A stretch of 64,000 bases of DNA from a virus: positions 1 to 64,000 of IMG/VR virus record IMGVR_UViG_3300033145_000668; one strand, given 5' to 3'. The stretch's first letter is position 1. Every line of letters begins with the position of its first letter. Positions 1 through 64,000 of this stretch are shown here, piece by piece. The notes beneath the pieces were generated by a model. The model searched no databases. It saw only the letters and a list, made by a program, of their open reading frames with translations, and was not told the origin of the DNA. A program made the position numbers and the translations under genes.

Positions 1-49
1 GTGCTCGACTCTTAATCGAGACATCTGGGTGAGAATCCCAGTGAGTCCA
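1..49 (+). tRNA. tRNA-Lys(CTT), 5' end missing
   Basis: The window begins inside this tRNA. The anticodon arm is seen as CTCGA / loop CTCTTAA / TCGAG, giving anticodon CTT (codon AAG). A T arm CTGGG...CCCAG and the 3' acceptor strand follow. No CCA is clearly encoded after the discriminator base. The D arm and 5' acceptor lie outside the window. Confidence 0.75.
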
Positions 50-57
50 TTTAATAT

Positions 58-129
58 GCCGCCATAGCTCAGTGATAGAGCAACTGCCTTGTAAGCAGTA
101 GGTCGAGGGTTTGAATCCCTCTGGCTGCT
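58..129 (+). tRNA. tRNA-Thr(TGT)
   Basis: Cloverleaf with acceptor GCCGCCA/TGGCTGC (one mismatch), D arm GCTC...GAGC, anticodon stem ACTGC/GCAGT with loop CTTGTAA (anticodon TGT) and a T arm with TTTGAAT loop. No encoded CCA. Confidence 0.9.
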
Positions 130-134
130 TTTAT

Positions 135-205
135 GGAGTATTAGTCTAGTGGTAGGACTCGTGGTTTGGGACCACGGAGCGGGTGTTCGATTCATCCATA
201 CCCCA
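135..205 (+). tRNA. tRNA-Pro(TGG)
   Basis: Anticodon stem CGTGG/CCACG with loop TTTGGGA gives anticodon TGG. The acceptor GGAGTAT/ATACCCC has one A-C mismatch. The tRNA has a short D arm and a T arm with TTCGATT loop. Confidence 0.88.
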
Positions 206-210
206 TTTAT

Positions 211-291
211 GCCTCCGTCGCATAATGGTTAGTGCACCGAGCTTGAGACTCGGGAGTTTATCTCATCTCCGTTCAATTCGGAGCGGGGGCG
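211..291 (+). tRNA. tRNA-Ser(TGA)
   Basis: Class II tRNA with a long variable arm. Acceptor GCCTCCG/CGGGGGC, anticodon stem CCGAG/CTCGG with loop CTTGAGA (anticodon TGA), T stem CTCCG/CGGAG, discriminator G as usual for serine. Confidence 0.93.
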
Positions 292-294
292 TAT

Positions 295-375
295 GCCACG
301 TTGCCGGAGCGGTTAACGGAGCAGTTTGCTAAACTGTGCCCTTGTGGTTCAGAGGTTCGAATCCTCTACGTGGCG
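295..375 (+). tRNA. tRNA-Ser(GCT)
   Basis: Class II tRNA with a long variable arm. Acceptor GCCACGT/ACGTGGC, anticodon stem GCAGT/ACTGT with loop TTGCTAA (anticodon GCT), discriminator G. Second serine isoacceptor in the array. Confidence 0.92.
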
Positions 376-380
376 TTAGA

Positions 381-453
381 TGTAGATTATGATGTTGACA
401 TAATATCGGAACTTAGTTATGTTAAAATGTCGTTCCTGAAAAAATAATCTATG
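381..453 (+). ncRNA. unexplained structured segment in the tRNA array
   Basis: This fills an 89-nt gap between tRNA-Ser and tRNA-His, where most other gaps are only a few bases. It can fold with a terminal stem TAGATTAT/ATAATCTA (383-390 with 444-451, plus two G-U pairs outside). Inside, GACATAA (397-403) can pair with TTATGTT (417-423). GGAAC (408-412), in the loop of that hairpin, can pair with GTTCC (432-436), which would make a pseudoknot. I could not fit a cloverleaf with a T arm. It may be a decayed tRNA, a Y-RNA-like transcript for the Ro-like protein encoded downstream, or chance pairing in AT-rich DNA. Confidence 0.3.
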
Positions 454-464
454 TCTTTATAATG

Positions 465-535
465 TTGGTTGTAGCATATTGGTAATGCGTGCGGTTGTGA
501 TCTGTGAGAAGAGAGTTCGATTCTCTCCTTCCAAT
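465..535 (+). tRNA. tRNA-His(GTG)
   Basis: D arm GCATATTGGTAATGC, anticodon stem TGCGG/CTGTG (with G-U pairs), loop TTGTGAT giving anticodon GTG, and T arm GAGAG/CTCTC. The acceptor TTGGTTG/CTTCCAA has two U-U mismatches, so it is less regular than its neighbours. A G precedes position 1, at 464, as expected for a tRNA-His. Confidence 0.8.
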
Positions 536-565
536 CTTTAAATAAAATATTTAGGAAATATTTAA

Positions 566-641
566 TGGGATGTAGCTCAGTCTGTTCAGAGCGCTGGTCT
601 GATACGCCAGAGGTTCGCAGGTTAGAATCCTGTCATCCCAA
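566..641 (+). tRNA. tRNA-Ile(GAT)
   Basis: Acceptor TGGGATG/CATCCCA, D arm GCTC...GAGC, anticodon stem CTGGT/GCCAG with loop CTGATAC (anticodon GAT), and a T arm. Discriminator A. Confidence 0.9.
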
Positions 642-646
642 TTTAA

Positions 647-719
647 TGGCTTGTAGCATAGTGTTTAATGCACCCGTCTTATGAGCGGGAGACCGTGGGT
701 TAAAATCCTACCAAGCCAA
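647..719 (+). tRNA. tRNA-Ile(TAT)
   Basis: Acceptor TGGCTTG/CAAGCCA, anticodon stem CCCGT/GCGGG, loop CTTATGA giving anticodon TAT, which reads ATA. Most bacteria and archaea read ATA with a modified CAT anticodon (lysidine or agmatidine), so an encoded TAT is uncommon. It directly precedes the inserted HNH gene. Confidence 0.88.
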
Positions 720-728
720 TATTAAAAA

Positions 729-1244
729 ATGAAATGTAAAAAATGTAAAAAAGAACACGATGGAACTTTTGGTTCCGGAAAATTTTGTAGTCGTAGTTGT
801 GCTAATAGTAGAACTAGAAATAAATCATATAAAAATAAAATGAGTAAAATAATGAAAAATGTAAAACCTAAAAAAAGAATTAAAATAAAATTTAGTAAAG
901 AAAGAATAGAAATCCATAAAAAAGGAATACAAAAATATCATAAAAATAAAGAAGAACTAATTAAGAAAACATTATATTTTAATGATTGGCCATCTGAATC
1001 AATGAAAATTAGAGAATTCAAAAAAGAAAAAGGAAATAAATGTGAAGTATGTGGATTTGAATATTCAAATAAAGATGGAAAAGGTCCATTTGAAGTTCAT
1101 CATAAAGACGGAAATAATAAAAATAATAACTATGAAAATCTACAAATGATATGTTTAATTTGTCATTGGAAAACTGATAATTATAGATTTAGAGGAAGAA
1201 GCAATAAAAAATTAAAGACCTGTGGTGCACTGGATAGCACATGA
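729..1244 (+). CDS. HNH homing endonuclease inserted in the tRNA array
   Basis: 171-aa basic protein. The N-terminus carries a CxxC...CSRxC zinc motif of the kind seen in NUMOD-type DNA-binding modules. The C-terminal half has the HNH core CEVCG...EVHHKDGN...NLQMICLICH. It starts 10 nt after tRNA-Ile(TAT). Its last codons lie inside the 5' part of tRNA-Arg(TCT): the reading frame overlaps that tRNA by 29 nt and ends in its D/anticodon region. Such a selfish gene probably cuts DNA and moves with its flanks. It is related in fold to the HNH genes at 24977 and 37240. Confidence 0.85.
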   Translation: MKCKKCKKEHDGTFGSGKFCSRSCANSRTRNKSYKNKMSKIMKNVKPKKRIKIKFSKERIEIHKKGIQKYHKNKEELIKKTLYFNDWPSESMKIREFKKEKGNKCEVCGFEYSNKDGKGPFEVHHKDGNNKNNNYENLQMICLICHWKTDNYRFRGRSNKKLKTCGALDST

Positions 1245-1287
1245 CTCTTCTAAAGTCGAGAAGTGGGTTCGATTCCCTCCAGGTCTG
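1216..1287 (+). tRNA. tRNA-Arg(TCT)
   Basis: Acceptor AGACCTG/CAGGTCT, anticodon stem TGACT/AGTCG with loop CTTCTAA (anticodon TCT), T loop TTCGATT. The 5' part overlaps the end of the HNH reading frame, so transcript processing must separate the two. Confidence 0.92.
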
Positions 1288-1292
1288 TTCAT

Positions 1293-1367
1293 GGCTCCGT
1301 AGTTCAGTCTGCGCAGAACACTTGCCTTTTAAGCAAGATGTCGGGGGTTCGAATCCCTCCGGGGTCA
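1293..1367 (+). tRNA. tRNA-Lys(TTT)
   Basis: Acceptor GGCTCCG/CGGGGTC, anticodon stem CTTGC/GCAAG with loop CTTTTAA (anticodon TTT), T arm with TTCGAAT loop. AAA is very heavily used in this genome. Confidence 0.92.
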
Positions 1368-1370
1368 TAA

Positions 1371-1445
1371 GGTTCCATAGCTCAGCCTGTTCAGAGCATC
1401 CGGTTTTTACCCGGAGTGTCGGGGATTAGAATTCCTCTGGGACCA
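1371..1445 (+). tRNA. tRNA with anticodon TTT (second Lys)
   Basis: Acceptor GGTTCCA/TGGGACC, D arm GCTC...GAGC, anticodon stem TCCGG/CCGGA with loop TTTTTAC, T stem GGGGA/TCCTC. Counting from the stem gives anticodon TTT. The unusual C at position 38 and the different body sequence make the lysine identity less certain than for the preceding tRNA. Confidence 0.75.
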
Positions 1446-1448
1446 TAA

Positions 1449-1520
1449 GGAACATCAGTATAGTGGGCATTACATCCGACTGAAGCTCGGAAGAGGGAAG
1501 TCCGATTCTTCCATGTTCCA
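1449..1520 (+). tRNA. tRNA-Phe(GAA)
   Basis: Acceptor GGAACAT/ATGTTCC, anticodon stem TCCGA/TCGGA with loop CTGAAGC (anticodon GAA), discriminator A. Confidence 0.92.
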
Positions 1521-1523
1521 TAA

Positions 1524-1595
1524 GTGCCTATAGTTCACTGAATAGAACGCAAGGTTTCGACCCTTGAGAATTTGGTTTAATTCCAAATAGGCATG
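1524..1595 (+). tRNA. tRNA-Arg(TCG)
   Basis: Acceptor GTGCCTA/TAGGCAT (outer G-U), anticodon stem CAAGG/CCTTG with loop TTTCGAC (anticodon TCG), T stem TTTGG/CCAAA. Confidence 0.88.
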
Positions 1596-1598
1596 TAG

Positions 1599-1672
1599 AG
1601 GGCTATAGTACAGCAGGACAAGTACGCTGGGTTTTGGACCCAGAAACCTCCGTTCGAATCGGAGTAGCCCTA
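1599..1672 (+). tRNA. tRNA-Gln(TTG)
   Basis: Acceptor AGGGCTA/TAGCCCT, anticodon stem CTGGG/CCCAG with loop TTTTGGA (anticodon TTG), T stem CTCCG/CGGAG with TTCGAAT loop. Confidence 0.92.
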
Positions 1673-1675
1673 TAC

Positions 1676-1748
1676 GAGCGATTGGTGTAATGGTTTAGCA
1701 CGACAGTTTTACATGCTGTAGACATGAGTTTGATTCTCTTATCGCTCA
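1676..1748 (+). tRNA. tRNA-Val(TAC)
   Basis: Acceptor GAGCGAT/ATCGCTC, anticodon stem ACAGT/GCTGT with loop TTTACAT (anticodon TAC). Confidence 0.88.
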
Positions 1749-1752
1749 TTCA

Positions 1753-1825
1753 GGGAATATAGTATAATGGCCTAGTCCGTTCGGTTCCAACCCGAGAAGT
1801 CTCAGTTCGATTCTGGGTATTCCCA
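1753..1825 (+). tRNA. tRNA-Trp(CCA)
   Basis: Acceptor GGGAATA/TATTCCC, anticodon stem TTCGG/CCGAG with loop TTCCAAC (anticodon CCA), T stem CTCAG/CTGGG. Last tRNA of the array. Confidence 0.92.
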
Positions 1826-1880
1826 TCAATAATTTTAAATAAAATTAATAATTATATATACTTTATTATATATAATTTAC

Positions 1881-1898
1881 TATAAATATGTTTATAAA
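1881..1898 (+). promoter_or_regulatory. class-1 promoter before the Ro-like gene
   Basis: The 18-mer TATAAATATGTTTATAAA is nearly an inverted repeat and ends in a TTTATAAA box. The same element recurs at 7810 (+) and, on the - strand, at 52453, 53214 and 61597. An archaeal start about 25 nt downstream (near 1920) would leave an unusually long leader of about 85 nt before the gene at 2005. Confidence 0.6.
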
Positions 1899-1926
1899 GA
1901 ATATAATTATTAATTATATGTAAAGA

Positions 1927-1984
1927 AAGATACACCCAGCAATCAAAACAATTTATTACTGTAAATAATAACCAAACGTATCTT
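1927..1984 (+). ncRNA. possible leader hairpin or small RNA before the Ro-like gene
   Basis: AAGATAC (1927-1933) is perfectly complementary to GTATCTT (1978-1984). They would close a roughly 44-nt internal region just after the predicted transcription start. Long terminal stems are typical of Y RNAs bound by Ro60 proteins, and Y RNA genes often sit beside Ro genes. A 7-bp match can arise by chance in such AT-rich DNA, so this is only a candidate. Confidence 0.25.
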
Positions 1985-2004
1985 GACTTACACTATAAAA
2001 GAAA

Positions 2005-3537
2005 ATGACATGGACAAACGATTTAATAAAAAAAGAAGTAATTGTTTCAAGCGAAAAGAAATCCCAAGACCAAGGAACTTCTAATAATTCTTTATGGAAT
2101 GCAATGAAAGACGAAACTAATTATACTAAAACTGAAAATAATGCTGACACATTAAAATCAACTCAATCTAAAGTATTAGATTTATTCTCAATGGGTGGAG
2201 CGTTAAGAAAAAGAGATAATGAAGAAGTTAAAAAAATGATTTCATTAGCGCTTGCTGAAGATTTTAATTTAGGTTTAAAATGCTTATTCTATTTAAGAGA
2301 CGTTAGAGGTGGACAAGGAGAAAGAAAAACATTTAGAACTGGATTAAAAGTTTTATCAGATTATTACCCAACAGAAACAAAAAAGATACTCGAATTAATT
2401 CCAGAATATGGAAGATGGGATGATATATTATCTTTAGAAGGAATAGATATTAGAGATTTTTTATTACATAAATTATTAGATGATTGTTCAACAAGCAAGC
2501 CGTCGTTATTAGCAAAATGGTTACCGTCTGAAAATACTTCATCTAAAAAAACTAAGATGGTAGCAAGAGCATTAAGAAAATATTTAGGATTTAGTTCTAT
2601 AAAATATAGAAAAATGTTAAGTTCTGTTAGACATAATTTAAAATTAGTAGAATCTAAAATGTCTCAAAATAAATGGGGATTTATAAATTATTCTTCAGTT
2701 CCATCTAAAGCTAATTTAAAATATAAAGATGCTTTTATAAAACATGATACGGAAAGATATGCTAAATTTTTAGAAGCAGTAGATAAAGGAGAAGCAAAAA
2801 TAAATACTTCTACTATATTTCCTTATGAAATTGTTAAAAAAGCAAGAGAAGACAATAATCAAACATTAGAAGTATTATGGAAAAACTTACCTAATTATGT
2901 AAGAGAAGATGATAAAGGTATTGTAGTTGCAGATGTTTCTGGAAGTATGTATGGAATGCCAATGGATGTTTCAGTAAGTTTAGCAATGTATTTTGCAGAA
3001 AGAAATGTCGGACCTTTTGCAAATAAGTTTATAACTTTTTCAGGAAACCCATCTTTACAAGATATTACTGGAATTACTTTAAAGCAAAAAATTAACAATT
3101 TAGAAAGAGCCCACTGGCAAATGAATACTGATTTACAAGCAGTATTCGATTTAGTATTAAATACTGCTAAACAAAATAATGTACCACAAGAAGATTTACC
3201 AAAAACTATTTATATAGTTTCAGATATGGAATTTGATGAAGCTAATGGTGGCGCTGGGGGATTTAGAACTGTAGCTAATCCAAGATTAACTAATTTTGAA
3301 GCTATAAAACAAAAATATGCAAGTGCTGGATATGAAATGCCTACATTAGTATTTTGGAATGTAGATTCGAGAAATAATAATGTTCCGGTAAAACAAAATG
3401 AAGACGGTGTAATTTTAGTTAGCGGATGTTCTCCTTCTATTTTTAAAATGGTAATGGAAAAAACAACACCATATAAATTTATGTTGAACGCGTTGAACGG
3501 TGAACGATATAAGTTGGTAGATGAGAAGTTAAAATGA
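2005..3537 (+). CDS. Ro60/TROVE-like protein with von Willebrand A domain (DUF2828 family)
   Basis: 510 aa. The N-terminal two thirds match the DUF2828/TROVE-like helical repeat region. Recognisable pieces include ETNYT near residue 38, FYLRDVRGGQGER near residue 95 and PEYGRWDD near residue 135. A C-terminal vWA domain starts at about residue 305, with a MIDAS motif DVSGS near residue 310 and a later SDMEFD segment. Ro60 proteins form rings that bind Y RNAs and misfolded or structured RNAs and take part in RNA quality control. Here the gene follows a large tRNA array directly, which makes an RNA role plausible. The virus-level function is unknown. The start fits the codon pattern, although no strong ribosome-binding site is visible. 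Confidence 0.85.
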   Translation: MTWTNDLIKKEVIVSSEKKSQDQGTSNNSLWNAMKDETNYTKTENNADTLKSTQSKVLDLFSMGGALRKRDNEEVKKMISLALAEDFNLGLKCLFYLRDVRGGQGERKTFRTGLKVLSDYYPTETKKILELIPEYGRWDDILSLEGIDIRDFLLHKLLDDCSTSKPSLLAKWLPSENTSSKKTKMVARALRKYLGFSSIKYRKMLSSVRHNLKLVESKMSQNKWGFINYSSVPSKANLKYKDAFIKHDTERYAKFLEAVDKGEAKINTSTIFPYEIVKKAREDNNQTLEVLWKNLPNYVREDDKGIVVADVSGSMYGMPMDVSVSLAMYFAERNVGPFANKFITFSGNPSLQDITGITLKQKINNLERAHWQMNTDLQAVFDLVLNTAKQNNVPQEDLPKTIYIVSDMEFDEANGGAGGFRTVANPRLTNFEAIKQKYASAGYEMPTLVFWNVDSRNNNVPVKQNEDGVILVSGCSPSIFKMVMEKTTPYKFMLNALNGERYKLVDEKLK

Positions 3538-3686
3538 ATAATAAATGTAAATTAAAAGATTTAGTTGATGATTTAGTAGAAGTGTTTGATGTAACTGAAA
3601 TAACAATGGATAATTCTGGCATAGGAATGGTAATTGTAGATGCTTTAAGAGAAAAAGGAGTTAAAGTAACTGAAAAAAGAAAATGA
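3534..3686 (+). CDS. small protein of unknown function
   Basis: 50 aa, with its start overlapping the stop of the Ro-like gene (ATGA arrangement), so probably translationally coupled to it. The C-terminal half (DNSGIGMVIVDALREKG) resembles the short motif II stretch of large-terminase nuclease domains, but it is too short for a firm link. No other feature recognised. Confidence 0.55.
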   Translation: MNNKCKLKDLVDDLVEVFDVTEITMDNSGIGMVIVDALREKGVKVTEKRK

Positions 3687-3742
3687 ATAACGAGGTATAT
3701 AATTTAAGGACACTATAAAGGATATAGTATTAAAAAAAATTA

Positions 3743-4021
3743 ATGATTAAAAAGAAAAAAGAAATTACTTCTGAACAAATAATTAAAAGGGTTCAAAAAC
3801 TTTTTGATGAATATAATATTTCCGGTGTATTGAAAATACCTAATGTAGATATAATGTCTAATTTTAGAAGTCATGCAGATAAATTAGAAATTATAGAATT
3901 TGTAGATATAGAACAAAAAATATCTGTCGAATTACTTAAAAAAGAAATTGAAACTTCTGTAGTTGATGAATTTAATTCTAAAAATAAAATACAGCGTTAT
4001 ATACCGGAGTATGTGAAATGA
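3743..4021 (+). CDS. hypothetical protein, 92 aa
   Basis: Small charged protein with alternating helical segments and no recognised domain. It lies in a run of small + strand genes between the Ro-like gene and the terminase. Its stop overlaps the start of the next small gene (ATGA). Confidence 0.6.
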   Translation: MIKKKKEITSEQIIKRVQKLFDEYNISGVLKIPNVDIMSNFRSHADKLEIIEFVDIEQKISVELLKKEIETSVVDEFNSKNKIQRYIPEYVK

Positions 4022-4146
4022 AAAAGAAAAATAAATTAGAAAGTTATGGAATCAGTCTGGCCGAATATTTAACAATACATTATCCGGAAATACTAGATGA
4101 ATATTATAAAAAATATAATATTAATGAACTACACATAACAGAATAA
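4018..4146 (+). CDS. hypothetical protein, 42 aa
   Basis: Short frame starting inside the previous gene's stop (ATGA overlap). The product is rich in Tyr, Glu and Lys, with one helical stretch (SLAEYLTIHYPEILDEYY). Function unknown. Confidence 0.5.
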   Translation: MKKKNKLESYGISLAEYLTIHYPEILDEYYKKYNINELHITE

Positions 4147-4151
4147 TACAT

Positions 4152-4337
4152 ATGGGAAGAAAAAAAGTTGACAACAAAAACAAGAATGTTTCTATCAGTT
4201 TAACTATACATCAAGCAGAGTATGTTAAAAAAAATAAAGATTTTGATTTATCTAAATTTGTACAATTGTGTTTACAAAATCATATAGATTTAGATGATGA
4301 TATATTACACGCAAAAGTAGAAGGAGGTAAAAAATAA
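4152..4337 (+). CDS. ribbon-helix-helix-like DNA-binding protein
   Basis: 61 aa. After a basic N-terminus (MGRKKVDNKNK) comes a beta strand (VSISLT), then two helices ending in DLSKFVQLCLQNHI. This order and length fit MetJ/Arc/CopG-type repressors, which bind DNA as dimers through the strand. Likely a viral transcription regulator. Its last codons (EGGKK) encode the Shine-Dalgarno site for the next gene. Confidence 0.65.
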   Translation: MGRKKVDNKNKNVSISLTIHQAEYVKKNKDFDLSKFVQLCLQNHIDLDDDILHAKVEGGKK

Positions 4338-4619
4338 ATGGCAAAACGACAATTAAATGAAGATGAAAAAAGAATTATTTCTAAAAGCTTATTAAGTATA
4401 AATAAAGAACTAGAATATAAAGAACGAGTTGAATTAGCAAGAAAAAAATTCAATCTAGAGGTTGCTGATTTAGAAGTAGAAAAACAAAAGAATGCAATAA
4501 AAGCTGAAATAAAACTTTTAGAAAGAGAAATTGCTGAATATAAAAGAGCAATTGAAGAATTAGAACAACAAATTAAATACGGTGTTGAAATTAAAACAAT
4601 TTCAAAAGATACTCAGTAG
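4338..4619 (+). CDS. coiled-coil protein, 93 aa
   Basis: Residues about 8-82 form one long charged amphipathic helix, rich in Glu, Lys and Leu heptads. It follows the RHH gene with no gap and has a strong GGAGGT site 7-8 nt upstream. No family recognised. Confidence 0.65.
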   Translation: MAKRQLNEDEKRIISKSLLSINKELEYKERVELARKKFNLEVADLEVEKQKNAIKAEIKLLEREIAEYKRAIEELEQQIKYGVEIKTISKDTQ

Positions 4620-4625
4620 AAAAAT

Positions 4626-4697
4626 ATGAAGAAAACATTAAAATGCACATTCTTACGAATAGAAGATAAATATAATTTGAAAGGAGGTAAAAAATAA
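4626..4697 (+). pseudogene. remnant of a homing endonuclease C-terminus
   Basis: A 23-codon frame reading LKCTFLRIEDKYNL matches the extreme C-termini of the endonucleases at 5686 (LKCKFLRIKDTYDF) and 8149 (LNCKFLRIRDDF). The rest of the gene is absent. It is best read as the scar left after loss of a third copy. The tail of the frame overlaps the Shine-Dalgarno site of the next gene. Confidence 0.7.
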
Positions 4698-4698
4698 A

Positions 4699-5295
4699 AT
4701 GGGAGAATATAATTTTTTTCGTCCTCTTTCTAATGAAGAACAAGTAGATACGGTTGCAATAGGTTCTACAGATATATTATCTACTTTTTTAAAAAAGTTA
4801 GCTGATGTACAAACAGAATTTAATAAAAAACTAAGACCGTTTGATGCATACGGTGCAAAGATTGATTTTGAGCACAAAGTTAGAAATAAGATAAATGATA
4901 TATCAACAAATTTAGATAGAGAAGGTATTAGTAGAACAATTGATTTTGGCGACTTAGAGGCATACGGAAATACAGATAGATTCGAATTCATAGAAAGAGC
5001 TGAACAACAAGTTACAAAATTAGTAGCAGGAACTATAAATAATGTTTCTATTGGATATAGATATAAGTTTAAATGTATAGCAAAAGGAAACAGAATATCT
5101 ATTTATGTTGAAAATAGTAAAATAGATGAATTCGAAAAATGGTTAAACGAAGAATTTTTGAAGGATGATAAGCTTGTTAAAAAAGCACCTACACCGGATG
5201 AACCAATGTCGTTAGATGACGTGGAACAAAAAGGTTCAGCAAAGTCTGAAGTGGTAAAGGAAACTAAAAAAACAAATACAAAAAAAGTTAAGTAA
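4699..5295 (+). CDS. hypothetical protein, 198 aa
   Basis: Has a strong Shine-Dalgarno site (AAGGAGGT) upstream. The N-terminal 150 residues look globular. The C-terminal 45 are charged and low-complexity (Lys, Glu, Pro, Ser). No family recognised. It sits one gene before the possible small terminase. Confidence 0.7.
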   Translation: MGEYNFFRPLSNEEQVDTVAIGSTDILSTFLKKLADVQTEFNKKLRPFDAYGAKIDFEHKVRNKINDISTNLDREGISRTIDFGDLEAYGNTDRFEFIERAEQQVTKLVAGTINNVSIGYRYKFKCIAKGNRISIYVENSKIDEFEKWLNEEFLKDDKLVKKAPTPDEPMSLDDVEQKGSAKSEVVKETKKTNTKKVK

Positions 5296-5343
5296 GTAAT
5301 TAATTTAACTTAGTATTATTTTATTTTATTATTATATTATAAA

Positions 5344-5679
5344 ATGGGGACAGAAAAAATAGAAGAAACAATAGAAGACGAAATTATATTAAAGAAAGGA
5401 GACGATGAAGTAGTTCTAACTGAAACAAGAATACGAAATCTAACATCTAAGTTTATAGAGTTGTGTGCAGGCCAAGCAGACGACTATCAAGATTTTGGTA
5501 TGAATACTAAAGTCGTAGAACTATTAATTGATATTAAGAAAGCTTACTATCCGGCCACACAGCGAAATATAAATCTTAATGTTAAAGACTTTGATGAAAA
5601 ATTACAAAAATGGAAAGCTGCTAGAGATGAGATGAAGCTAGCGCAAAGCGAAGGATTAACGGTAATGGAGGTAAAATAA
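5344..5679 (+). CDS. possible small terminase subunit
   Basis: 111 aa, acidic N-terminus, then mainly helical. The call rests on position: it is the last viral gene before the endonuclease and large terminase. The helical, dimer-like C-terminal part (DEKLQKWKAARDEMKLAQS) is consistent with a TerS oligomerisation region, but no helix-turn-helix is clearly visible. It could equally be another small head gene. Confidence 0.4.
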   Translation: MGTEKIEETIEDEIILKKGDDEVVLTETRIRNLTSKFIELCAGQADDYQDFGMNTKVVELLIDIKKAYYPATQRNINLNVKDFDEKLQKWKAARDEMKLAQSEGLTVMEVK

Positions 5680-5685
5680 CATAAA

Positions 5686-6357
5686 ATGACGAGCGGTGTA
5701 TATGAAAGAACTGAAGAGAACAAAACAAACATTAGTAAAGGAAGAAAAAAAATATTTAAACGCGGTTATATAAATCCGTTTAAAAATAAATCACATTCTG
5801 CCGAGTCAAAAAACAGAATGAGTAAAAGTAGAAAAAAACTATTTGAGTGTGGATATATACATCCAATGAAAGGTAAACATATTTCTGAATCTCATAAAAA
5901 AAGTGTAAGTAAAAAACAAAAAGAAAACCCTTCTAGATATTGGAAAAACAAAAAAAGAAAACCATTTTCTGATGAATGGAAAAAAAATATCAGTAAAATC
6001 AGAAAAGGAAAAACTTATATGGAAATATATGGAGAAAAGCGAACAAAAGAAATTAAAGAACTTAAAAGAAATATCAGACTAAAACAAATTAAAGAAAATA
6101 ATAGTAGTTTACAAATAGGTAAACACGAACAACAAATTTTAGATGAACTAGAACTATCTAATAATATAAAAATAATTAGACAATATACGACGTGTGGTTA
6201 TATCGTTGATGGATATATTGACGAATTAAACTTATGTATTGAAGTCGATGAGAATTTTCATAAATATCAACAAGAAAAAGATAAAATCAGAGAAAATAAT
6301 ATTAAAGAAGAGTTAAAATGTAAATTTTTGAGAATAAAAGACACATATGATTTCTAA
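5686..6357 (+). CDS. homing endonuclease (NUMOD repeats plus Vsr/PD-(D/E)XK-like nuclease)
   Basis: 223 aa, very basic. The N-terminal half contains short NUMOD3-like repeats (GYINPFKNKSHSAES, GYIHPMKGKHISES). The C-terminal 90 residues resemble Vsr/DUF559-type nucleases, with VDGYIDELNLCIEVDE as the likely active-site segment. The gene ends 11 nt inside the terminase start. It is a close relative of the gene at 8149 and of the remnant at 4626, so copies surround the terminase. Confidence 0.75.
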   Translation: MTSGVYERTEENKTNISKGRKKIFKRGYINPFKNKSHSAESKNRMSKSRKKLFECGYIHPMKGKHISESHKKSVSKKQKENPSRYWKNKKRKPFSDEWKKNISKIRKGKTYMEIYGEKRTKEIKELKRNIRLKQIKENNSSLQIGKHEQQILDELELSNNIKIIRQYTTCGYIVDGYIDELNLCIEVDENFHKYQQEKDKIRENNIKEELKCKFLRIKDTYDF

Positions 6358-7144
6358 TAAATTACCGTCAATAACATTAGAACAGTTAAAAAGCGACGGA
6401 GAACTTTTAAATGATTTTGTATCATTTTTTTTCGGATTTGATTTATACAAATATCAAACTAGATTCTTGCTTGCATGTTTAAACCACACAAGAATAGCTG
6501 GGCTTTGGTGTAGACAGTCGGGTAAGAGTCAAACGGTTGCAATTTTTTGTGTATTGGTTGCTATGTTTGATAAAAAGGATATTATTATTGCAGCGCCAAC
6601 TGACACACAGGCGAGATTAATATATGCAAAAGTAACGGAACTTATAGAACAAAACACAGATTTAAAAGTTTTAGTAGTTAGTTCAATTCAAGAAGAAACT
6701 AAATTTAAAACTGGAAGCACTGTTAAAATGATTACTGTTGGACCTTTTGGAACAACTAAAAGAGGACACACTTGTGATATTTTAATCGAAGAAGAATCGC
6801 AAGACATAAAAGATGAAATTCATAATAGTGTTTTAATGCCGTTCTTAGCTTCAAAAAAATCAGAAGGAAAGGTTATTAAAATTGGAACGGCAAAAAAGAG
6901 AGGACACTTTTGTGTTAGTTGTTTTGAGGATAAAAACTTTGAGTTGTTTAAAGTTAAATGGGAAGAAGTTGTTGAGGCTGGACAATATTCTATTGATTTT
7001 ATTGAAGAACAGCGACTTACATTAACTGATTTTGAGTTTGATGCTGAGTATTGTTCGAAATTCATTGATGATGTAAATGCATACTTTCCAATTGATTTAA
7101 TTGAATCTTGTATGCTCGAGTACAACTGCATTAGAATATTATAA
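6347..7144 (+). CDS. large terminase, ATPase part
   Basis: 265 aa. The Walker A variant RQSGKS lies at residues 56-61, and a Walker B-like segment DILIEEES near 144-151. This is the packaging motor that pumps DNA into the prohead. The frame ends just where the linker to the nuclease domain should continue. The nuclease lies in the +1 frame immediately downstream. The upstream endonuclease overlaps the start. Confidence 0.88.
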   Translation: MISNKLPSITLEQLKSDGELLNDFVSFFFGFDLYKYQTRFLLACLNHTRIAGLWCRQSGKSQTVAIFCVLVAMFDKKDIIIAAPTDTQARLIYAKVTELIEQNTDLKVLVVSSIQEETKFKTGSTVKMITVGPFGTTKRGHTCDILIEEESQDIKDEIHNSVLMPFLASKKSEGKVIKIGTAKKRGHFCVSCFEDKNFELFKVKWEEVVEAGQYSIDFIEEQRLTLTDFEFDAEYCSKFIDDVNAYFPIDLIESCMLEYNCIRIL

Positions 7145-7145
7145 A

Positions 7146-7778
7146 ATGAAACACGAAAAAATAATACCAAAAAAAGTACCGAATGGTGAAATCAATCCTA
7201 AAGCTAAATTTATTTTAGGGATAGACCCTGCAAGACAGGGCAAGGATGAAACTGCATTTGTAGTATTAGAACAACCAGCATTCGATGATAATATTTTTGT
7301 AGTTTATGTTGAAGCGATACACACTCCCGATTTAAAACAAGTAATTAGTAAGGCAATATATTTAGATAAGTTTTTCAATTTCAAAAAAATAATTATAGAT
7401 GAAACAGGATTGGGTTCTGGAGTTACTGATATTCTAAAAGGTAGATTAAAAGGAAGAGTAGATGGTATTTGGTATACACAAAAAAAGAAAGCGTCAATGT
7501 TTCAGAACCTGCGAATTCTAATGGCCAGACCGAATGCTAAATTATATTTTCCAGACCATGAAAAAAATAAAGACCCGGTGATTAAAAAAATGTATTTTCA
7601 GTTTTTAACTATAATGGCTGAGTATGATGATAACACCGGAACACGAACTCCAAAAATATATCATGAGAAGGGAAAACATGACGATATTATAAATGCGCTG
7701 TGCCTGGCTGCTACAGCATTTAACGTTTCCGGTAACAGAAACAAAACACCGAGAATTGGGTGTTTTAATTATACATAA
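7146..7778 (+). CDS. large terminase, nuclease part
   Basis: About 210 aa from an ATG placed 2 nt after the ATPase frame's stop; the frame itself is open from 7101. RNase H-fold nuclease motifs are intact: GIDPARQGKDETAF near residue 25, IIIDETGLGSG near 82, and KHDDIINA near 178. Together with the upstream frame this makes a normal terminase of about 475 aa. It could be made by +1 frameshifting, by re-initiation at this ATG, or as one protein if the sequence has an error. Confidence 0.85.
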   Translation: MKHEKIIPKKVPNGEINPKAKFILGIDPARQGKDETAFVVLEQPAFDDNIFVVYVEAIHTPDLKQVISKAIYLDKFFNFKKIIIDETGLGSGVTDILKGRLKGRVDGIWYTQKKKASMFQNLRILMARPNAKLYFPDHEKNKDPVIKKMYFQFLTIMAEYDDNTGTRTPKIYHEKGKHDDIINALCLAATAFNVSGNRNKTPRIGCFNYT

Positions 7779-7809
7779 ATTAATTTATAATATATTATAT
7801 ATAATTCTC

Positions 7810-7827
7810 TATAAATATATTTATAAA
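7810..7827 (+). promoter_or_regulatory. class-1 promoter
   Basis: TATAAATATATTTATAAA. Its first 16 bases are a perfect palindrome. The start codon at 7854 is 27 nt beyond the box, so the leader would be only a few bases. Confidence 0.6.
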
Positions 7828-7853
7828 TGTCATTTGATTAATATCATCATAAA

Positions 7854-8072
7854 ATGGATAAAATAATGAAAGAAATAAAATCACTAGTAAATAAAGAAGA
7901 GTGGAAGGAAATAAATACACCTTTTATTAGAGATAAATCAACAGGAGAAAAATGGTTTGAAAAAGGATATCAATCAGACGAACATATTATTATTAAAAGC
8001 GGATTTATTGCAGGTCCGCAAAGAGCAATAAGTTTTAATACTAAAACAAAAGAAATTGAATGTATTACATAA
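7854..8072 (+). CDS. hypothetical protein, 72 aa
   Basis: Small protein with a helical N-terminus (MDKIMKEIKSLVNKEEW) and a beta-rich remainder. It has its own promoter-like element. It lies between the terminase nuclease and a homing endonuclease. No family recognised. Confidence 0.6.
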   Translation: MDKIMKEIKSLVNKEEWKEINTPFIRDKSTGEKWFEKGYQSDEHIIIKSGFIAGPQRAISFNTKTKEIECIT

Positions 8073-8148
8073 GATTAATCAGGATAATATATTCAGATAA
8101 CCTTCTATATATTTTAACTACATATTGGGAACATCTATTTATAAAATA

Positions 8149-8976
8149 ATGATAAAAAATAAATGTAAAAGATGTGGTAAAATTTTTGAAGTTTATCCAT
8201 CCCAACGAAAAAAATATTGTTCAAGAGAATGTTTTTCTAAAAAATTTCAAGTTAAATGTATTATTTGTGGTAAAATAAGAGAATTTAGTTTTATTAAATC
8301 TAAGAAAAGAAAATGTTGTTCTAGAAAATGTGCAAATAAATTAAATTCTATAAGAATGATGGGTGAAAACCATCCAAGATATAGAGAAAGAGTTAAATTA
8401 AAATGTATTATATGCGGTGATAACTTTGAAGTTATACAATCTCAAAAAAATCAAAAATGTTGTTCGAGAAAATGTTCAAGTAAATTACAAGGTGAAAATA
8501 GAAAAAAAGAAAAAATTAAACTTGAATGTGTTATTTGCGGCAAGACATTTAAAGTTAATCTGGCAGTTTCTAAGTATAAAAAATATTGTTCTAGAAAATG
8601 TGTAGAAATATTTCAATCTATCAATAGGAAAGGAAAATCATATGAAGAAATGTATGGAAAAGAAAAAACTAAAGAAATAAAAATGAAACAAAGGATAAGT
8701 GCAATAAATTATATTAATAATCACAGTAAAGGAATACAGCCACATTTAGGAAGAAACGAAAAGGACTTTCTTGACGAAGTAGAACTATCCAATAATATAA
8801 AATTAGTCAGACAATATGAGGTATTAGGTTACTTCGTTGATGGTTATTGTGAAGAATTGAATATAGTAGTAGAAATAGATGAAAGACCTAAAACCCATGA
8901 AAGAGATATCGAACGAGAAAATAATATTATAAAAGAATTAAATTGTAAATTTCTAAGAATAAGAGACGACTTCTAA
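8149..8976 (+). CDS. homing endonuclease with four tandem zinc motifs
   Basis: 275 aa from the ATG at 8149; an upstream TTG at 8125 is less likely. Four consecutive CxxCG...CSRxC units fill residues 1-150. They are followed by a NUMOD-like linker (GKSYEEMYGKEKTKEIK) and a C-terminal Vsr-like nuclease (VDGYCEELNIVVEIDE). Expected role: site-specific DNA cleavage and self-spread, with the zinc units reading DNA. It is homologous to the gene at 5686 in its last 110 residues. Confidence 0.75.
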   Translation: MIKNKCKRCGKIFEVYPSQRKKYCSRECFSKKFQVKCIICGKIREFSFIKSKKRKCCSRKCANKLNSIRMMGENHPRYRERVKLKCIICGDNFEVIQSQKNQKCCSRKCSSKLQGENRKKEKIKLECVICGKTFKVNLAVSKYKKYCSRKCVEIFQSINRKGKSYEEMYGKEKTKEIKMKQRISAINYINNHSKGIQPHLGRNEKDFLDEVELSNNIKLVRQYEVLGYFVDGYCEELNIVVEIDERPKTHERDIERENNIIKELNCKFLRIRDDF

Positions 8977-8977
8977 A

Positions 8978-9007
8978 CTATATAGATTTTATTTAAACCT
9001 TTATAAA
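8978..9007 (+). promoter_or_regulatory. class-2 promoter before the portal gene
   Basis: Palindrome CTATATAG (8978-8985), then TTTAAACC and a TTTATAAA box (9000-9007). The spacing and bases are shared with the elements at 14134 and 24286. The portal start codon lies about 50 nt beyond the box. Confidence 0.65.
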
Positions 9008-9056
9008 TAAAAAGTCATATAAATACATACAATGAATACTAATTTTCCTCTATATA

Positions 9057-10604
9057 ATGACAAAAGAAGTAAAACCAACTCAAGAAGTTATTCAGAGTAA
9101 ACATTTCATATACAATCCAGTAGAGAATTCTAATATATTGGAAACAAATAATTCTTATTTTAAAGAACAAATTAAGTCTTTATATACTAAAACCGAAACT
9201 GAAGACGGAATAGATAAAAAAAAGAAAGAAGAGGTAGGAGAAGAACATCCTTTTGATTATGCCACAATAGAACAATTATCAAAACGATTTGCGATTATTT
9301 CATCTGTAGCAGATAAAATTTGTGATTATGCTTTAGGTGATGGATATAATATTTATTCTGAAAATAAAAAAATAGTAGAAGCTCTAACTTTATGGCGAAA
9401 AAATTCTAAGATAGATTTTTTTATTAGACCGTGGTTTAATGAAGGACTTTTAAAAGGAACTTCTTTCTTGGAAATAGCAGATTTTAAGTTAAATAATACC
9501 GGTGTTATTATTAAAAATCCATCTGCAAATACTATTTATGTTAAAAAAGATGATGTGGGAAATATAATCGGATACACACAATACATAGATAGAGGACTAA
9601 GTAAAAGTAATGAAGAAGAAGTAGTACCTTTAGATACAGATTCAATGGTTCAATTGAACATTAATAATATTTCTAATAATACTTATGGAATGGGAATTGT
9701 ATATTCTGCTTTACCAATAGTAGAAAATTTCTTAAATGCTCAAAAATCAATGCATAAGTTGTTAAAGAGAAAAGCAAATTCTCCTATTCATGTTAAAATT
9801 GGTAATGCTGAAAAAGACGACTATCCAGAACAATCAGAAATTAATACTGTAGGAAAATCAATGCAATTTATGAATGATTCTACCGAATATGTTACTGGTC
9901 CGAATGTAGAGATGGAAGTATTAGATTTTGGTGATGTGGGTGATAAGTTTATTAGCGTAATAGATAACGATTTAAAATTATTATCATATTCATTTCAAGT
10001 TCCTGAAATAATTTTAGGAGCAACTTCTGGATTTGTGGGTTCAGCTGAAGTACAAGAAAAAGCATTTGAAAGAAATATAAAATCATATCAAGAACAAATG
10101 GGTTATATAATGAAGAGAGAAATTTTTGATAAAGTTTTATTAGAAGCTGGTATTACTGATTTAGATTATGAGATACTTTGGAATTCAAAAACTAATCAAG
10201 AAAAAAATGATGAAATAAAAATAATTAAAGATTTATTGGGTTCTAGTATAATATTAAGTTCTGGAATGAGAAAAAGTTTAGAAAGACAATTAGCAGCAAT
10301 ATATGATTTTAATTACGACGACATAGAAAAAGAAACAGAAGAAGAAGATGAAAAGATAAAAAAGGAAGAAGAAGAAGAAAGAGAAAGAGAACAGGAAAGA
10401 GAAAAAGAATTACAACCAAAACCAAAGGATGAAGAACCAATAAAACCAATTGATAAAAAACAAGTAAGCAAAAAACCAATAGATAAAAAAGCATTAGGTA
10501 AAGAGGATGAAAATATTAAAAAATTTATAGATAAAAAACTATCACCACAAGAATTAGAATTAGAATTAGAATTAAAATTAAATAAGAAACCTAAAGAAAA
10601 ATGA
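9057..10604 (+). CDS. portal protein
   Basis: 515 aa, right after the terminase module and before the protease and capsid. The body (about residues 60-420) has the usual portal pattern: mixed alpha/beta, a WFNEGLLKGTSFLEI segment near residue 140 and VPEIILGATSGFVGSAEVQE near 315. The last 100 residues are low-complexity Glu/Lys/Pro repeats and probably disordered. Twelve copies form the DNA channel at a capsid vertex. The assignment rests on size, pattern and synteny. Confidence 0.8.
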   Translation: MTKEVKPTQEVIQSKHFIYNPVENSNILETNNSYFKEQIKSLYTKTETEDGIDKKKKEEVGEEHPFDYATIEQLSKRFAIISSVADKICDYALGDGYNIYSENKKIVEALTLWRKNSKIDFFIRPWFNEGLLKGTSFLEIADFKLNNTGVIIKNPSANTIYVKKDDVGNIIGYTQYIDRGLSKSNEEEVVPLDTDSMVQLNINNISNNTYGMGIVYSALPIVENFLNAQKSMHKLLKRKANSPIHVKIGNAEKDDYPEQSEINTVGKSMQFMNDSTEYVTGPNVEMEVLDFGDVGDKFISVIDNDLKLLSYSFQVPEIILGATSGFVGSAEVQEKAFERNIKSYQEQMGYIMKREIFDKVLLEAGITDLDYEILWNSKTNQEKNDEIKIIKDLLGSSIILSSGMRKSLERQLAAIYDFNYDDIEKETEEEDEKIKKEEEEEREREQEREKELQPKPKDEEPIKPIDKKQVSKKPIDKKALGKEDENIKKFIDKKLSPQELELELELKLNKKPKEK

Positions 10605-10756
10605 TGCAAAGACCAAAATGTTTTATAGAAGGATGTAATAAAGGAGCAATGTTAATGTTATGCGGACAATATATTTGTGGCGATTGTTACATGGAAATGT
10701 ATGAAATAGAAAGATTAGAAAAAATTAAAAATATGCAAGCATTATTGAAGAAATAA
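10604..10756 (+). CDS. small zinc-finger protein
   Basis: 50 aa, starting in the portal stop (TGATG overlap). Cysteines in CFIEGC and LCGQYICGDC suggest a small treble-clef or B-box-like zinc site. A helical tail follows. Function unknown. Confidence 0.6.
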   Translation: MQRPKCFIEGCNKGAMLMLCGQYICGDCYMEMYEIERLEKIKNMQALLKK

Positions 10757-10757
10757 T

Positions 10758-11105
10758 ATGAGTAACGCAATATATATCCCGGGAACTGACCGTATTATTT
10801 TTGTTAATCCTCACCAAGGTGACCTAGTAGTTGACTTATCTAATTATCCAGAAATTGATGACACGCAAAGAAATGAGGATGTAGTTGTAGTTGGTGATTG
10901 GGAAGACTATTCTGGAAGCGGAACTATTGGAGGACAGCAAGCTATGTTGCAAGGTATCCAAGATATAGATGAATCTTCTGTAATGGCACAGTTGTGGGGA
11001 ACAGAAATAGCAAGAACAGATAGAGGAGCAAAAGCTGCTACTCATAGGCAACGACCTAGATTGGTATATATTGAAAATAGCGGAGAAGAAGGAAATGAAT
11101 GTTGA
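10758..11105 (+). CDS. hypothetical head-region protein, 115 aa
   Basis: Beta-rich N-terminus (IYIPGTDRIIFVNP), acidic middle. It lies between the portal and capsid modules in a tight gene run. Its end overlaps the next gene. No family recognised. Confidence 0.6.
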   Translation: MSNAIYIPGTDRIIFVNPHQGDLVVDLSNYPEIDDTQRNEDVVVVGDWEDYSGSGTIGGQQAMLQGIQDIDESSVMAQLWGTEIARTDRGAKAATHRQRPRLVYIENSGEEGNEC

Positions 11106-11673
11106 AGAACTATATTTAGAAACTACTACTTTAGATGAAGGACACGTCCATACTTTTCACATTGAAGATGGAAACGGCGAAACATTAAAAACATTATCTT
11201 TAGAAGGTAGAACAAAAAACCACATTCATAAAATAGAAAATTATATTATATCGGAAAACGAAGCTCATATACATACTATTAAACCTGAAGTTATGGAAGA
11301 AGAAAAAAAAGAGGAACCTGTAGAAGAAATAGAAGAAGGTGTTAAAGAAATATTTATAATTCTAAATACTGGCGAAGATGCTGTTGCAGAATATATTACT
11401 GAAAATATAAATGGTAAATTAGGAAGTATTATAATAGATTCGAGTTCTCAGATAAATCTTAAAATAACATTAGCTAAATACGATGGTGTTGTATTGTATG
11501 AACGACAAGGATATTTCGGACAAAAATATTTATCTCTTCGAAATGATTCTACCTTTTCTAATAATGAAAAAGCTCAAAGTAATGGTTCTGATTGGATATT
11601 AAATGATAAATTAAAAATAAATATTGAAGGACCAATAAATACTTCCACGAGTTTTTCAATTAGGTATAGTTAA
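11095..11673 (+). CDS. protein with repeated H-x-H motifs
   Basis: About 192 aa from the ATG at 11095; GGAG lies nine bases upstream. Three evenly spaced motifs, GHVHTFHI, NHIHKI and AHIHTI, fall within the first 65 residues. This pattern is seen in YmaF-like and some phage head proteins and may bind metal or form a beta-prism. A Glu-rich linker leads to a beta-rich C-terminal domain. Probably a minor virion protein. Confidence 0.6.
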   Translation: MNVEELYLETTTLDEGHVHTFHIEDGNGETLKTLSLEGRTKNHIHKIENYIISENEAHIHTIKPEVMEEEKKEEPVEEIEEGVKEIFIILNTGEDAVAEYITENINGKLGSIIIDSSSQINLKITLAKYDGVVLYERQGYFGQKYLSLRNDSTFSNNEKAQSNGSDWILNDKLKINIEGPINTSTSFSIRYS

Positions 11674-11674
11674 A

Positions 11675-11914
11675 ATGCCAGATAGTATAATAGACGGAAC
11701 AGGAAGCGGTTATACGGTTGCAGTAACAGATGACAATCGTATGAAAGTATCTTCTGTATCCGAAGAAGTAATACAAACAAAAAGTGCTTATGAAGGAACT
11801 GTTGCGATGAAATTTAAATCACAACTAGAAGAGATAATAAGAGAACTTAAAAAAATTAATATTCAATTGTCATTTATGACAGACGAAGAATTAAATAATG
11901 GGAGGTTAAAATAA
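11675..11914 (+). CDS. hypothetical protein with DGTGSGY motif, 79 aa
   Basis: Begins with IIDGTGSGYTVAVTDDNRM, the same opening pattern as the next two genes. It then runs into a helical region. Likely a small structural or anchoring protein of the head module. Confidence 0.6.
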   Translation: MPDSIIDGTGSGYTVAVTDDNRMKVSSVSEEVIQTKSAYEGTVAMKFKSQLEEIIRELKKINIQLSFMTDEELNNGRLK

Positions 11915-12454
11915 ATGTTTATAGAAGACGGAAAAGGGAGTGGATATTTAACAGGTGTTACGAGTGAAAATAAATTAAGAACCTATGCTACTATTGAAGA
12001 TGAAGTGTCTTATGAAAGTGAAACTAATCAACAAGCTTATACTTGGACAAATGTAACATATAATTATAGTGCAAACGATACAATTCTTTTAGTTAAAAAT
12101 ACAAATAATACAGAAAATTTAATTATTGATTTAATTGTAATTTCTGGAGATACTAGCACAACTATTACAATACACAGTCCAAATTGTGGAACACCGACTG
12201 GAACAACAGTTACTGGAACTAATTTAAATAGAACAAGCAGTTTAACAGCAGATGCAATAGCAAAAAGCAATGAAGCAACAAATACTCAAGATAATATTAT
12301 TGCTATAGCAAAAATTAATGGAAGTAATGCAGCAATATTACCAGTTCAAGGAGCAATCGTATTAGGATTAAATGATTGTATAGCAGTTGATTTTACAACA
12401 GATGGTGGAGCTGCTAATGTAACAATTCGTGGTTATTATCATACAAAACAATAA
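11915..12454 (+). CDS. virion protein with DGKGSGY motif and beta-sandwich
   Basis: 179 aa. It opens with FIEDGKGSGYLTGVTSENKLR, then a Thr/Asn-rich beta domain (about 50-175). It follows the previous gene without a gap and has GGGAGG upstream. It is a paralogue of the next gene in the N-terminal 30 residues and in overall length. Confidence 0.6.
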   Translation: MFIEDGKGSGYLTGVTSENKLRTYATIEDEVSYESETNQQAYTWTNVTYNYSANDTILLVKNTNNTENLIIDLIVISGDTSTTITIHSPNCGTPTGTTVTGTNLNRTSSLTADAIAKSNEATNTQDNIIAIAKINGSNAAILPVQGAIVLGLNDCIAVDFTTDGGAANVTIRGYYHTKQ

Positions 12455-12455
12455 A

Positions 12456-13001
12456 ATGGTATATATAGAAGACGGACAAGGAACTGGAAAAAAAGCAGGA
12501 ATTAATGAAGAAAATAGATTATTAGCGAATTGTGTTACTGAAAGTGTTGAACATCATGCAAATATACATGAAAAAGAAGCATATAATTATATGATGAATG
12601 AAATACCAGCAACAAGTGGTGCTACAATTATTTATATAAAAAATACAAATGAAACAGATTTAATTTTAGAAGGTATTCAAATTATGAATCAAGAAACTCA
12701 GTTTTATGAAGCGAGTTTAGGAGACACAGGAACACCAGCTGGAACAATAAATGTAATACCAGCAAATATGAATGCAGGAGCAGGACAAGAAGCTGATGGA
12801 TTATTTTATACTGGTAGTAATATAACTGGATTAACGCAAGGAATAGTTATTCAACAAATTTGGCAAATTGGCGGAAGTGGAACACAAACAAATAATTTTG
12901 AAATGGATGTAATAATTCCAAAAAATCAAACATATGTTATTCGAACAGGTATAACTGGAAGCAAGACGAGTATTACAATTCCAATGTATTTTCATAATTA
13001 A
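12456..13001 (+). CDS. virion protein with DGQGTGK motif and beta-sandwich
   Basis: About 181 aa from the ATG at 12456, chosen because the conserved opening VYIEDGQGTGKKAGINEENR starts there. The body is beta-rich with many Gly/Thr/Asn. Third member of the tandem family beginning at 11675; likely exposed on the virion. Confidence 0.6.
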   Translation: MVYIEDGQGTGKKAGINEENRLLANCVTESVEHHANIHEKEAYNYMMNEIPATSGATIIYIKNTNETDLILEGIQIMNQETQFYEASLGDTGTPAGTINVIPANMNAGAGQEADGLFYTGSNITGLTQGIVIQQIWQIGGSGTQTNNFEMDVIIPKNQTYVIRTGITGSKTSITIPMYFHN

Positions 13002-13009
13002 ATTAATAA

Positions 13010-14107
13010 ATGGCAGTTAAAAGTTTAATAACTGACCCTGCTACTGAAAAACAAGCCAATGTAGTAGATGTGAATGGTTATCATGGTTTAGTAGTTGGAA
13101 CTCATCCATTAAAAGAATATATAAATAAAGCATTATTTTTTACAGATGATACTGGTAACATTAATATGAATATAAATAGAGGTGTTTTGACTGGTTCTAT
13201 CTTGATGTACGAAGAAGATGTTGAATGGGATACAACAGTAGTTGCAGGACCTACTACAAATTTTGATTTCCTTAGTACAGACCAAAACCATACTTCAACA
13301 GGAAGTGTTTGCATAGATTGTACCTCTTCGAGACAGGGAAATGTATTTGAATTAGGAAGTAATTTTGATTGTACAGACCATACTAGTTTTTCTGGTTGGG
13401 CTTATGTTACGGGATGGGCTAATAGTGACCCGTTTAATATATACGCTTGGGAAAATACAACTCCTGGAGTAGAAGGAAACGTAGTTGATTTAATAAATTA
13501 TATAAATACAGGAGTCCAAAATGTTTGGCAAAAATTTACAATACCTTTTACAGATATGGGATTATCTACTCAACAAATAAATGGCGTAAGATTTGAACAA
13601 ACTCATAGAGATAATAATTTATATTTAGATGATATTCATGTAAATGTTTCCGGAGCAAATGCCACACCTGTATCATATTCAATTAATGCTCCTGCTGGAA
13701 AAACATATCTTGTAAATAAAATAAGAATAACATTAGCAGACGATATAAATAATACATTAGCTAATTCAAATACACATAATATAGATTATAGAACATGGTT
13801 AGGTGCTGGAAGTTTAATAAACGGAATTGCTTTTCAAAGATTTGATGATGGTGTTTCAGAAGCAACTGCAACATTTAAAGGAATTGGAGAAATTTTAGTG
13901 CAACCAACTGCTCAATTATCAAATATAATAAGTACTGGTTCGAATGTTTTTTTAAACTTAACTTTCAACTATACTGAACCAATTATTTTAAAAGGTTCTC
14001 AAGATGATAAAATTAGTTTTACAATTCAAGATGATTTATCTAGTTTATCAGTATTAAAAGCTACTGCATTAGGAAGAGAAGAACTATTGAATGGTGAAAA
14101 TTATTAA
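13010..14107 (+). CDS. virion protein with carbohydrate-binding-like beta domain
   Basis: 365 aa. The N-terminus (VVDVNGYHGLVVGTHP) is a looser version of the motif in the preceding paralogues. The middle (about 80-215) contains FSGWAYVTGWANS and RDNNLYLDDIHVNVSG, typical of jelly-roll carbohydrate-binding modules. The C-terminal part is another beta domain. Probably a decoration or receptor-contact protein. Confidence 0.55.
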   Translation: MAVKSLITDPATEKQANVVDVNGYHGLVVGTHPLKEYINKALFFTDDTGNINMNINRGVLTGSILMYEEDVEWDTTVVAGPTTNFDFLSTDQNHTSTGSVCIDCTSSRQGNVFELGSNFDCTDHTSFSGWAYVTGWANSDPFNIYAWENTTPGVEGNVVDLINYINTGVQNVWQKFTIPFTDMGLSTQQINGVRFEQTHRDNNLYLDDIHVNVSGANATPVSYSINAPAGKTYLVNKIRITLADDINNTLANSNTHNIDYRTWLGAGSLINGIAFQRFDDGVSEATATFKGIGEILVQPTAQLSNIISTGSNVFLNLTFNYTEPIILKGSQDDKISFTIQDDLSSLSVLKATALGREELLNGENY

Positions 14108-14133
14108 ACTAATATAATTCTATTTTCTTAAAT

Positions 14134-14163
14134 CTATATAGTAACAATTTAAACCTTTATAAA
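14134..14163 (+). promoter_or_regulatory. class-2 promoter before the protease/capsid operon
   Basis: CTATATAG at 14134-14141 and TTTAAACC followed by TTTATAAA at 14156-14163, very similar to the element before the portal gene. The next start codon is at 14193, 30 nt beyond the box. Confidence 0.65.
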
Positions 14164-14192
14164 TAAAAAAAGATATCAGTTTATATTATAAA

Positions 14193-14450
14193 ATGCCAGC
14201 AGATTTTGATAAACTAAGATTAGCAATAAAAGGACAATTAAAAAAAGATAATCCTAAATTATCTGAAGATGATTTAGATTCTCGTTCTTTTGCAATAGCA
14301 ACTTCTCAATGGAAAAAAACACATGGTGGAAAAGCTCCTTCTATAGAAATAGTAAATAGAGAAGAAAAGTTTGATATTGAAGGACGGCTGATAGTTGGAG
14401 AGAATGTTAAGATGTTTATTGATTCTACTATAAGTGCTATAACAGAATAA
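14193..14450 (+). CDS. small protein preceding the prohead protease
   Basis: 85 aa. The segment SFAIATSQWKKTHGG resembles the SYAIA-xx-WKK motif often fused to the N-terminus of head maturation proteases. Here it is a separate gene whose stop overlaps the protease start (TAATG). Confidence 0.6.
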   Translation: MPADFDKLRLAIKGQLKKDNPKLSEDDLDSRSFAIATSQWKKTHGGKAPSIEIVNREEKFDIEGRLIVGENVKMFIDSTISAITE

Positions 14451-15565
14451 TGAAAGACGGAAGAATATTTATACAAGGTGTTGCAGTAAAAGAAGGGATT
14501 TCTAAAAACAATAGAAAATATATAGCTAAAGAATTAAATAAATTTGCAGCTACTTTAATTGGAAGACCAATTTTAAAAGACCACGAATCAATGACAGATA
14601 ATATAATTGGTAAAGTTACTGAAGCTGAATCTGTAGAAAAAGGTAAATACGTTACATATAAGGGTTGGGTAAAGGGTTCTGATGTTATTGAAAAATTAAA
14701 AGATGGTAGAATTTCAGAAGTAAGCATTGGCGCTATGTCTAAACGGATAGTTAAAGAAGATAAAGATGACGATTTTATTATACCTGTTGATATGACAGCA
14801 TTAGAATTATCAACTACTCCGACACCAGGAGTCGACGGAACTTCAATGATAATTTCAAACGGACAAGAAGAAAAATATTCTGAAGAACAATTAAAAGAAA
14901 TGATTACAAGACATATTATAGAACAAGAAGACGACGAAGATGAAGAAAATAATGAAGAAGAAATTTCTAAAAACAATTCGCAATCATTATCGCTAGACGA
15001 TAATATAAATAAAATTAGAAAGGAGGAAAACATGAAAACGGAAGACAACGCTATCTCTACTAAAGAAAATGTTGAATTATTAGCTATGACTGAAGAATTA
15101 AATTCTATCAAAGTTAAGCTTAAAGAAGCAGAAGATGCTAAAGATGAAGCTGAAAAAAATAAAAAAGAAGCTGAAGACGAAGCAGAAGAAGCAAAAGAAT
15201 CTTTAAGAATAGATGCAATTTCGAAGTACGAAGAAAAAGCTAAATCTAAAGGCGCAAAAGTTTTAAATCTGTCTAAGTCAAACATGGAAGCAGTTAAATT
15301 TGCTATTGAAATGGTTGACAGTATGCCAGAACCAAAAGCTGAAGAAGAACCAAAAGTTGAAGAACCAGAAGTTGAAGAACCTAAAGTTGAAGAACCAAAA
15401 GTTGAAGAACCAGCTAAAGAAGAAGACAATAAGCCAGAAGAAAAAGCTAAACTTCGAACTAAAGAGGTGAATAGTAGTGTTCCATCTGTAGCTGAATCTT
15501 TAAAGGGTTACACAGTAACTCAAGAAGATTGCAGCAAAGGATTTGCTTTTTATAGAAATTATTAA
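14450..15565 (+). CDS. prohead protease fused to scaffold
   Basis: 371 aa. Residues 1-145 look like an HK97-type (S78-like) maturation protease. GVAVKEGISKNNRKY opens the fold, KDHES near residue 45 gives the likely catalytic His, and GRISEVSIGAM near 86 the likely Ser. Residues 150-330 are acidic and coiled-coil, with PKVEEP repeats, typical of a scaffold. An in-frame internal start at 15032 with a strong Shine-Dalgarno site probably also produces the scaffold alone. The protease cuts scaffold and capsid N-termini during head maturation. Confidence 0.75.
   Translation: MKDGRIFIQGVAVKEGISKNNRKYIAKELNKFAATLIGRPILKDHESMTDNIIGKVTEAESVEKGKYVTYKGWVKGSDVIEKLKDGRISEVSIGAMSKRIVKEDKDDDFIIPVDMTALELSTTPTPGVDGTSMIISNGQEEKYSEEQLKEMITRHIIEQEDDEDEENNEEEISKNNSQSLSLDDNINKIRKEENMKTEDNAISTKENVELLAMTEELNSIKVKLKEAEDAKDEAEKNKKEAEDEAEEAKESLRIDAISKYEEKAKSKGAKVLNLSKSNMEAVKFAIEMVDSMPEPKAEEEPKVEEPEVEEPKVEEPKVEEPAKEEDNKPEEKAKLRTKEVNSSVPSVAESLKGYTVTQEDCSKGFAFYRNY
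15032..15565 (+). CDS. nested scaffold protein (internal start)
   Basis: AGGAGG at 15021-15026 lies six bases before an in-frame ATG at 15032, the kind of site used by true genes here. The product (177 aa) is just the coiled-coil and PKVEEP-repeat part of the protease fusion. The layout matches nested protease/scaffold genes such as lambda C/Nu3. It would give an excess of scaffold over protease. Confidence 0.65.
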   Translation: MKTEDNAISTKENVELLAMTEELNSIKVKLKEAEDAKDEAEKNKKEAEDEAEEAKESLRIDAISKYEEKAKSKGAKVLNLSKSNMEAVKFAIEMVDSMPEPKAEEEPKVEEPEVEEPKVEEPKVEEPAKEEDNKPEEKAKLRTKEVNSSVPSVAESLKGYTVTQEDCSKGFAFYRNY

Positions 15566-15567
15566 AA

Positions 15568-16026
15568 ATGACAGTTAACCCATTAGGTTTTGTTCAAGTT
15601 AGTGATTTTGGAAACCCAAAAGTAGTTACAGGAGGAGCGAGAGAAGTTATTTCTGGAGGTCAATTTGTTAGCGCATCAGGTGCTACAGGAGTTGTATCAT
15701 CAGGAGCAAGCTCATTCTTAGAAACTGACATCACATTTTATGTAAGTGATGATGCTGAAAGTTTTGTAGGAATTGCACTTCAAAACACTGCTTCAGGTGC
15801 TAAAGTTGCTATTGCAATGGACGGTGCTATGATTGTACCATGTACAGGGTCTGTTTTTGCAGGAAGAATCGTTAAATCAGTTGCATCAGAAGATGCAGTA
15901 GCTAATTTAGGTTCTCAAATTGTTCCAGCTGATGCTGAAGATGCATCAATTGCAGGAAACATTGCAGGAAGAGCTCTAACAGCAGGTGCAAGTGGTGGTT
16001 TCGCGGTGGTTAGTTTTGGAATTTAA
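15568..16026 (+). CDS. capsid decoration-like protein (DUF2190-like)
   Basis: 152 aa, Gly/Ala/Ser/Val-rich, beta-structured. It has the FVSASGATG...FVGIALQNTASG...VAIAMDGAMIVPCTGSV pattern typical of small decoration proteins encoded just before the major capsid gene. Likely a trimer that stabilises the capsid. Confidence 0.65.
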   Translation: MTVNPLGFVQVSDFGNPKVVTGGAREVISGGQFVSASGATGVVSSGASSFLETDITFYVSDDAESFVGIALQNTASGAKVAIAMDGAMIVPCTGSVFAGRIVKSVASEDAVANLGSQIVPADAEDASIAGNIAGRALTAGASGGFAVVSFGI

Positions 16027-16027
16027 G

Positions 16028-16888
16028 ATGACAGAAATGAAACATATTACAGAATTACTTAACACTGGGACTGCAACAGAAGGTTCACTTTTGATTGTAA
16101 AGAAAATTCACGACAAATTAGTAGAAGAAGTTGATAAGAGACTAATTCCAAGAGACCAAGCAGCTTTAATTATTGGACCATCAGGTATACCTGGGTCTAG
16201 TGTTGATGTTGACAGAGAAGACCCTAATTCATTAGCAATTAGAGAAATCGCTGAAGGTGCAGACATTTATATCGATAACCAAACATACGACAGTGTTAAT
16301 ATCAAACCGCTTAAATACGGTGTAGGTATTAGAATCACTAGAGAAATGATGGAAGATGGTAAATGGAATTTACTTGCTAGAAATATTACAACAGCAGGTA
16401 AAAGATTTGCAGAAAACGAAACAAGCTTAATTATAACGCAACTTGACTCAGCAGGAACAACTAACTCAGGAGGTTCGGCACTAACAGTAGCAGACATCAC
16501 AACAATGATGTATGATGTTGAAAACAGTGACTATATACCTTCAACGATGTTAATTGGTACAGAAGTATTAAATGATTTAAGAAACATTGATACATTTGTT
16601 GAAGCTGATAAACTTGGAAGTCGAGAAATGCTAGAAACAGGTTTTGTTGGAAGAATATACGGTATGAACTGTATGAGATTCTCAACAAATGCAGCTCCAT
16701 CATCTACTTATGCTAAATATGCATATGTATTCGATAAGAGTGAAGCATACTACATTGTAGAAAAAAGACCAATTACTGTTGAAAGATTTGAATTACATTC
16801 AAATGATATGTCAGCAGCTAGTATAACTCAAAGAATCGCGGTTAAGCTAATTAGAGCTAACGCAGTTTCTAAAACAACTACAAATTAA
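16028..16888 (+). CDS. major capsid protein (HK97 fold)
   Basis: 286 aa from the ATG at 16028, one nt after the previous stop. An earlier in-frame start would overlap that gene. Capsid-like features: an N-terminal helix, TREMMEDGKWNLLARNIT in the spine-helix region near residue 115, MLIGTEVLNDLRN near 175, and a C-terminal VEKRPITVERFE strand near 245. Position after protease, scaffold and decoration genes agrees. A terminator-like hairpin follows. Confidence 0.82.
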   Translation: MTEMKHITELLNTGTATEGSLLIVKKIHDKLVEEVDKRLIPRDQAALIIGPSGIPGSSVDVDREDPNSLAIREIAEGADIYIDNQTYDSVNIKPLKYGVGIRITREMMEDGKWNLLARNITTAGKRFAENETSLIITQLDSAGTTNSGGSALTVADITTMMYDVENSDYIPSTMLIGTEVLNDLRNIDTFVEADKLGSREMLETGFVGRIYGMNCMRFSTNAAPSSTYAKYAYVFDKSEAYYIVEKRPITVERFELHSNDMSAASITQRIAVKLIRANAVSKTTTN

Positions 16889-16921
16889 TTACGTGAGTAA
16901 TTTTTCGCACTAGTATTAGGA

Positions 16922-16970
16922 GGGGTGTTTGATATACGCCCCATTATTATTTTTATTATTTTTAAAATTA
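16922..16970 (+). terminator. terminator-like hairpin after the capsid gene
   Basis: Stem GGGGTGT (16922-16928) with ACGCCCC (16936-16942), seven pairs including one G-U, 7-nt loop. A T-rich tract follows. It is GC-rich against a very AT-rich background. Confidence 0.7.
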
Positions 16971-17042
16971 TATCTAAAAAGAAATTAAGTCAATGACTTA
17001 ATTCAATTGAATTAATTAAATAAAACAAAAGGAGATAAATTT

Positions 17043-17534
17043 ATGGCAACAATGGTTGACGGTTTAGGAAGAGAAGAAGTTAGTCCTAGTGGATTAACTG
17101 TAAGTGGAACAGCATTAGCACAAAGTATGTATATGCTTGGAAGCTTAACTACAATAAACCAAATTAGCGGAGCAAATATTTATTCAACTGGAGCTCTAAA
17201 AGGTGAAAACGTTTACGGTGATACTGTTGTTAGTGGTGCTACTGTAAAAGGTACAACTGTTAATAATACAGATGGTGAATTACAATCTGTAGCAGTAGGA
17301 AGTCCGAGTTCGGTTTTCGGAGCATATATCCAAGCTGGTAGTGGAACATTAGATTCAGACTCAGGTCTGTGGTTAACATTCCCAACAGCATTCACAGGAC
17401 AACCAACAGTAGTGGTATCTAATATAACATCTATTAGTAGTGTTGTTAGTGTAGGAAGTGTTAGTACAGGTAGTTGTATGGCGTTCGGTGAAACAGCAGC
17501 AGATGAATTCAGTTGGATTGCAGTTGGATTATAA
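17043..17534 (+). CDS. virion structural protein, beta-rich
   Basis: 163 aa with GGAG seven bases upstream. Rich in Gly/Ser/Thr/Val, with repeated short strands such as GANIYSTGALKGENVYGDTVVSGATVKG, reminiscent of fibre or spike shaft repeats. The C-terminal half is globular. It sits just after the capsid gene, so it may be a head spike or decoration. Confidence 0.6.
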   Translation: MATMVDGLGREEVSPSGLTVSGTALAQSMYMLGSLTTINQISGANIYSTGALKGENVYGDTVVSGATVKGTTVNNTDGELQSVAVGSPSSVFGAYIQAGSGTLDSDSGLWLTFPTAFTGQPTVVVSNITSISSVVSVGSVSTGSCMAFGETAADEFSWIAVGL

Positions 17535-17606
17535 TTATTTTTTTATTTTTAATTAACGCGCAAGTCGCAAGTCGAAAGACGATAAGAATAGAAGGAGGTA
17601 AAATAA

Positions 17607-18005
17607 ATGGTTAGAGACAATAGAATAAAAACATATAGATTCCCAGTAGGAAGTTTAGTAGCTAGTGCTGGAGGTATAATAGATATACACACGCACACAC
17701 CTTTAAATGGATTATTACAAGCTGTAGAATATACAGGCGGTAATTATGGAGGTACTGGAAGCTTACAAATACTTTTATCAGGAACTAATACACAATTATT
17801 AGTTATAAAAAGTGGAACTGCTTTTGGTAATGATATAGCTACTGGTGATGCAATTTATCCAAGAGCAATAACTCGAGGAACAGATGGTTCATCTCAATCT
17901 GGATTAAATTATGCAGAGATGCCGCTTAATACGGTTATTAGAATAATTGGAAGCGGATTAGGTAATCAAAAATCTGGAACAGGTTTCAGTATAGGATATA
18001 TTTAA
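17607..18005 (+). CDS. virion structural protein, 132 aa
   Basis: GAAGGAGGT Shine-Dalgarno upstream. Small, beta-rich (FPVGSLVASAGGIIDIHTHTP...), no family recognised. It lies between the capsid and neck genes. Confidence 0.6.
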   Translation: MVRDNRIKTYRFPVGSLVASAGGIIDIHTHTPLNGLLQAVEYTGGNYGGTGSLQILLSGTNTQLLVIKSGTAFGNDIATGDAIYPRAITRGTDGSSQSGLNYAEMPLNTVIRIIGSGLGNQKSGTGFSIGYI

Positions 18006-18024
18006 AATGAGGTTTATAAATTAA

Positions 18025-18411
18025 ATGGTAATATTTAATACGGGGTCGATAGCAACGCATGTCGGAAATGTAATAGGTTGGGATAATCTTAGCGCTATAA
18101 GTGGAACTACATTAATAGCCATGGCTTCTCAAGAAGTAAATTTCGTAGAAACTTATACATCTACAGCTATTTCTGATGATTATATAATAGAAAAATATCA
18201 AAGTCCGGTTATAGATTTGACAATGTCGAAAGCATTTATTTCAATAGATGCTCAAGGTGGTGGAATCAGTGATATTAAATTAGGTGATTTATGGGTAAAG
18301 GGTGGAAACAGTTCTAATGCTAAATTAGCGACCCAACTTCGCGCGGATGCTCTTTTACGTTTACGCGAATTACAGCGAGCAGTTAGTTTTAAAAGGGTGA
18401 TAGGTTGTTAA
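18025..18411 (+). CDS. probable head-tail connector/adaptor
   Basis: 128 aa. A beta-rich N-terminus is followed by a positively charged C-terminal helix (QLRADALLRLRELQRAVSFKRV). Size and placement right before a head-closure candidate fit a gp6/gp15-type adaptor, but no diagnostic motif is visible. Confidence 0.45.
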   Translation: MVIFNTGSIATHVGNVIGWDNLSAISGTTLIAMASQEVNFVETYTSTAISDDYIIEKYQSPVIDLTMSKAFISIDAQGGGISDIKLGDLWVKGGNSSNAKLATQLRADALLRLRELQRAVSFKRVIGC

Positions 18412-18412
18412 A

Positions 18413-18817
18413 ATGACAATAGCTACAAAAGTAAATGATGCAGTTGCTTCTATAATAAACGACGGTGGTATAAGTACCACTATTAATATTATTTCTTATA
18501 CATTTATAGAAAGCGATTATGACGATGTACCAGAACAAACACAAACCGGAAGTACCGTTGTTAGTGGATTAGTGTTTCCAATTAATCTTATACAAGGTAG
18601 TTCAGAAGCATTTCTTGTAGAACAAGGAAAATTATTAACAGAAGATAAAATGATATATACAGGTTCGGTTTGTGTATCTGGGAATATTTTAGTTGAATTA
18701 AAATCGGGCGAGTATTATTCTATTAGACCTAGCGGTATACAAACATGGGAAATTAGTGGTAGCATTGCGTATCAAAAAATGTATCTAACAAGAAACTTAG
18801 ATGGAAGTAGATTTTAA
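18413..18817 (+). CDS. probable head-closure protein
   Basis: 134 aa, adjacent to the connector candidate. Contains FLVEQGKLLTEDKMIYTGS and GEYYSIRPSGIQTWEISGS, the small beta-barrel pattern of SPP1 gp16-like stoppers. The assignment is mainly by size and order. Confidence 0.5.
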   Translation: MTIATKVNDAVASIINDGGISTTINIISYTFIESDYDDVPEQTQTGSTVVSGLVFPINLIQGSSEAFLVEQGKLLTEDKMIYTGSVCVSGNILVELKSGEYYSIRPSGIQTWEISGSIAYQKMYLTRNLDGSRF

Positions 18818-18852
18818 AAATGATTAAAAAATTAAAAAGAGGTAATATTTAA

Positions 18853-19317
18853 ATGAAAGATAGTATAGGAATAAAAGGTAAGTTACATATTGTTTTAAAA
18901 GACGAAGATGGAAATATAAAACAAGATAAAGTTTTACACAATACGATTACTAACGGCATGGATGAACATATCGCAGACCAAATGAGCGACCAAACTGAAG
19001 CTCAAATTAGTTATATGTGTATTGGTTCCGGAACGGGCCAAAGCGCAGCATCAACAGATTTGTCTAATTTTATAAGTATAATGGCATTATCTGGAACTAG
19101 TCCAGTTCAAGGAACTGGTGGAGACGATAATGATGTTATTTATTCAGCATATTGGGCAGCAGCTGCAGGAACTGGAAGTATAAGAGAAGCTGGTATATTT
19201 ATAGGTTCAGCAACTTCAAGAGCGGATATGATGACATACAATGACGCGTTGACTGTTAATAAAGGAGTAAACGATACCTTAAAAATTGATTGGACTGTAA
19301 CATATGGTGCAAGTTAA
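18853..19317 (+). CDS. tail or fibre-associated protein, 154 aa
   Basis: Opens with KGKLHIVLKDEDGNIKQDKVLHNTITN and ends with GSIREAGIFIGSA...LKIDWTVTYG. This pattern is common in small phage tail/fibre attachment proteins. It resembles the gene at 31942 in its MIGTGSA/CIGSGTG segment. Confidence 0.55.
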   Translation: MKDSIGIKGKLHIVLKDEDGNIKQDKVLHNTITNGMDEHIADQMSDQTEAQISYMCIGSGTGQSAASTDLSNFISIMALSGTSPVQGTGGDDNDVIYSAYWAAAAGTGSIREAGIFIGSATSRADMMTYNDALTVNKGVNDTLKIDWTVTYGAS

Positions 19318-19360
19318 TTGTTTTTATTATATATTTTACTTTAAATAGAACATATTATAA

Positions 19361-22300
19361 ATGGCGGATAAAAAAATTACTGCTTTACCAGAACTTACCT
19401 CACCAGCAGATGCTGATTTATTAGTAATTGTTGACGATGTAGCTGGTGTTGCAACAACTAAGAAGGTAACTATGGCGAACATAGGTTCGTTAATAGACCA
19501 CGCAGCAATACAAAATATTGGAACTAATACGCATAGTGTTATTGATACGCATATAGATGGTGATGGTAGTGACCACGCTGACGTAGCTTCAAACACAGGA
19601 AGCTTAGCAGATAATTTAAATTTAATAACAAATAATACAGGTAGTATAGTATCTAATTTAGGTATTATAACAACTGTTTCTGGAGCAGGTTATACTAATA
19701 CTCAAGATATATTAGCCGTTTCTGGAGCTGGTGTTACAAATACTGCAGATATATTAACCGTATCTGGTGCAGGTGTTGCTGTTTCCGGAGCTATTGTTCC
19801 ATTAACTGATAACTCTATCTGCGACACTTTACATCGCCATTCGGAATTAGTAGCAAGTGATGGAAGTCCAGACCCAGCTTTGAGCGTTGATGCTACTGGA
19901 CAAGTAGGAATTGGAACGAGTAGTCCTTTACAAAAATTACATGTTGTTGGTGGGGAAGGAACACAACCTTCGATGTCAAATTCAAATATTTTAGTTATTC
20001 AGAATAATGATGATACAACAGATTCAAATTATTTGAGTATGATTGCAGGAAATACAGGAGATAATATAATTGAATTTGGAGATGAACAAGATAGAAATGC
20101 AGGAGTAATAAGGTATGATAATGATGGAGATATAATGTATTTTAAAACGAATGCAAATAATAGGATGGTAATTGATTCTGATGGGAATGTAGGGATTGGA
20201 ACGATTAGTCCAGATAGTGATTTACATATACAGAGGGATAGTGCAGGTACAATATCAGCGGGAATTAATTCAGTTCTTTCCTTAGAGCGTAGTACAAGTA
20301 TGTATCAGGAATTTCTTAGTCCTAATACAGCTTTTGCAGGTTTTGCTTGGAGTGACCCAGAACAATTTGGAGACGCTGCGATAACTTATAGTCATGTTTC
20401 TGGAGATATGTCTTTTAAAGCAAGAAACACAGGAATAATGACTTTAGATGGAGATAATGGAAGAGTGGGGATTGGGACGAGTAGTCCAGATAATAAATTA
20501 GAAATTGTTTTAAATAATGTTGATGATGGTTTGGCGATTATTGAATATGGAGATAGTACAGCAGGATTAATTAATATAAAAAGAGCACAAGGAACATTTG
20601 GAACTCCAACAGCAGTTGTGGATAATAAACAAATTGGAGCTTTCAATTTTAGAGGATATGATGGAGATAGTTTTGAAAATTCAGCAAGAATTATAGCTAA
20701 TGTGGATGGAGTTGTTAGTGATGGAGTTGTTCCGGGAGAATTAAGATTTTATACAACTGATTCATCTGGAAGTAGTGTTGAAAAAATGATAATTAGGGCT
20801 AATGGTAATGTGGGGATTGGGACGAGTAGTCCTGATACAAGTTTACATATTAGCACAACAGATACAGCAATAACTAATTTTTTAACACTTGCAGGAGATA
20901 GGAATGCAGGTGACACAGAAGTGGGTATTTTATTTAGAGATAGAAATGTTGTTACTGCTGGTGGTGGAAATGCATCGAGAATTTATGCTGATAGACAGGC
21001 TGGTTCTGATGATTTTGATTTAGTTTTTGAAACTGCTACAAATCATGTTTTAGCAGAAGGTATGAGAATAGACCAATCTGGAAATGTGGGGATTGGGACT
21101 AGTAGTCCAGCGTCAAAGTTACACATAAGAAGAGTTGATGGCAATGATGTAGCACCTTACATAATAATAGATGTCTTCAATTCGGGAGGTGATGAAGAGG
21201 GCGGAGGAATTAAGTTTGCTAATAGTCAATATGTATCGGATGAAGTTAATGCTGCTATTCGTATGGATACAGGAGATACTAGAAGAGATGGTGATTTATT
21301 GTTTTTAACTGGGCAAAGTGGGTCTATTTCAGAAAGAATGCGAATTAATCACGATGGAAATGTGGGGATTGGGACGACGAGTCCACAAGCACAAACACAT
21401 ATACAAGGAGTGGCAGTAACAGATGGAATTTCTCCTAATACTGCTTATGATGAATTAGTTTTAGAGAATAATGGACATGCAGGAATGACAATTTATTCAG
21501 GTGCTACTTCTAATGCAGGTATCAGATTTGGGACACATGATAAGAATACTCAAGGAGGATTTAGTTATTTTATGTCTGATGATACTTTAAATTTTTATAC
21601 CGTTAATACAAAACAGATGACTATTGATGAAGATGGAAATGTGGGGATTGGGACGGATAGTCCGACTTATAGATTTGATGTAGAGGGAGAGGGTGGAGTA
21701 ACTGACACATGGTTAGCACATGTTAACAACGCAGCAACAGGTCACGGAATACTGGTAGATGCAGGAGATTCATCATCACAATTTGCAGCACAATTTAGGA
21801 CAGCAGGGGGTGCGGCTCCTTTAATGGCTATTAGGTCAGATGGGAATGTAGGGATTGGGACGAGTAGTCCAAATTATCTTTCAGGTAATGGAAAATATTT
21901 GTCGATATTTGAAAGTTCTACTGGTGCATATGTGCAACTCATATCTTCAAGGTCAGATGGAGATAATGCTTTACTTGGAGGTATTCACGCAATACAAACA
22001 AGAGGAGATGATGGTTACGAAAATGTTGCAGATATTAATTTTAGAAGTCAGGGTTCAACTGCAAAAAAAAGAGGAGGGGAAATTCAGTTTTTAACACAAG
22101 CAGATAACGATGCTGATAATTTACAGATTAGAATGAATATTCAAGAAGATGGGAATGTAGGGATTGGGACGGATAGTCCACAAAATGATTTACATATTGC
22201 TGGAACAAGTGGAGAGGGCAGAATAAGATTTGAAGACCCAAATACACCAAGAAATAATTTTATCGGTATGACTTCTTATGATAATCTTATATTGGGTGCT

Positions 22301-22522
22301 GATGAGGGAGATGTCGGTGGTAGTAGTTATATGGGGTTTAGAGTTGATGGTTCTGAAGCAATAAGGATTATCGCTGGCGGGAATGTAGGAATTGGAGAAA
22401 CAGCCCCAGACAGCCCTTTAGAAGTTGCGGGAGACATTCATATATCCGATAGCGGAGATTTAATAATCGGAAGCACAACACTAACAGAAGCCAACCTTAT
22501 CGCACTTCTGGCTTTATTATAA
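19361..22522 (+). CDS. long tail fibre with NVGIGT repeats
   Basis: 1053 aa. After an N-terminal region (LTSPADADLLVIVDDVAGVATTKKV, a usual fibre adhesion pattern) and short SGAGVTNT repeats, ten copies of a (G/Q)xVGIGTxSP motif occur about every 60-110 residues. Each closes a beta-rich block, as in trimeric fibres. The C-terminus is short, and I see no S74 chaperone domain. Codon use shifts here: GGG is frequent in the repeats while neighbouring genes prefer GGA. Host recognition is the expected role. Confidence 0.8.
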   Translation: MADKKITALPELTSPADADLLVIVDDVAGVATTKKVTMANIGSLIDHAAIQNIGTNTHSVIDTHIDGDGSDHADVASNTGSLADNLNLITNNTGSIVSNLGIITTVSGAGYTNTQDILAVSGAGVTNTADILTVSGAGVAVSGAIVPLTDNSICDTLHRHSELVASDGSPDPALSVDATGQVGIGTSSPLQKLHVVGGEGTQPSMSNSNILVIQNNDDTTDSNYLSMIAGNTGDNIIEFGDEQDRNAGVIRYDNDGDIMYFKTNANNRMVIDSDGNVGIGTISPDSDLHIQRDSAGTISAGINSVLSLERSTSMYQEFLSPNTAFAGFAWSDPEQFGDAAITYSHVSGDMSFKARNTGIMTLDGDNGRVGIGTSSPDNKLEIVLNNVDDGLAIIEYGDSTAGLINIKRAQGTFGTPTAVVDNKQIGAFNFRGYDGDSFENSARIIANVDGVVSDGVVPGELRFYTTDSSGSSVEKMIIRANGNVGIGTSSPDTSLHISTTDTAITNFLTLAGDRNAGDTEVGILFRDRNVVTAGGGNASRIYADRQAGSDDFDLVFETATNHVLAEGMRIDQSGNVGIGTSSPASKLHIRRVDGNDVAPYIIIDVFNSGGDEEGGGIKFANSQYVSDEVNAAIRMDTGDTRRDGDLLFLTGQSGSISERMRINHDGNVGIGTTSPQAQTHIQGVAVTDGISPNTAYDELVLENNGHAGMTIYSGATSNAGIRFGTHDKNTQGGFSYFMSDDTLNFYTVNTKQMTIDEDGNVGIGTDSPTYRFDVEGEGGVTDTWLAHVNNAATGHGILVDAGDSSSQFAAQFRTAGGAAPLMAIRSDGNVGIGTSSPNYLSGNGKYLSIFESSTGAYVQLISSRSDGDNALLGGIHAIQTRGDDGYENVADINFRSQGSTAKKRGGEIQFLTQADNDADNLQIRMNIQEDGNVGIGTDSPQNDLHIAGTSGEGRIRFEDPNTPRNNFIGMTSYDNLILGADEGDVGGSSYMGFRVDGSEAIRIIAGGNVGIGETAPDSPLEVAGDIHISDSGDLIIGSTTLTEANLIALLALL
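19895..22415 (+). repeat. ten fibre repeats (xVGIGTxSP)
   Basis: Ten imperfect DNA copies of a roughly 24-nt core encoding VGIGT-(S/D/T/I/E)-(S/A)-P. Eight central copies share GGGATTGGGAC-type codons; the first and last are more diverged (GGAATTGGA). The blocks between them differ in sequence. Confidence 0.8.
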
Positions 22523-22530
22523 CTATATAG
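22523..22530 (+). promoter_or_regulatory. CTATATAG palindrome after the fibre gene
   Basis: Same 8-bp palindrome as in the class-2 promoters, but only a weak TATA-like stretch (GATATATTA, from 22539) follows. An AGGAGG site (22551) precedes the next small gene. Confidence 0.4.
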
Positions 22531-22563
22531 TAGTTACGATATATTAAATTAGGAGGTATAAAA

Positions 22564-22722
22564 ATGATAGAAAATAAAGAAAATAAAGAAAATAAAGAAA
22601 AAGAAGTATCTGTAACAGATTTAAAAGCAATGATTTATGATATATTATTGGAAAAACAAATATTAAATGAAAATCAAATGAAAATAGAACAGATGATTAT
22701 TAAAAAACAAAATAAACAATAA
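22564..22722 (+). CDS. small charged helical protein, 52 aa
   Basis: Clear AGGAGG seven bases before the ATG. The product begins with NKENKEN repeats and continues as one helix (LKAMIYDILLEKQILNENQMKIEQMI). Possibly a fibre assembly helper by position only. Confidence 0.6.
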   Translation: MIENKENKENKEKEVSVTDLKAMIYDILLEKQILNENQMKIEQMIIKKQNKQ

Positions 22723-22782
22723 AAAACAAATAAAAATAAATGAAAACACTAAACAATAATTCAACTTTTGTTTTCAATTGAT

Positions 22783-23580
22783 ATGGCGGATTTTATATTA
22801 ATTGAAGACGGTGAATATATTCTTCAAGAAAGTGGAGATAAATTAATGTTAGAACTTCAAAAATATGTTAAAGCATTATTGGATAATTTAATACTTAATG
22901 ATAATTTTACAAAAGTGTCTAATATAAATAGACCATTAAATGAATCTTTATCATTAGTAGATAGTTTAATAAGATACGTAAACTATAATAAAAAAACAAA
23001 TGATTCCGTATTATTTTCAGACAGTGTAAGCGTGCAGCAAGAATTTACTGCAATATTGAATGAATTATTATATATAACTGATAATATTTCCACAACATCT
23101 AACTACATAATATTACCCTCAGATAGTATAATATTAGCTGATGATTTAAATAGAACTGTAAAAACAATATTAGAAATAAATGAGTCGGTTATATTAACTG
23201 ATAGTTTATTGGCTATAGAAATTGCATATATAATTCCCAGAAGTATAGAATTATTAATGGGTATAAGTAATATAAATTTAAGTATGTTTGACGAATCATT
23301 ATTATTAAAAACTTCAAAATCTAATATTAAAATAAAAGATTCAGGAACATTAATAACATCAATAATATTGAATTCATCAAATTCAAATATAATATTAAAA
23401 GACGCGGAAGTATTAACATTAATGTTATCAGATTCAAACATAATAATAAAAGATTCAGGAACATTAATAACATCAATAATATTGAATTCATCAAATTCAA
23501 ATATAATAATAAAAGATATAGGAGCATTAATATTAAAAGCATCAAATTCAAATATAATAATAAAGGAGGCAGCAATTTAA
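22783..23580 (+). CDS. repeat-rich protein of the fibre region
   Basis: 265 aa from the ATG at 22783 (MADFILIEDGEYIL); an upstream TTG is possible. The N-terminal 20 residues look like an adhesion tip. The rest consists of Ile/Leu/Asn/Ser repeats such as SNIIIKDSGTLITSIILN, likely a beta-helix or fibrous rod. A 63-nt exact-looking duplication lies near its end. Probably a tail fibre or spike component. Confidence 0.6.
   Translation: MADFILIEDGEYILQESGDKLMLELQKYVKALLDNLILNDNFTKVSNINRPLNESLSLVDSLIRYVNYNKKTNDSVLFSDSVSVQQEFTAILNELLYITDNISTTSNYIILPSDSIILADDLNRTVKTILEINESVILTDSLLAIEIAYIIPRSIELLMGISNINLSMFDESLLLKTSKSNIKIKDSGTLITSIILNSSNSNIILKDAEVLTLMLSDSNIIIKDSGTLITSIILNSSNSNIIIKDIGALILKASNSNIIIKEAAI
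23331..23507 (+). repeat. 63-nt direct repeat, two copies 114 nt apart
   Basis: Copies at 23331-23393 and 23445-23507, in the same reading frame (38 codons apart), encoding KDSGTLITSIILNSSNSNI. This points to recent unit duplication in the rod region. Confidence 0.75.
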
Positions 23581-23913
23581 ATGGTACAAATTTTTAAAAT
23601 TAAGAAAAATGATACTAAACCAGTTATCTCAGCAACATTACAAACTAGTGATGGAACTGCAATAGATTTAAATGGAGCAACAGATGTGCATTTTAATTTA
23701 GGTAATTTACAATATGAAGCATTAACTTCAGGTACTTGTATAATAACAGGTAGTGAAACTGGACAAGTAGAATATCAATGGACTGGGTCTACTGACACCG
23801 GAAGTGTTGGAACTTGGTTTGGTGAATTTCAAGTTAGTTGGGGAGCAGGAAGTGTATTAACATTACCTAATAATCACGACTTAAAAATAATAGTATACGA
23901 AGACTATAATTAA
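23581..23913 (+). CDS. BppU-like N-terminal domain protein
   Basis: 110 aa. The sequence FKIKKNDTKPVISATLQTSDGTAIDLNGATDVHFNL, and later a GTWFGEFQVSWGAG stretch, follow the usual baseplate-upper-protein (BppU) N-domain pattern, a small beta-sandwich. It may attach fibres to the tail. Preceded by AAGGAGG inside the end of the previous gene. Confidence 0.65.
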   Translation: MVQIFKIKKNDTKPVISATLQTSDGTAIDLNGATDVHFNLGNLQYEALTSGTCIITGSETGQVEYQWTGSTDTGSVGTWFGEFQVSWGAGSVLTLPNNHDLKIIVYEDYN

Positions 23914-24285
23914 ATGGTAGTTAAAGTAAAACTCTACGGAGTAAGAAATGTTTTGCGTTATTTATCGATTAAAGAAGCTGCTGTCAATAAAGGAATTGAT
24001 GAGGGTAGTATTCAGGCTGCTAACTTGTTAAAAGAAGAAGTTAAGGCTAGTATTAGAGGTCAGCGAGCTGAACCCAAATCGATTTTATCTGGAAAGTTTA
24101 TAGATTCGGTAGAATTAGCAACACAAAAAAATGCAGTTGTTGTATTTTCAGATGTTGAATATGCTAAATTCATCGAATTTGGGACTCGTAAAATAAATCC
24201 TCGTTCCCACTTTAAGAATTCTGCTGACAGAAATAAGAATAAAATTACTAAAATTATGAAAAATAGTGTTGGTAAAAAGCTATAA
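23914..24285 (+). CDS. HK97 gp10-like neck/tail protein
   Basis: 123 aa. Contains ANLLKEEVKASI near residue 30 and the hallmark YAKFIEFGTRKINPRSHF near residue 82. Members of this family connect neck and tail. Start directly after the previous stop. Confidence 0.75.
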   Translation: MVVKVKLYGVRNVLRYLSIKEAAVNKGIDEGSIQAANLLKEEVKASIRGQRAEPKSILSGKFIDSVELATQKNAVVVFSDVEYAKFIEFGTRKINPRSHFKNSADRNKNKITKIMKNSVGKKL

Positions 24286-24315
24286 CTATATAGATATTAT
24301 TTAAACCTTTATAAG
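24286..24315 (+). promoter_or_regulatory. class-2 promoter before the tail module
   Basis: CTATATAG at 24286-24293, then TTTAAACC and TTTATAAG at 24308-24315. Layout as before the portal and protease genes. First downstream start codon at 24361. Confidence 0.6.
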
Positions 24316-24360
24316 TAAGTAAATATTCATATCATCAAATAAAATCCAAGCGAGGGTATT

Positions 24361-24516
24361 ATGGAAATAGATAAGTCAAGCGAGACTAAAGAAATAAAGA
24401 AAATAGAAGTAAAGAAAGAACAAAAGAAAGTTTTAATTCTCTGTAATTCGTGTAAAGCCGAATTACCTAAAATACTTGATAAGAACATCTGTCCAAATTG
24501 CGGTTGTAAGAACTGA
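24361..24516 (+). CDS. small zinc-ribbon protein, 51 aa
   Basis: Lys/Glu-rich N-terminus, then LCNSCKAEL...CPNCGCKN, a CxxC-CxxC zinc ribbon. The stop overlaps the next start (TGATG). Function unknown. Confidence 0.6.
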   Translation: MEIDKSSETKEIKKIEVKKEQKKVLILCNSCKAELPKILDKNICPNCGCKN

Positions 24517-24962
24517 TGGCAATTTCGTCGGAAACTTTTATTTCAGACATAGTTCTGTTCATTAGAAATTTACTTCGAACTAGATTAGAAGACCCTATAC
24601 AAACTAGAACTGAAGCATTTGTTATGACTAGTTATCCAAAAAGAAAAACACAATATCCTCTAATTACAATAAAACAAACTAATGCCGCAACTACTAAATT
24701 GGGAATGTCATCTGAGGTTCATCAAGCTACTGTAGATATTGAAGTTAGAATATGGGCGAGAAATTCTAAAGAATCAGATAAATTATCTGCCGAAGTTATT
24801 CAAATCTTAAGACAAAATCAATACGGAGCGAGCGGAACAGATAACGAAGAAATATTTGGATTTAAAATTGATTCATTAAATTCAATGGTAGAAACAGAAG
24901 GTGAAAAAACAATCCACAGTAAAATAATAGCGTTGGAGTACAAAGCTATTTTGACCGGGTAA
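24516..24962 (+). CDS. probable tail terminator/completion protein
   Basis: 148 aa between the gp10-like gene and the tail tube gene, the usual place for a tail terminator. Contains FVMTSYPKRKTQYPLITIKQ and VDIEVRIWARNSKESDKLSAEVI, matching the alpha/beta layout of that group. Confidence 0.6.
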   Translation: MAISSETFISDIVLFIRNLLRTRLEDPIQTRTEAFVMTSYPKRKTQYPLITIKQTNAATTKLGMSSEVHQATVDIEVRIWARNSKESDKLSAEVIQILRQNQYGASGTDNEEIFGFKIDSLNSMVETEGEKTIHSKIIALEYKAILTG

Positions 24963-24976
24963 TAAAAATAATAAAA

Positions 24977-25483
24977 ATGATAAAAAAATGTTTACAATGC
25001 AATAAAGAATTAACATATCAAAAGAAGTTTTGTAGTCGTCAATGTGCTCAAGATTCCGGTGTTTCAGTTAATACAGGAAGAACTAGATTTAAAAAAGGAA
25101 TTATACCGTGGAATAAAGGAAAACAAGTTTTAAAAACTAAAGGTGAAAACCATTGGAATTGGAAAGGCGGAGTATCATTTGAAAAATATCCAGAAAAATT
25201 TTATTTAATAAAACCAAAAATTAGAGAACGAGATAATCATATTTGTCAAATGTGTAACAAATATACTCGAGGTATTAAATTAGACGTTCATCATATAGAT
25301 TATAATAAACAAAATAATAAAGAAAATAACTTAATTTCATTATGTCATAAATGTAATATGAAATGTAATATTAAAAGAGAATACTGGACTTGGCAGTTAC
25401 AGGTTTTTATGAATTTATTCAACAATACCAATCATGAATTAAATATGATATATAATAATAAAATGGAGGTTAAACAAAAATGA
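24977..25483 (+). CDS. HNH homing endonuclease
   Basis: 168 aa. N-terminal CxxC...CSRQC zinc motif, NUMOD-like TRFKKGIIPWNKGK, then the HNH core CQMCNKY...LDVHHIDYNKQNNKENNLISLCHKC. The C-terminus (YWTWQLQVFMNLF) closely matches the HNH gene at 37240. Inserted just before the tail tube gene and overlapping it by 4 nt. Confidence 0.82.
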   Translation: MIKKCLQCNKELTYQKKFCSRQCAQDSGVSVNTGRTRFKKGIIPWNKGKQVLKTKGENHWNWKGGVSFEKYPEKFYLIKPKIRERDNHICQMCNKYTRGIKLDVHHIDYNKQNNKENNLISLCHKCNMKCNIKREYWTWQLQVFMNLFNNTNHELNMIYNNKMEVKQK

Positions 25484-26487
25484 TTTATATAGGAGACCAA
25501 AATGCAGTAGTATTCAGATACGATTCAGGAACATATGCAACTCCATCAGGAGCAAGTGGAAACTGGTTAGGATTAGTTACAGACCACAGTCCGACAGATG
25601 AAGAAAATGTAGTATCGATTAGATACACAGGTACTAATAGCAGAAATGTAGGACAACAAATAAATACTGCAAAAGATTATGAAGGAACAATTTCGTACCA
25701 TCCTCAAGATATGAGAATGTTTGGATTTGCTTTCGGAAGTATTGTAGATTCAGGTTCACCATCACCATATCAACATACATTCAGCGAAGCTGATAGTAAT
25801 GATATTTATGCGTACACAAGTGGAACTGGAAGAAATCAAAACTTCGCTTCGTTCAATATTGTTGATAGCAAGAAAGGACCAAGCGACGGAGAACATCAAG
25901 CAAGATTATATAAAGGATGTGTAGTAAATAGTTTATCGATGACTGCATCGCAAGGAGAACCAGTAGTTTGTGAATTAAATTATATAGCTCAATCAAATGA
26001 CATTGGAAGTAAATCAACTGATATACCAAATATATTAGATGAAGATACTACAAGACCATATTTGTGGAGTGATATAAAATTACATAAACCATCAGGTACA
26101 GTTATTCAAGAAGTTACCGACTTAGGTTGGACACTTAATAACAATGCAGAGAGAAGACATTACGATAACGGAAGTAAAGTTGTTGATAGCATAGTTCCTT
26201 TAAATAGGGATTACGAAATGACAATAACTATGGATGCGAATTCAAGTGATGCAGATACTTTATACAATGATAATTGGCAAAGTGGAGTTACTTTCAATTC
26301 AATGATTGAAGGAGTTATATCAGCAGGAAGTGAACAATTCTTTTTAGTGATGAGTGGTTGTAAGATTACTTCATTCGAAAGTCCAAGTCCAGCAGAAGGT
26401 ATCAACGAGTATTCAATTACTGTTGTTCCAGAAAATTGTATTATGGTTACTGACGATTTAAAAGAGTTGCATAACCCTTGGGCTTAA
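25480..26487 (+). CDS. major tail tube protein
   Basis: 335 aa, beta-rich, opening with IYIGDQNAVVFRYDSGTYATPSG, typical of siphovirus tube proteins. GSVVDSI-like strands and a C-terminal NEYSITVVPENC are also present. Position before the chaperone genes and tape measure agrees. GGAGG lies ten bases before the ATG. The C-terminal 100 residues may form an extra surface domain. Confidence 0.72.
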   Translation: MIYIGDQNAVVFRYDSGTYATPSGASGNWLGLVTDHSPTDEENVVSIRYTGTNSRNVGQQINTAKDYEGTISYHPQDMRMFGFAFGSIVDSGSPSPYQHTFSEADSNDIYAYTSGTGRNQNFASFNIVDSKKGPSDGEHQARLYKGCVVNSLSMTASQGEPVVCELNYIAQSNDIGSKSTDIPNILDEDTTRPYLWSDIKLHKPSGTVIQEVTDLGWTLNNNAERRHYDNGSKVVDSIVPLNRDYEMTITMDANSSDADTLYNDNWQSGVTFNSMIEGVISAGSEQFFLVMSGCKITSFESPSPAEGINEYSITVVPENCIMVTDDLKELHNPWA

Positions 26488-26570
26488 TTATTTTAATATA
26501 ATTATGAAAAGGAATGTTAGTCATAGAGTTAACTAAAAATGTTTTACACAATACAAGGAGGTAATAAAAA

Positions 26571-26963
26571 ATGACATACCTAAAAAAAGAAGATATATTC
26601 TTCGAACGAGACGGTGAAGGAAATGTTTTACCGGTAGAGATAACTTTAGAAACTCTAGAAGGTAAACCAATGATAAAAGCAACACCTTTGTCAAAAGGTG
26701 AATTAGCAGAAGTTGTTTCAAGTTCAACGGGAAATGAAACAAATATCGATACAGATGTTGATATCATTATAAAACATTGTAAAGAACCGTCTTTTAGCGA
26801 AGAAGATAGAGAAAGTTTAAAGAAAGCAGCTAAATCAACTTTTACAAATGCAATCGCATTAGCTATTTTAAGTGTTAGCACTGGCATGGACCAGAATAAA
26901 ATACTTGAAGAAGGAAAGAAAAAAATAGTTGAAACAGAGTTGCGAAATTTTCCGAAGCAGTAG
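26571..26963 (+). CDS. tail assembly chaperone G
   Basis: 130 aa, with AGGAGGT upstream. Acidic N-terminus and helical C-terminus, between tail tube and tape measure as expected for a chaperone that coats the tape measure during tail assembly. The A AAT TTT slip site lies near its end and allows the longer GT product. Confidence 0.72.
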   Translation: MTYLKKEDIFFERDGEGNVLPVEITLETLEGKPMIKATPLSKGELAEVVSSSTGNETNIDTDVDIIIKHCKEPSFSEEDRESLKKAAKSTFTNAIALAILSVSTGMDQNKILEEGKKKIVETELRNFPKQ

Positions 26964-27142
26964 AAAGCGGTAAGCGAGATAGTTTATACTATTTCTTACA
27001 CGAGCGAGGATATTCGTTTTTTACTGTTCCTAAATTAACATTGCCAGAAATTAACTTACTAGTTAGAGAATTCAATAAGCAAGAAAAGAAAAAACAAAAT
27101 GCAAATAAAAGAGCACAAGCTAAATCACGGAGAAAAAGATAA
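26571..27142 (+). CDS. tail assembly chaperone GT (by -1 frameshift)
   Basis: Read as 26571-26951 joined to 26951-27142. After slipping at 26945-26951 the -1 frame continues without a stop as FSEAVESGKRDSLYYFLHERG and on to a very basic end (KRAQAKSRRKR), giving about 190 aa. Its stop overlaps the tape-measure start. The G/GT pair is conserved in long-tailed phages although the sequences are not. Confidence 0.75.
26945..26951 (+). other. -1 ribosomal frameshift site A AAT TTT
   Basis: A textbook X XXY YYZ heptamer placed in the zero frame as A AAT TTT. Slippage allows AAA TTT pairing. It lies five codons before the G stop, which is at 26961-26963. Confidence 0.75.
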
Positions 27143-29022
27143 TGGTACTATTTGATAATAGAGTAGCAATATCGATAGATGCAGTAGATAATTTTTCTAG
27201 AGTTTTTAGACGAGCTGGAAAAACTATGTCTGCATTTTCGAGAAATGCTATTGCGATGGGAGCAGTTGGTGGAGGTATTGCTTTAGGATTTAAAAAAGCT
27301 ATTACTGCATCGATGGATTTTGAAACTGCCTTTACTGGAGTGAGAAAAACAGTTGATTTAACCGAAGCTGGGTTTGCTGACTTAGAACAAAGATTTAAAA
27401 ATATTACTAAAACCACACCTGTAACATTTGTTGAGCTATCTCGAATCGGTGAAATAGCTGGACAGTTAGGAGTTGAAGGTGTTAATAACTTAGAAAAATT
27501 CACTAAAACTATTGCTGATATTTCAGTTACAACTAATTTAACTGCCGAATCGGCAGCAACGTCATTTGCTAGATTATCAAACATCATGGGCGAACCGTTA
27601 GATAATATCGACAGAATGGGTTCAGCTGTTGTAGGATTAGGAAATAATTTTGCTACAACTGAGCAAGAAATTGTAGATATGTCGTTGCGACTTGCTGGAG
27701 CCGGTAAAACAGTAGGTCTAAGTACTCCTGAAATCTTAGGTATGAGTGCTGCATTAAGTGCATTAGGTATTCGTTCTGAACTAGGTGGTAGTGCAGTTTC
27801 TAGAACAATGATTAAAATAGCAAAAGCAGTATCAAACGGCGGCATGACAATTAATGAATTAGCTAAAAAAACAGGGATGACTGGAGATGAATTAAATGCT
27901 GAATTTAATTCAATGCAAAGTGACGTTCGTAATTTTGCTGAAGTTTCCGGAATGTCAGTAGAAGATTTTTCAAAAGCGTGGAAAGAAAAACCAGTAGATG
28001 CAATGGGAGCTGTTATTATGGGATTAAAAGACGTTTCAGAATCAGGCGGTAACACGTTTGGAATATTAGAAGACTTAGATTTAAAATCAATTAGAATAAC
28101 AGACACGATGTTAAGATTAGCTAATTCAGAAGATGGATTATCCAGTGCAGTAGATTTATCAAATAAAGCGTGGGAAGAAAATGTTGCTTTAACTGAAGAA
28201 GCAGATAAAAGATACGATACCTTTCAATCACAAGTTGATATTGTAAAAAATAAATTTGCTTTATTGGGAGACGAAATCGGTGATAGATTAATTCCAATAT
28301 TGAAAGATTATTTAATTCCCGCAATAGATAAACTAATAAGCTTTTGGAATAACTTATCTCCAACAACACAAAACATAATTATAATGTTTGCTGGAGTAAC
28401 GTCTGCTGTAATGTTATTAGCGGCGGCAATTGGTATTTTAGTATTAGTGTCTTCACCTTTGTTGTTAGTATTATTAGGAATAGCTGTAATAATCACAGCA
28501 TTAATATTATTATGGAAACATTGGGATGCTGTAATTTTAGCTGGTACTAAGAAAATGTTATGGGCTGCAGGAGTAATGGATAAAACTTGGGAACTAGTTA
28601 AAGATGGATTTGAAATTGCGTGGACTGGTATAAAAAATATTTTCTTTACTGTTTGGAATGCAATTATTTCCGGTTATGAGTGGGGTATCAACCTTATAAT
28701 AAAAGGAATTAATAAACTAATATCAGGTTATAATAACCTTCCGTTTACGCGAGACATTAGTTTCGTTGCAAAAATGGATTTTAGCGGTGCAAAAAAAGAA
28801 ATTACAGACATAGGTGATTTGATGGCTAATCAAAAACAAGCAAGAGCATTCAGGGCAGAACAATTTGCAATAGTTGCTGATAAATTATACGAAGGCATTG
28901 CAGAAAAGCAAAGATTAGCTGCAGAAGAAAAAAATATAACAGTAATAAACATAGAAAATCTTCAAGCAACAGACGCAGAAAGCGTTGCAGAAACATTAGA
29001 GGATGTTATAAATTTAAAATAA
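27142..29022 (+). CDS. tail tape measure protein
   Basis: 626 aa. TP901-type features: FRRAGKTMSAFSRNAI early, an ITASMDFETAFTGVRKTVD segment near residue 55, SALGIRSELGGSAVSRTMIK near residue 215, and a hydrophobic stretch at about 415-460 with several membrane-like helices. At about 0.15 nm per residue the tail would be near 90-95 nm. The start overlaps the GT stop by one base. Confidence 0.85.
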   Translation: MVLFDNRVAISIDAVDNFSRVFRRAGKTMSAFSRNAIAMGAVGGGIALGFKKAITASMDFETAFTGVRKTVDLTEAGFADLEQRFKNITKTTPVTFVELSRIGEIAGQLGVEGVNNLEKFTKTIADISVTTNLTAESAATSFARLSNIMGEPLDNIDRMGSAVVGLGNNFATTEQEIVDMSLRLAGAGKTVGLSTPEILGMSAALSALGIRSELGGSAVSRTMIKIAKAVSNGGMTINELAKKTGMTGDELNAEFNSMQSDVRNFAEVSGMSVEDFSKAWKEKPVDAMGAVIMGLKDVSESGGNTFGILEDLDLKSIRITDTMLRLANSEDGLSSAVDLSNKAWEENVALTEEADKRYDTFQSQVDIVKNKFALLGDEIGDRLIPILKDYLIPAIDKLISFWNNLSPTTQNIIIMFAGVTSAVMLLAAAIGILVLVSSPLLLVLLGIAVIITALILLWKHWDAVILAGTKKMLWAAGVMDKTWELVKDGFEIAWTGIKNIFFTVWNAIISGYEWGINLIIKGINKLISGYNNLPFTRDISFVAKMDFSGAKKEITDIGDLMANQKQARAFRAEQFAIVADKLYEGIAEKQRLAAEEKNITVINIENLQATDAESVAETLEDVINLK

Positions 29023-29028
29023 ATTAAA

Positions 29029-31863
29029 ATGGAAAACATTAATGTTTTATATCAAGTGAATGGTTCTAATATTTCTGATATTTATAACTCTGATGTAGTT
29101 ATTACAACTGGCGATGATAATTTGTCTGCTAATTTTACCGCTAAGGTTAATAATACATTCGGAAAAAATAGTGATAAATTTACTATTGGAGATGAAATAA
29201 AAATAATAGCCGATATTGGAAGTACATGGCCACCAGAAAATACAATATTTAACGGAATAATTGAAAATATAACATATCCGAGTAAAGGATTAACAGAATA
29301 TATTAGATTATCTGGAAGAGATTATACTGCTCGTATGATGGATAGAACCGTCGAACCAGAAGTTTATACTAATTTACAAGCTGGTAGTATTGTAAAAGAT
29401 ATTATTGCAAAATATACTGATGATATTACTACAACAAATACAGATGATTCTACCACAACTATTTCAAGAATAGCATTTAATCAAACTAATGTTTATGATG
29501 CAGTAAAACAATTATCTGAATTAGCTAATTACACCTTTTACGTTGATACCGATAAAGATTTACATTTTTCATCTCGTTCTGCTATGAGTAGCGGATATAC
29601 TTTTAATAGCGGTAATGTGTTAAGCGCTAATTTTAAAGAGCGGCGAAATACAGTATTTAATGAAGTTTGGATTTATGGAGATAGATACCTAGATGGTTTT
29701 AAAGAAGAGTTTACAGCCGGAAGTCCATTAGGTGGAAGCGTATTTACTTTATTATATAAACCATCAAACACAATTGTTAATGTTGGTAGTCCAATAACTC
29801 TAGCTACATCTCAAGTTGGAGCAATTGCAAATATTACTTCAACGCAAACTAGTGGAGCTAATTATACCGTAAATTATTTTGACAAAGAAATTACTTTTAT
29901 TAGTGGAACTGATATTGGATATAATTCTATTCCGTCTAGTGGAGCATTGGTCACTGTAGATTACCAAAGAGAATTACCTATTGTTAAAGTTGGAAGAAAT
30001 GCGGATAGTGTAGCTAAATATGGAAAACGAATTAAAAAAGTAATTGATAAAAGTATTAAAGACCCGGACACAGCGCAAGAAAGATTAGTTAGAGAATTAG
30101 ATGAAAATTCAACTCCGAAAAAAGAAGGAACAATTAAAACTAGAAGTATTATCGATATTACTCCGTCACAAACAGCAATTGTGAATTTACCTAATCAAAA
30201 CGTGAACTCCAAAACATATGATATTTTAGAAGCTCAATATAATTTTGAAAAAAAGAAAAATATAACGGAAAATGTTTTAACTATAAAATTAAATAAAAAA
30301 CTAGATGATATCACGGACACTATTAAAAATTTAAGAAGAGATGTTGATTCTATTCAATCTGCTGATATTTCAGATAGTGATAGTTTAACAAGATTTGAAA
30401 CGTCTACTGGGAGTGCAGGAATTAGACATAGTGGAGTTGAAGTTTATAGTAGAGCAATAAATGATAGTTTTATTGCTGGACATCCTATTAATGGTGTTGT
30501 TGGTTTGGTTAATCCGAGTACTGTTGGGAGTATAATCAGCGGTAATTCGTGGGTAAGTGGTAATATAGGTACTGGTTATGATAAAGCAATAAATTTTAAT
30601 GGTTCTCAAATAAATAATATTTATATTGGTACAAATAATCCAATGACATTAGGAAGTAATTCTACATTTGCTGGATGGTTTAGGTTAGATAAAGAAATGG
30701 GAATCGGAGCACATAACTATCGACCAGGTATTGCAGCGAGTGGTGTTAATGTTTTTGATGATTTCATTACATTTGATGAAAACAATGGAAATGGATATTT
30801 AATACAATATGAAGATGAAAATGGTGGTGGTAGGAAGTCTGGTTCTTTTGCATATACTATAGGTAGTTGGATTCATTTAGCAATAACTATGGATAGTAAT
30901 ATAGCTCCTAATTTTTACGTTGATGGTAATTTAAACAATGGATTTGTAAATGCATCAGCTAAAGTGAATTTAAACACAATAGGAACAGGATATGGAGGAG
31001 CGACATTAGATGGTGCATTTGATGGAGATATTGATGAAATAAGATTTTATGATAAAGAATTATCGGCTAGTGAAATTGGAAGCTTATATGCTAAAAAAAA
31101 TTATCCACTTGATAGATTAACACATTATTACAAATTCGATGAAGGAGTAGGTTCATTTGCATACAACTCGGCAAGTGTTGAAATGCCAACTAGTGATTCA
31201 ATTGCTTATTGGAGATTTAATAAAAGTGGAACTATATTTAACGACGAAACTGGAAACTTTCCAGCAACTACTTTTAGTGGAGTAGAACTTCAAGCTGGTG
31301 TATATGGAAATGGAAGTGCTTTAGCATTTGGAAGTCCTGCATATTGCACATATCCTTCATTAGGATTTGGTCCTGGAAGTCCATTAAGTTTAACTGGCTG
31401 GTTACAATTAGGTTCTGATGGATTTAATGCATATAATTCTCAACCTGTTATACTTTCTAATTATTTAATATTAACAGTAAGAAATGATACAAATCAAATA
31501 AACTTTAGATATGATAATGCAGGAGCAAGAATCGTGGCATATCAATTAGGAACTGGAGATAGAGATTGGCATCATTTTGCTGGAATATTTGATGGTGGTA
31601 GTAGTACCTCGCTTTATGTAGATGGAATATTAAGAGATAGTGATGTTCATACAGCTGTACCAGCAGTAGATTATAATAACTATATTGGAAGATTTGGTGC
31701 TGAATTTTTTAGTGGATTAACCGATGGATTGAGAATTTACGATAGAGCTATATCATCATCAGAAGTAGGAAGCCTCTACGAAGGAAAAACAATCCAACCA
31801 CTTCTCGGAGATAGAAGAACAGGTTCAATATTAGAATATTCCGGAGGTTATCCAAATGTTTAA
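29029..31863 (+). CDS. tail hub/distal protein with two LamG-like domains
   Basis: 944 aa. The first 450 residues resemble a phage tail hub or minor tail protein (LSGRDYTARMMDRTVEPEVY near residue 90). From about 530 two concanavalin/LamG-like jelly rolls follow. Each has SxxSFAGW or LSLTGWLQL openings and ends in (D/R)EIRFYDKELSASEIGSLY or LRIYDRAISSSEVGSLY. Probably binds host-surface glycans at the tail tip. Confidence 0.72.
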   Translation: MENINVLYQVNGSNISDIYNSDVVITTGDDNLSANFTAKVNNTFGKNSDKFTIGDEIKIIADIGSTWPPENTIFNGIIENITYPSKGLTEYIRLSGRDYTARMMDRTVEPEVYTNLQAGSIVKDIIAKYTDDITTTNTDDSTTTISRIAFNQTNVYDAVKQLSELANYTFYVDTDKDLHFSSRSAMSSGYTFNSGNVLSANFKERRNTVFNEVWIYGDRYLDGFKEEFTAGSPLGGSVFTLLYKPSNTIVNVGSPITLATSQVGAIANITSTQTSGANYTVNYFDKEITFISGTDIGYNSIPSSGALVTVDYQRELPIVKVGRNADSVAKYGKRIKKVIDKSIKDPDTAQERLVRELDENSTPKKEGTIKTRSIIDITPSQTAIVNLPNQNVNSKTYDILEAQYNFEKKKNITENVLTIKLNKKLDDITDTIKNLRRDVDSIQSADISDSDSLTRFETSTGSAGIRHSGVEVYSRAINDSFIAGHPINGVVGLVNPSTVGSIISGNSWVSGNIGTGYDKAINFNGSQINNIYIGTNNPMTLGSNSTFAGWFRLDKEMGIGAHNYRPGIAASGVNVFDDFITFDENNGNGYLIQYEDENGGGRKSGSFAYTIGSWIHLAITMDSNIAPNFYVDGNLNNGFVNASAKVNLNTIGTGYGGATLDGAFDGDIDEIRFYDKELSASEIGSLYAKKNYPLDRLTHYYKFDEGVGSFAYNSASVEMPTSDSIAYWRFNKSGTIFNDETGNFPATTFSGVELQAGVYGNGSALAFGSPAYCTYPSLGFGPGSPLSLTGWLQLGSDGFNAYNSQPVILSNYLILTVRNDTNQINFRYDNAGARIVAYQLGTGDRDWHHFAGIFDGGSSTSLYVDGILRDSDVHTAVPAVDYNNYIGRFGAEFFSGLTDGLRIYDRAISSSEVGSLYEGKTIQPLLGDRRTGSILEYSGGYPNV

Positions 31864-31945
31864 TCGTAGTGAATGGACTAAATTGCAACATAAAAATAAT
31901 CCTAATTTTGGAATGAAATTTATAAATAAAAGGGGGTCAAAATGA
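31856..31945 (+). pseudogene. short frame with NUMOD-like remnant
   Basis: 29 codons starting within the hub gene end. The product contains WTKLQHKNNPNFGMKF, like the NUMOD3 repeats of homing endonucleases. The stop overlaps the next start (ATGA). It may be a relic of an endonuclease, the rest being at 32304, or simply a small coupled gene. Confidence 0.35.
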
Positions 31946-32301
31946 TAAACAATTATGCAAAAAATAGAGCAATTTTATTAATGGGAGGAAGTATTGCTGA
32001 AAATATTGATTATTTTATGATAGGTACTGGAAGTGCTACTGCAGTAGCCACACAAGATGCTCTAATAACACCAGTAGATAGACAATTAGTAACAGCAACT
32101 ACATATCCATCTCTTCAAAAAATAAAATTACAAGGTGATTGGAATAGTGTTGAAATGTCTGGAATTCAATTAACTGAATTTGGTGTTGCAACAAGTGGAA
32201 CGGGAACAACTGGTAGTATTTGGTCTAGAACTAATATTCCATCTTTAACATTCGATGGAACTAATGAACTTAGATGCGAAGAGACGATATCTATATTTTA
32301 A
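31942..32301 (+). CDS. tail-associated protein, 119 aa
   Basis: GGGGG ribosome-binding stretch upstream. The sequence YFMIGTGSATAVATQDALITPVDR resembles the gene at 18853 and small tail/fibre proteins of other phages. Beta-rich, function unknown. Confidence 0.55.
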   Translation: MINNYAKNRAILLMGGSIAENIDYFMIGTGSATAVATQDALITPVDRQLVTATTYPSLQKIKLQGDWNSVEMSGIQLTEFGVATSGTGTTGSIWSRTNIPSLTFDGTNELRCEETISIF

Positions 32302-32303
32302 TA

Positions 32304-32399
32304 AATAAAAATAAAAAAGATAATTCTATAAATAATTTGATAAGTCTATGTATATCTTGCCATATGAGATTACATAGATTAACGGATAAAACTATATAG
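32304..32399 (+). pseudogene. remnant of an HNH endonuclease
   Basis: An open stretch with no proper start reads DNSINNLISLCISCHMRLHRL. This matches the NNLISLC-xx-CH end of the HNH core in the genes at 24977 and 37240. The preceding part of the gene is missing. Its stop codon lies in the CTATATAG promoter element. Confidence 0.7.
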
Positions 32400-32421
32400 A
32401 TTTAAAATTAAACTTTATAAA
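32392..32421 (+). promoter_or_regulatory. class-2 promoter
   Basis: CTATATAG at 32392-32399 and a TTTATAAA box at 32414-32421. The gene at 32444 starts 23 nt beyond the box, so the transcript should be leaderless or nearly so. Confidence 0.6.
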
Positions 32422-32443
32422 TGATAGATAATTTAATTTAAAA

Positions 32444-33475
32444 ATGGTAAACGAAGGAGATTTAAATAAAATAAACGGTAATATTTGGTATGCCGGAGAT
32501 GTAACTGCAGTAGTTAATGCTTTTGGTTTTATGTTAAAAGATTACTCACAAGTAATTTTTAATGCAGCTTATGAAACTTGGGACTCCAGACTAAATGGAG
32601 GAACACCAGATTTTATTAATGTAGATTATGATATTTTTATTGCTGATACAGCAGATACTAAAACTAATATTTCTTATAATTCAACTAAGGATTATTATTA
32701 TACAAATTATCCCGACGCAAGTTTTACAACTTTAGATGAATTTAATGATTCCAGTGTTGATACAGGAATATGGGATGTTGCTGTTACTGGAACCGGTAGT
32801 ATTGTAGAAGGTGTAGCAAATTTAACCATAAGAGTTTCTGGAGGAGCAGGAACAGCAACTTTAACAACCGACGATGATATTTTTGGAAATTATGCGAATA
32901 ATATTAGAATACAACTTGCAAACACAGTTGACGGTCCAGCTACAGGAAGTCAAAATATTGAATTATATGATGGTACTGATACTGTTATTTTATTATCTAA
33001 ATCTCAATTTACTGATAATGATTTAATTGATATATCTAAAATTGATGCAAATAATGTTAAAATTAGAATAAATGGTGGTGCTTGGACTAATAAAGATATT
33101 AGTTCGTTATCAGGAACAATTAAATTAAGATTTAATTTATCTGATTCTAGTACTTTTGATTGGAATATTAATTGGATAAGATATTCTTCTGATACAATCA
33201 CATCAACTTTAATTACAAATGTTGCTACAACTGCAAGTGCAACAATAACAAATGCCATGTTGTGTATTAATAGCGAAGATAATACAGATGCTGGAATAAC
33301 TTACTATCTTTCTGCTGATAATGGTGCAAATTATGAAGAAGTTACGCCAAATAAAATTCATACATTTACTGATACAGGAACTGAATTAAAATTAAAAGTG
33401 GAAGAAACTGGAATTGAAATTTATGCAAAAGATTTTACGGTTTATGAATATCTAGTTAAATATAATTTATATTAA
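32444..33475 (+). CDS. minor tail/receptor-binding protein
   Basis: 343 aa, beta-rich. The middle (about 95-250) reads as a jelly-roll: LDEFNDSSVDTGIWDV...FNLSDSSTFDWNINWIRY. This is the pattern of laminarin/carbohydrate-binding domains in fibres. The C-terminus (ISYYLSADNGANYEEV-like) is a second small beta domain. Likely part of the tail tip. Confidence 0.55.
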   Translation: MVNEGDLNKINGNIWYAGDVTAVVNAFGFMLKDYSQVIFNAAYETWDSRLNGGTPDFINVDYDIFIADTADTKTNISYNSTKDYYYTNYPDASFTTLDEFNDSSVDTGIWDVAVTGTGSIVEGVANLTIRVSGGAGTATLTTDDDIFGNYANNIRIQLANTVDGPATGSQNIELYDGTDTVILLSKSQFTDNDLIDISKIDANNVKIRINGGAWTNKDISSLSGTIKLRFNLSDSSTFDWNINWIRYSSDTITSTLITNVATTASATITNAMLCINSEDNTDAGITYYLSADNGANYEEVTPNKIHTFTDTGTELKLKVEETGIEIYAKDFTVYEYLVKYNLY

Positions 33476-33742
33476 ATGACATACAAAAAAGAAGAAAACT
33501 ACTGCACACTAAGTCCAGATGAATTATTCGGAGTAAGATTTAACCACGGATGTTATTTACACGATAGACAATATCGAAATGAAGTTAAAAAAAGAAAAAC
33601 AAGAGCGCAAGCAGATAAAGATTTAAGAGATAATATTTACAAAACATATTCTAAGAAAAATAAAAAAGTAACTGGATATATAGTAAGTAGAATTTACTAT
33701 TATGCGGTAAAGGTATTTGCTGGTAGTGCTTGGGTTAAATGA
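33476..33742 (+). CDS. phospholipase A2-like protein
   Basis: 88 aa. Residues 22-37 read FNHGCYLHDRQYRNEV, with the Cys-x2-His-Asp signature of phospholipase A2 (C26, H29, D30). A following RAQADKDLRDNI helix supplies the usual second Asp. Directly follows a tail gene and precedes the holin-like gene, so it may act on host membranes at entry or exit. No signal peptide seen. A full calcium loop is not obvious. Confidence 0.6.
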   Translation: MTYKKEENYCTLSPDELFGVRFNHGCYLHDRQYRNEVKKRKTRAQADKDLRDNIYKTYSKKNKKVTGYIVSRIYYYAVKVFAGSAWVK

Positions 33743-33778
33743 TGATGACATACAAATTAAATTTAAATATAATTATCA

Positions 33779-34033
33779 ATGGTTAAACAAAATTGTGATT
33801 TATCTAAAGAAAATCGTATTATAATAAATACTGTAAAAGAAAATATCAATAGTATAAAAACTTCAGTCGAAAAAATTGAAAAATCTAATGGTGAAATGTT
33901 TAATCATTTTACGGAAAGATACGAGTCTATGTTTGAGAGGTTACGAAGCAGAGTTCCTGTTTGGGTAACAATAATAACAACTACTATGAGTTCTGCTTTA
34001 GCTGGATTAATAGTATTATTAATTACTCTTTAA
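33779..34033 (+). CDS. holin-like / XhlA-like membrane protein
   Basis: 84 aa: a soluble coiled-coil region (residues 1-55), then one membrane helix at about 59-83 (VWVTIITTTMSSALAGLIVL). This shape matches hemolysin XhlA-type proteins that work with holins. Location after the tail genes is consistent with a lysis role. Confidence 0.6.
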   Translation: MVKQNCDLSKENRIIINTVKENINSIKTSVEKIEKSNGEMFNHFTERYESMFERLRSRVPVWVTIITTTMSSALAGLIVLLITL

Positions 34034-34071
34034 TAAACATGAATATACATATTACAATATAAATAATTTAG

Positions 34072-34089
34072 TGTAAATATGTTTAAAAG
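34072..34089 (+). promoter_or_regulatory. degenerate class-1 element in a 226-nt gap
   Basis: TGTAAATATGTTTAAAAG resembles the class-1 18-mer. The gap 34034-34259 also holds a pairing AAAAAGT/ACTTTTT near 34155-34180 and an AAGGAGG site before the next gene. No gene is seen in the gap. Confidence 0.35.
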
Positions 34090-34259
34090 CAAACAAATTG
34101 GTATATATATGTTAAAACAAAGCGAATTAATATAAAAATACAAAAAAGTATTAAAAAGTACTACTATAAAACTTTTTAGTTCTCAAAACGTATTTAAAAA
34201 TAAATCTAATAGTCAAATATGACAATATATAATTACAAGGAGGAATATAAATAATTAAA

Positions 34260-34892
34260 ATGACACAAAAAAATAACACTGGATTGAAATTAGCAGCAGC
34301 AGTAACTGTAGGTTTATTAGTTGGTGGTTTTGCAACAGCAGGATATGTTAGTGACGATAGTAAAATTGACGACCTTAACATGAAAATTGCTGAATTAGAA
34401 AATATGCCAGCATCAGTAGCAGAGATTATTGAAGTTGAAGTAGATAACGGAAACTTAGATTTAGTTCTAAACAATTTATATGATAACGCGGAAGATAATG
34501 AATATTTAGAATTATTAACAGACGATTTAGATGATGATGAAGTTAGTAAAATTACAGATAGAATTGTATTCATTAATGAAATTAAATCATTAGCAGTTAA
34601 AGCAGTAAAAGCCGAATTATACGACGAAGTTGATATGATGGATGTAGTTGAAAATTCTAGTGGTACAATTACACCAATTCAATTAGATGAAGATGAATTA
34701 TCAAGATTAAGAATTAACGACGATGATGATGAATTATCAGTTACAGTTGATGATTGGTCAGATAAAGAAGCTACTGTTGAAGTAACTGGAACTTTTAGAC
34801 AAAAGGACGATAACTTCGATTTTACTGCAAACGCAGTATTTGAAAACGGAGAATTTGATGAACTTAACATCGTTAGTATTACTCAACAATAA
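34260..34892 (+). CDS. membrane-anchored acidic protein
   Basis: 210 aa. One N-terminal membrane helix at about 8-28 (LKLAAAVTVGLLVGGFATAG), then a very acidic external part with many Asp/Glu (DDDDEL). The C-terminus is beta-rich. AAGGAGG upstream. Possibly exported to the host surface; function unknown. Confidence 0.65.
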   Translation: MTQKNNTGLKLAAAVTVGLLVGGFATAGYVSDDSKIDDLNMKIAELENMPASVAEIIEVEVDNGNLDLVLNNLYDNAEDNEYLELLTDDLDDDEVSKITDRIVFINEIKSLAVKAVKAELYDEVDMMDVVENSSGTITPIQLDEDELSRLRINDDDDELSVTVDDWSDKEATVEVTGTFRQKDDNFDFTANAVFENGEFDELNIVSITQQ

Positions 34893-34925
34893 ATAAACTA
34901 TTAATTTAGTTTATTATTTTTTTTA
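34892..34925 (+). terminator. hairpin plus T-tract terminator
   Basis: AATAAACTA (34892-34900) and TAGTTTATT (34907-34915) form a perfect nine-pair stem with a TTAATT loop. An eight-T run follows. It starts at the stop codon of the previous gene. Confidence 0.7.
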
Positions 34926-34955
34926 AATTTTTAAACTTTTTTCTAAATAGAAACA

Positions 34956-34963
34956 TTTATAAA
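34956..34963 (+). promoter_or_regulatory. TATA box for a leaderless gene
   Basis: ACATTTATAAACC with TTTATAAA at 34956-34963; the start codon is at 34985. The 29-nt distance from box start to ATG places transcription start at the ATG. A CTAAATAG sequence upstream (34943) resembles the class-2 palindrome. Confidence 0.65.
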
Positions 34964-34984
34964 CCATAATATTGTATCAGTATT

Positions 34985-35557
34985 ATGGTAAATAATTCAA
35001 ACGATTCAAAATTAGTAAGAAATTTCTTAATAGCCGGAGGTATCATATTCTTTTTTATAATGATTTCGATTATATCTAATATATCAGATGCATCAAATAT
35101 AGTTAAAAATGAATCGAATAAAATAAAAATAGAAACAGAAGAACATAAAATAAAAGAAGTTTCAAGCGATAAAATTTCAAATGATGAAATTGAATATGCT
35201 GAATTAATATTAAAATTTAATTCATATATAATAAGTATAGACCAAGCTGCGGCTGATGTTTCTACTGCTGCATCGACTGGTAAAATTACTGCATATCAAG
35301 CCGGAGATTTATTTATTAAAGCCGAAAATACTTATAACATCGCGTTGATTACTTTAGATGAATTCAACGTTCCGACTAAATACAAAATAGTTCACCAACA
35401 TTATAGACAAGCTATAATTTATAAAATTGAAGCTATGTATTTAATTGCTGATGGTTTTTATATGAACGACGTTGATAAAATAGATGCAGCTACAAATTAT
35501 ATTTATTTAGCTACAACAGAAATTGAAAAAGCTATATCTATTATAGAAAACTTTTAA
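34985..35557 (+). CDS. membrane-anchored helical protein
   Basis: 190 aa. N-terminal membrane helix at about 13-30 (FLIAGGIIFFFIMISIIS), then a soluble all-helical part (about 60-190) with FNSYIISIDQAAADVSTAAS and similar pieces, as in four-helix bundles. No enzyme motif seen. Likely faces outward from the host membrane. Confidence 0.65.
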   Translation: MVNNSNDSKLVRNFLIAGGIIFFFIMISIISNISDASNIVKNESNKIKIETEEHKIKEVSSDKISNDEIEYAELILKFNSYIISIDQAAADVSTAASTGKITAYQAGDLFIKAENTYNIALITLDEFNVPTKYKIVHQHYRQAIIYKIEAMYLIADGFYMNDVDKIDAATNYIYLATTEIEKAISIIENF

Positions 35558-35587
35558 ACTTCTTATGTACTCTATAGAACGATAAAA

Positions 35588-35595
35588 TATATAAA
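35588..35595 (+). promoter_or_regulatory. TATA box before the SprT-like gene
   Basis: TATATAAA at 35588-35595, 34 nt before the ATG at 35622. The mRNA would have little or no leader. Confidence 0.5.
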
Positions 35596-35621
35596 CATGC
35601 GTTGTTTTATATGTATATAAA

Positions 35622-36125
35622 ATGGCAACTCAAACAAAAAAATGGTATAAAGAACAATTAAAACTTATAGATAAATATTTACCAAAATTAAAAAAATTAT
35701 TAAACACAGAAAATATTATATTAAATCCAGTTACTATAATAATTAATAAGAGAAAACATATGAGAAGTTTATGTGGTAGATGGGATGGTGAAAAAATAAT
35801 TTTATATAAATACCATTATTCTGGTTTAACAAAAGAAACTTTATTACATGAATTATTACATTGTTTTATATCACAAAATAAACTATGGAAATATGATAAA
35901 AAATCTAAATTATTTAATAAATTAGTATTAAACTTAAATACTAAAAAATTGAGAATTGGTAGTTGTCATGGTGCTTATTTATGGAAATATAAATGTAATT
36001 GTGGAGCTTGGTTAAAGACAAATGATAAACGTATAAATGGATGGAGATGTAGTCAATGTGGAGAACATATTAAAAAACCAATAATTAATATGACAAAGAA
36101 AATAGATTTTTTAATTAATCTTTAA
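35622..36125 (+). CDS. SprT-like zinc metalloprotease
   Basis: 167 aa. HELLH motif at residues 76-80 (zinc and catalysis) and a C-terminal zinc ribbon (CNCGAW...CSQCGEHI). This domain pair is that of SprT/Spartan proteins, which cut DNA-bound or other proteins. Last + strand gene; it converges with, and overlaps by 15 nt, the next gene on the other strand. Confidence 0.75.
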   Translation: MATQTKKWYKEQLKLIDKYLPKLKKLLNTENIILNPVTIIINKRKHMRSLCGRWDGEKIILYKYHYSGLTKETLLHELLHCFISQNKLWKYDKKSKLFNKLVLNLNTKKLRIGSCHGAYLWKYKCNCGAWLKTNDKRINGWRCSQCGEHIKKPIINMTKKIDFLINL

Positions 36126-37253
36126 TTCTAATAAACATTCTTTTGCTTTAATTGCTGAATTGTTCCAAGTCCATCTTTTAGAATCTTCTATAGCTATTTT
36201 ACTTTTTTCAATAACTTCATTTTTATTATCATAAATATATCTCATTTGTTTTCTAATTTCTTTTATAGATGGATATTTCCACGATATATCTTCATACATT
36301 ATATCCCACTTAACTTCTTTCATTTCTCCCTCCTTTAATAACCAACCATTTTCTTCGGTTACGAAATCAGATTGCCCACCATACTCCGTTGCCAAGACCG
36401 GTTTACCACAAGCCATTGCCTCCAACGGCGGAAGATTAAACGACTCTGCTAACGATGTAGTAACAAATACATCGCTTTTATTGTATAATGTGCTTAATTG
36501 GCTTAGAGTAATATTATCTGTAACAATGTTCAGTTTAGGTTTATTTGTATTTTGAATATCTAAATCTTTTATATTTTTATCCAAGTCAACGCCATAACAA
36601 GCATTAATTTTTACTAACATCTCTGCATTATCTTCTTTAGTAAACTCTTCCATAAATGCTTTTATTCCATAACTTATTCCGCCTCTATCCTTCCACGAAC
36701 TCGGCCAACCTTTGTTCATCATAAAAGTAAACTTATCACTAGCTTCTTTAGGTTGTTCTTCAAAAATAGATAAATCAACTCCATGAGGAACTATTTTAAT
36801 TTTATCTGCTATGTCAGGATGAAAACAAAAACTTTCTCCCTTATGTTCTACTCCCTTTATTGTTTGATTTAAAGTATTTAAAATAGCATTTTTTGTATGC
36901 ATAGATGGAACCCAAATTTGAGTTACTCTTTCATCTTCTAAAATATTTAACCAACCTTTCGGTATTCGGTCGCCTTCGTGCACTACCATTCCTATGAATT
37001 TTTTGTCTTCGCATAGATAATATTCCCAACTCGGCGGAGTGCTTATTAATAAATTCACGTCAGCATCTAATCTGTTTCTTTGTATCATTTTTAATTCTTC
37101 GTCATTAACTCGTCTTAACCAATCTTCGGGTAGGTTAGTTGTAATACTAACGTCTATATTATCTAATTTATTCAGATGATTAGAAAATTGTCTAGCGTTA
37201 TTTGAATATCCGTCGGTTCCAAAAAAAGACGAAATTATATTAACGTTTAACAT
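36111..37253 (-). CDS. glycosyltransferase, GT4 family
   Basis: About 380 aa starting at MLNVNIISSFFGTDGYSN; an earlier in-frame start would lie deeper in the HNH gene. It has the GT-B ending DVFVTTSLAESFNLPPLEAMA, with the E-x7-E motif that binds the nucleotide sugar, and GYSNNARQF near the N-terminus. It transfers a sugar from an activated donor. Last gene of the - strand modification island; its start lies inside the upstream HNH gene end. Confidence 0.82.
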   Translation of the reverse strand: MLNVNIISSFFGTDGYSNNARQFSNHLNKLDNIDVSITTNLPEDWLRRVNDEELKMIQRNRLDADVNLLISTPPSWEYYLCEDKKFIGMVVHEGDRIPKGWLNILEDERVTQIWVPSMHTKNAILNTLNQTIKGVEHKGESFCFHPDIADKIKIVPHGVDLSIFEEQPKEASDKFTFMMNKGWPSSWKDRGGISYGIKAFMEEFTKEDNAEMLVKINACYGVDLDKNIKDLDIQNTNKPKLNIVTDNITLSQLSTLYNKSDVFVTTSLAESFNLPPLEAMACGKPVLATEYGGQSDFVTEENGWLLKEGEMKEVKWDIMYEDISWKYPSIKEIRKQMRYIYDNKNEVIEKSKIAIEDSKRWTWNNSAIKAKECLLELKIN

Positions 37254-37857
37254 TTGAGTTCCCAAACAATTTATTATCTGCACCGTGAAATAAATTCATA
37301 AATACTTGCAATTGCCAAATCCAATATTCTTTTCTTTTTTCCGCGTGTAACGTTCGATGACAACACCTACATAATGAAATTAAATTATTATCGACGCAAT
37401 TTAATTTATTATAATCTATATGATGAACAGATAGTGTTTCTTTTAATTTTTTATTTTTATTATTACATACTTGACAAATAAGTTTATCTCTTCTTCTAAT
37501 CTTTTGTCTTAATTCCTCAGTCCACTTTTCGGAATATCTTAATAATCCTCTATCTGCTATCCATAGATGATGTTCTTTACCTCTTTTCATTACTTGTAAT
37601 TTTCGTTTTTCTCTTATAAGTTTTTTTGTTTTTTCGGTGTGAGGATGTCCTTTATGCGGAGGATTTATTTTGTTTAATCTACTTCTATTAGGATTCGGTC
37701 TTCCTCTTAACTTTTCAGCTTGTCTTTTAACACCTTCATTATTTTCTTTTGTAAACCCTTTTTTACTCGGATAATCGTATTTTGTCCAAATATAAGATTT
37801 TGGATTTTTTGTTCCACCCTTTACAAATCTTCCCTTTTTATCTCTTTCTATTGTCAT
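37240..37857 (-). CDS. HNH homing endonuclease
   Basis: 205 aa, very basic. The N-terminus carries NUMOD-like repeats (GRFVKGG...PNRSRLNKINPPHKGHPHTEKTKK). The HNH core is CQVCNNK...LSVHHIDYNKLNCVDNNLISLCRCCH, and the C-terminus YWIWQLQVFMNLF as in the gene at 24977. It sits between two genes of the sugar island and overlaps both, which indicates insertion. Confidence 0.82.
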   Translation of the reverse strand: MTIERDKKGRFVKGGTKNPKSYIWTKYDYPSKKGFTKENNEGVKRQAEKLRGRPNPNRSRLNKINPPHKGHPHTEKTKKLIREKRKLQVMKRGKEHHLWIADRGLLRYSEKWTEELRQKIRRRDKLICQVCNNKNKKLKETLSVHHIDYNKLNCVDNNLISLCRCCHRTLHAEKRKEYWIWQLQVFMNLFHGADNKLFGNSNVKR

Positions 37858-38624
37858 TTTATATCCGGTTTACCTCCTTTCTCGCTAAACCTCGACGAAC
37901 TACTTGCTCCGCATTCCATACATCTATACCTTTGAAATTTAGAAATTCTTGTCATATAAAAACCATTCTTCTGTAATTTATTTTCTCCACAATTTGGACA
38001 AGCAAACTGTTTGTTTAAATATAATCCGTAATTAGGATGGTTTTTAATATAAGGTAAGAATCTCATATATAATTTCTCAGTTAATCTTACATCGCCTTTA
38101 TTATATTTCATCATTAAGTTCCAAGCTTTTTTATCACCGCTCATACATTGTTTCCATAGTTTAAAACCAGTATGTGGTATCTTTTCTCCTAATTTTAAAT
38201 GTTGTCCTAATGCATTTAATCCATTTTCATTAAACTTAAAATATTGTTTAGCAATTCTATATGTGTCGATATTTTTTACATCCGAAAAAGGTTTAAAACT
38301 ATGATATAAGAATCTTGCATTTAATTTTCTAATATCAAAAGAAATACTATTATGTCCAATAACTATATCTGCCGAATCCAATAATTCCCACAACTTATTA
38401 CATAACTCTAAATCATTAGTTTTATCTTTTTTATACAAACTAAAATCATTTAATTTGAATCCGTGAACTTTCTTTTCTCCTAACCATTTATATGCGAATG
38501 ATAACATATACCATTCTTCTTTAAACTCTATTACATTCTGGTCGTACTTTCCCCATGTGTAAGATAAGTTTGGAGACGTTTCTATATCAAATATTAGTAT
38601 CTTAGGTTTATTGTTTTCTTTCAT
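37854..38624 (-). CDS. RNase H-like 3'-5' exonuclease with zinc ribbon
   Basis: 256 aa. DnaQ/PolB-type exonuclease motifs: FDIETS near residue 11, IGHNSISFDIRKL near 90, and a late NKGDVRLTEKLY near 175. The C-terminal 50 residues form a zinc ribbon (CPNCGENKLQKNGF...YRCMECG), a type often seen in transposase-linked proteins. The role may be viral DNA processing; the sugar-island location looks incidental. Confidence 0.72.
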   Translation of the reverse strand: MKENNKPKILIFDIETSPNLSYTWGKYDQNVIEFKEEWYMLSFAYKWLGEKKVHGFKLNDFSLYKKDKTNDLELCNKLWELLDSADIVIGHNSISFDIRKLNARFLYHSFKPFSDVKNIDTYRIAKQYFKFNENGLNALGQHLKLGEKIPHTGFKLWKQCMSGDKKAWNLMMKYNKGDVRLTEKLYMRFLPYIKNHPNYGLYLNKQFACPNCGENKLQKNGFYMTRISKFQRYRCMECGASSSSRFSEKGGKPDIK

Positions 38625-38796
38625 TTTTCATTTGTAGCGTCATTTTAATATTTCTGATATCTTCTTCCATTTGTTTCATTCTTCTAACTAATTGTAAAAT
38701 TGAAAATTCACCGTTCACCGTATAACTTTTTAAATATTTTAATACTTCGCTTCGTTGCGATGAATTCAGTTGTATTCTATTTTGAAATGTGTTCAT
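38608..38796 (-). CDS. small coiled-coil protein, 62 aa
   Basis: Helical, charged product (LQLVRRMKQMEEDIRNIKMTLQMKNERK). Overlaps both neighbours (17 nt at its end, 1 nt at its start), so translation is coupled. Function unknown. Confidence 0.55.
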   Translation of the reverse strand: MNTFQNRIQLNSSQRSEVLKYLKSYTVNGEFSILQLVRRMKQMEEDIRNIKMTLQMKNERKQ

Positions 38797-39701
38797 TATA
38801 TAACACCTCTCATCAAATTAGTAGATTTAATATATTCGTCTGCATCTAACTTTCTTGGAATGGTGTCATTGCTCTCATAATATGTTTTTAAGAAATCACC
38901 GTGGCTTTCATGCATTCTTTTAACCGTGTCTTTAAATACTTGCATATTAAAACCAGCTTTATCTACAGTATCTCTTTCTCCTCCAGAAGGAGTCATCAGG
39001 TGGTAATTAACTGCCCCAGTATTTACCCCTAATTTAAATCCTTTTATAATAGCTTTAAAACTAAATATAGCTTCTTCTAAAAATCCGTGTTTACTTAATC
39101 TACTTTTATAATCAACGCCCGCTTTATGTAATTCTCTACGATACAAACACGAGCTTCTAAAATGAGGAGTTAATAATATTTTTTCTTCAGTATAATGTTG
39201 TCCGCAATCATCACCCATATAAATAAGTTCTCCTTTTTCATTTAATTCACAGTATCCAATTACAGGCTCAACAAACTTCACGTCTCTAACAACATTAGGT
39301 CCAGCAAACGCAGGAACGACTCCAGACATTAAATCATAACCTTGTTCTATCCCATATAATAACTTCTCAATATAATCTGGTTCAACCGCAGAATCATCAT
39401 CAATTCTACAAATCAATTCTTCTTTACCATTCTCCATAGTATAATCAACAAGTTGCTGTCTCGCTCCACTAACTCCAGCACTAATTTGATTTGTCAACAT
39501 AGTTACATTATGTCCTTCTAATTTTAATCTATTAACAAGATAATTTACAAAATAAAAATTTGTAAGTGGAACTAATGATGCGTCATCTAAGATTAAAATA
39601 TTAAAATCTTGAAATGTTTGAGTTCTAAGACTTTGTAATAGTAAAGCTAATTCTGTTGCTCTGTTCTTTGATGCTATATGTATACTTATTTTTTTATTCA
39701 T
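38796..39701 (-). CDS. glycosyltransferase, GT2 family
   Basis: 301 aa. N-terminal GT-A fold: IHIASKNRATELALLLQSL, LILDDAS near residue 38, and the metal-binding DDD-type motif RIDDDSAVEP near residue 99. It probably transfers a sugar using a nucleotide-sugar donor. Four-base overlap with the upstream radical-SAM gene. Confidence 0.8.
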   Translation of the reverse strand: MNKKISIHIASKNRATELALLLQSLRTQTFQDFNILILDDASLVPLTNFYFVNYLVNRLKLEGHNVTMLTNQISAGVSGARQQLVDYTMENGKEELICRIDDDSAVEPDYIEKLLYGIEQGYDLMSGVVPAFAGPNVVRDVKFVEPVIGYCELNEKGELIYMGDDCGQHYTEEKILLTPHFRSSCLYRRELHKAGVDYKSRLSKHGFLEEAIFSFKAIIKGFKLGVNTGAVNYHLMTPSGGERDTVDKAGFNMQVFKDTVKRMHESHGDFLKTYYESNDTIPRKLDADEYIKSTNLMRGVI

Positions 39702-40531
39702 TTTTTAATATCTACCTGACAGTCGAGACCATCAAGGAAGTGATTCATTTTTAACTTAATATCACAATAATTGCAATCTCCAAAATTAGAGCATTTTCTA
39801 TACTGAGGTTTAGGTAAATTATGTTTTAACATTCCCGTAGCAAATTCGTCTTTGTATAAGTCTCGATGACATTTATATATTAATCCGTCAGGAGCAATTA
39901 ATAATTCTTTAGATTTACAAACTACATTTTCTAATTTCCCACTTAAACCTTCTGGATATTTATAGGTTCCATATAATTGTCCATCTTGTTCTCCCATAAA
40001 TTCTTTAGGATAAAAAAACAATTTTTTTAATCTAGTAATTTCTTCCATTTGATTGTTTTGTGCTCCTAATTCAGGACTAGTTAATCCAAATATACCTATT
40101 CTATATCCAGCATTTTGTAATTTTTCTGCTTTAGCTGCTAATTCATTTGGTTCCATTTGTGACGGATGATAACTTACTCTAATTGATTTATATGCCGGAT
40201 TATCTTTATCGGTAAACCTTTCAGGAGTAGTATTTTTAATAAATTCATCGACATCAAATTGTAAATTAGTCAATAAATCTACTTTAATATCATCTTTCAA
40301 TCCATTTAATATTTTATAAAAATCCTTATGAATTGTCGGTTCTCCTCCTCCAAGAGTTAACGAAATATCTCTAAAATCAACTTTATTTAATTGTGCTATC
40401 CATTCATCACCCGACATTTCATTTCTTTTTCTTTTTACTGTTTTATTGTCATTAATACAATATGAACAATTAAGATTGCATCGAAGAGTGAGGTAAGCTT
40501 CTACATAATTTATAGTTTCATCTATTTTCAT
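39698..40531 (-). CDS. radical SAM enzyme
   Basis: 277 aa. The cluster motif is CNLNCSYC (Cx3Cx2C) near residue 18, followed by GGGEPT near residue 61, which contacts SAM. The C-terminus has extra cysteines (CHRDL, CSNFGDCNYC) that may hold a second Fe-S cluster, as in SPASM/twitch enzymes. Substrate unknown; the neighbours suggest a sugar or a carrier. Confidence 0.8.
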   Translation of the reverse strand: MKIDETINYVEAYLTLRCNLNCSYCINDNKTVKRKRNEMSGDEWIAQLNKVDFRDISLTLGGGEPTIHKDFYKILNGLKDDIKVDLLTNLQFDVDEFIKNTTPERFTDKDNPAYKSIRVSYHPSQMEPNELAAKAEKLQNAGYRIGIFGLTSPELGAQNNQMEEITRLKKLFFYPKEFMGEQDGQLYGTYKYPEGLSGKLENVVCKSKELLIAPDGLIYKCHRDLYKDEFATGMLKHNLPKPQYRKCSNFGDCNYCDIKLKMNHFLDGLDCQVDIKK

Positions 40532-41202
40532 GGGCGACGCTTCTCCATTTTAGGATAAATAAACATATCAATAATAGCATTATCTCCTCTCGTAGCAGTA
40601 AAATAAATTGCATCAACAACTTCTTTTACATCCATTTGTTCTGGATTAGGTTCATTAAAAGGTGTATTTGTTGCTCCTGGATAAATAGTACTAACAGAAA
40701 TATTAGTATCTTGTTTAATTAATTCATCTCTAACCGAATGAGACATCCCAACGAGCGCATGCTTACTAGCTGAATAAGGACTTAAAAATGCACACTCTCT
40801 AGTTCCAACAGTAGATGCAATATTTATTATTTTTCCATAACCTTGTTCTTTCATTATTGGTATTATATATTTCATCATATTAAACGCACCTTTAACATTT
40901 ACATCCATTACTTTATCAAATTCTTCTTCTGTAATATCTTCTAATTTTCCAGACGTTTTTGTTCCTGCATTATTAACGAGACATCCTATATTTTTAATAT
41001 TTTTATATATTGCTTTTTTAACTTCTTCTGAATTACTTACGTCACATTTAAAAAAATAATTTTTAGTAAATTCTTTACTCAATCGTTCTACTCCTTCATC
41101 TGTAGTAGACGTTCCATAAACTCTCCAATCTTCTCTAACAAACTTTTTAGTTAATTCATATCCAATTCCGCTACTTGCTCCTGTTATTAATATCGATTTC
41201 AT
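40528..41202 (-). CDS. short-chain dehydrogenase/reductase
   Basis: 224 aa. Classical SDR motifs: TGASSGIGYEL (residues 7-17) for NAD(P), NNAG near 77, a catalytic Ser near 130 and YSASK near 142, followed by PGATNTPF. Reduces or oxidises a carbonyl, probably on a sugar intermediate together with the transketolase. ATGA overlap with the upstream gene. Confidence 0.85.
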   Translation of the reverse strand: MKSILITGASSGIGYELTKKFVREDWRVYGTSTTDEGVERLSKEFTKNYFFKCDVSNSEEVKKAIYKNIKNIGCLVNNAGTKTSGKLEDITEEEFDKVMDVNVKGAFNMMKYIIPIMKEQGYGKIINIASTVGTRECAFLSPYSASKHALVGMSHSVRDELIKQDTNISVSTIYPGATNTPFNEPNPEQMDVKEVVDAIYFTATRGDNAIIDMFIYPKMEKRRP

Positions 41203-42605
41203 CTTTTAGTTGGTTCTAATTTATTTGTTTTCTTTACTAATGCTTTTTGCTCGTCATCTGAATGTTGATAATCATAAACATTTTTAGCAAAGAAATCCGT
41301 TTTAACATGAAAGTATGCTTTGAAAAATGCTTCACTATATTCTGCATTTAATGCTTGCTCTACAATCATATCTTTTAACTCTGGATAATAACAAGCAACA
41401 GTTCCGAGCGTAGCAAGATTTTTTAATATTCTTTTTCTATCTTCACTAAAATTCATAACCGAGTGATGCCCAAAAGACATATGCATATCACTGAAGTCAC
41501 CATTGAAATAATTATTTTTTATACAGTAGTCACCCAATTCTGTTTTAGGATACGGTTGATAAATTGGGAAGTCACAATAACCAACTTTATTTTTTATAAT
41601 AAAATCAATACCAGCTAAATCATCTTCTAATGTAGAAGTTGGTAATCCTAACATAATATTTGGAACAACTGTTATTCCATTATCTTGACATAATTTAATT
41701 CCATCTTCCATTGTTTCATTAGACATATTTCTTTTTAGTATATCATTTCTTATTCTATCATTTGTAGATTCAATCGAACATTGTAGCGCTCTACAACCGG
41801 CATCTTTTAATAACCCAACATTTTCTTCATTTAACATATCGTATCTCATCATAGTAAAAAATGGAACTCCTACTTCTTTTGGAAACTTATCTGCAAATTC
41901 TTTTAACCATTTAGTATTTTTAGTAGTAAAAACATCATCATAAAATTTAATAGATTCTAAACCATATTTTTCTTTAATTTGTTTTACTTCTTCTATTACA
42001 TAATCAACCGAATGCTTTCTAATTCTTTTTTGTCCTTTATACATTTTTTTAGCACTACTATTAAAACAATATGTACATTGATACGGACAACCTCTTCCTA
42101 CCATAAAATGTTTAGAACCTGATTTGCCTGTTTCATTACATTCTTCATTATTAAAAAATAATTCTCTATCTGGAAAAGGTAAATCATCTAAATTTTCTAC
42201 TAATGGTCCTGGCTGTATAACTCTATCTACTGGTCTTTCGTAAATAAAATCTTTAAAAGTATTTTCAGCTTCTCCTCTAATTAAATAATCAAACTTCCCT
42301 TCTTCTAATACTTCTGGAAAGTATGTAGCGTGCGGTCCACCAATAACAGTTAATTGATTGGGAAATAGTTTTTTTAAACTTCTATTAAAATTAGTATAAA
42401 ATACATGTTCTCCAGTTCCTCCTCCGTAAGCAACTAAATCCGGTTTATTTTCTCTTATTTTTTGTAATACATTTCCTTTTTCTATTATACCTAATGAAGT
42501 AGTACATCCTTCTTGTTTAGCATTTGCTGATAGTTGCATTATTCCTAATGGAGGATAGTAATCAACTTCTTTCATTACAAACATTATTTTTTCTAATTTT
42601 TTCAT
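41199..42605 (-). CDS. B12-binding radical SAM enzyme
   Basis: About 468 aa from the ATG at 42605, which overlaps the upstream stop (ATGA). Residues 1-150 look like a cobalamin-binding domain (PPLGIMQLSANAK, TVIGGPHATYFPE). GRGCPYQCTYC near residue 175 is the radical-SAM cluster motif. This class often methylates unactivated carbons or makes other hard C-C changes. Substrate not known. Confidence 0.78.
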   Translation of the reverse strand: MKKLEKIMFVMKEVDYYPPLGIMQLSANAKQEGCTTSLGIIEKGNVLQKIRENKPDLVAYGGGTGEHVFYTNFNRSLKKLFPNQLTVIGGPHATYFPEVLEEGKFDYLIRGEAENTFKDFIYERPVDRVIQPGPLVENLDDLPFPDRELFFNNEECNETGKSGSKHFMVGRGCPYQCTYCFNSSAKKMYKGQKRIRKHSVDYVIEEVKQIKEKYGLESIKFYDDVFTTKNTKWLKEFADKFPKEVGVPFFTMMRYDMLNEENVGLLKDAGCRALQCSIESTNDRIRNDILKRNMSNETMEDGIKLCQDNGITVVPNIMLGLPTSTLEDDLAGIDFIIKNKVGYCDFPIYQPYPKTELGDYCIKNNYFNGDFSDMHMSFGHHSVMNFSEDRKRILKNLATLGTVACYYPELKDMIVEQALNAEYSEAFFKAYFHVKTDFFAKNVYDYQHSDDEQKALVKKTNKLEPTKR

Positions 42606-43072
42606 TTTAACTTCTTTAAACTCATAAAACACGGTTCATCAGTTTCAAATATTTTTTTAATACTACAATCTAAAGCTCGTTCATCAATAGGATAAAATTG
42701 CTCAATGTTATCAAATACTAACATTATCGATTCATCAATACACCTATGCGTAATTCCCTGGTCAGGATAATCACAATATCCTATAAGTTTAACATTAGTT
42801 TTCATTGCATCAATATCTACTTTTATCATTTCAAACGCGCGTTCAATTAAAAATGGAGTAATTGTATAGACTAATGGTTTTAATCCTTGTAGAGCCATTC
42901 CTGCAGCCATTGCAACCATCGTTTGTTCACATATACCGACATTAATAACTCTTTCTGGAAAATCTTTTTCACAATCTGTGAAGACGCCATAGCCGATGTC
43001 TCCGAGTAGTAAAACTATTCGCTCGTCTTTTTTCATTTGCTTGTATAGTTCTTTTCCGAATTTATAACGCAT
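42602..43072 (-). CDS. transketolase, C-terminal (pyrimidine-binding) half
   Basis: 156 aa. NVGICEQTMVAMAAGMALQG around residue 44 contains the Glu that activates thiamine diphosphate. A TPFLIERAFEMIKVDI stretch follows. The third domain of full transketolases is absent. Pairs with the N-terminal half at 43229, as in split archaeal transketolases. Likely transfers a two-carbon unit. Confidence 0.8.
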   Translation of the reverse strand: MRYKFGKELYKQMKKDERIVLLLGDIGYGVFTDCEKDFPERVINVGICEQTMVAMAAGMALQGLKPLVYTITPFLIERAFEMIKVDIDAMKTNVKLIGYCDYPDQGITHRCIDESIMLVFDNIEQFYPIDERALDCSIKKIFETDEPCFMSLKKLK

Positions 43073-43095
43073 TTTAAATTTAAAGGAAATCGCTA

Positions 43096-43227
43096 TTAGC
43101 GACTTCCTTTTAATCCACCTGTCTTTTTTCCGACTCCCTTTCCATCAGCTCTTCCCTTACCTTCTCCTCGTCCGTCTCTTGGTCCTTTAGCTCCACTTCT
43201 CGGTCCTGTTTTATCTCTTTTTGGCAT
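43096..43227 (-). CDS. small basic Gly/Arg/Lys-rich peptide
   Basis: 43 aa with a strong GGAGG site before the ATG. The product begins MPKRDKTGPRSGAKGPRDG and continues with GEGKGRADGKG repeats. The opening recalls small DUF5320-like proteins of archaea and anaerobes (MP-x-D-x-TGP). Very basic, so it may bind nucleic acid. It lies exactly between the two transketolase halves. Confidence 0.6.
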   Translation of the reverse strand: MPKRDKTGPRSGAKGPRDGRGEGKGRADGKGVGKKTGGLKGSR

Positions 43228-43228
43228 T

Positions 43229-43837
43229 TTATTTTTCCTCCTTTATATTTTTAAAATCATTTATTATCTCCTCATATTTTTCATCTGTAATTTCCATAAC
43301 GTGCGGATATTCTTTTTTTCTACCGTAAAAATCTATGTCTGTAGTTTCCATTAAATTTTCAATCATTTTTACATTAACATCTCTCATTGCTTGTTTACCA
43401 TTATAATCAACGTGAATATGTAAATTAGTTAATTCTAATTCATTTGCTAATATTAAACTTTCCCAGGTAGTTCCTTCAGCGCATTCTCCATCTCCTAATA
43501 AAACATGAATAGTTCCTTCTTCTCCTTTTATAAATTTAGCAACGGCCATTCCAACAGCAAGTGGTAATCCATGTCCTAAGCTACCGGTTGTACAACTTAC
43601 TCCATTTTCAATATCAATATCTGGATGTTGTTGTTTAAAATCTGGATTATAACCATAATATTCTAATACAGTAAATAATGCTTTACACGCGTGACCTTTT
43701 GATAAAATAAAAACGTCATTATCAAAATCAAACTCTTCATAAATTTGTTCTATGATAGGAAGTGCGGATAGACAACTAGCAAAGTGATGGTCACCATATT
43801 CTTTACATACATCTAATAATCTTTGTTTTAGTTCCAT
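43229..43837 (-). CDS. transketolase, N-terminal (diphosphate-binding) half
   Basis: 202 aa. SKGHACKAL near residue 46, TGSLGHGLPLAVGMA near residue 83, and the thiamine-diphosphate motif GDGECAEGTTWES (near 115) ending in N about 25 residues later. Forms an active site with the C-terminal half at 42602. Such split enzymes also serve branched-chain sugar synthesis. Confidence 0.82.
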   Translation of the reverse strand: MELKQRLLDVCKEYGDHHFASCLSALPIIEQIYEEFDFDNDVFILSKGHACKALFTVLEYYGYNPDFKQQHPDIDIENGVSCTTGSLGHGLPLAVGMAVAKFIKGEEGTIHVLLGDGECAEGTTWESLILANELELTNLHIHVDYNGKQAMRDVNVKMIENLMETTDIDFYGRKKEYPHVMEITDEKYEEIINDFKNIKEEK

Positions 43838-43838
43838 T

Positions 43839-44930
43839 TTAAATAAAATTAATCCCCCTTGGTGGATTTACGTAATTATAAATAAATTCGTTAATTTTAT
43901 CTTGTCTGCACGCTCCCTTACAATCATTATGAACATCAAAATTCTTCATTGTTTTAATTACTTCCCAATACTTCTCGCTTTCAATTATTTCTTTAATATT
44001 ATTATCATGTATATTACCCATTAAAAATTCCTTTTTTCCGAATAGATGCCCACAAGGAAAAACATCTCCATTACCTGATATTTGTACTAGTAAAGGAATT
44101 CCCAAACATCCATCATAAGGTCTTTTTCCTTCTTGTTCCATTAAAACTCTTTTAGCAATTATTTTAGTATTATCAGTTGACGTCGCTTCACAAATATCTA
44201 ATACTTCTTTTACTCTCGGTGAGTTATAATCTTTTATATCAAACTTTATATCATTAACACTTTCATTTCCTTCTGGTAAACTACATTGTTTAATTAAAAA
44301 ATAATCTACTCCTAACTCTACTGCCAGTTTAGCTTCTACAATCATTTCTTCATCCATCATTCCTGGAACATAAACAGACTGTAAACCAATTTCACATTTA
44401 TATCCTTTTTCTTTTTTTAGTTCAATCATTCTTCTAATATTTTTTAATAGTATATCGAATCCATCTACTCTATGTATTTTTAAATATCCTTCTTTAGTTC
44501 CTGCGCTTAAATTAAATCTCATCCAAGTACAATTTCTTAAAATATTTTCTATTTTTTTATCATCCGTTAATAATAAACCATTAGTAGAAATAGCAATATC
44601 CAATCCATTTTTCTTTCCAACATCCATTGCTTCGTAAATATGAGGATTACAAGTCGGTTCTCCATCTCCAATCAATCCAATTCCTTTAATTCCAATTTTA
44701 GGAGCAGTTTCAAATAAACTAATTAATGCATCTTTTTTGATATGTTCTCCTGACATGTTTTGATAAGCTCCATAACAATAAACACAATTAATATTACAAG
44801 TTTTAGTTGCACCCATATCAATATATAGAGGAGCTATTCTTTTACCATCTCTAAAATGTTCATGAACTCTATCCATATGCCAAAGCAATTTAGTTCCATT
44901 CATTCTGTGTGTTTTGTCTACTTTATTCAT
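43839..44930 (-). CDS. radical SAM enzyme with SPASM-like C-terminus
   Basis: 363 aa. CNINCVYC motif near residue 45, GLIGDGEPTCNP near 88, and a C-terminal cysteine set (CGHLFG, CKGACRQDK) as in SPASM proteins that bind auxiliary Fe-S clusters. Probably modifies a peptide, sugar or base in the island's pathway. Short overlap with the upstream fusion gene. Confidence 0.8.
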   Translation of the reverse strand: MNKVDKTHRMNGTKLLWHMDRVHEHFRDGKRIAPLYIDMGATKTCNINCVYCYGAYQNMSGEHIKKDALISLFETAPKIGIKGIGLIGDGEPTCNPHIYEAMDVGKKNGLDIAISTNGLLLTDDKKIENILRNCTWMRFNLSAGTKEGYLKIHRVDGFDILLKNIRRMIELKKEKGYKCEIGLQSVYVPGMMDEEMIVEAKLAVELGVDYFLIKQCSLPEGNESVNDIKFDIKDYNSPRVKEVLDICEATSTDNTKIIAKRVLMEQEGKRPYDGCLGIPLLVQISGNGDVFPCGHLFGKKEFLMGNIHDNNIKEIIESEKYWEVIKTMKNFDVHNDCKGACRQDKINEFIYNYVNPPRGINFI

Positions 44931-46644
44931 CTTTTTTCATTAACCTCCAATCTGGTACTTTAGCCATTACTATTAAATTATTTTTTTGTGCAAATTCATC
45001 AACAGCAATTTTAACTCCAGGATGATTTGGTTTAATATCATAATCGTGTCCGCATATAATTCCACCATCTTTCAACATAGGATAATAATTTTCTATATCT
45101 TCCTTTACACTTTTATATGCATGATTTCCATCTAAATAAATAAAATCAATGTTATTAGGAATATCTTCAAGTGCGTCGGTAGCTGATTTTTTAATTCTAA
45201 TTATTTTATCTTCACTCCCCTTCAATAATATATTAGATATTTTTTCAGCATCTTCAAAAGACGAGACCTTTAAACTTGTATCCATAGTAGATATGCCATC
45301 TTTAAAATCATCAAACTCGCAATAAGGGTCTATTAGATATAATTTGTCTATATTCAAGTTTTGTAAAATAGATAATGCATTTTCGCCTTTCCAGGTTCCA
45401 ACTTCAACTGCAACTATTTTTTTATCTTCAAACTCTTTCATTGCTATTTCTGTTGAGGGTCTTAATTTTATTTCTTTTATAACCGGACTTGGACATTTTT
45501 TAAAATACATTATATTTCTATACGGTCTACTACTTTTTTCATCATAAATTAATTCAAAATTATGTTTTAATGATAGTTCAAGTAATTTTTCTCTATCGCA
45601 ACCTTTAATATTTTCTTGCATTCTTTTATATCCTTCCTGAACTCCAGAACTAAAACCTTCAAACTGGACTTCCATAATTACTTCATTTGAATTACTAAAT
45701 GCATCATTTAAAAATCTTTCTGTATTAGGAACATGATGTAGCATATTTAATATTAAAATAATATCGTGTCTTTCTGGTAATTTATCTTTACCTGCTTCGT
45801 ATTTCTTAAAATCCATATTAGTAAAACATTTTACTTTTGCTATCTCTCCTGCTGTGTCACAAGCTTGTTGAAATAAATCGTAACCAACTATTCTATTTGC
45901 TCTCATATCTCCAACCTTAAAACAATAATAACCGTTTAAACAACCTATATCTGCAACTGATTTATTTTTCCAATTAACTAAATCCTTTATTTGATTCCAA
46001 GTTTCTATTTCATATCCAGCATATCCTCCTATTTGATAACCATAAGGCAATGATATAGTTTGATAAAATTTATCATAATTAGTTCCATTTAGCGATTCTG
46101 CTGGTAATTTTTTCAAATCTTCAATTATTTTAATTACTTTATTTTCATCAACACCAATTATTATTTTCATCATTTTAGCATATTCTGTAATATTTTTAAA
46201 TTTACCATTTATTGCATGATAACACTCTGCATTAGATAAATTGAAATTTTTATAAATTTTTTCATATGCATTAATAACAAATCTTTTATCTACTCTATCT
46301 GGATTAATTCCTGAATCTCTTGATTGTATTCTATTCACTATTGTCTCTGCGTCTGTAAAAATTATAATTGGTTTAATAATATGAGTTTTTAATTTAGATT
46401 TTAAATACATAAAATTTTTACCATGCATCTTTCCATTTATAATTGATAAATATCCATCTAAAAATATATCGTCGTTTGGTTTGTCTTCGCATTCTTCTAC
46501 AACTTTATCCATTGATAAATTGAACTCTTCTTCCGTTCCATAAATTGGTAATATATCGGCTGGTATTACAAATCCGCCTATTGACTTCGCAAATGTTGTT
46601 TTTCCACTTTCTCCCATTCCTAATAATATTTTTAGTTCAGCCAT
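44923..46644 (-). CDS. P-loop kinase fused to two methyltransferases
   Basis: 573 aa. Residues 1-165: P-loop kinase-like domain with GMGESGKTTFAKS near residue 9. Residues about 215-360: class I SAM methyltransferase (VADIGCLNGYYCF, NMLHHVP). Residues about 390-573: second class I methyltransferase of the Methyltransf_24 type (VAVEVGTWKGENALS, FIYLDGNHAYKS, GGIICGHDY). Such fusions suggest consecutive phosphorylation and methylation of one small substrate. Confidence 0.75.
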   Translation of the reverse strand: MAELKILLGMGESGKTTFAKSIGGFVIPADILPIYGTEEEFNLSMDKVVEECEDKPNDDIFLDGYLSIINGKMHGKNFMYLKSKLKTHIIKPIIIFTDAETIVNRIQSRDSGINPDRVDKRFVINAYEKIYKNFNLSNAECYHAINGKFKNITEYAKMMKIIIGVDENKVIKIIEDLKKLPAESLNGTNYDKFYQTISLPYGYQIGGYAGYEIETWNQIKDLVNWKNKSVADIGCLNGYYCFKVGDMRANRIVGYDLFQQACDTAGEIAKVKCFTNMDFKKYEAGKDKLPERHDIILILNMLHHVPNTERFLNDAFSNSNEVIMEVQFEGFSSGVQEGYKRMQENIKGCDREKLLELSLKHNFELIYDEKSSRPYRNIMYFKKCPSPVIKEIKLRPSTEIAMKEFEDKKIVAVEVGTWKGENALSILQNLNIDKLYLIDPYCEFDDFKDGISTMDTSLKVSSFEDAEKISNILLKGSEDKIIRIKKSATDALEDIPNNIDFIYLDGNHAYKSVKEDIENYYPMLKDGGIICGHDYDIKPNHPGVKIAVDEFAQKNNLIVMAKVPDWRLMKKDE

Positions 46645-47528
46645 TCATCCACCTGTTCTTTTATTTTATTATAACAATCACTATCTGCATTTACAAATAA
46701 ATAATTTTTATTTTCTAAATATTCTTTTCTCATTACTATTTCCGCCGGTCCTGCTCCCGTACTATCTGGAGTTGCTATAATTGTTGGTTTATTAGAATGA
46801 AATCTATGGTAAGTAAACATTGAACTACTTCCAAACATATAATCAATTGTTCTGATATAATAAAATAATTCACTTATAGTTAACTTACTTCTTAAATCAA
46901 TAATAAGTCTATTACTAATATCTAAATTAATTTCTTCTAAATTTCCAATCAAAATACATCTTATATTATTACCGGTGCAATATTCAATAAATTTTTTATA
47001 AAATGTTTCATTAATAAAGATTCCTTTTTTTCTTACATGTATCAAAAGAATTTTAGGACTATTATTTGCTGACTCTAATGGTTTTCTTTCTAAATCTAAT
47101 AAAATATTTTCACCATTTTTCCATTCATAAATTTCCTTTCCCATTACAGCAGAAATAAAAATATCATTATCGTTAATTTTATCTTTCATATATTCTTTTG
47201 TTTCTGATAATCTATAAAATAGAAAATCATTTTTAATATTTTCATAAATAATTCCTTTTTGTCTATCAACACCGTCTGGAAAATAAATATTTTTATAAGA
47301 ACCACATTCTTTTGGGACAATAATCCAATCATCAGAATATCTATTTAATAATTCTTCAGCTGTAAATCTTTCATTAATAAAAGTATTATCATGAAAATAA
47401 ATACAATCTATATATATTTTTATATCTTCTTTTTTAAGATTTTTTTCTTTTAATATTGCTGGTAACATAGCTAAAAGGTCATACCAATCGCCCAACCCAC
47501 ACTGCAGATATAATATTAATTTTGTCAT
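46632..47528 (-). CDS. possible glycosyltransferase, unassigned
   Basis: 298 aa. The C-terminal part reads IDYMFGSSSMFTYHRFHSNKPTIIATP, with GSSS and a later GAGPAE, similar to the nucleotide-binding half of GT-B (GT9-like) enzymes. The N-terminus (YLQCGLGDWYDLLAM) also fits that group. No full diagnostic motif, so the call is tentative. Confidence 0.5.
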   Translation of the reverse strand: MTKLILYLQCGLGDWYDLLAMLPAILKEKNLKKEDIKIYIDCIYFHDNTFINERFTAEELLNRYSDDWIIVPKECGSYKNIYFPDGVDRQKGIIYENIKNDFLFYRLSETKEYMKDKINDNDIFISAVMGKEIYEWKNGENILLDLERKPLESANNSPKILLIHVRKKGIFINETFYKKFIEYCTGNNIRCILIGNLEEINLDISNRLIIDLRSKLTISELFYYIRTIDYMFGSSSMFTYHRFHSNKPTIIATPDSTGAGPAEIVMRKEYLENKNYLFVNADSDCYNKIKEQVDEWLN

Positions 47529-47529
47529 T

Positions 47530-47691
47530 TTATTGTTCCCCTCTCATTGCTTTTACCCAACCACTGTAGCCACCAGATGGATATTTCTTTCCATTTTCAT
47601 CTTTACAAAATACATCTTCAAACCATAATTTTTCTTGTGCCACTTCTTTTAATATTCTAATTTCTTCTTGTGTAAATTCTTCTTTACTCAT
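47530..47691 (-). CDS. small hypothetical protein, 53 aa
   Basis: Start overlaps the stop of the upstream radical-SAM gene (ATGA). Helical first half (EEFTQEEIRILKEVAQEK), then GGYSGWVKAMRGEQ. Unknown function; perhaps a partner of the enzyme. Confidence 0.55.
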   Translation of the reverse strand: MSKEEFTQEEIRILKEVAQEKLWFEDVFCKDENGKKYPSGGYSGWVKAMRGEQ

Positions 47692-48632
47692 ACAAACTTC
47701 ACATGTTCAGGAATATTTTTAATTTTTTTGAGAGCATCATTATATTGTGAATAATAACAAACGTCACATACCGAACCATCGAAATGTTTTTGTTCTTTAA
47801 ATATGCATTCCAAATCTTCTAGTTCTCCCATTTTCATATTATCTACATAATCCCTATTTTGTCCTATAATAGCATATTGCGCTCCGCAGCATGGAAATAT
47901 TCCTTCTGGAGCAATTACTGGTTTTAATAAACTGATATAACAATCTTTTGTACCAAATGTACTATCTTTTCTTCCTTGATAAATAACCTTCGAATCATCA
48001 AAATTATTTTGAAAATATACCTGCAATAAACTTAAATCTGGAACATTTTTTAAATTTAAAAGGTCAGAAACTAATCTTACATGAGTCATATTCACATCAT
48101 TAGCAAACTTTATTACTTCTCCTATTATTTCATAATTAGGATTATTAGTAACAACGTGACTAAATGCCCAACCTGTGTTTGGATTTTTTTGAATAGCATT
48201 ATATATTTTTGAAAAATTAGGAACTCTATCATCTGAACTTGATATTCTACACCAAGTTAAATTATCATGAAATTTTAATTTATCAATATTATTACCATTA
48301 GAAACTAAACCAACTTCCATTCCTTTTTCTAATGCATAATCTATTGTTTCATTAATTTGTTTATATAACATTGGTTCTCCTCCTCCAGTAATAGTCACAG
48401 CTTTAGTACCATATTCTTTACTAACATCTAATATTCTTTTTATTTCTTCAAATGGTATCTTTTTCTTTTTATCTCTATCTGAACAAGAACAAAATTCACA
48501 ATTTAAATCACAAGCATTTGTTGGAATTAACTGGATGTGATATGGTTTAATTTTATCATTATCGTGTATATTATTATGCATTAATTTAACCGGAAATGAA
48601 CTTGCTGATGTGTATGATTCTACTGATTTCAT
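47688..48632 (-). CDS. radical SAM enzyme
   Basis: 314 aa. CDLNCEFC motif near residue 39, GGGEPM near 81, and C-terminal cysteines CCGAQY and CDVCYYSQY, as in SPASM/twitch proteins. Fourth radical-SAM gene of the island. ATGA overlaps on both sides indicate one operon. Confidence 0.8.
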   Translation of the reverse strand: MKSVESYTSASSFPVKLMHNNIHDNDKIKPYHIQLIPTNACDLNCEFCSCSDRDKKKKIPFEEIKRILDVSKEYGTKAVTITGGGEPMLYKQINETIDYALEKGMEVGLVSNGNNIDKLKFHDNLTWCRISSSDDRVPNFSKIYNAIQKNPNTGWAFSHVVTNNPNYEIIGEVIKFANDVNMTHVRLVSDLLNLKNVPDLSLLQVYFQNNFDDSKVIYQGRKDSTFGTKDCYISLLKPVIAPEGIFPCCGAQYAIIGQNRDYVDNMKMGELEDLECIFKEQKHFDGSVCDVCYYSQYNDALKKIKNIPEHVKFV

Positions 48633-49378
48633 TGTGCAAATAATTTCTCCATATCTTTAAATTCTCTAATGTCTAATTTACTTTCATCTTCTTCCATCCA
48701 AATTGCTTTTAATTCACCTTTATCATCATATCCAAATTTTTCTTTATCGTTGATGTATTTTTGTCGTTTCTCTTCTCTTAATTTTTTTGTCATGTGTCCA
48801 AAATGTTTTATCATTACATTAACATTTTGTTCGCTCGGTGTACAATTTTGAGGAATTACGCCACTATGTTCATCTTGAATATCATAAGCAAAATGTGATT
48901 GTACTTTATACATTTCATGTGACATTCTCGCATGTTTATCATTTTCTCCTTTTTTAGGTAGCATAACGTAATGGTCTTCGTCATTTCTCATTTCAAATAA
49001 TGGAAACCCTATACTTTTATCGAATGTATTTAATAAATAAGTTCTAAACGAATTTAAATTAAATTCAGGAACATATTTGTCATGGTCTAAAAGCCAAACC
49101 CATTGACATTTTTCTTCTCTTGCCATATCTAATATTTTTTGATAATCTCTACTCATGTTTCTATTTTTAAAATGTTGTTTATGATATTGAACTACTTTTG
49201 GATGATTAATTAATTTTTCTCTAACCTCATCGTCAGCATCGTTATCAACTACTAAAATTACATCTCCACTTCTTTCAGCGCTTTCAATCCATTCGTTAAT
49301 AAATTCCTTTCCTCCGCGAACTACTAAACCGATGGCGATTTTTGGATTCAATACTATTTCTATTTTTTCTTTATTCAT
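48629..49378 (-). CDS. glycosyltransferase, GT2-like
   Basis: 249 aa. LNPKIAIGLVVRGGKEFINEW opens a GT-A fold. VILVVDNDADDE near residue 38 and WVWLLDHDKYVPE near 93 supply the donor/metal-binding Asp residues. The C-terminus is charged. Substrate unknown. Confidence 0.72.
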   Translation of the reverse strand: MNKEKIEIVLNPKIAIGLVVRGGKEFINEWIESAERSGDVILVVDNDADDEVREKLINHPKVVQYHKQHFKNRNMSRDYQKILDMAREEKCQWVWLLDHDKYVPEFNLNSFRTYLLNTFDKSIGFPLFEMRNDEDHYVMLPKKGENDKHARMSHEMYKVQSHFAYDIQDEHSGVIPQNCTPSEQNVNVMIKHFGHMTKKLREEKRQKYINDKEKFGYDDKGELKAIWMEEDESKLDIREFKDMEKLFAQ

Positions 49379-49535
49379 TTTTTATTCCATTATTTAATTT
49401 ATTTATATATAATTGAAAAGCAAAAAATACTTCTTCTTCAAATGGTTTATCATTTATTCTTCCTTCTTCATTCATAATTCCAGTTAATAATGCTTTTGCT
49501 TCTTTTACGCATTTATCAAATATTTTTTTCGTCAT
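49371..49535 (-). CDS. small hypothetical protein, 54 aa
   Basis: Helical product (FDKCVKEAKALLTGIMNEEG). Its start lies 20 nt inside the upstream fusion gene and its stop overlaps the next gene start. No family recognised. Confidence 0.5.
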   Translation of the reverse strand: MTKKIFDKCVKEAKALLTGIMNEEGRINDKPFEEEVFFAFQLYINKLNNGIKNE

Positions 49536-50811
49536 TTTTTCTCCCAATTAAAATCTGTTCATAAAACGACCAATCTTTCGGTGTTTCTTTTATCTCTATT
49601 CCATATGATTCAATTAACTTAATCCATTCTTCTTTTGTTTTTTTCTGTATATGTGTTGAGTCTGCTTCTAAATTTGGGTCTCCTATGAATGGAATTGAAA
49701 ATAAAAATTTCTTTCCATATTTAGATATATTTGTTAATGTTTTATCTAAATCTTCATCTGATAAATGTTCTAAAACATCTATTGCTGTTATTAAATCTGC
49801 TTCGCATCCAATATATTTTTTTTCATTACTAATATCTCCTATTATCATTCCGGAAGTAAATGCATTTTTTATTGCCCACTCACTTATTTCTATTCCTAAA
49901 CTTTTGTTAACATACCACTTCCAAAAGTATAAATAACATCCTCTTCCGCAACCTAAATCTAAAACACTCTCGGGGTTAAAATAGTCATTCCATTGCTTAA
50001 CCATTAAACTATGTTTAACTTCTAATCCTCTATTAGCGAAATAAATCTCATCTTTATCAATACTAAATTTATTTAAAATAATCTCCGGTAACTCAATAGG
50101 ATTTAATTTTGTAACAGGATACATTCCAAATAAATGCGCTCTACTCCAATTATTCAAAAAATCTTTTTCGTGACTAACATCTTTTAGATGTCTCAACATT
50201 TGACCATCATATCTTTTTTTAACATCCCATACACCTCCAACATAGCCCATGTGCCAAATAACACCATTATGAAAATTATAATTTTTTAATTCTTTAGCAG
50301 ATAAAATACAATGTTCTGCATCTGGAAAAAATTTATCATTTGTAATTTTAAATACTCTAATAGGAACAAAATGAATTGGCTTAGTAGAATCTTCATGACA
50401 TAAATTTCCAATTAAGTGTCTCATTCTTGGATTAAACGTATCATTATCTTCCCAATCATGTTCATCTAATAATTTTCTATAAGCAGAAAAATCATCTACT
50501 ATCTCATCAGAGTCCAAATATAAACACCAATAATCTTTATAATTTTCTTTTAAATAATTTAACCAATAATTTTTTTGTTTTGATATTGCTAATTTATCTT
50601 TTTGAATAAATTTATTTTTAATTATATCTATTTTATCGTCTGGTTTTTGATTTCTGCAAAATTCTAGTACCATATCTAATGTATTATCTGTACTCCCACC
50701 ATCGCAAAAAACAATCGCATCTGCGGTTTTAACCGATTCTAAGCACATATCAATTGTATTTTCACAATCTTGCCCCATGATAACACACACTATGCGATTT
50801 TTATTTTTCAT
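49516..50811 (-). CDS. GT2 glycosyltransferase fused to methyltransferase
   Basis: 431 aa. N-terminal GT-A domain (MGQDCENTIDMCLESV; FCDGGSTDNT near residue 35; LYLDSDEIVDD near 95). C-terminal class I SAM methyltransferase from about 270 (VLDLGCGRGCYLYFW, ITAIDVLEHL). Such a protein could add and then methylate a sugar. Sits near the promoter-proximal end of the island. Confidence 0.82.
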   Translation of the reverse strand: MKNKNRIVCVIMGQDCENTIDMCLESVKTADAIVFCDGGSTDNTLDMVLEFCRNQKPDDKIDIIKNKFIQKDKLAISKQKNYWLNYLKENYKDYWCLYLDSDEIVDDFSAYRKLLDEHDWEDNDTFNPRMRHLIGNLCHEDSTKPIHFVPIRVFKITNDKFFPDAEHCILSAKELKNYNFHNGVIWHMGYVGGVWDVKKRYDGQMLRHLKDVSHEKDFLNNWSRAHLFGMYPVTKLNPIELPEIILNKFSIDKDEIYFANRGLEVKHSLMVKQWNDYFNPESVLDLGCGRGCYLYFWKWYVNKSLGIEISEWAIKNAFTSGMIIGDISNEKKYIGCEADLITAIDVLEHLSDEDLDKTLTNISKYGKKFLFSIPFIGDPNLEADSTHIQKKTKEEWIKLIESYGIEIKETPKDWSFYEQILIGRKNDEKNI

Positions 50812-50938
50812 TTTGAGTATATATCATTTTTATTTTTCCGCAATTATTACAAATTACTTCTGTTCGTTTTTTTAAATCATTAATCATAATTCTGAATAAT
50901 TTCTTTTTACAATCATCGCATCGTTGTCTTTGTTCCAT
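50801..50938 (-). CDS. small zinc-ribbon protein (Com-like)
   Basis: 45 aa: CDDCKKKLFRIM...VICNNCGKIK, a CxxC-CxxC ribbon like phage Mu Com, a translational activator of a methylase gene. It overlaps the start of the methyltransferase fusion by 11 nt, which fits such a role, but this is inference. Confidence 0.6.
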   Translation of the reverse strand: MEQRQRCDDCKKKLFRIMINDLKKRTEVICNNCGKIKMIYTQNEK

Positions 50939-50939
50939 C

Positions 50940-52175
50940 TTAATAACTACCCCCCAATTCTTCTATAACTTTTTTCCACTCTTCTTTTAATACATTCCAG
51001 TCGTAGAATTTCATGACAGCATCTCTTCCATTTATTCCCATTTCTTTTCTTTTATCTGGATTATTAAATAAATAATCTAATTTTTTAACACCATCTTTAA
51101 TACTACAAATTCCTCGTTCTACTGCCCACGAACCTGTTATTGTTCCATCTATTATTTCTGTTCCATGAACGTCTGGATTTTCTTCTTCTGTTGTTCCAAC
51201 CAAATTTATTCCTAAACCTGCATTATTATCAATCACAAGTTCTTTAGTAGTAGTATAATTCGTAGCTAATACCGGAACCTGACAAGCCATTGCTTCGATT
51301 ATAGGAATACCAAATCCTTCTCCGGATGTAGTTAATAAAAAACAATCCATTACATTATAAACTTCATTCATATCTTTTTCATCAAATCCTTTATAATATT
51401 TAGTACCAGTAAAAAATACTCTATTTTGAATTCCATATTTATTTATTAAAGAATTAATTGGAAAAACTTGTGCATTATCATCGGGGTCACAATGTAACAT
51501 TAAAACAGCATTAGGATTTAGTTTAGCATATTCTCCCATTATTTTTAATGTTCTATCTAACATTTTTCTTCCTTGATTTCTTGCCACTACTCCAATAACA
51601 AACTTATCATTTACTCCCCACTTTTGTCTTAATCTATTTCTTTCTTCTATAGAAACTGGAAAATAATTTGAAATATCTATTCCGTGAGGTATATGGCGGG
51701 TTTCTAAATTATGAACTTTTTTACATTGTTCTTTACCAAATTTAGCCATCGCTATCGGTACATCTACTTTCCTTAGAATATTTTCACAACCAAGCGGCAT
51801 CCCTCCTCCACCATCTGAGGGAAACCAAAAGATTGTTTTAGCTGGAGATAAATCTAATTCAAGTAAAAATGGATAAAGCATGAAGGTGTCTAAAAGTATT
51901 ATAAGAACATCTATTTTAAACTCCTTAACATAAGTCGATAATAAATCTTTAAAATAAGCTTCTCTACCTTGTCCCATAATTGTGAAGTTTAATTTTCTAC
52001 CATCTTCAAATGTTACTGGAGGAACTATCGTTTGTCCTACATAAGTGTGAGCAAAATATCTAACATTATGTCCTTCTTCTACTAATATGTTTCCTAAACT
52101 TTTTGCCTGATTCGAGTACCCTGTTGTTATAAATGGAGAATCACTTAGTATTCCTATATTAAAACTTGTTTTCAT
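50940..52175 (-). CDS. glycosyltransferase, GT4 family
   Basis: 411 aa. SPFITTGYSNQAKSL near the N-terminus (glycine-rich acceptor loop), RHIPHGIDISNYFP in the middle, and CFLLTTSGEGFGIPIIEAMAC with the E-x7-E donor-binding motif near residue 285. It resembles the enzyme at 36111 in the opening TGYSN/DGYSN segment, so the island starts and ends with related enzymes. Confidence 0.85.
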   Translation of the reverse strand: MKTSFNIGILSDSPFITTGYSNQAKSLGNILVEEGHNVRYFAHTYVGQTIVPPVTFEDGRKLNFTIMGQGREAYFKDLLSTYVKEFKIDVLIILLDTFMLYPFLLELDLSPAKTIFWFPSDGGGGMPLGCENILRKVDVPIAMAKFGKEQCKKVHNLETRHIPHGIDISNYFPVSIEERNRLRQKWGVNDKFVIGVVARNQGRKMLDRTLKIMGEYAKLNPNAVLMLHCDPDDNAQVFPINSLINKYGIQNRVFFTGTKYYKGFDEKDMNEVYNVMDCFLLTTSGEGFGIPIIEAMACQVPVLATNYTTTKELVIDNNAGLGINLVGTTEEENPDVHGTEIIDGTITGSWAVERGICSIKDGVKKLDYLFNNPDKRKEMGINGRDAVMKFYDWNVLKEEWKKVIEELGGSY

Positions 52176-52178
52176 TTT

Positions 52179-52418
52179 TTATAAGTCAATAACATTTATT
52201 TTTTTTGAATGTATATTAATTTGTTTTTTTGAAAATGGCATTGGTATTGCACCAGACTCTAATATTAGGGAGGTTCCAGATTCATGAACTTTTACATAAA
52301 TATTTTTCCACTTGTTCATAAATTGCACAGGAAGTACAACACCGTAAGTAGGTTGTAGGTTAGCGGGTTTCATTATCACCCTTATTTTTCGAAGCCTGTT
52401 ATTAGTTTTGAATATCAT
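52179..52418 (-). CDS. possible AbrB/SpoVT-like DNA-binding protein
   Basis: 79 aa; an inner ATG at 52373 would give 64 aa. YGVVLPVQFMNKWKNIYVKVHESG follows the swapped-hairpin pattern of AbrB-like transition regulators. First gene of the - strand island operon, so it may control it. Weak evidence. Confidence 0.45.
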   Translation of the reverse strand: MIFKTNNRLRKIRVIMKPANLQPTYGVVLPVQFMNKWKNIYVKVHESGTSLILESGAIPMPFSKKQINIHSKKINVIDL

Positions 52419-52452
52419 CTATATAGAATATAATAAACAATACATTTGTGCA

Positions 52453-52470
52453 TTTATAAACATATTTACA
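52453..52470 (-). promoter_or_regulatory. class-1 promoter for the modification-island operon
   Basis: On the - strand TGTAAATATGTTTATAAA, one base off the class-1 consensus. It ends 35 nt before the ATG at 52418. A CTATATAG palindrome (52419-52426) sits immediately in front of that ATG and may act as an operator. Confidence 0.6.
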
Positions 52471-52491
52471 ATAAAGTATATATGTTGTGAT

Positions 52492-53184
52492 TTAAAATAT
52501 CTTAATTTTTTCTCCAGTTTCTATACAAATGTCATAAACATGTAATTTTAATACATCGCCTTCTTTTACTTTTTCGGAAACTCTTCTATATGTATAGTCT
52601 GGAATTTTATCTCCTTCTGTTGGTTTTTTTCTGCATCCTTCTCCTTCGTAATGCCACATACCAAATTCGTTAGGTACGAAATTATAACCTTCTTCTAACA
52701 ATTGTTCTCTAATTTTTAGATTATGTAAACCCTGATGATAAAGTTCTTCACTTTCGCTCAGTACACAATTGCTACAACGAAACGCATATGCAATATTAAC
52801 ATTATTTTCTGAATCTATTATATAACCATTACCTATTCTTTTAAATTTAGTGTCTAAAGGAAATTTAAACATTTTACTGCCGCACAATCTACAAATAATA
52901 AATTCATTTTCTGATAATAAATCTTTTATTTGTTCTTTCATATTCAAATTAATTTTTCTTATCATAACTAATTTTTCTATTTTTTCATTTATTATTTTAT
53001 CTTCATGAGATGGTTGTATTAAATTAACTCCATCTATCTTAAGTAAATCTGCTCGTATATTTTCGAGTTCTATTTCAATATTTTTTAATAAATTAGAAAA
53101 AAAGTTTCTACTAGTATCAATAGTTTTAACTAATCTCAACTCATATCTATTTTCTTTCGACTTTATATAAAATTCAAATTCCAT
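52492..53184 (-). CDS. zinc-motif protein, 230 aa
   Basis: N-terminal helical/coiled-coil part (about 30-95), then two CxxC pairs (CRLCGSKMF near 98 and RCSNCVLSE near 135), forming a probable zinc finger. The C-terminal domain is unclassified. Its promoter lies 29 nt upstream. Confidence 0.65.
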   Translation of the reverse strand: MEFEFYIKSKENRYELRLVKTIDTSRNFFSNLLKNIEIELENIRADLLKIDGVNLIQPSHEDKIINEKIEKLVMIRKINLNMKEQIKDLLSENEFIICRLCGSKMFKFPLDTKFKRIGNGYIIDSENNVNIAYAFRCSNCVLSESEELYHQGLHNLKIREQLLEEGYNFVPNEFGMWHYEGEGCRKKPTEGDKIPDYTYRRVSEKVKEGDVLKLHVYDICIETGEKIKIF

Positions 53185-53213
53185 TTTTTTATAATATAAT
53201 TAACAAATTAGCA

Positions 53214-53231
53214 TTTATAAACAAGTTTATA
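53214..53231 (-). promoter_or_regulatory. class-1 promoter
   Basis: On the - strand TATAAACTTGTTTATAAA, ending 30 nt before the ATG at 53184, so the transcript should be leaderless or nearly so. Confidence 0.6.
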
Positions 53232-53250
53232 ATTTATTGTTTATATTTTA

Positions 53251-53892
53251 TTATTTATATTCCAGTTCATCCACAGATAACTTTTCTTGTTCGGGTTCAA
53301 TGTCGTTATCTATCATTTCTTTTAATTCTGTTAACTCTTTTAATTTACTTTCGACTAATGGTTTGTCTAACTTCACTGGAAATATTTTATTTATTTGTGT
53401 ATTTTTATTCTCATAAAGTATCATTCCATTTTCTAAATTTGAAAAATATAAATAGAATTGTAATTGAAATATGTGAGAATTCAGAGGTTCTGTTAATTTT
53501 TGAAATGACCATAGGTTCATGGATTTAATTTCAACGATATAGTTTTTTTCACCATCTGTTATTATACAATCTAATCTCCCCTTAACTATGTCATTGGCAT
53601 TAATATCTATTTCACTGGCTACAAGAACTCCCATTTCTGCAAAATACCGTGCATATCTTTCATGCACCGAATCTCCATTATCAAAAACCTTTCTTAGATT
53701 TGCATTTATTTTAAACTGACTTCCTTTCTTTAATGTATCGAACAATTCCTTTTTAGATTTAGTTACCTCAGTAACATAGAAATAATCTCGTATTCTCGGA
53801 GTAGTTTGCTTACTATCTAAGTGAAAGTCTATTGCTTTCTGCAAATCAAACTTATCTTCTTTTTCAAAACCGAGTCTAGATTTTATTGTCAT
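53251..53892 (-). CDS. PD-(D/E)XK nuclease (Cas4/RecB-like fold)
   Basis: About 213 aa from the ATG at 53892 (MTIKSRLGFEK). The active-site triad is seen in VKGRLDCIITD and IVEIKSMN (D...ExK, near residues 107-125), after a helical stretch with HERYARYFAEMG. It lacks the cysteine cluster of Cas4. Likely an exonuclease for DNA replication or recombination. Confidence 0.72.
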   Translation of the reverse strand: MTIKSRLGFEKEDKFDLQKAIDFHLDSKQTTPRIRDYFYVTEVTKSKKELFDTLKKGSQFKINANLRKVFDNGDSVHERYARYFAEMGVLVASEIDINANDIVKGRLDCIITDGEKNYIVEIKSMNLWSFQKLTEPLNSHIFQLQFYLYFSNLENGMILYENKNTQINKIFPVKLDKPLVESKLKELTELKEMIDNDIEPEQEKLSVDELEYK

Positions 53893-53942
53893 ATTATATG
53901 CTATCAACAATTTAAATAAAAATAAAATCTAGAATCTCAGTT

Positions 53943-54125
53943 TTATTTTTTCTTTGTTTTGTTGTTTTTAACAGCTTGTTTCATTGCCTTTTCTTGACAT
54001 TTTCTACAAACGTGCTTATTTAGAGTTCCAGCTTCTTCCTTTATCTTGTATTGCTGGTAGTTAGTTTTCTTAACCGCTCCACATTTTTTACATTTTACAG
54101 TGTACATTTTTCCTTGTGTCTCCAT
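53943..54125 (-). CDS. small zinc-ribbon protein, 60 aa
   Basis: CKKCGAVKKTNYQQYKI...HVCRKCQEKA, a CxxC-CxxC ribbon with a Lys-rich tail (NNKTKKK), typical of nucleic-acid binding. Own TATA box about 30 nt upstream. Confidence 0.62.
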   Translation of the reverse strand: METQGKMYTVKCKKCGAVKKTNYQQYKIKEEAGTLNKHVCRKCQEKAMKQAVKNNKTKKK

Positions 54126-54153
54126 TTTAATTGGTTATGGCAAGATTATGTCA

Positions 54154-54161
54154 CTTATAAA
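54154..54161 (-). promoter_or_regulatory. TATA box for a leaderless zinc-ribbon gene
   Basis: CATTTATAAG on the - strand, 29-36 nt before the ATG at 54125. Confidence 0.5.
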
Positions 54162-54174
54162 TGTTTGCTTTTTG

Positions 54175-56613
54175 TTAAAATAGCGTCTTCTGACCGCTTA
54201 ATTTTAATTTTGCGATTGCTACAATTTTATCCAATTCTTTCATTCTACCCAATACTTCATAAATTGGTTTTGCTTTTTGATATATATTTTTTATTACCAT
54301 TGCCGACCAATCTATTTTAATATTTTTATCTTTAAACTGTGTTTCATCTTCGAAGCACATAACATCGGACACTTGTCCTGTAATATATAATAACTTAAAT
54401 TTATTTCCTTCTCTTAATCTTAAACCTAAATTTTCATTGCTCCACTTCACTCCTCTAATAACCGGACGATTCGCTGGTTTAGTTGTTGTATGTCCTTCTT
54501 TATCTGTTCGTGTAATAGTATATTTTTCAATTGCTTTATTTAACTTAGAAGGAATAGCAATATCATTTAACTCTATTTTTCTCATAATCATATCATCGAT
54601 AGTTTTACAAACATAATCATTTAATAAATTAAAATCATCTTGCATTAATAACAATCTAAATAACTCCTTTTGAAAAACTTTTGACATTGGAGCAGTGTCG
54701 CTTCTCCTAACTTGCATTCCGCACGCTTTAATTTTATCACATTCTTCTCCATCATCCCAAGTTGTTCTTAAAACATATCTTTTCTTAGTTTGAATAAAAG
54801 CTTTTTTAGCAAACTTTTCGAATTCCATATTAATAGTACTCTTCGGCATACCTAAATCTTCTATTACAAACTTTTCAATTTGGTCGTTAATTAATTTTTG
54901 TAATCTTTTTCCTTCTACAATTGGGTCTTTATCTTTAGGAATTACAAATCCAATAGAATCAGTATCAGACATAACATGAGTATATCCTGTATCTTCTACA
55001 ACTATATCTCTAGCTTTACAAATTAATTGTCGAGCATTAGCTGTTACTGCATTTGCTAATCGCAAATCATTCATTCTAAATCCATTAGATGCGAATACAC
55101 CCCAAATACTATTGATAACGATTTTAATAGCAAACATTTTATCTCGTAAATCCTGTCCTCCAGTTCCTTGCATTTGTTCTTTTAATTCTTTTTTTAGTTG
55201 TAGCAAATCATCAATTACGCTTGGCATAATTCCTTGTCCTTGTTGGTCGACTTTTAAACCGGTTTCAATATTAACAATTATTCCATCGTCGCTAATTTTT
55301 TCTTTACTTAAATTAAAAGTTTTAATAATATTTGGATACAATCCACTATAATCAAAAAATACTACATTATCATATAATCCAGGATTAGTAAAAACATAAG
55401 CTCCTTGAAGATGTTCGTCTTCTCCTCGTTCTCTAAAAATAGGTTTAGTAGGAAATGATTTTTGAGTATTATATTTTTTTAATATCTTAGTATCGTGAAT
55501 TCTCGACATATAAAAACAATCAGTAATATTTCTTACTCCAGCAAAGTTTCTAATTTGTTCAAACAAATCTAATAATTTACACTTCTCATTAATTCTAACT
55601 ACTAATTCAACATCTTTTATATTATAATAAATCAGTTCTTCTAGGTTTTCCCTCCACGATTTGCTCATATCATGCACTGGTAACTTCTGGTCACCGAGCT
55701 CAGTATCAGCAACGCTATTTAAAGAATAACTCGCTAATTCTCCAAAGTGTAACTGTCTGTACATTTTTAAAGAATCTGCTAATACTAATCCTAATATTTT
55801 TATTTCTCCCTTCATCATCTTTGCTACTCTTGCATTAAAATCAATTCCGTGCCACATTACTGTGTCGAGCGGATTAGTAAAAGAACATAACTTTTCTACA
55901 TCAATCTCTAAATGTTCCAGACGAGCATATAAATATCCTATATCGAATCCAATGTTCCATGCCGTTAATATGTCACCGTCTTCACAATTAAGATAAAAAA
56001 GAAATTGTCTTAACATTTGGTCTTCATTATTAAAATAGTAAATAGTTTTATCGCCGTCTTTTTTAATTACACTTTCAATATCTTCTCTCCAAACATATGT
56101 AACATATTTATTACTAAAACTATCGTGCGCCGTAATGCAAGTTATTTTTTCAACAGGATTATCATTATCAGGAAATCCTTTATCGCAAGTTGTTTCAATA
56201 TCAAATGTTATTGTTTTATATTTTGTCGACTCAACCTTCTCAACTTTATCTATCATATATCGCATATCAATAGATAAATCTAATTCGTATGTATTATCTA
56301 AATTACCTCGTAAGTCTGTAATATATTTTTTAAAAAATAATTGTTCTTTAGGATGATTAAATATAATCTTATAAACCGGTTCTCCGTAAATATCATTAGG
56401 ACCAAATCCAGACATTTGAGCATAAGTTGGAAGTATAAAGTTTTTACTTTTTAGGAGAGTATCGTTAACATAACAATATGGCTTAAAATCAGTTACTCGT
56501 CTAACTTCTTTTGTTCCGTCTTTATTTCTAATAAATAAAAGTATAGTTGGCACACCATTAATAATCTTAGAACTAATATCATATAATCCAATATACGTGT
56601 CTCGTTGCGTCAT
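54175..56613 (-). CDS. polB: B-family DNA polymerase
   Basis: 812 aa. Exonuclease motifs: DIE at residues 138-140, NIGFD at 220-224, YNIKD at 330-334. Polymerase motifs: A at DYSGLYPNII (D421), B at KIVINSIWG (497-505), C at SDTDS (549-553), then KKRY. All catalytic acidic residues are present, so it should proofread and polymerise. Motif A has Gly where Ser-Leu-Tyr enzymes have Leu. It is the viral replicase, in an operon with the 7-deazaguanine genes. Length is normal for archaeal and viral PolB. Confidence 0.92.
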   Translation of the reverse strand: MTQRDTYIGLYDISSKIINGVPTILLFIRNKDGTKEVRRVTDFKPYCYVNDTLLKSKNFILPTYAQMSGFGPNDIYGEPVYKIIFNHPKEQLFFKKYITDLRGNLDNTYELDLSIDMRYMIDKVEKVESTKYKTITFDIETTCDKGFPDNDNPVEKITCITAHDSFSNKYVTYVWREDIESVIKKDGDKTIYYFNNEDQMLRQFLFYLNCEDGDILTAWNIGFDIGYLYARLEHLEIDVEKLCSFTNPLDTVMWHGIDFNARVAKMMKGEIKILGLVLADSLKMYRQLHFGELASYSLNSVADTELGDQKLPVHDMSKSWRENLEELIYYNIKDVELVVRINEKCKLLDLFEQIRNFAGVRNITDCFYMSRIHDTKILKKYNTQKSFPTKPIFRERGEDEHLQGAYVFTNPGLYDNVVFFDYSGLYPNIIKTFNLSKEKISDDGIIVNIETGLKVDQQGQGIMPSVIDDLLQLKKELKEQMQGTGGQDLRDKMFAIKIVINSIWGVFASNGFRMNDLRLANAVTANARQLICKARDIVVEDTGYTHVMSDTDSIGFVIPKDKDPIVEGKRLQKLINDQIEKFVIEDLGMPKSTINMEFEKFAKKAFIQTKKRYVLRTTWDDGEECDKIKACGMQVRRSDTAPMSKVFQKELFRLLLMQDDFNLLNDYVCKTIDDMIMRKIELNDIAIPSKLNKAIEKYTITRTDKEGHTTTKPANRPVIRGVKWSNENLGLRLREGNKFKLLYITGQVSDVMCFEDETQFKDKNIKIDWSAMVIKNIYQKAKPIYEVLGRMKELDKIVAIAKLKLSGQKTLF

Positions 56614-56614
56614 A

Positions 56615-57376
56615 TTATAACACCCGCTTTACCATATCTATATTATATTGTATTGTGTTTAACTGGTCTTGTGTTAATTCAGAAATATTATGGTCTAATC
56701 TTTCTAATGGTTCCGTAATACATTCATCTAACTTAATTCCCATCGAACCTAACTTAAAACAAATATTCGAATCCATACTTCTTACCAACGGATATTTTTT
56801 ATATGTTTCGATTTCGTGAATTAAATAATGATTAGCTCCAGCACAATGAATTGGCTTCCTAACTAAATCTTGTTCGTGTAAAAACTCTAAACATTTAATT
56901 CTACAAATTGCAAAATCTTTTGTTCCTGCCATTTCTGCAAACGCTTCCACAGAATATTTACTAATAGCAATTACATCTATGCTTGGATGATTTAGCATCC
57001 ATTTGTAGCAAGATATCCATTCGCTTGCGTTTTTACCTTGCGGAAGACCAACAATTCTAAAATTAATTTTATCGTTTGTTGTTAAGTGTGAAATAAACTC
57101 TTCTGTTAATCTTACAGTTTCTTCATAATCGTATAACTTATCACTTGCCCAAATTTCATTACTATTAACATCTCTAGCAGATTGTATTACTTGTTCGACT
57201 GGAGAACTAACTCCATTTTCTGCAGCCATATTATCTGTGATTTTATAATTTTTATGGTCCCTATAATAAGCAGTATATTCAGGATTGTTATTTATCCAAT
57301 CACAAAGAGTGAATGCTATTTCTCCTTGCTCTGAGAATTCTGGATAGTTTATTCCTGCTATAAATCCGAATTTCAT
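56615..57376 (-). CDS. DpdA-like 7-deazaguanine transglycosylase
   Basis: 253 aa. This is a TGT-like TIM-barrel paralogue of the phage DpdA type, which puts preQ0-like bases into DNA. ITDNMAAENG near residue 47 matches the DN-x-AxE substrate-pocket motif, and VGLPQGKNASEWISCYKWM near 108 the GLPQG loop. SIDVIAISK and IHCAGANHYLI continue the barrel. The neighbours FolE2, QueD and QueE supply its substrate. The exact DpdA subtype is not clear. Confidence 0.72.
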   Translation of the reverse strand: MKFGFIAGINYPEFSEQGEIAFTLCDWINNNPEYTAYYRDHKNYKITDNMAAENGVSSPVEQVIQSARDVNSNEIWASDKLYDYEETVRLTEEFISHLTTNDKINFRIVGLPQGKNASEWISCYKWMLNHPSIDVIAISKYSVEAFAEMAGTKDFAICRIKCLEFLHEQDLVRKPIHCAGANHYLIHEIETYKKYPLVRSMDSNICFKLGSMGIKLDECITEPLERLDHNISELTQDQLNTIQYNIDMVKRVL

Positions 57377-58164
57377 TTCGAACCTCGCTCATTAAGAATC
57401 TTTATTTTACTATAAATGTTAACATCTTCTTTAGTATAAGAATTATTTGCATTATTTTTTATTTTCCTATTATGTTTTTGTCTATTTAATAAATATTTTT
57501 TTAATAATATAGCTTGTTCTTTTTTAACGTATAAATGCGGTATAATTAAATCGCATAATTTAATTAAATCAACTTGTTTCGAAAACTTTACATTATAAGT
57601 TCTTTTCCACCTATTATTAGGATGTTTATAATCTGATATATTAATAATAGTAGACGATACATATTTATTAAAAATATTTACACAACGTTCTATTGATTTT
57701 TTATGTGTTCCGCCTATAGAGATACCATAAGCATATGCAATACCATTTTTTCGCTTTGTCTGCCATATTCCAATATATCCCTCACCGTCTATAAAACCAC
57801 ACAACCACAACAAATCTGGGTCATAATTATTTTCAATATATGCTCCGTAATAACCATCTTCATTTATTTCAACTTTAACCTCTCGATTTTTATATTTTTT
57901 TTCAATTCTTTGTTTTAATGCTGACGCCATCATTTCACAACTTTTATTTTCAGTTAGTTTTATTTTTTTAATTAAACTATCTATATATCGCTGAAAACAT
58001 ATATATTCTATGTCGCGGTTATCGTGAAATTGTTCTATCCAAACGATAACTTTAAACTCATGATGGTGTTCATTTTTTAAAAAATCAACTTGTTTAATAT
58101 TACAATCTACCCATTTATGCGTGTCTCTAAAGGATGTAGTTACTTTTGCAAATATTTTAATCAT
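57373..58164 (-). CDS. QueD-neighbour domain fused to a LAGLIDADG endonuclease
   Basis: 263 aa. Residues 1-112 belong to a short family I recall beside 7-deazaguanine genes of phages: FLKNEHHHEFKVIVWIE, SCEMMASALKQRI, EINEDGYYGAYIE. Directly after it, residues 113-263 carry one LAGLIDADG motif (LCGFIDGEGYIG at 121-132) and a typical single-motif endonuclease fold ending with KKEQAILLKKYLLNRQK. Whether the two parts are one protein, or the endonuclease replaced the true C-terminus, is unclear. Confidence 0.65.
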   Translation of the reverse strand: MIKIFAKVTTSFRDTHKWVDCNIKQVDFLKNEHHHEFKVIVWIEQFHDNRDIEYICFQRYIDSLIKKIKLTENKSCEMMASALKQRIEKKYKNREVKVEINEDGYYGAYIENNYDPDLLWLCGFIDGEGYIGIWQTKRKNGIAYAYGISIGGTHKKSIERCVNIFNKYVSSTIINISDYKHPNNRWKRTYNVKFSKQVDLIKLCDLIIPHLYVKKEQAILLKKYLLNRQKHNRKIKNNANNSYTKEDVNIYSKIKILNERGSK

Positions 58165-58306
58165 TTATTATTTCTCCTATACTTTTTAGTTTTATTTTAC
58201 ATAACGTACATCTTCTACCACCAATTTTATCAACATACACGCCTCGTCTGTTACAGCGTTCACATCTTAAAATTTCTAATACTTTTTTAACTTCATAATT
58301 AGTCAT
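58157..58306 (-). CDS. small zinc-ribbon protein, 49 aa
   Basis: CERCNRRGVYVDKIGGRRCTLCKIK, a CxxC-CxxC zinc site. It begins in the FolE2 stop (ATGA) and overlaps the next gene by 8 nt. Too short for standard gene finders. Role unknown. Confidence 0.6.
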   Translation of the reverse strand: MTNYEVKKVLEILRCERCNRRGVYVDKIGGRRCTLCKIKLKSIGEIIND

Positions 58307-59130
58307 TTTAAATCTCTACCGCAATTTAATACTGCAACAGCTTTATGCTGGTGAATTGATTCATTATGATTTATTACAATTACATAATCATTAATTACAT
58401 CATCTAAAATTTTATCTAATTCAATGGAAATATCTCTACTCATATCTTCAACAAATTTAGGATTATTATAAGCTGTTTCTGTTACATATTTTTCATCCGG
58501 TCTTTTTAATACTGACCATATAGGACAACTAGCACAATTTTCTACTATATTTATTATTTCTTCAATTAAAACATCTTCTTTTAATTCAACAGTAACCGAA
58601 GCATTAGATAATTGATTATGAGCAGAATATTCTGAAATTTCTTTACTGCAAGGACATAAACTTGTATAAGGAACGTTTACAGTTAAATATATTTTATCTT
58701 CACCATTAATACTTTTACCTTCTATCGTACAAAGATAATGTACATAACCTTTTATTTTACTAACCGGTGCTTCTTTTTTAAGAAAATAATTAAAATGAAC
58801 TTTTATATAACTATCATTTGAATTTAATTTTTCCTTTAAATCTATTAATAATTGTCTAATAATATCTGTACTAACGTAATCTTCTTCTAAAACATCATGT
58901 ATTAAAATCGGTAACCTACTCATAGAAATTCCTTTTTCTTCTTCACTTAATGAAACATAAATACTCACATCTCCAACAGTAGACCTTATCTTTTTATTAT
59001 GGTCTAATATTTTAATAGGAACGATTAAATCTCTTATACCAACTTTATTTATTTTTTTATGCCTCGCGTCTTTTTGTTCTTGAACATCTGGTAACGCATT
59101 TTTTAATTTTTCTAATTCAATTGAGTTCAT
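58303..59130 (-). CDS. folE2: GTP cyclohydrolase IB (FolE2/MptA family)
   Basis: About 275 aa from the ATG at 59130, chosen because the family begins here (LPDVQ at about residue 13) and GGGAGG lies upstream. Motifs: SLCPCSKEISEYSAHNQ, ENCASCPIWSVLKRPDEKYVTE and NHNESIHQHKA, all hallmarks of metal-dependent GCYH-IB. It makes dihydroneopterin triphosphate from GTP, the first step to 7-deazaguanine. Archaea use this type as MptA. Confidence 0.9.
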   Translation of the reverse strand: MNSIELEKLKNALPDVQEQKDARHKKINKVGIRDLIVPIKILDHNKKIRSTVGDVSIYVSLSEEEKGISMSRLPILIHDVLEEDYVSTDIIRQLLIDLKEKLNSNDSYIKVHFNYFLKKEAPVSKIKGYVHYLCTIEGKSINGEDKIYLTVNVPYTSLCPCSKEISEYSAHNQLSNASVTVELKEDVLIEEIINIVENCASCPIWSVLKRPDEKYVTETAYNNPKFVEDMSRDISIELDKILDDVINDYVIVINHNESIHQHKAVAVLNCGRDLK

Positions 59131-59488
59131 CTTCACCCTCCCAGGGGAAGACCAACCATTCGTTCTTCTTACCTTTTGTTTCAATAAAAAAATCAGGTTT
59201 AACCTTAGTCCACTTTGAATTATAAATACAAGCTATCTTTTTATTTTTTACATTTTGTAATGTTGTTCCTGTATCTGAAATATCATCGCACACCAAAGTA
59301 TTTTTAGTAGGATGTATTAAAATAGGTAATCTTAAAACGTGACTCATTTTAACTGCAACTGGTAATCCGCCTCTCGGCACTCCATAAACACCATCAAATT
59401 TTATTTTAGAATCTACTACCATGTCAGCTAACTCATCTATCATAGCTCCTACTCCTTCCCATTTAATATAAATATATTTTTTTGTCAT
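59117..59488 (-). CDS. phosphoribosyltransferase
   Basis: 123 aa. GVYGVPRGGLPVAVKMSH near residue 35 and the PRPP-binding signature TLVCDDISDTGTTL near residue 64. Type I PRTase, smaller than most, likely acting on a purine or 7-deazapurine base. Overlaps FolE2 by 14 nt. Confidence 0.75.
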   Translation of the reverse strand: MTKKYIYIKWEGVGAMIDELADMVVDSKIKFDGVYGVPRGGLPVAVKMSHVLRLPILIHPTKNTLVCDDISDTGTTLQNVKNKKIACIYNSKWTKVKPDFFIETKGKKNEWLVFPWEGEDELN

Positions 59489-59658
59489 TTTGAATCTCCC
59501 ATTATTATATCTGTTAATCCTCGTTCATATAAAAAAGTATCTTCTGGTTCAATTCCCAAGTCATTGCATGATTTATAATATGCAACTGCATTTTGAATTT
59601 GTTGATATTCTATTCTTTTATCATTTAATTCTTTTAGCTTTACTTCATAAGGTTTCAT
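59485..59658 (-). CDS. small hypothetical protein, 57 aa
   Basis: Helical N-terminus (EVKLKELNDKRIEYQQIQNAV), then GIEPEDTFLYERGLTD. Starts right after the QueE stop and overlaps the phosphoribosyltransferase start (ATGA). Unknown. Confidence 0.55.
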   Translation of the reverse strand: MKPYEVKLKELNDKRIEYQQIQNAVAYYKSCNDLGIEPEDTFLYERGLTDIIMGDSK

Positions 59659-60285
59659 TTAAACTCCTTTCTCATTGCCCCATACATCAATATGTATTCT
59701 CTGGCAATATTTTTTATTATTTTTAACACAATAATTCCAAACATCTTGTTGAATTTTTTTATCTTTTTCTTTATCATTTGTTGTTAAAGGCATAAGCATT
59801 GTTGCATCTGATATCATATCTTTATTCATTTTTAAATCTGTAACTATTTTTATATCACATTTTGTTGACTCATCTAATCTTTCAGAAAACGCTATAACAT
59901 TTTGTTGAGCTCGCTTATGCTTTGGACTAAATGCAATATAAGAAAATAAATCAGCATACAATGGAAGAATGTCACCATTTGTTTCTAGATGATGGTATAT
60001 ATATTCTTCTATGTTATAGATTCCAAATCCACATTCTTGTATTACTTCATATATTTCATCTTGTTGTAACATTGGCTCTCCTCCTGTCCAGACAACAATA
60101 TTACATTTACTTTTTTTAATTTCTTTTGTAATTTGTGCAACTGACATTTTTTTTCCTTTAATATGATACTTTGTGTCACAGAAGTCGCAATTTCTATTAC
60201 ATCCAGATGTTCTTATAAATAATACTGGGTGACCAGAATATTTACCTTCCCCTTGAATTGATTTAAAAATTTCTGAGATTATCAT
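59659..60285 (-). CDS. queE: 7-carboxy-7-deazaguanine synthase QueE
   Basis: 208 aa. FKSIQGEGKYSGHPVLFIRTSGCNRNCDFCDT: the QGEG opening and Cx3Cx2C cluster motif of QueE. GGEPML near residue 68 contacts SAM, and HLETNGD is present. Converts 6-carboxytetrahydropterin to 7-carboxy-7-deazaguanine. ATGA overlaps with both neighbours. Confidence 0.9.
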   Translation of the reverse strand: MIISEIFKSIQGEGKYSGHPVLFIRTSGCNRNCDFCDTKYHIKGKKMSVAQITKEIKKSKCNIVVWTGGEPMLQQDEIYEVIQECGFGIYNIEEYIYHHLETNGDILPLYADLFSYIAFSPKHKRAQQNVIAFSERLDESTKCDIKIVTDLKMNKDMISDATMLMPLTTNDKEKDKKIQQDVWNYCVKNNKKYCQRIHIDVWGNEKGV

Positions 60286-60554
60286 TCTTTATTATCTCCA
60301 ACTTTAATTTCATCTAAACTTATTTCTCTTACTGAGCCATCTGGATAACTACAACAATCAAAATATGCAATAGTACCATCTTTGAACGTTATCTTAATAT
60401 TTCCAATTTCACTATCTTCTATTTTTAAAAATTCTTTTCCTATTAGTGCTTCTGCTTCGTCATAAATATGCCTTAAAGTTTTATCGCAACACTTTCCGGG
60501 CATGCCTACATCATCATAAATCTTACCACAACCGTGACAAATATATTTAGTCAT
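60282..60554 (-). CDS. zinc-motif protein in the 7-deazaguanine operon
   Basis: 90 aa. N-terminal CHGCGKIYDDVGMPGKCCDK is rubredoxin/zinc-ribbon-like; the rest is a beta-rich domain with FDCCSYPDGSV. Between QueD and QueE with ATGA overlaps. Not QueC: no PP-loop ATPase motif. Function unknown. Confidence 0.6.
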   Translation of the reverse strand: MTKYICHGCGKIYDDVGMPGKCCDKTLRHIYDEAEALIGKEFLKIEDSEIGNIKITFKDGTIAYFDCCSYPDGSVREISLDEIKVGDNKE

Positions 60555-60970
60555 TCTAAATCCTCCGAATCAATTTCACAATAAGAATTTGGACTCTCAT
60601 AAACTTTAATTTTATAAGATAATCTATCATCCATTTGTTTTAGAAGTTTTAATATTTCATAACATAAATTCTCTGCTGTTGAATTTTCATCCATCCAATA
60701 AATTGCACCATCTCCGCAAATAAATGTAATCATTCCACCTAACTCTCTATTTTCCTCACAATCTTTTAATATAGTTTTATGGTCAAAATATTCCTTTAAT
60801 TTTTTACGATTAGTAAAGTCCCAAAGAATTCCTACATCATCAAAATGCTTATCGTCACCATTTATTTCGAGATGAACCTCCCACCTATGACCGTGTAAAA
60901 AATTACATTTACCATCATATCCAACCAGTCTATGTGCTGCATCAAAATCGAATCTTGTGTTTAATTTCAT
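60551..60970 (-). CDS. queD: 6-carboxytetrahydropterin synthase QueD
   Basis: 139 aa. FDAAHRL near residue 8, KCNFLHGHRWEV (Cx3HGH, catalytic Cys near 22 and zinc His) and VGILWDFTNRK. A late STAENLC and YESPNSYCEI complete the family pattern. Second step of the 7-deazaguanine pathway. First gene of its operon; the upstream region is AT-rich without a clear class-1 element. Confidence 0.88.
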   Translation of the reverse strand: MKLNTRFDFDAAHRLVGYDGKCNFLHGHRWEVHLEINGDDKHFDDVGILWDFTNRKKLKEYFDHKTILKDCEENRELGGMITFICGDGAIYWMDENSTAENLCYEILKLLKQMDDRLSYKIKVYESPNSYCEIDSEDLE

Positions 60971-61048
60971 TTATTGTTTTGTTTATGTTTACTTGTGTTT
61001 TAATTTAAAAAAAATAAAAAATAATATATCCAAACTAGTATTAAACAC

Positions 61049-61474
61049 TTAAATACTAATTCTTAATCTTCCGTTGTTAGTTTTTGGATTAACTTTCTTA
61101 ATAATTACGACTTCAGTTCCGATTACATTTTTAAATGCATCAACTTTGTACTTAGCAAGGAATTGTGCTGTTTTTGACTTTTCATGCATACCAACAATCC
61201 ACTTCCCATCCATCTCTTTAAGATTATAAGTTTCTACATGAGTAATTGCTCTTCCAATTTGCTCAGCTCCAAATTCTTCAGTTATTAATTTAATTACTTG
61301 TACATCTCGCAACTGTCCTTCTGGTAACGGTTGTCCATCAAGTCCAAATTTTGATGTGCTTTCATCAACATCACATTCTTTAATCTTTACTCTTGTACCG
61401 TCCAATTTATCCATTTCTTCTTCCGATGGACCTCCAAATTTAACATACTCTAGGTTATCTACTTTTTCTGACAT
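61049..61474 (-). CDS. hypothetical protein, 141 aa
   Basis: Strong AAAGGAGGT site before the ATG. Acidic N-terminus (EYVKFGGPSEEEMDKLDG), then a beta-rich part ending VVIIKKVNPKTNNGRLRISI. Size and position between primase and QueD would suit a small single-stranded DNA-binding protein, but no OB-fold motif is certain. Confidence 0.6.
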   Translation of the reverse strand: MSEKVDNLEYVKFGGPSEEEMDKLDGTRVKIKECDVDESTSKFGLDGQPLPEGQLRDVQVIKLITEEFGAEQIGRAITHVETYNLKEMDGKWIVGMHEKSKTAQFLAKYKVDAFKNVIGTEVVIIKKVNPKTNNGRLRISI

Positions 61475-61596
61475 TCTACTATACCTCCTTTCATTACGCC
61501 TTCTTCGTTTTTTCGGTTACTTATGCAACCTTCTTTTATTCGAAAACTATTATTAATTTTATTTTGTTTTTTCATATTTTATTAAATTGTTATTTA

Positions 61597-61614
61597 CTTA
61601 TAAACACATTTATA
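61597..61614 (-). promoter_or_regulatory. class-1 promoter with long leader
   Basis: On the - strand TATAAATGTGTTTATAAG. It lies about 120 nt before the gene start at 61474, leaving a leader of roughly 100 nt, unlike the near-leaderless genes elsewhere. The gap 61475-61642 holds no gene. Confidence 0.5.
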
Positions 61615-61642
61615 GAGTTTTATTTATAATCTATTATATATT

Positions 61643-63874
61643 TTACATTTCATTTGAATCTAGGTAACTATTTCCTGCCTCGTTTATCATTATCATTGTA
61701 TTTCTTCCAGATTCAAAAGTTCCTATTAATTCTAAATCTATTAATTGTTTTATCATTTTTGACCTCATATTCGATGTCTTTATTTTGAATCTATTTTCTA
61801 GTTCATAATGCATTTGCATTTTTGGCATGCTGCCCTTTAATGATAATAATTTTAAGATAGAAAACTTTATTTTTTTATCTTTATTTTGACTAGTAACTAA
61901 AATCTTAATACTATCAATACACTCCATAATAATATTATAACAACTTTTAATCATTTTTTTCTCTATTAGTGTTTGTTTTCTCCAAACAGCATCCAGCACA
62001 CATAATTTATATAAATGAACACTTTCTCTTCTAACCATTGAATTTAAAATTTCTTTATCTATTGCCATAAATTCACTATAATTTGCTTCAGCTATTTCCC
62101 ACAAGTCATCAACAAAATTATCACTACCAGCTTCAAATTTAAAATCTTTTTTATTTTCTTCATACCATTTTTTCATATCTCTTAATTTTTCTAATAATTT
62201 CATAATGTATTTTTCTTTATTAAAACTTTTTTCCGTCTTAGTATTAAATTTAGATTTAACAATATGCTTTCTAATTACTTTATGGTCAACGTCTGTTAAA
62301 TCTTTTAAGTAAAAAATAGCTCTTTGAAACAATCCATTATGTAAAATAGCATTTACAATATTATCCATTTTATAAGTTGTTAAAACTATTGAAGTATTTG
62401 TTGTAACAGGAATACTATAACCGGCAACTCCTTTTTCAATTCTTCTCGACTTATCCATAGCTTGTCTTAAAATAATTTGAACGTGTTTATTATGCGCTCC
62501 TGGTCTAAAAATACTTTCTGATTCTGACAACGCTAACCAATGAGTATTTTCTAACCAACCTTTTTCAATTGGATTTTTATAAGTCTTACTACCATTAATT
62601 TGATTTTCTTCTGTTAATCCGTTTTTGGTATTAAATTCTACAGCTACTTGATTTACCGCACCTAATAATGTTCTATCTGTAACTTCGGCTGGTCTTTTTG
62701 TAATATATTTTAATCGCTCTAATATTTCATTAATTAAATTAACACCCTCATCTTTTCCAGAAGTAGAATATGAAGAAAAAATTAAATGAACTCTTAAGTC
62801 GTCTTGTTTTTCATCTAATATGGTTCCTAATAAATTATAAAAGCAAAGTTCTTTCCAAACAGGTTGTTGAGCAATACTATTATCCCAAATCTTATCCCAT
62901 AATTGTTTAATAGTATAAAAATCAATAATTTCTTCACCGTTATTTAGTTCATACATAACAGGATAATCGTGTTCAATAGACCACTGAACCATTTCTGATT
63001 TATTATATTCTGTTATTTGACCGTCCATTGCTTTATCAACCCAACCCATAAACTCACCTACATTTTTCCCAGGACAATTTTCTACTATTTTTTGAGCATA
63101 ATTTGTAGCTATTTCATCTTTTGTTAAACCGCTTAATACTAATCCAACAGCTAGATTTTTGAACAGCGTGTTGTTTCTATCTCCGTTTTCTATCATATTA
63201 TTCATCGCGTATTTTAAATAAGGGTCGTTTAAATGAAAGTCGACTATTATCTTCTTATTTTCTATTTGCTGTACTTTTTTATTTTCAATATCTTTTTTAC
63301 AATATTCAATTATTTCTTCATCAATTAAATTTTTTTCATTTGTGTTTACTGTATCATATAAATATTTTTCTTTTCCTGTTTTTAAGTGTTTAGAATATTC
63401 AAGAGCTAACCATTGATTTTCTTTCGCTAGTTTTTCATCTGTTCTAAAATATGTAATTATATATTTTCTTATTCTGTTTCTTAAATCTAAATCCAATTTT
63501 GCAAAATTGTCAAATAATATAGATATATGATAACCTCTCGAGCCAGTGTCCCAAATTACATAACTCCAATTTTTTTCAGTTAACTTTGTTTGAATATCAT
63601 GTATTTTATATTTTTCCTCGACATCTAAAATTATTTCGTTTTTAAAACTTTTTCTTAAATTTATTTCAATTTTTTCATCTTCTGATAATTCAGAAATAAT
63701 CTTTTCAGAAATCCATCTATTTTTATGTTTGCATTTTTTACAAACACCATAGGTATCTAAATCGGCTGACTTACAACCATTACATACTTTACTATTATAC
63801 ATAACTTTCATTTCAGAATTCTCTTTAAGTATTTTCCTTAAAAAATTCTCTTTAAGTTTTTTATAATTAGTCAT
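61643..63874 (-). CDS. primase-helicase (archaeo-eukaryotic primase type)
   Basis: 743 aa. Residues 1-45 hold a CNGC...CKKCKH zinc site. A primase-like region follows with LDVEEKYKIH near residue 75 and DTGSRGYHISILFD near 108 (catalytic and SRGYH motifs of AEP primases). The middle (about 300-500) has a degenerate Walker A (SSYSTSGKDEG) and LTTYKMDN sensor, a D5/DUF3987-like helicase. The C-terminus ends in a winged-helix (LLSLKGSMPKMQMHYELENRFKI). Functions at the viral replication fork. Confidence 0.78.
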   Translation of the reverse strand: MTNYKKLKENFLRKILKENSEMKVMYNSKVCNGCKSADLDTYGVCKKCKHKNRWISEKIISELSEDEKIEINLRKSFKNEIILDVEEKYKIHDIQTKLTEKNWSYVIWDTGSRGYHISILFDNFAKLDLDLRNRIRKYIITYFRTDEKLAKENQWLALEYSKHLKTGKEKYLYDTVNTNEKNLIDEEIIEYCKKDIENKKVQQIENKKIIVDFHLNDPYLKYAMNNMIENGDRNNTLFKNLAVGLVLSGLTKDEIATNYAQKIVENCPGKNVGEFMGWVDKAMDGQITEYNKSEMVQWSIEHDYPVMYELNNGEEIIDFYTIKQLWDKIWDNSIAQQPVWKELCFYNLLGTILDEKQDDLRVHLIFSSYSTSGKDEGVNLINEILERLKYITKRPAEVTDRTLLGAVNQVAVEFNTKNGLTEENQINGSKTYKNPIEKGWLENTHWLALSESESIFRPGAHNKHVQIILRQAMDKSRRIEKGVAGYSIPVTTNTSIVLTTYKMDNIVNAILHNGLFQRAIFYLKDLTDVDHKVIRKHIVKSKFNTKTEKSFNKEKYIMKLLEKLRDMKKWYEENKKDFKFEAGSDNFVDDLWEIAEANYSEFMAIDKEILNSMVRRESVHLYKLCVLDAVWRKQTLIEKKMIKSCYNIIMECIDSIKILVTSQNKDKKIKFSILKLLSLKGSMPKMQMHYELENRFKIKTSNMRSKMIKQLIDLELIGTFESGRNTMIMINEAGNSYLDSNEM

Positions 63875-64000
63875 CCTCTTTTATTTCTAATCGTTTAATT
63901 GAACTCCTAAGAAATGGAGTTGGAATTGAGTCCGATAATATTGTTAGAAATACATGCGTTTCATCATAATCAATAAAAATTCCATCTCGTGGTCGAATTT
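63867..64000 (-). CDS. C-terminus of an unknown protein (cut by the window edge)
   Basis: 44 codons up to a stop that overlaps the primase start. The visible part reads GIFIDYDETHVFLTILSDSIPT and ends KRLEIKEDD. No domain can be assigned. Confidence 0.6.
   Translation of the reverse strand, partial: IRPRDGIFIDYDETHVFLTILSDSIPTPFLRSSIKRLEIKEDD

Follow-up and report, generated by a model that had tools for sequence, protein, structure and literature searches.

The question raised by this locus is what a tailed virus would make with a run of radical-SAM enzymes, a split transketolase and several glycosyltransferases, and where the product would be placed. The window, i.e., the whole stretch of 64,000 nt analyzed (positions 1–64,000 of the IMG/VR record IMGVR_UViG_3300033145_000668), contains an operon of approximately 16 kb, and the host of the virus is probably archaeal. 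The original prediction of an operon-like run on the minus strand was borne out: 36.1–52.4 kb forms a single transcription unit, in which the gaps at 21 junctions range from −44 to +23 nt and no intergenic gap exceeds 23 nt (Table 1). We interpret the island as a virus-owned glycan operon with a core that would make a carbon-branched sugar, the glycan most likely being placed on the virion; the probability of this reading is estimated at about 0.55.

Table 1. Features of the island in the window, listed from the first to the last gene of the run; percentages are identities to L012 and L048, two other viral contigs.
Feature	Coordinates	Strand	Evidence
p79, small conserved protein, first gene of run	52179..52418	-	Orthologues at the same position in L012 and L048, 33% identity
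GT4b glycosyltransferase, near operon start	50940..52175	-	Pfam PF00534, E 1e-21; 46–48% identical orthologues in L012/L048, same place
45-aa CxxC-type small ORF	50801..50938	-	ORF only
GT2 glycosyltransferase-methyltransferase fusion	49516..50811	-	Pfam PF00535 + PF13489; 44–47% in L012/L048
GT2b, GT2-like glycosyltransferase	48629..49378	-	Pfam PF13704, 2e-6; 51–53% in L012/L048
rSAM4, radical-SAM, extra C-terminal cysteines	47688..48632	-	Pfam PF04055, 4e-14; Cys positions
GT-B (GT9-like) glycosyltransferase, probable	46632..47528	-	22–24% to same-place ORFs in L012/L048
P-loop + two methyltransferase domains	44923..46644	-	Pfam PF13578, 6e-17; PF08242, 1e-8; P-loop from sequence
rSS, radical-SAM/SPASM, module core	43839..44930	-	Pfam radical-SAM, E 2e-18, + SPASM
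TKN, split transketolase ThDP-binding subunit	43229..43837	-	Pfam PF00456, 2e-14; GDG...N motif
43-aa Gly/Lys/Arg-rich ORF between TKN and TKpyr	43096..43227	-	Not conserved: missing there in relatives
TKpyr, split transketolase pyrimidine-binding subunit	42602..43072	-	Pfam PF02779, 4e-19; catalytic-Glu motif GICEQ
B12-binding-domain radical-SAM protein	41199..42632	-	Pfam 3e-22; B12-binding domain 8e-11
SDR, short-chain dehydrogenase/reductase	40528..41202	-	Pfam PF00106, 3e-50; overlaps preceding gene by 4 nt
rS1, second core radical-SAM enzyme	39698..40531	-	Pfam E 2e-12
GT2a glycosyltransferase	38796..39701	-	Pfam 2e-13; 43–45% in L012/L048
RNase-H-like exonuclease + HNH endonuclease	37240..38624	-	Pfam; HNH slightly under its cut-off
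GT4a glycosyltransferase, last gene of run	36111..37283	-	Pfam PF00534, 4e-16; 39–42% in L012/L048

The predicted gene content was recovered by Pfam: four radical-SAM proteins, one of them of the B12 type, all lie inside the island, together with the split transketolase, the SDR and three methyltransferase domains in two fusion proteins, the second domain of the P-loop fusion being TylF/Methyltransf_24-like. Where at least four to five glycosyltransferases had been expected, five scored in Pfam (two GT4, a GT2, a GT2-like protein and the GT2 half of a fusion). A sixth one, of GT-B type, is probably encoded at 46632–47528; its structural model is weak (pLDDT 61), and the best folds found with it were GT-B glycosyltransferases at a TM-score of approximately 0.35. 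No Pfam match was found for p79. Since no NDP-sugar synthase or 4,6-dehydratase was found in the island of the window, a host precursor must be assumed.

A search for the same gene block in other viral genomes, which had been proposed as a check, showed that L012 and L048 carry most of it in nearly the same order, which argues against a chance arrangement. The RNase-H-like and HNH genes lie inside the run and are missing at that spot in the relatives; in L012, GT4a directly follows GT2a with nothing between them, and judging from this gene order the pair was apparently inserted.

The AF2 model of rSS had a pLDDT of 94.7, and its closest PDB fold in a Foldseek search was DesII (E 5e-18, TM 0.69). 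DesII entries occupied ranks 1–6 (E 5e-18 to 8e-16, TM 0.64–0.70), followed by SuiB, anSME, BlsE and BtrN, with sactisynthases also among the matches. The similarity to DesII is remote, with approximately 17% identity and the peptide-modifying SPASM enzymes SuiB and anSME close behind. Compared to the DesII family model (NCBIfam TIGR04426), rSS scored 32 bits, below the cut-off of 450; thus, it is not a DesII, though it may work alike. The cysteines C45, C49 and C52 (CxxxCxxC) as well as C275, C293, C337 and C341 do not vary, or hardly vary, among 36 sequences, i.e., rSS combines the radical-SAM motif with a C-terminal auxiliary-cluster cysteine set of the SPASM/twitch kind. DesII converts TDP-4-amino-4,6-dideoxyglucose to a TDP-3-keto sugar and also dehydrogenates TDP-quinovose (PMC11434129). 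From the modeled fold, we propose that rSS is a nucleotide-sugar oxidase or lyase yielding a keto-sugar.

Of 34 non-redundant loci, 28 have the second core enzyme, rS1, in the neighborhood of rSS. The radical-SAM motif of rS1 (C18, C22, C25) and five C-terminal cysteines (C205, C221, C247, C253, C256), likewise a SPASM/twitch set, were kept in all 36 sequences. At E 1e-6, none of 50,697 phage records contained an rS1 relative. The nearest solved relative of the B12-type protein was AprD4 (PDB 6fd2, E 1e-17), which is a sugar diol-dehydratase and not a methylase; a plain methylase role for the B12-type protein, and with it the suggested C-methylation, is therefore only a tentative alternative. 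Used as a viral probe, the B12-type protein gave remote matches only.

A ThDP enzyme was present within 10 kb of rSS in 31 of the 34 non-redundant loci. Among all 42 viral loci, 38 contained exactly one kind of ThDP enzyme within this distance, and in the other four rSS is located near a contig end. Three mutually exclusive kinds were observed: split transketolase, E1-alpha/beta and acetolactate-synthase-like. The split transketolase lacks a C-terminal domain according to Pfam; both the ThDP motif and the catalytic Glu are present in the enzyme of the window, and the motifs were also found in the related sets. Along the viral rSS tree, at least nine switches in the kind of ThDP enzyme were counted, which suggests that the step matters and that the donor may vary. 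The literature reports or proposes C-branching of keto-sugars by the same three kinds, ALS/YerE-like, E1-type and split transketolase (PMC12247030, PMC4753412), sugar branching by split transketolases being itself a proposal.

The rSS relatives at the 42 IMG/VR loci were represented in the tree by 32 non-redundant viral sequences, which formed a single clade (100/99) with two MAG contigs (34 rows); one of these MAG contigs carries phage genes. The viral rS1 sequences likewise fell into one clade (96/93) with few cellular rows. The core enzymes form a lineage of their own found in dozens of uncultured viruses that are not related to one another, an indication that viruses make sugars so far undescribed. 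Minimal forms of five genes persist in phages without the remaining polysaccharide-cluster genes. In one viral group the module runs directly into TerL, followed by the portal and MCP genes; three other phages have a glycosyltransferase-like gene one gene downstream of MCP, and several phages carry the module within a stretch of replication genes.

That the block is a copied host surface-polysaccharide cluster without a modified product in the virus had been named as the outcome that would overturn the original prediction. In this case the virus would use the cluster to alter the host surface, for example against superinfection, and the product would not be virus-specific. Viral glycan clusters are known. 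Cellular rSS relatives do have an epimerase, a PfkB-kinase/nucleotidyltransferase and one of the three ThDP kinds as operon neighbors, and some of these operons lie in glycan clusters that include glycosyltransferases. To this extent the idea stood; however, the main cellular groups showed only 37–46% identity and fell outside the viral clade, the best cellular rSS from 84,980 species being 46% identical when the two MAG contigs inside that clade were left out. No close cellular homologues arranged in this way were found, the gene order being common only to viral contigs. Together with the separate viral clade of rS1 and the minimal modules kept in phages, this makes a copied host cluster rather unlikely.

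Modification of DNA, by a modified base or by a sugar placed on DNA, would suit the modules among replication genes, and the window virus is predicted to modify its DNA by another route, including DpdA. This route is a separate 7-deazaguanine pathway upstream of the island (56.6–61 kb; DpdA, QueD, QueE and FolE2), which counts against a DNA base as the product of the island; a fifth radical-SAM gene, outside the island at 59659–60285, is its QueE, and no QueC was found in the virus record. QueD was detected in just 2 of 36 module contigs and was lacking in 34, so that the module appears independent of 7-deazaguanine, and a part for the island in its synthesis was rejected. A hydroxymethyl-pyrimidine or Tet/JBP route was also rejected: neither G000 nor any of 36 related contigs contained a thymidylate-synthase-type hydroxymethylase, and among 30 contigs no Tet/JBP dioxygenase scored above the cut-off (one match of 13 bits lay below it), these absences being soft since the contigs are fragments. 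As the glycosyltransferase-like genes near MCP and the runs into TerL point to virions, a DNA target seems improbable. Of the product first suggested, the viral context and the unusual sugar chemistry, chiefly a branched sugar, were upheld, while the hypermodified base was not.

Peptide maturation is common among SPASM enzymes, SuiB and sactisynthases were among the fold matches of rSS, and a small basic ORF is located inside the operon; the radical-SAM/SPASM enzymes could accordingly be imagined to modify a small RiPP-type peptide such as the 43-aa product. Against this, most relatives have the two transketolase subunits adjoining or overlapping, and the insert in L048 is an unrelated ORF. 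Neither a RiPP recognition element nor a protease or exporter was observed, and many loci have sugar enzymes alongside the module. With no conserved precursor peptide found beside the maturase, this explanation is largely refuted and highly improbable.

In the branched-sugar pathway that we infer, rSS, helped by rS1 and perhaps by the B12-type protein, would oxidize or deoxygenate a sugar to a keto-sugar, the substrate most likely being a nucleotide-activated sugar from the host. The two-subunit ThDP enzyme would then add a two-carbon unit at the ketone. In viruses of the transketolase type, this unit would be a hydroxyacetyl group donated by a ketose, and in those of the E1 or ALS type an acetyl group from pyruvate. 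The SDR and the methyltransferases may reduce and cap the branched sugar, and the five or six glycosyltransferases would assemble a short glycan, for which the virion is the most likely site and the host surface a less likely one. The location among replication genes in some viruses would also suit an early role.

More tentatively, radical-SAM nucleotide-sugar enzymes of a lineage specific to viruses might feed interchangeable ThDP carboligases (at least nine swaps) and so give branched sugars made only by viruses for the capsids of archaeal and bacterial viruses, as a modular, long-maintained system of sugar diversification. If the sugar is on capsids, this would bear on the shielding or targeting of particles by archaeal viruses and phages. 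The module would be a source of new sugar chemistry open to testing, and its compact viral enzymes could serve to assay the unproven branching by split transketolases.

Glycan synthesis by viruses is known; a radical-SAM and ThDP branched-sugar module maintained as a viral lineage in widely differing phages was absent from the phage records and literature searched. This agrees with the original statement that no viral system with the exact set had been described, as none was found in the 50,697 phage records. Among Campylobacter phages (Firehammervirus, e.g., CP21), a single phage carries QueD and a transketolase-like fragment along with several radical-SAM genes; the fragment is approximately 26% identical, the pyrimidine subunit was not found beside it, and no rSS or rS1 homologue was detected at E 1e-6. 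Haloarchaeal tailed viruses have the family-B polymerases nearest to that of the window virus and carry 7-deazaguanine genes, whereas radical-SAM, glycosyltransferase or transketolase genes are not mentioned in the main text of their survey (PMC8651126). Cellular operons in Methylomonas, Methylobacter, Aquitalea and others (rSS2, epimerase, nucleotidyltransferase/PfkB kinase, E1a, E1b, rSS) share with the viral modules a homologous rSS and a ThDP enzyme that is again one of the three kinds, but belong to a cellular clade (42–46% identity in the main group) and contain the epimerase and kinase/nucleotidyltransferase that are absent from the viral minimal modules. DesII, a radical-SAM nucleotide-sugar deaminase and the best fold match, makes keto-sugars or oxidizes to them (PMC11434129), whereas rSS, at about 17% identity, has a C-terminal domain of the SPASM type, in which four cysteines are conserved, and a sugar role that is predicted. 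The closest chemical parallels are sugar gene clusters with YerE-like enzymes (yersiniose), E1-alpha/beta (avilamycin, paulomycin, aldgamycin) or split-gene transketolases (miharamycin, amipurimycin) (PMC12247030, PMC4753412); these contain the same three ThDP kinds, but are cellular and obtain the keto-sugar from other enzymes, whereas the module described here is viral and has two radical-SAM genes beside the ThDP gene.

Every enzyme class named for the island in the original prediction was found to be present. The run from 52418 to 36111 contains 21 junctions with gaps of -44 to +23 nt and is broken by RNase-H-like and HNH genes of homing type; in the relative L012, GT2a adjoins GT4a without intervening homing-type genes. 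The gene block, which was also to be looked for in other viral genomes, was detected in two loci, L012 (within the 62.9-kb contig G001) and L048 (within the 55.9-kb contig G034), in the same order as in the window: p79, GT4b, GT2-MT, GT2b, GT9-like, rSS, TKN, TKpyr, GT2a, GT4a. Both blocks lie downstream of polB, and QueD, QueE and a phosphoribosyltransferase were also present in both loci. L012 contains additional PfkB kinase, cytidylyltransferase-like, epimerase-like and LicD-like genes, has no rS1, and has convergent structural genes directly after the block.

An alignment search with rSS yielded 42 loci from viruses clearly different from one another. Because the underlying scan was motif-based and started from viral seed sequences, all counts are minimum values, and cellular homologues closer than those found may exist. 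rS1 was found near rSS in 28 of 34 non-redundant loci (window counted), and a ThDP enzyme was found within 10 kb of rSS in 31 of them (15 E1-alpha/beta, 10 split TK, 6 ALS-like). When the full set of 42 loci was examined again, 38 had exactly one ThDP kind; the other four (L011, L015, L023, L051) had none, and in each of these rSS is near a contig end. In a maximum-likelihood tree, with which an earlier, larger rSS tree agreed, viral rSS formed a single clade (support 100/99) including two MAG contigs, L091 with other phage genes and L052 of 5.7 kb; the divergent copy L047 fell outside. ThDP kind changed at least 9 times among viral rows and 15 times overall. In the rS1 tree, which included only four cellular rows, a branch (96/93) grouped 36 viral rows together; cellular rS1 orthologues exist beyond that tree, e.g., at 360 bits in an Omnitrophota genome.

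In one locus (L121, phage group of L042/L043) a long intein-like insert starts inside the radical-SAM cysteine motif of rSS. Seven viral contigs carry a group II (TCP-1-like) chaperonin gene directly upstream of the sugar module, which suggests archaeal hosts for these seven. Campylobacter phage CP21 has QueD, several radical-SAM genes and, in their vicinity, a transketolase-like fragment, beside which no pyrimidine-binding subunit was found.

Homologues of rSS were present in 64 GTDB loci, mostly at 37–46%. The typical cellular operon consists of rSS2 (a second SPASM enzyme), an epimerase, a nucleotidyltransferase/PfkB-kinase fusion, E1a, E1b and rSS (rSS2 and fusion identified by Pfam), with E1 replaced by TK or ALS in some operons (36 E1, 8 TK, 3 ALS, none seen in 17). 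This operon recurs in Methylomonas, Methylobacter, Aquitalea and others, and the annotated plasmid examples from Solidesulfovibrio and Azospirillum are glycan clusters.

The window lies in a 95,174-bp linear IMG/VR record, with terminase, major head and tape-measure genes on the plus strand (1–36 kb) and minus-strand genes from 36 kb onward. The best-covered phage matches of its family-B polymerase were haloarchaeal tailed viruses, and PTH2 and Thg1 genes were detected in the record (Pfam), from which we infer a probably archaeal host. The large terminase appears as two ORFs; its frame may be broken or recoded, or the assembly may be wrong here. Homing-endonuclease-like ORFs (HNH, LAGLIDADG, others) were unusually numerous, most being identified by sequence reading alone.

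Coordinates of features in the window and in other loci
Feature	Locus	Positions	Remark
tRNA cluster	window	1-1825	15 full genes, one cut at window start
DUF2828/DUF7788 (vWA-type) protein	window	2005-3537	directly after tRNA cluster
Large terminase	window	6347-7144, 7101-7778	overlapping, frames differ
Structural-gene ORFs tested	window	6347-7144, 15986-16888, 27142-29022	
Homing-endonuclease-like ORFs	window	729-1244, 5686-6357, 8125-8976, 24977-25483, 37240-37857, 57373-58164	second and third (endonuclease-like) near terminase ORFs
Homing-endonuclease-like ORFs	L007	10425-11105, 14661-15413	
Thg1, archaeal-type PTH2 and CCA-adding-enzyme-like ORF	L007 (same record)	9207-10250, 12813-13580, 13582-13947 (by position)	Thg1 and PTH2 by Pfam, CCA-adding-enzyme-like ORF read from sequence
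RNase-H-like and HNH genes	window	37240-38624	
Family-B polymerase	window	54175-56613	
7-deazaguanine pathway	window	56615-60970	DpdA-like, FolE2, phosphoribosyltransferase, QueE, QueD
DpdA-like	window	56615-57376	
ATP-grasp protein	L119	14654-15964	GARS-like by Pfam
ATP-grasp protein	L123	12851-14182	
ATP-grasp protein	L126	10127-11440	
rSS with intein-like insert	L121	15274-17304	
Group II chaperonin	L016	5186-6589	example
Transketolase-like fragment	L139 (CP21)	8941-9519	
rSS2-to-rSS operon	L078	3241-11077	example

Either DNA or the virion had been proposed as attachment site of the product. In the loci of the L010-L025 group, the module and two GT4 genes continue, mostly overlapping, into TerL (itself tested), with portal and capsid-type genes beyond it (labels read from sequence). 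Three podo-like phages (G018, G030, G036) have the module core near replication genes and, one gene downstream of their major head gene, a distinct GT-like gene; it matches a member of an Anp1-like GT family at 32–35% and, weakly, a PHROG glycosyltransferase. The run into TerL and this GT-like gene favour the virion as target. DNA is disfavoured by gene content: QueD was present in only 2 of 36 related contigs, a thymidylate-synthase-type gene in none of them, and a Tet/JBP match above cut-off in none of 30, with the caveat that the contigs are fragments. An early role is possible for the module, since in L037-L041 it is embedded, with two GT-like genes, among replication genes. An ATP-grasp protein ends the structural operon in three module-carrying podo-like phages.

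A second pathway, unnamed in the original prediction, was found approximately 4–9 kb upstream of the island. Its DpdA-like protein showed 28.6–28.8% to proteins of Chryseobacterium MA9V-3 and Cellulophaga phiST and 23% to a Flavobacterium phage protein annotated as a DNA guanine transglycosylase. By analogy (PMC6884629), its most likely role is to introduce a 7-deazaguanine into DNA; as no QueC was found anywhere in the 95-kb record, this base may be 7-carboxy-7-deazaguanine.

The B12-type radical-SAM protein of the island resembles the diol-dehydratase AprD4, whose partner is a short-chain reductase, and the SDR gene comes after the B12-type gene with a 4-nt overlap; an AprD4/reductase-like pair is a lead. 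The predicted structure of rSS (mean pLDDT 94.7) matched DesII best, then SuiB, anSME, BlsE and BtrN. DesII forms TDP-3-keto-4,6-dideoxyglucose and also dehydrogenates TDP-quinovose (PMC11434129), and BtrN acts on 2-deoxy-scyllo-inosamine by oxidising an alcohol group (PMC9012708). The simplest joint reading of the rSS fold and the ThDP kinds is that a keto-sugar would be formed first and a two-carbon branch added second. According to a 2025 review (PMC12247030), the ThDP enzymes known or proposed to branch keto-sugars are of three types: YerE-like (AHAS/ALS-type), E1-type alphaKADH2, and transketolases encoded by split genes. For the split transketolases the role is a proposal, made for miharamycin and amipurimycin, with in vitro demonstration pending. 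The exchangeable ThDP kinds of the viral module correspond to these three types.
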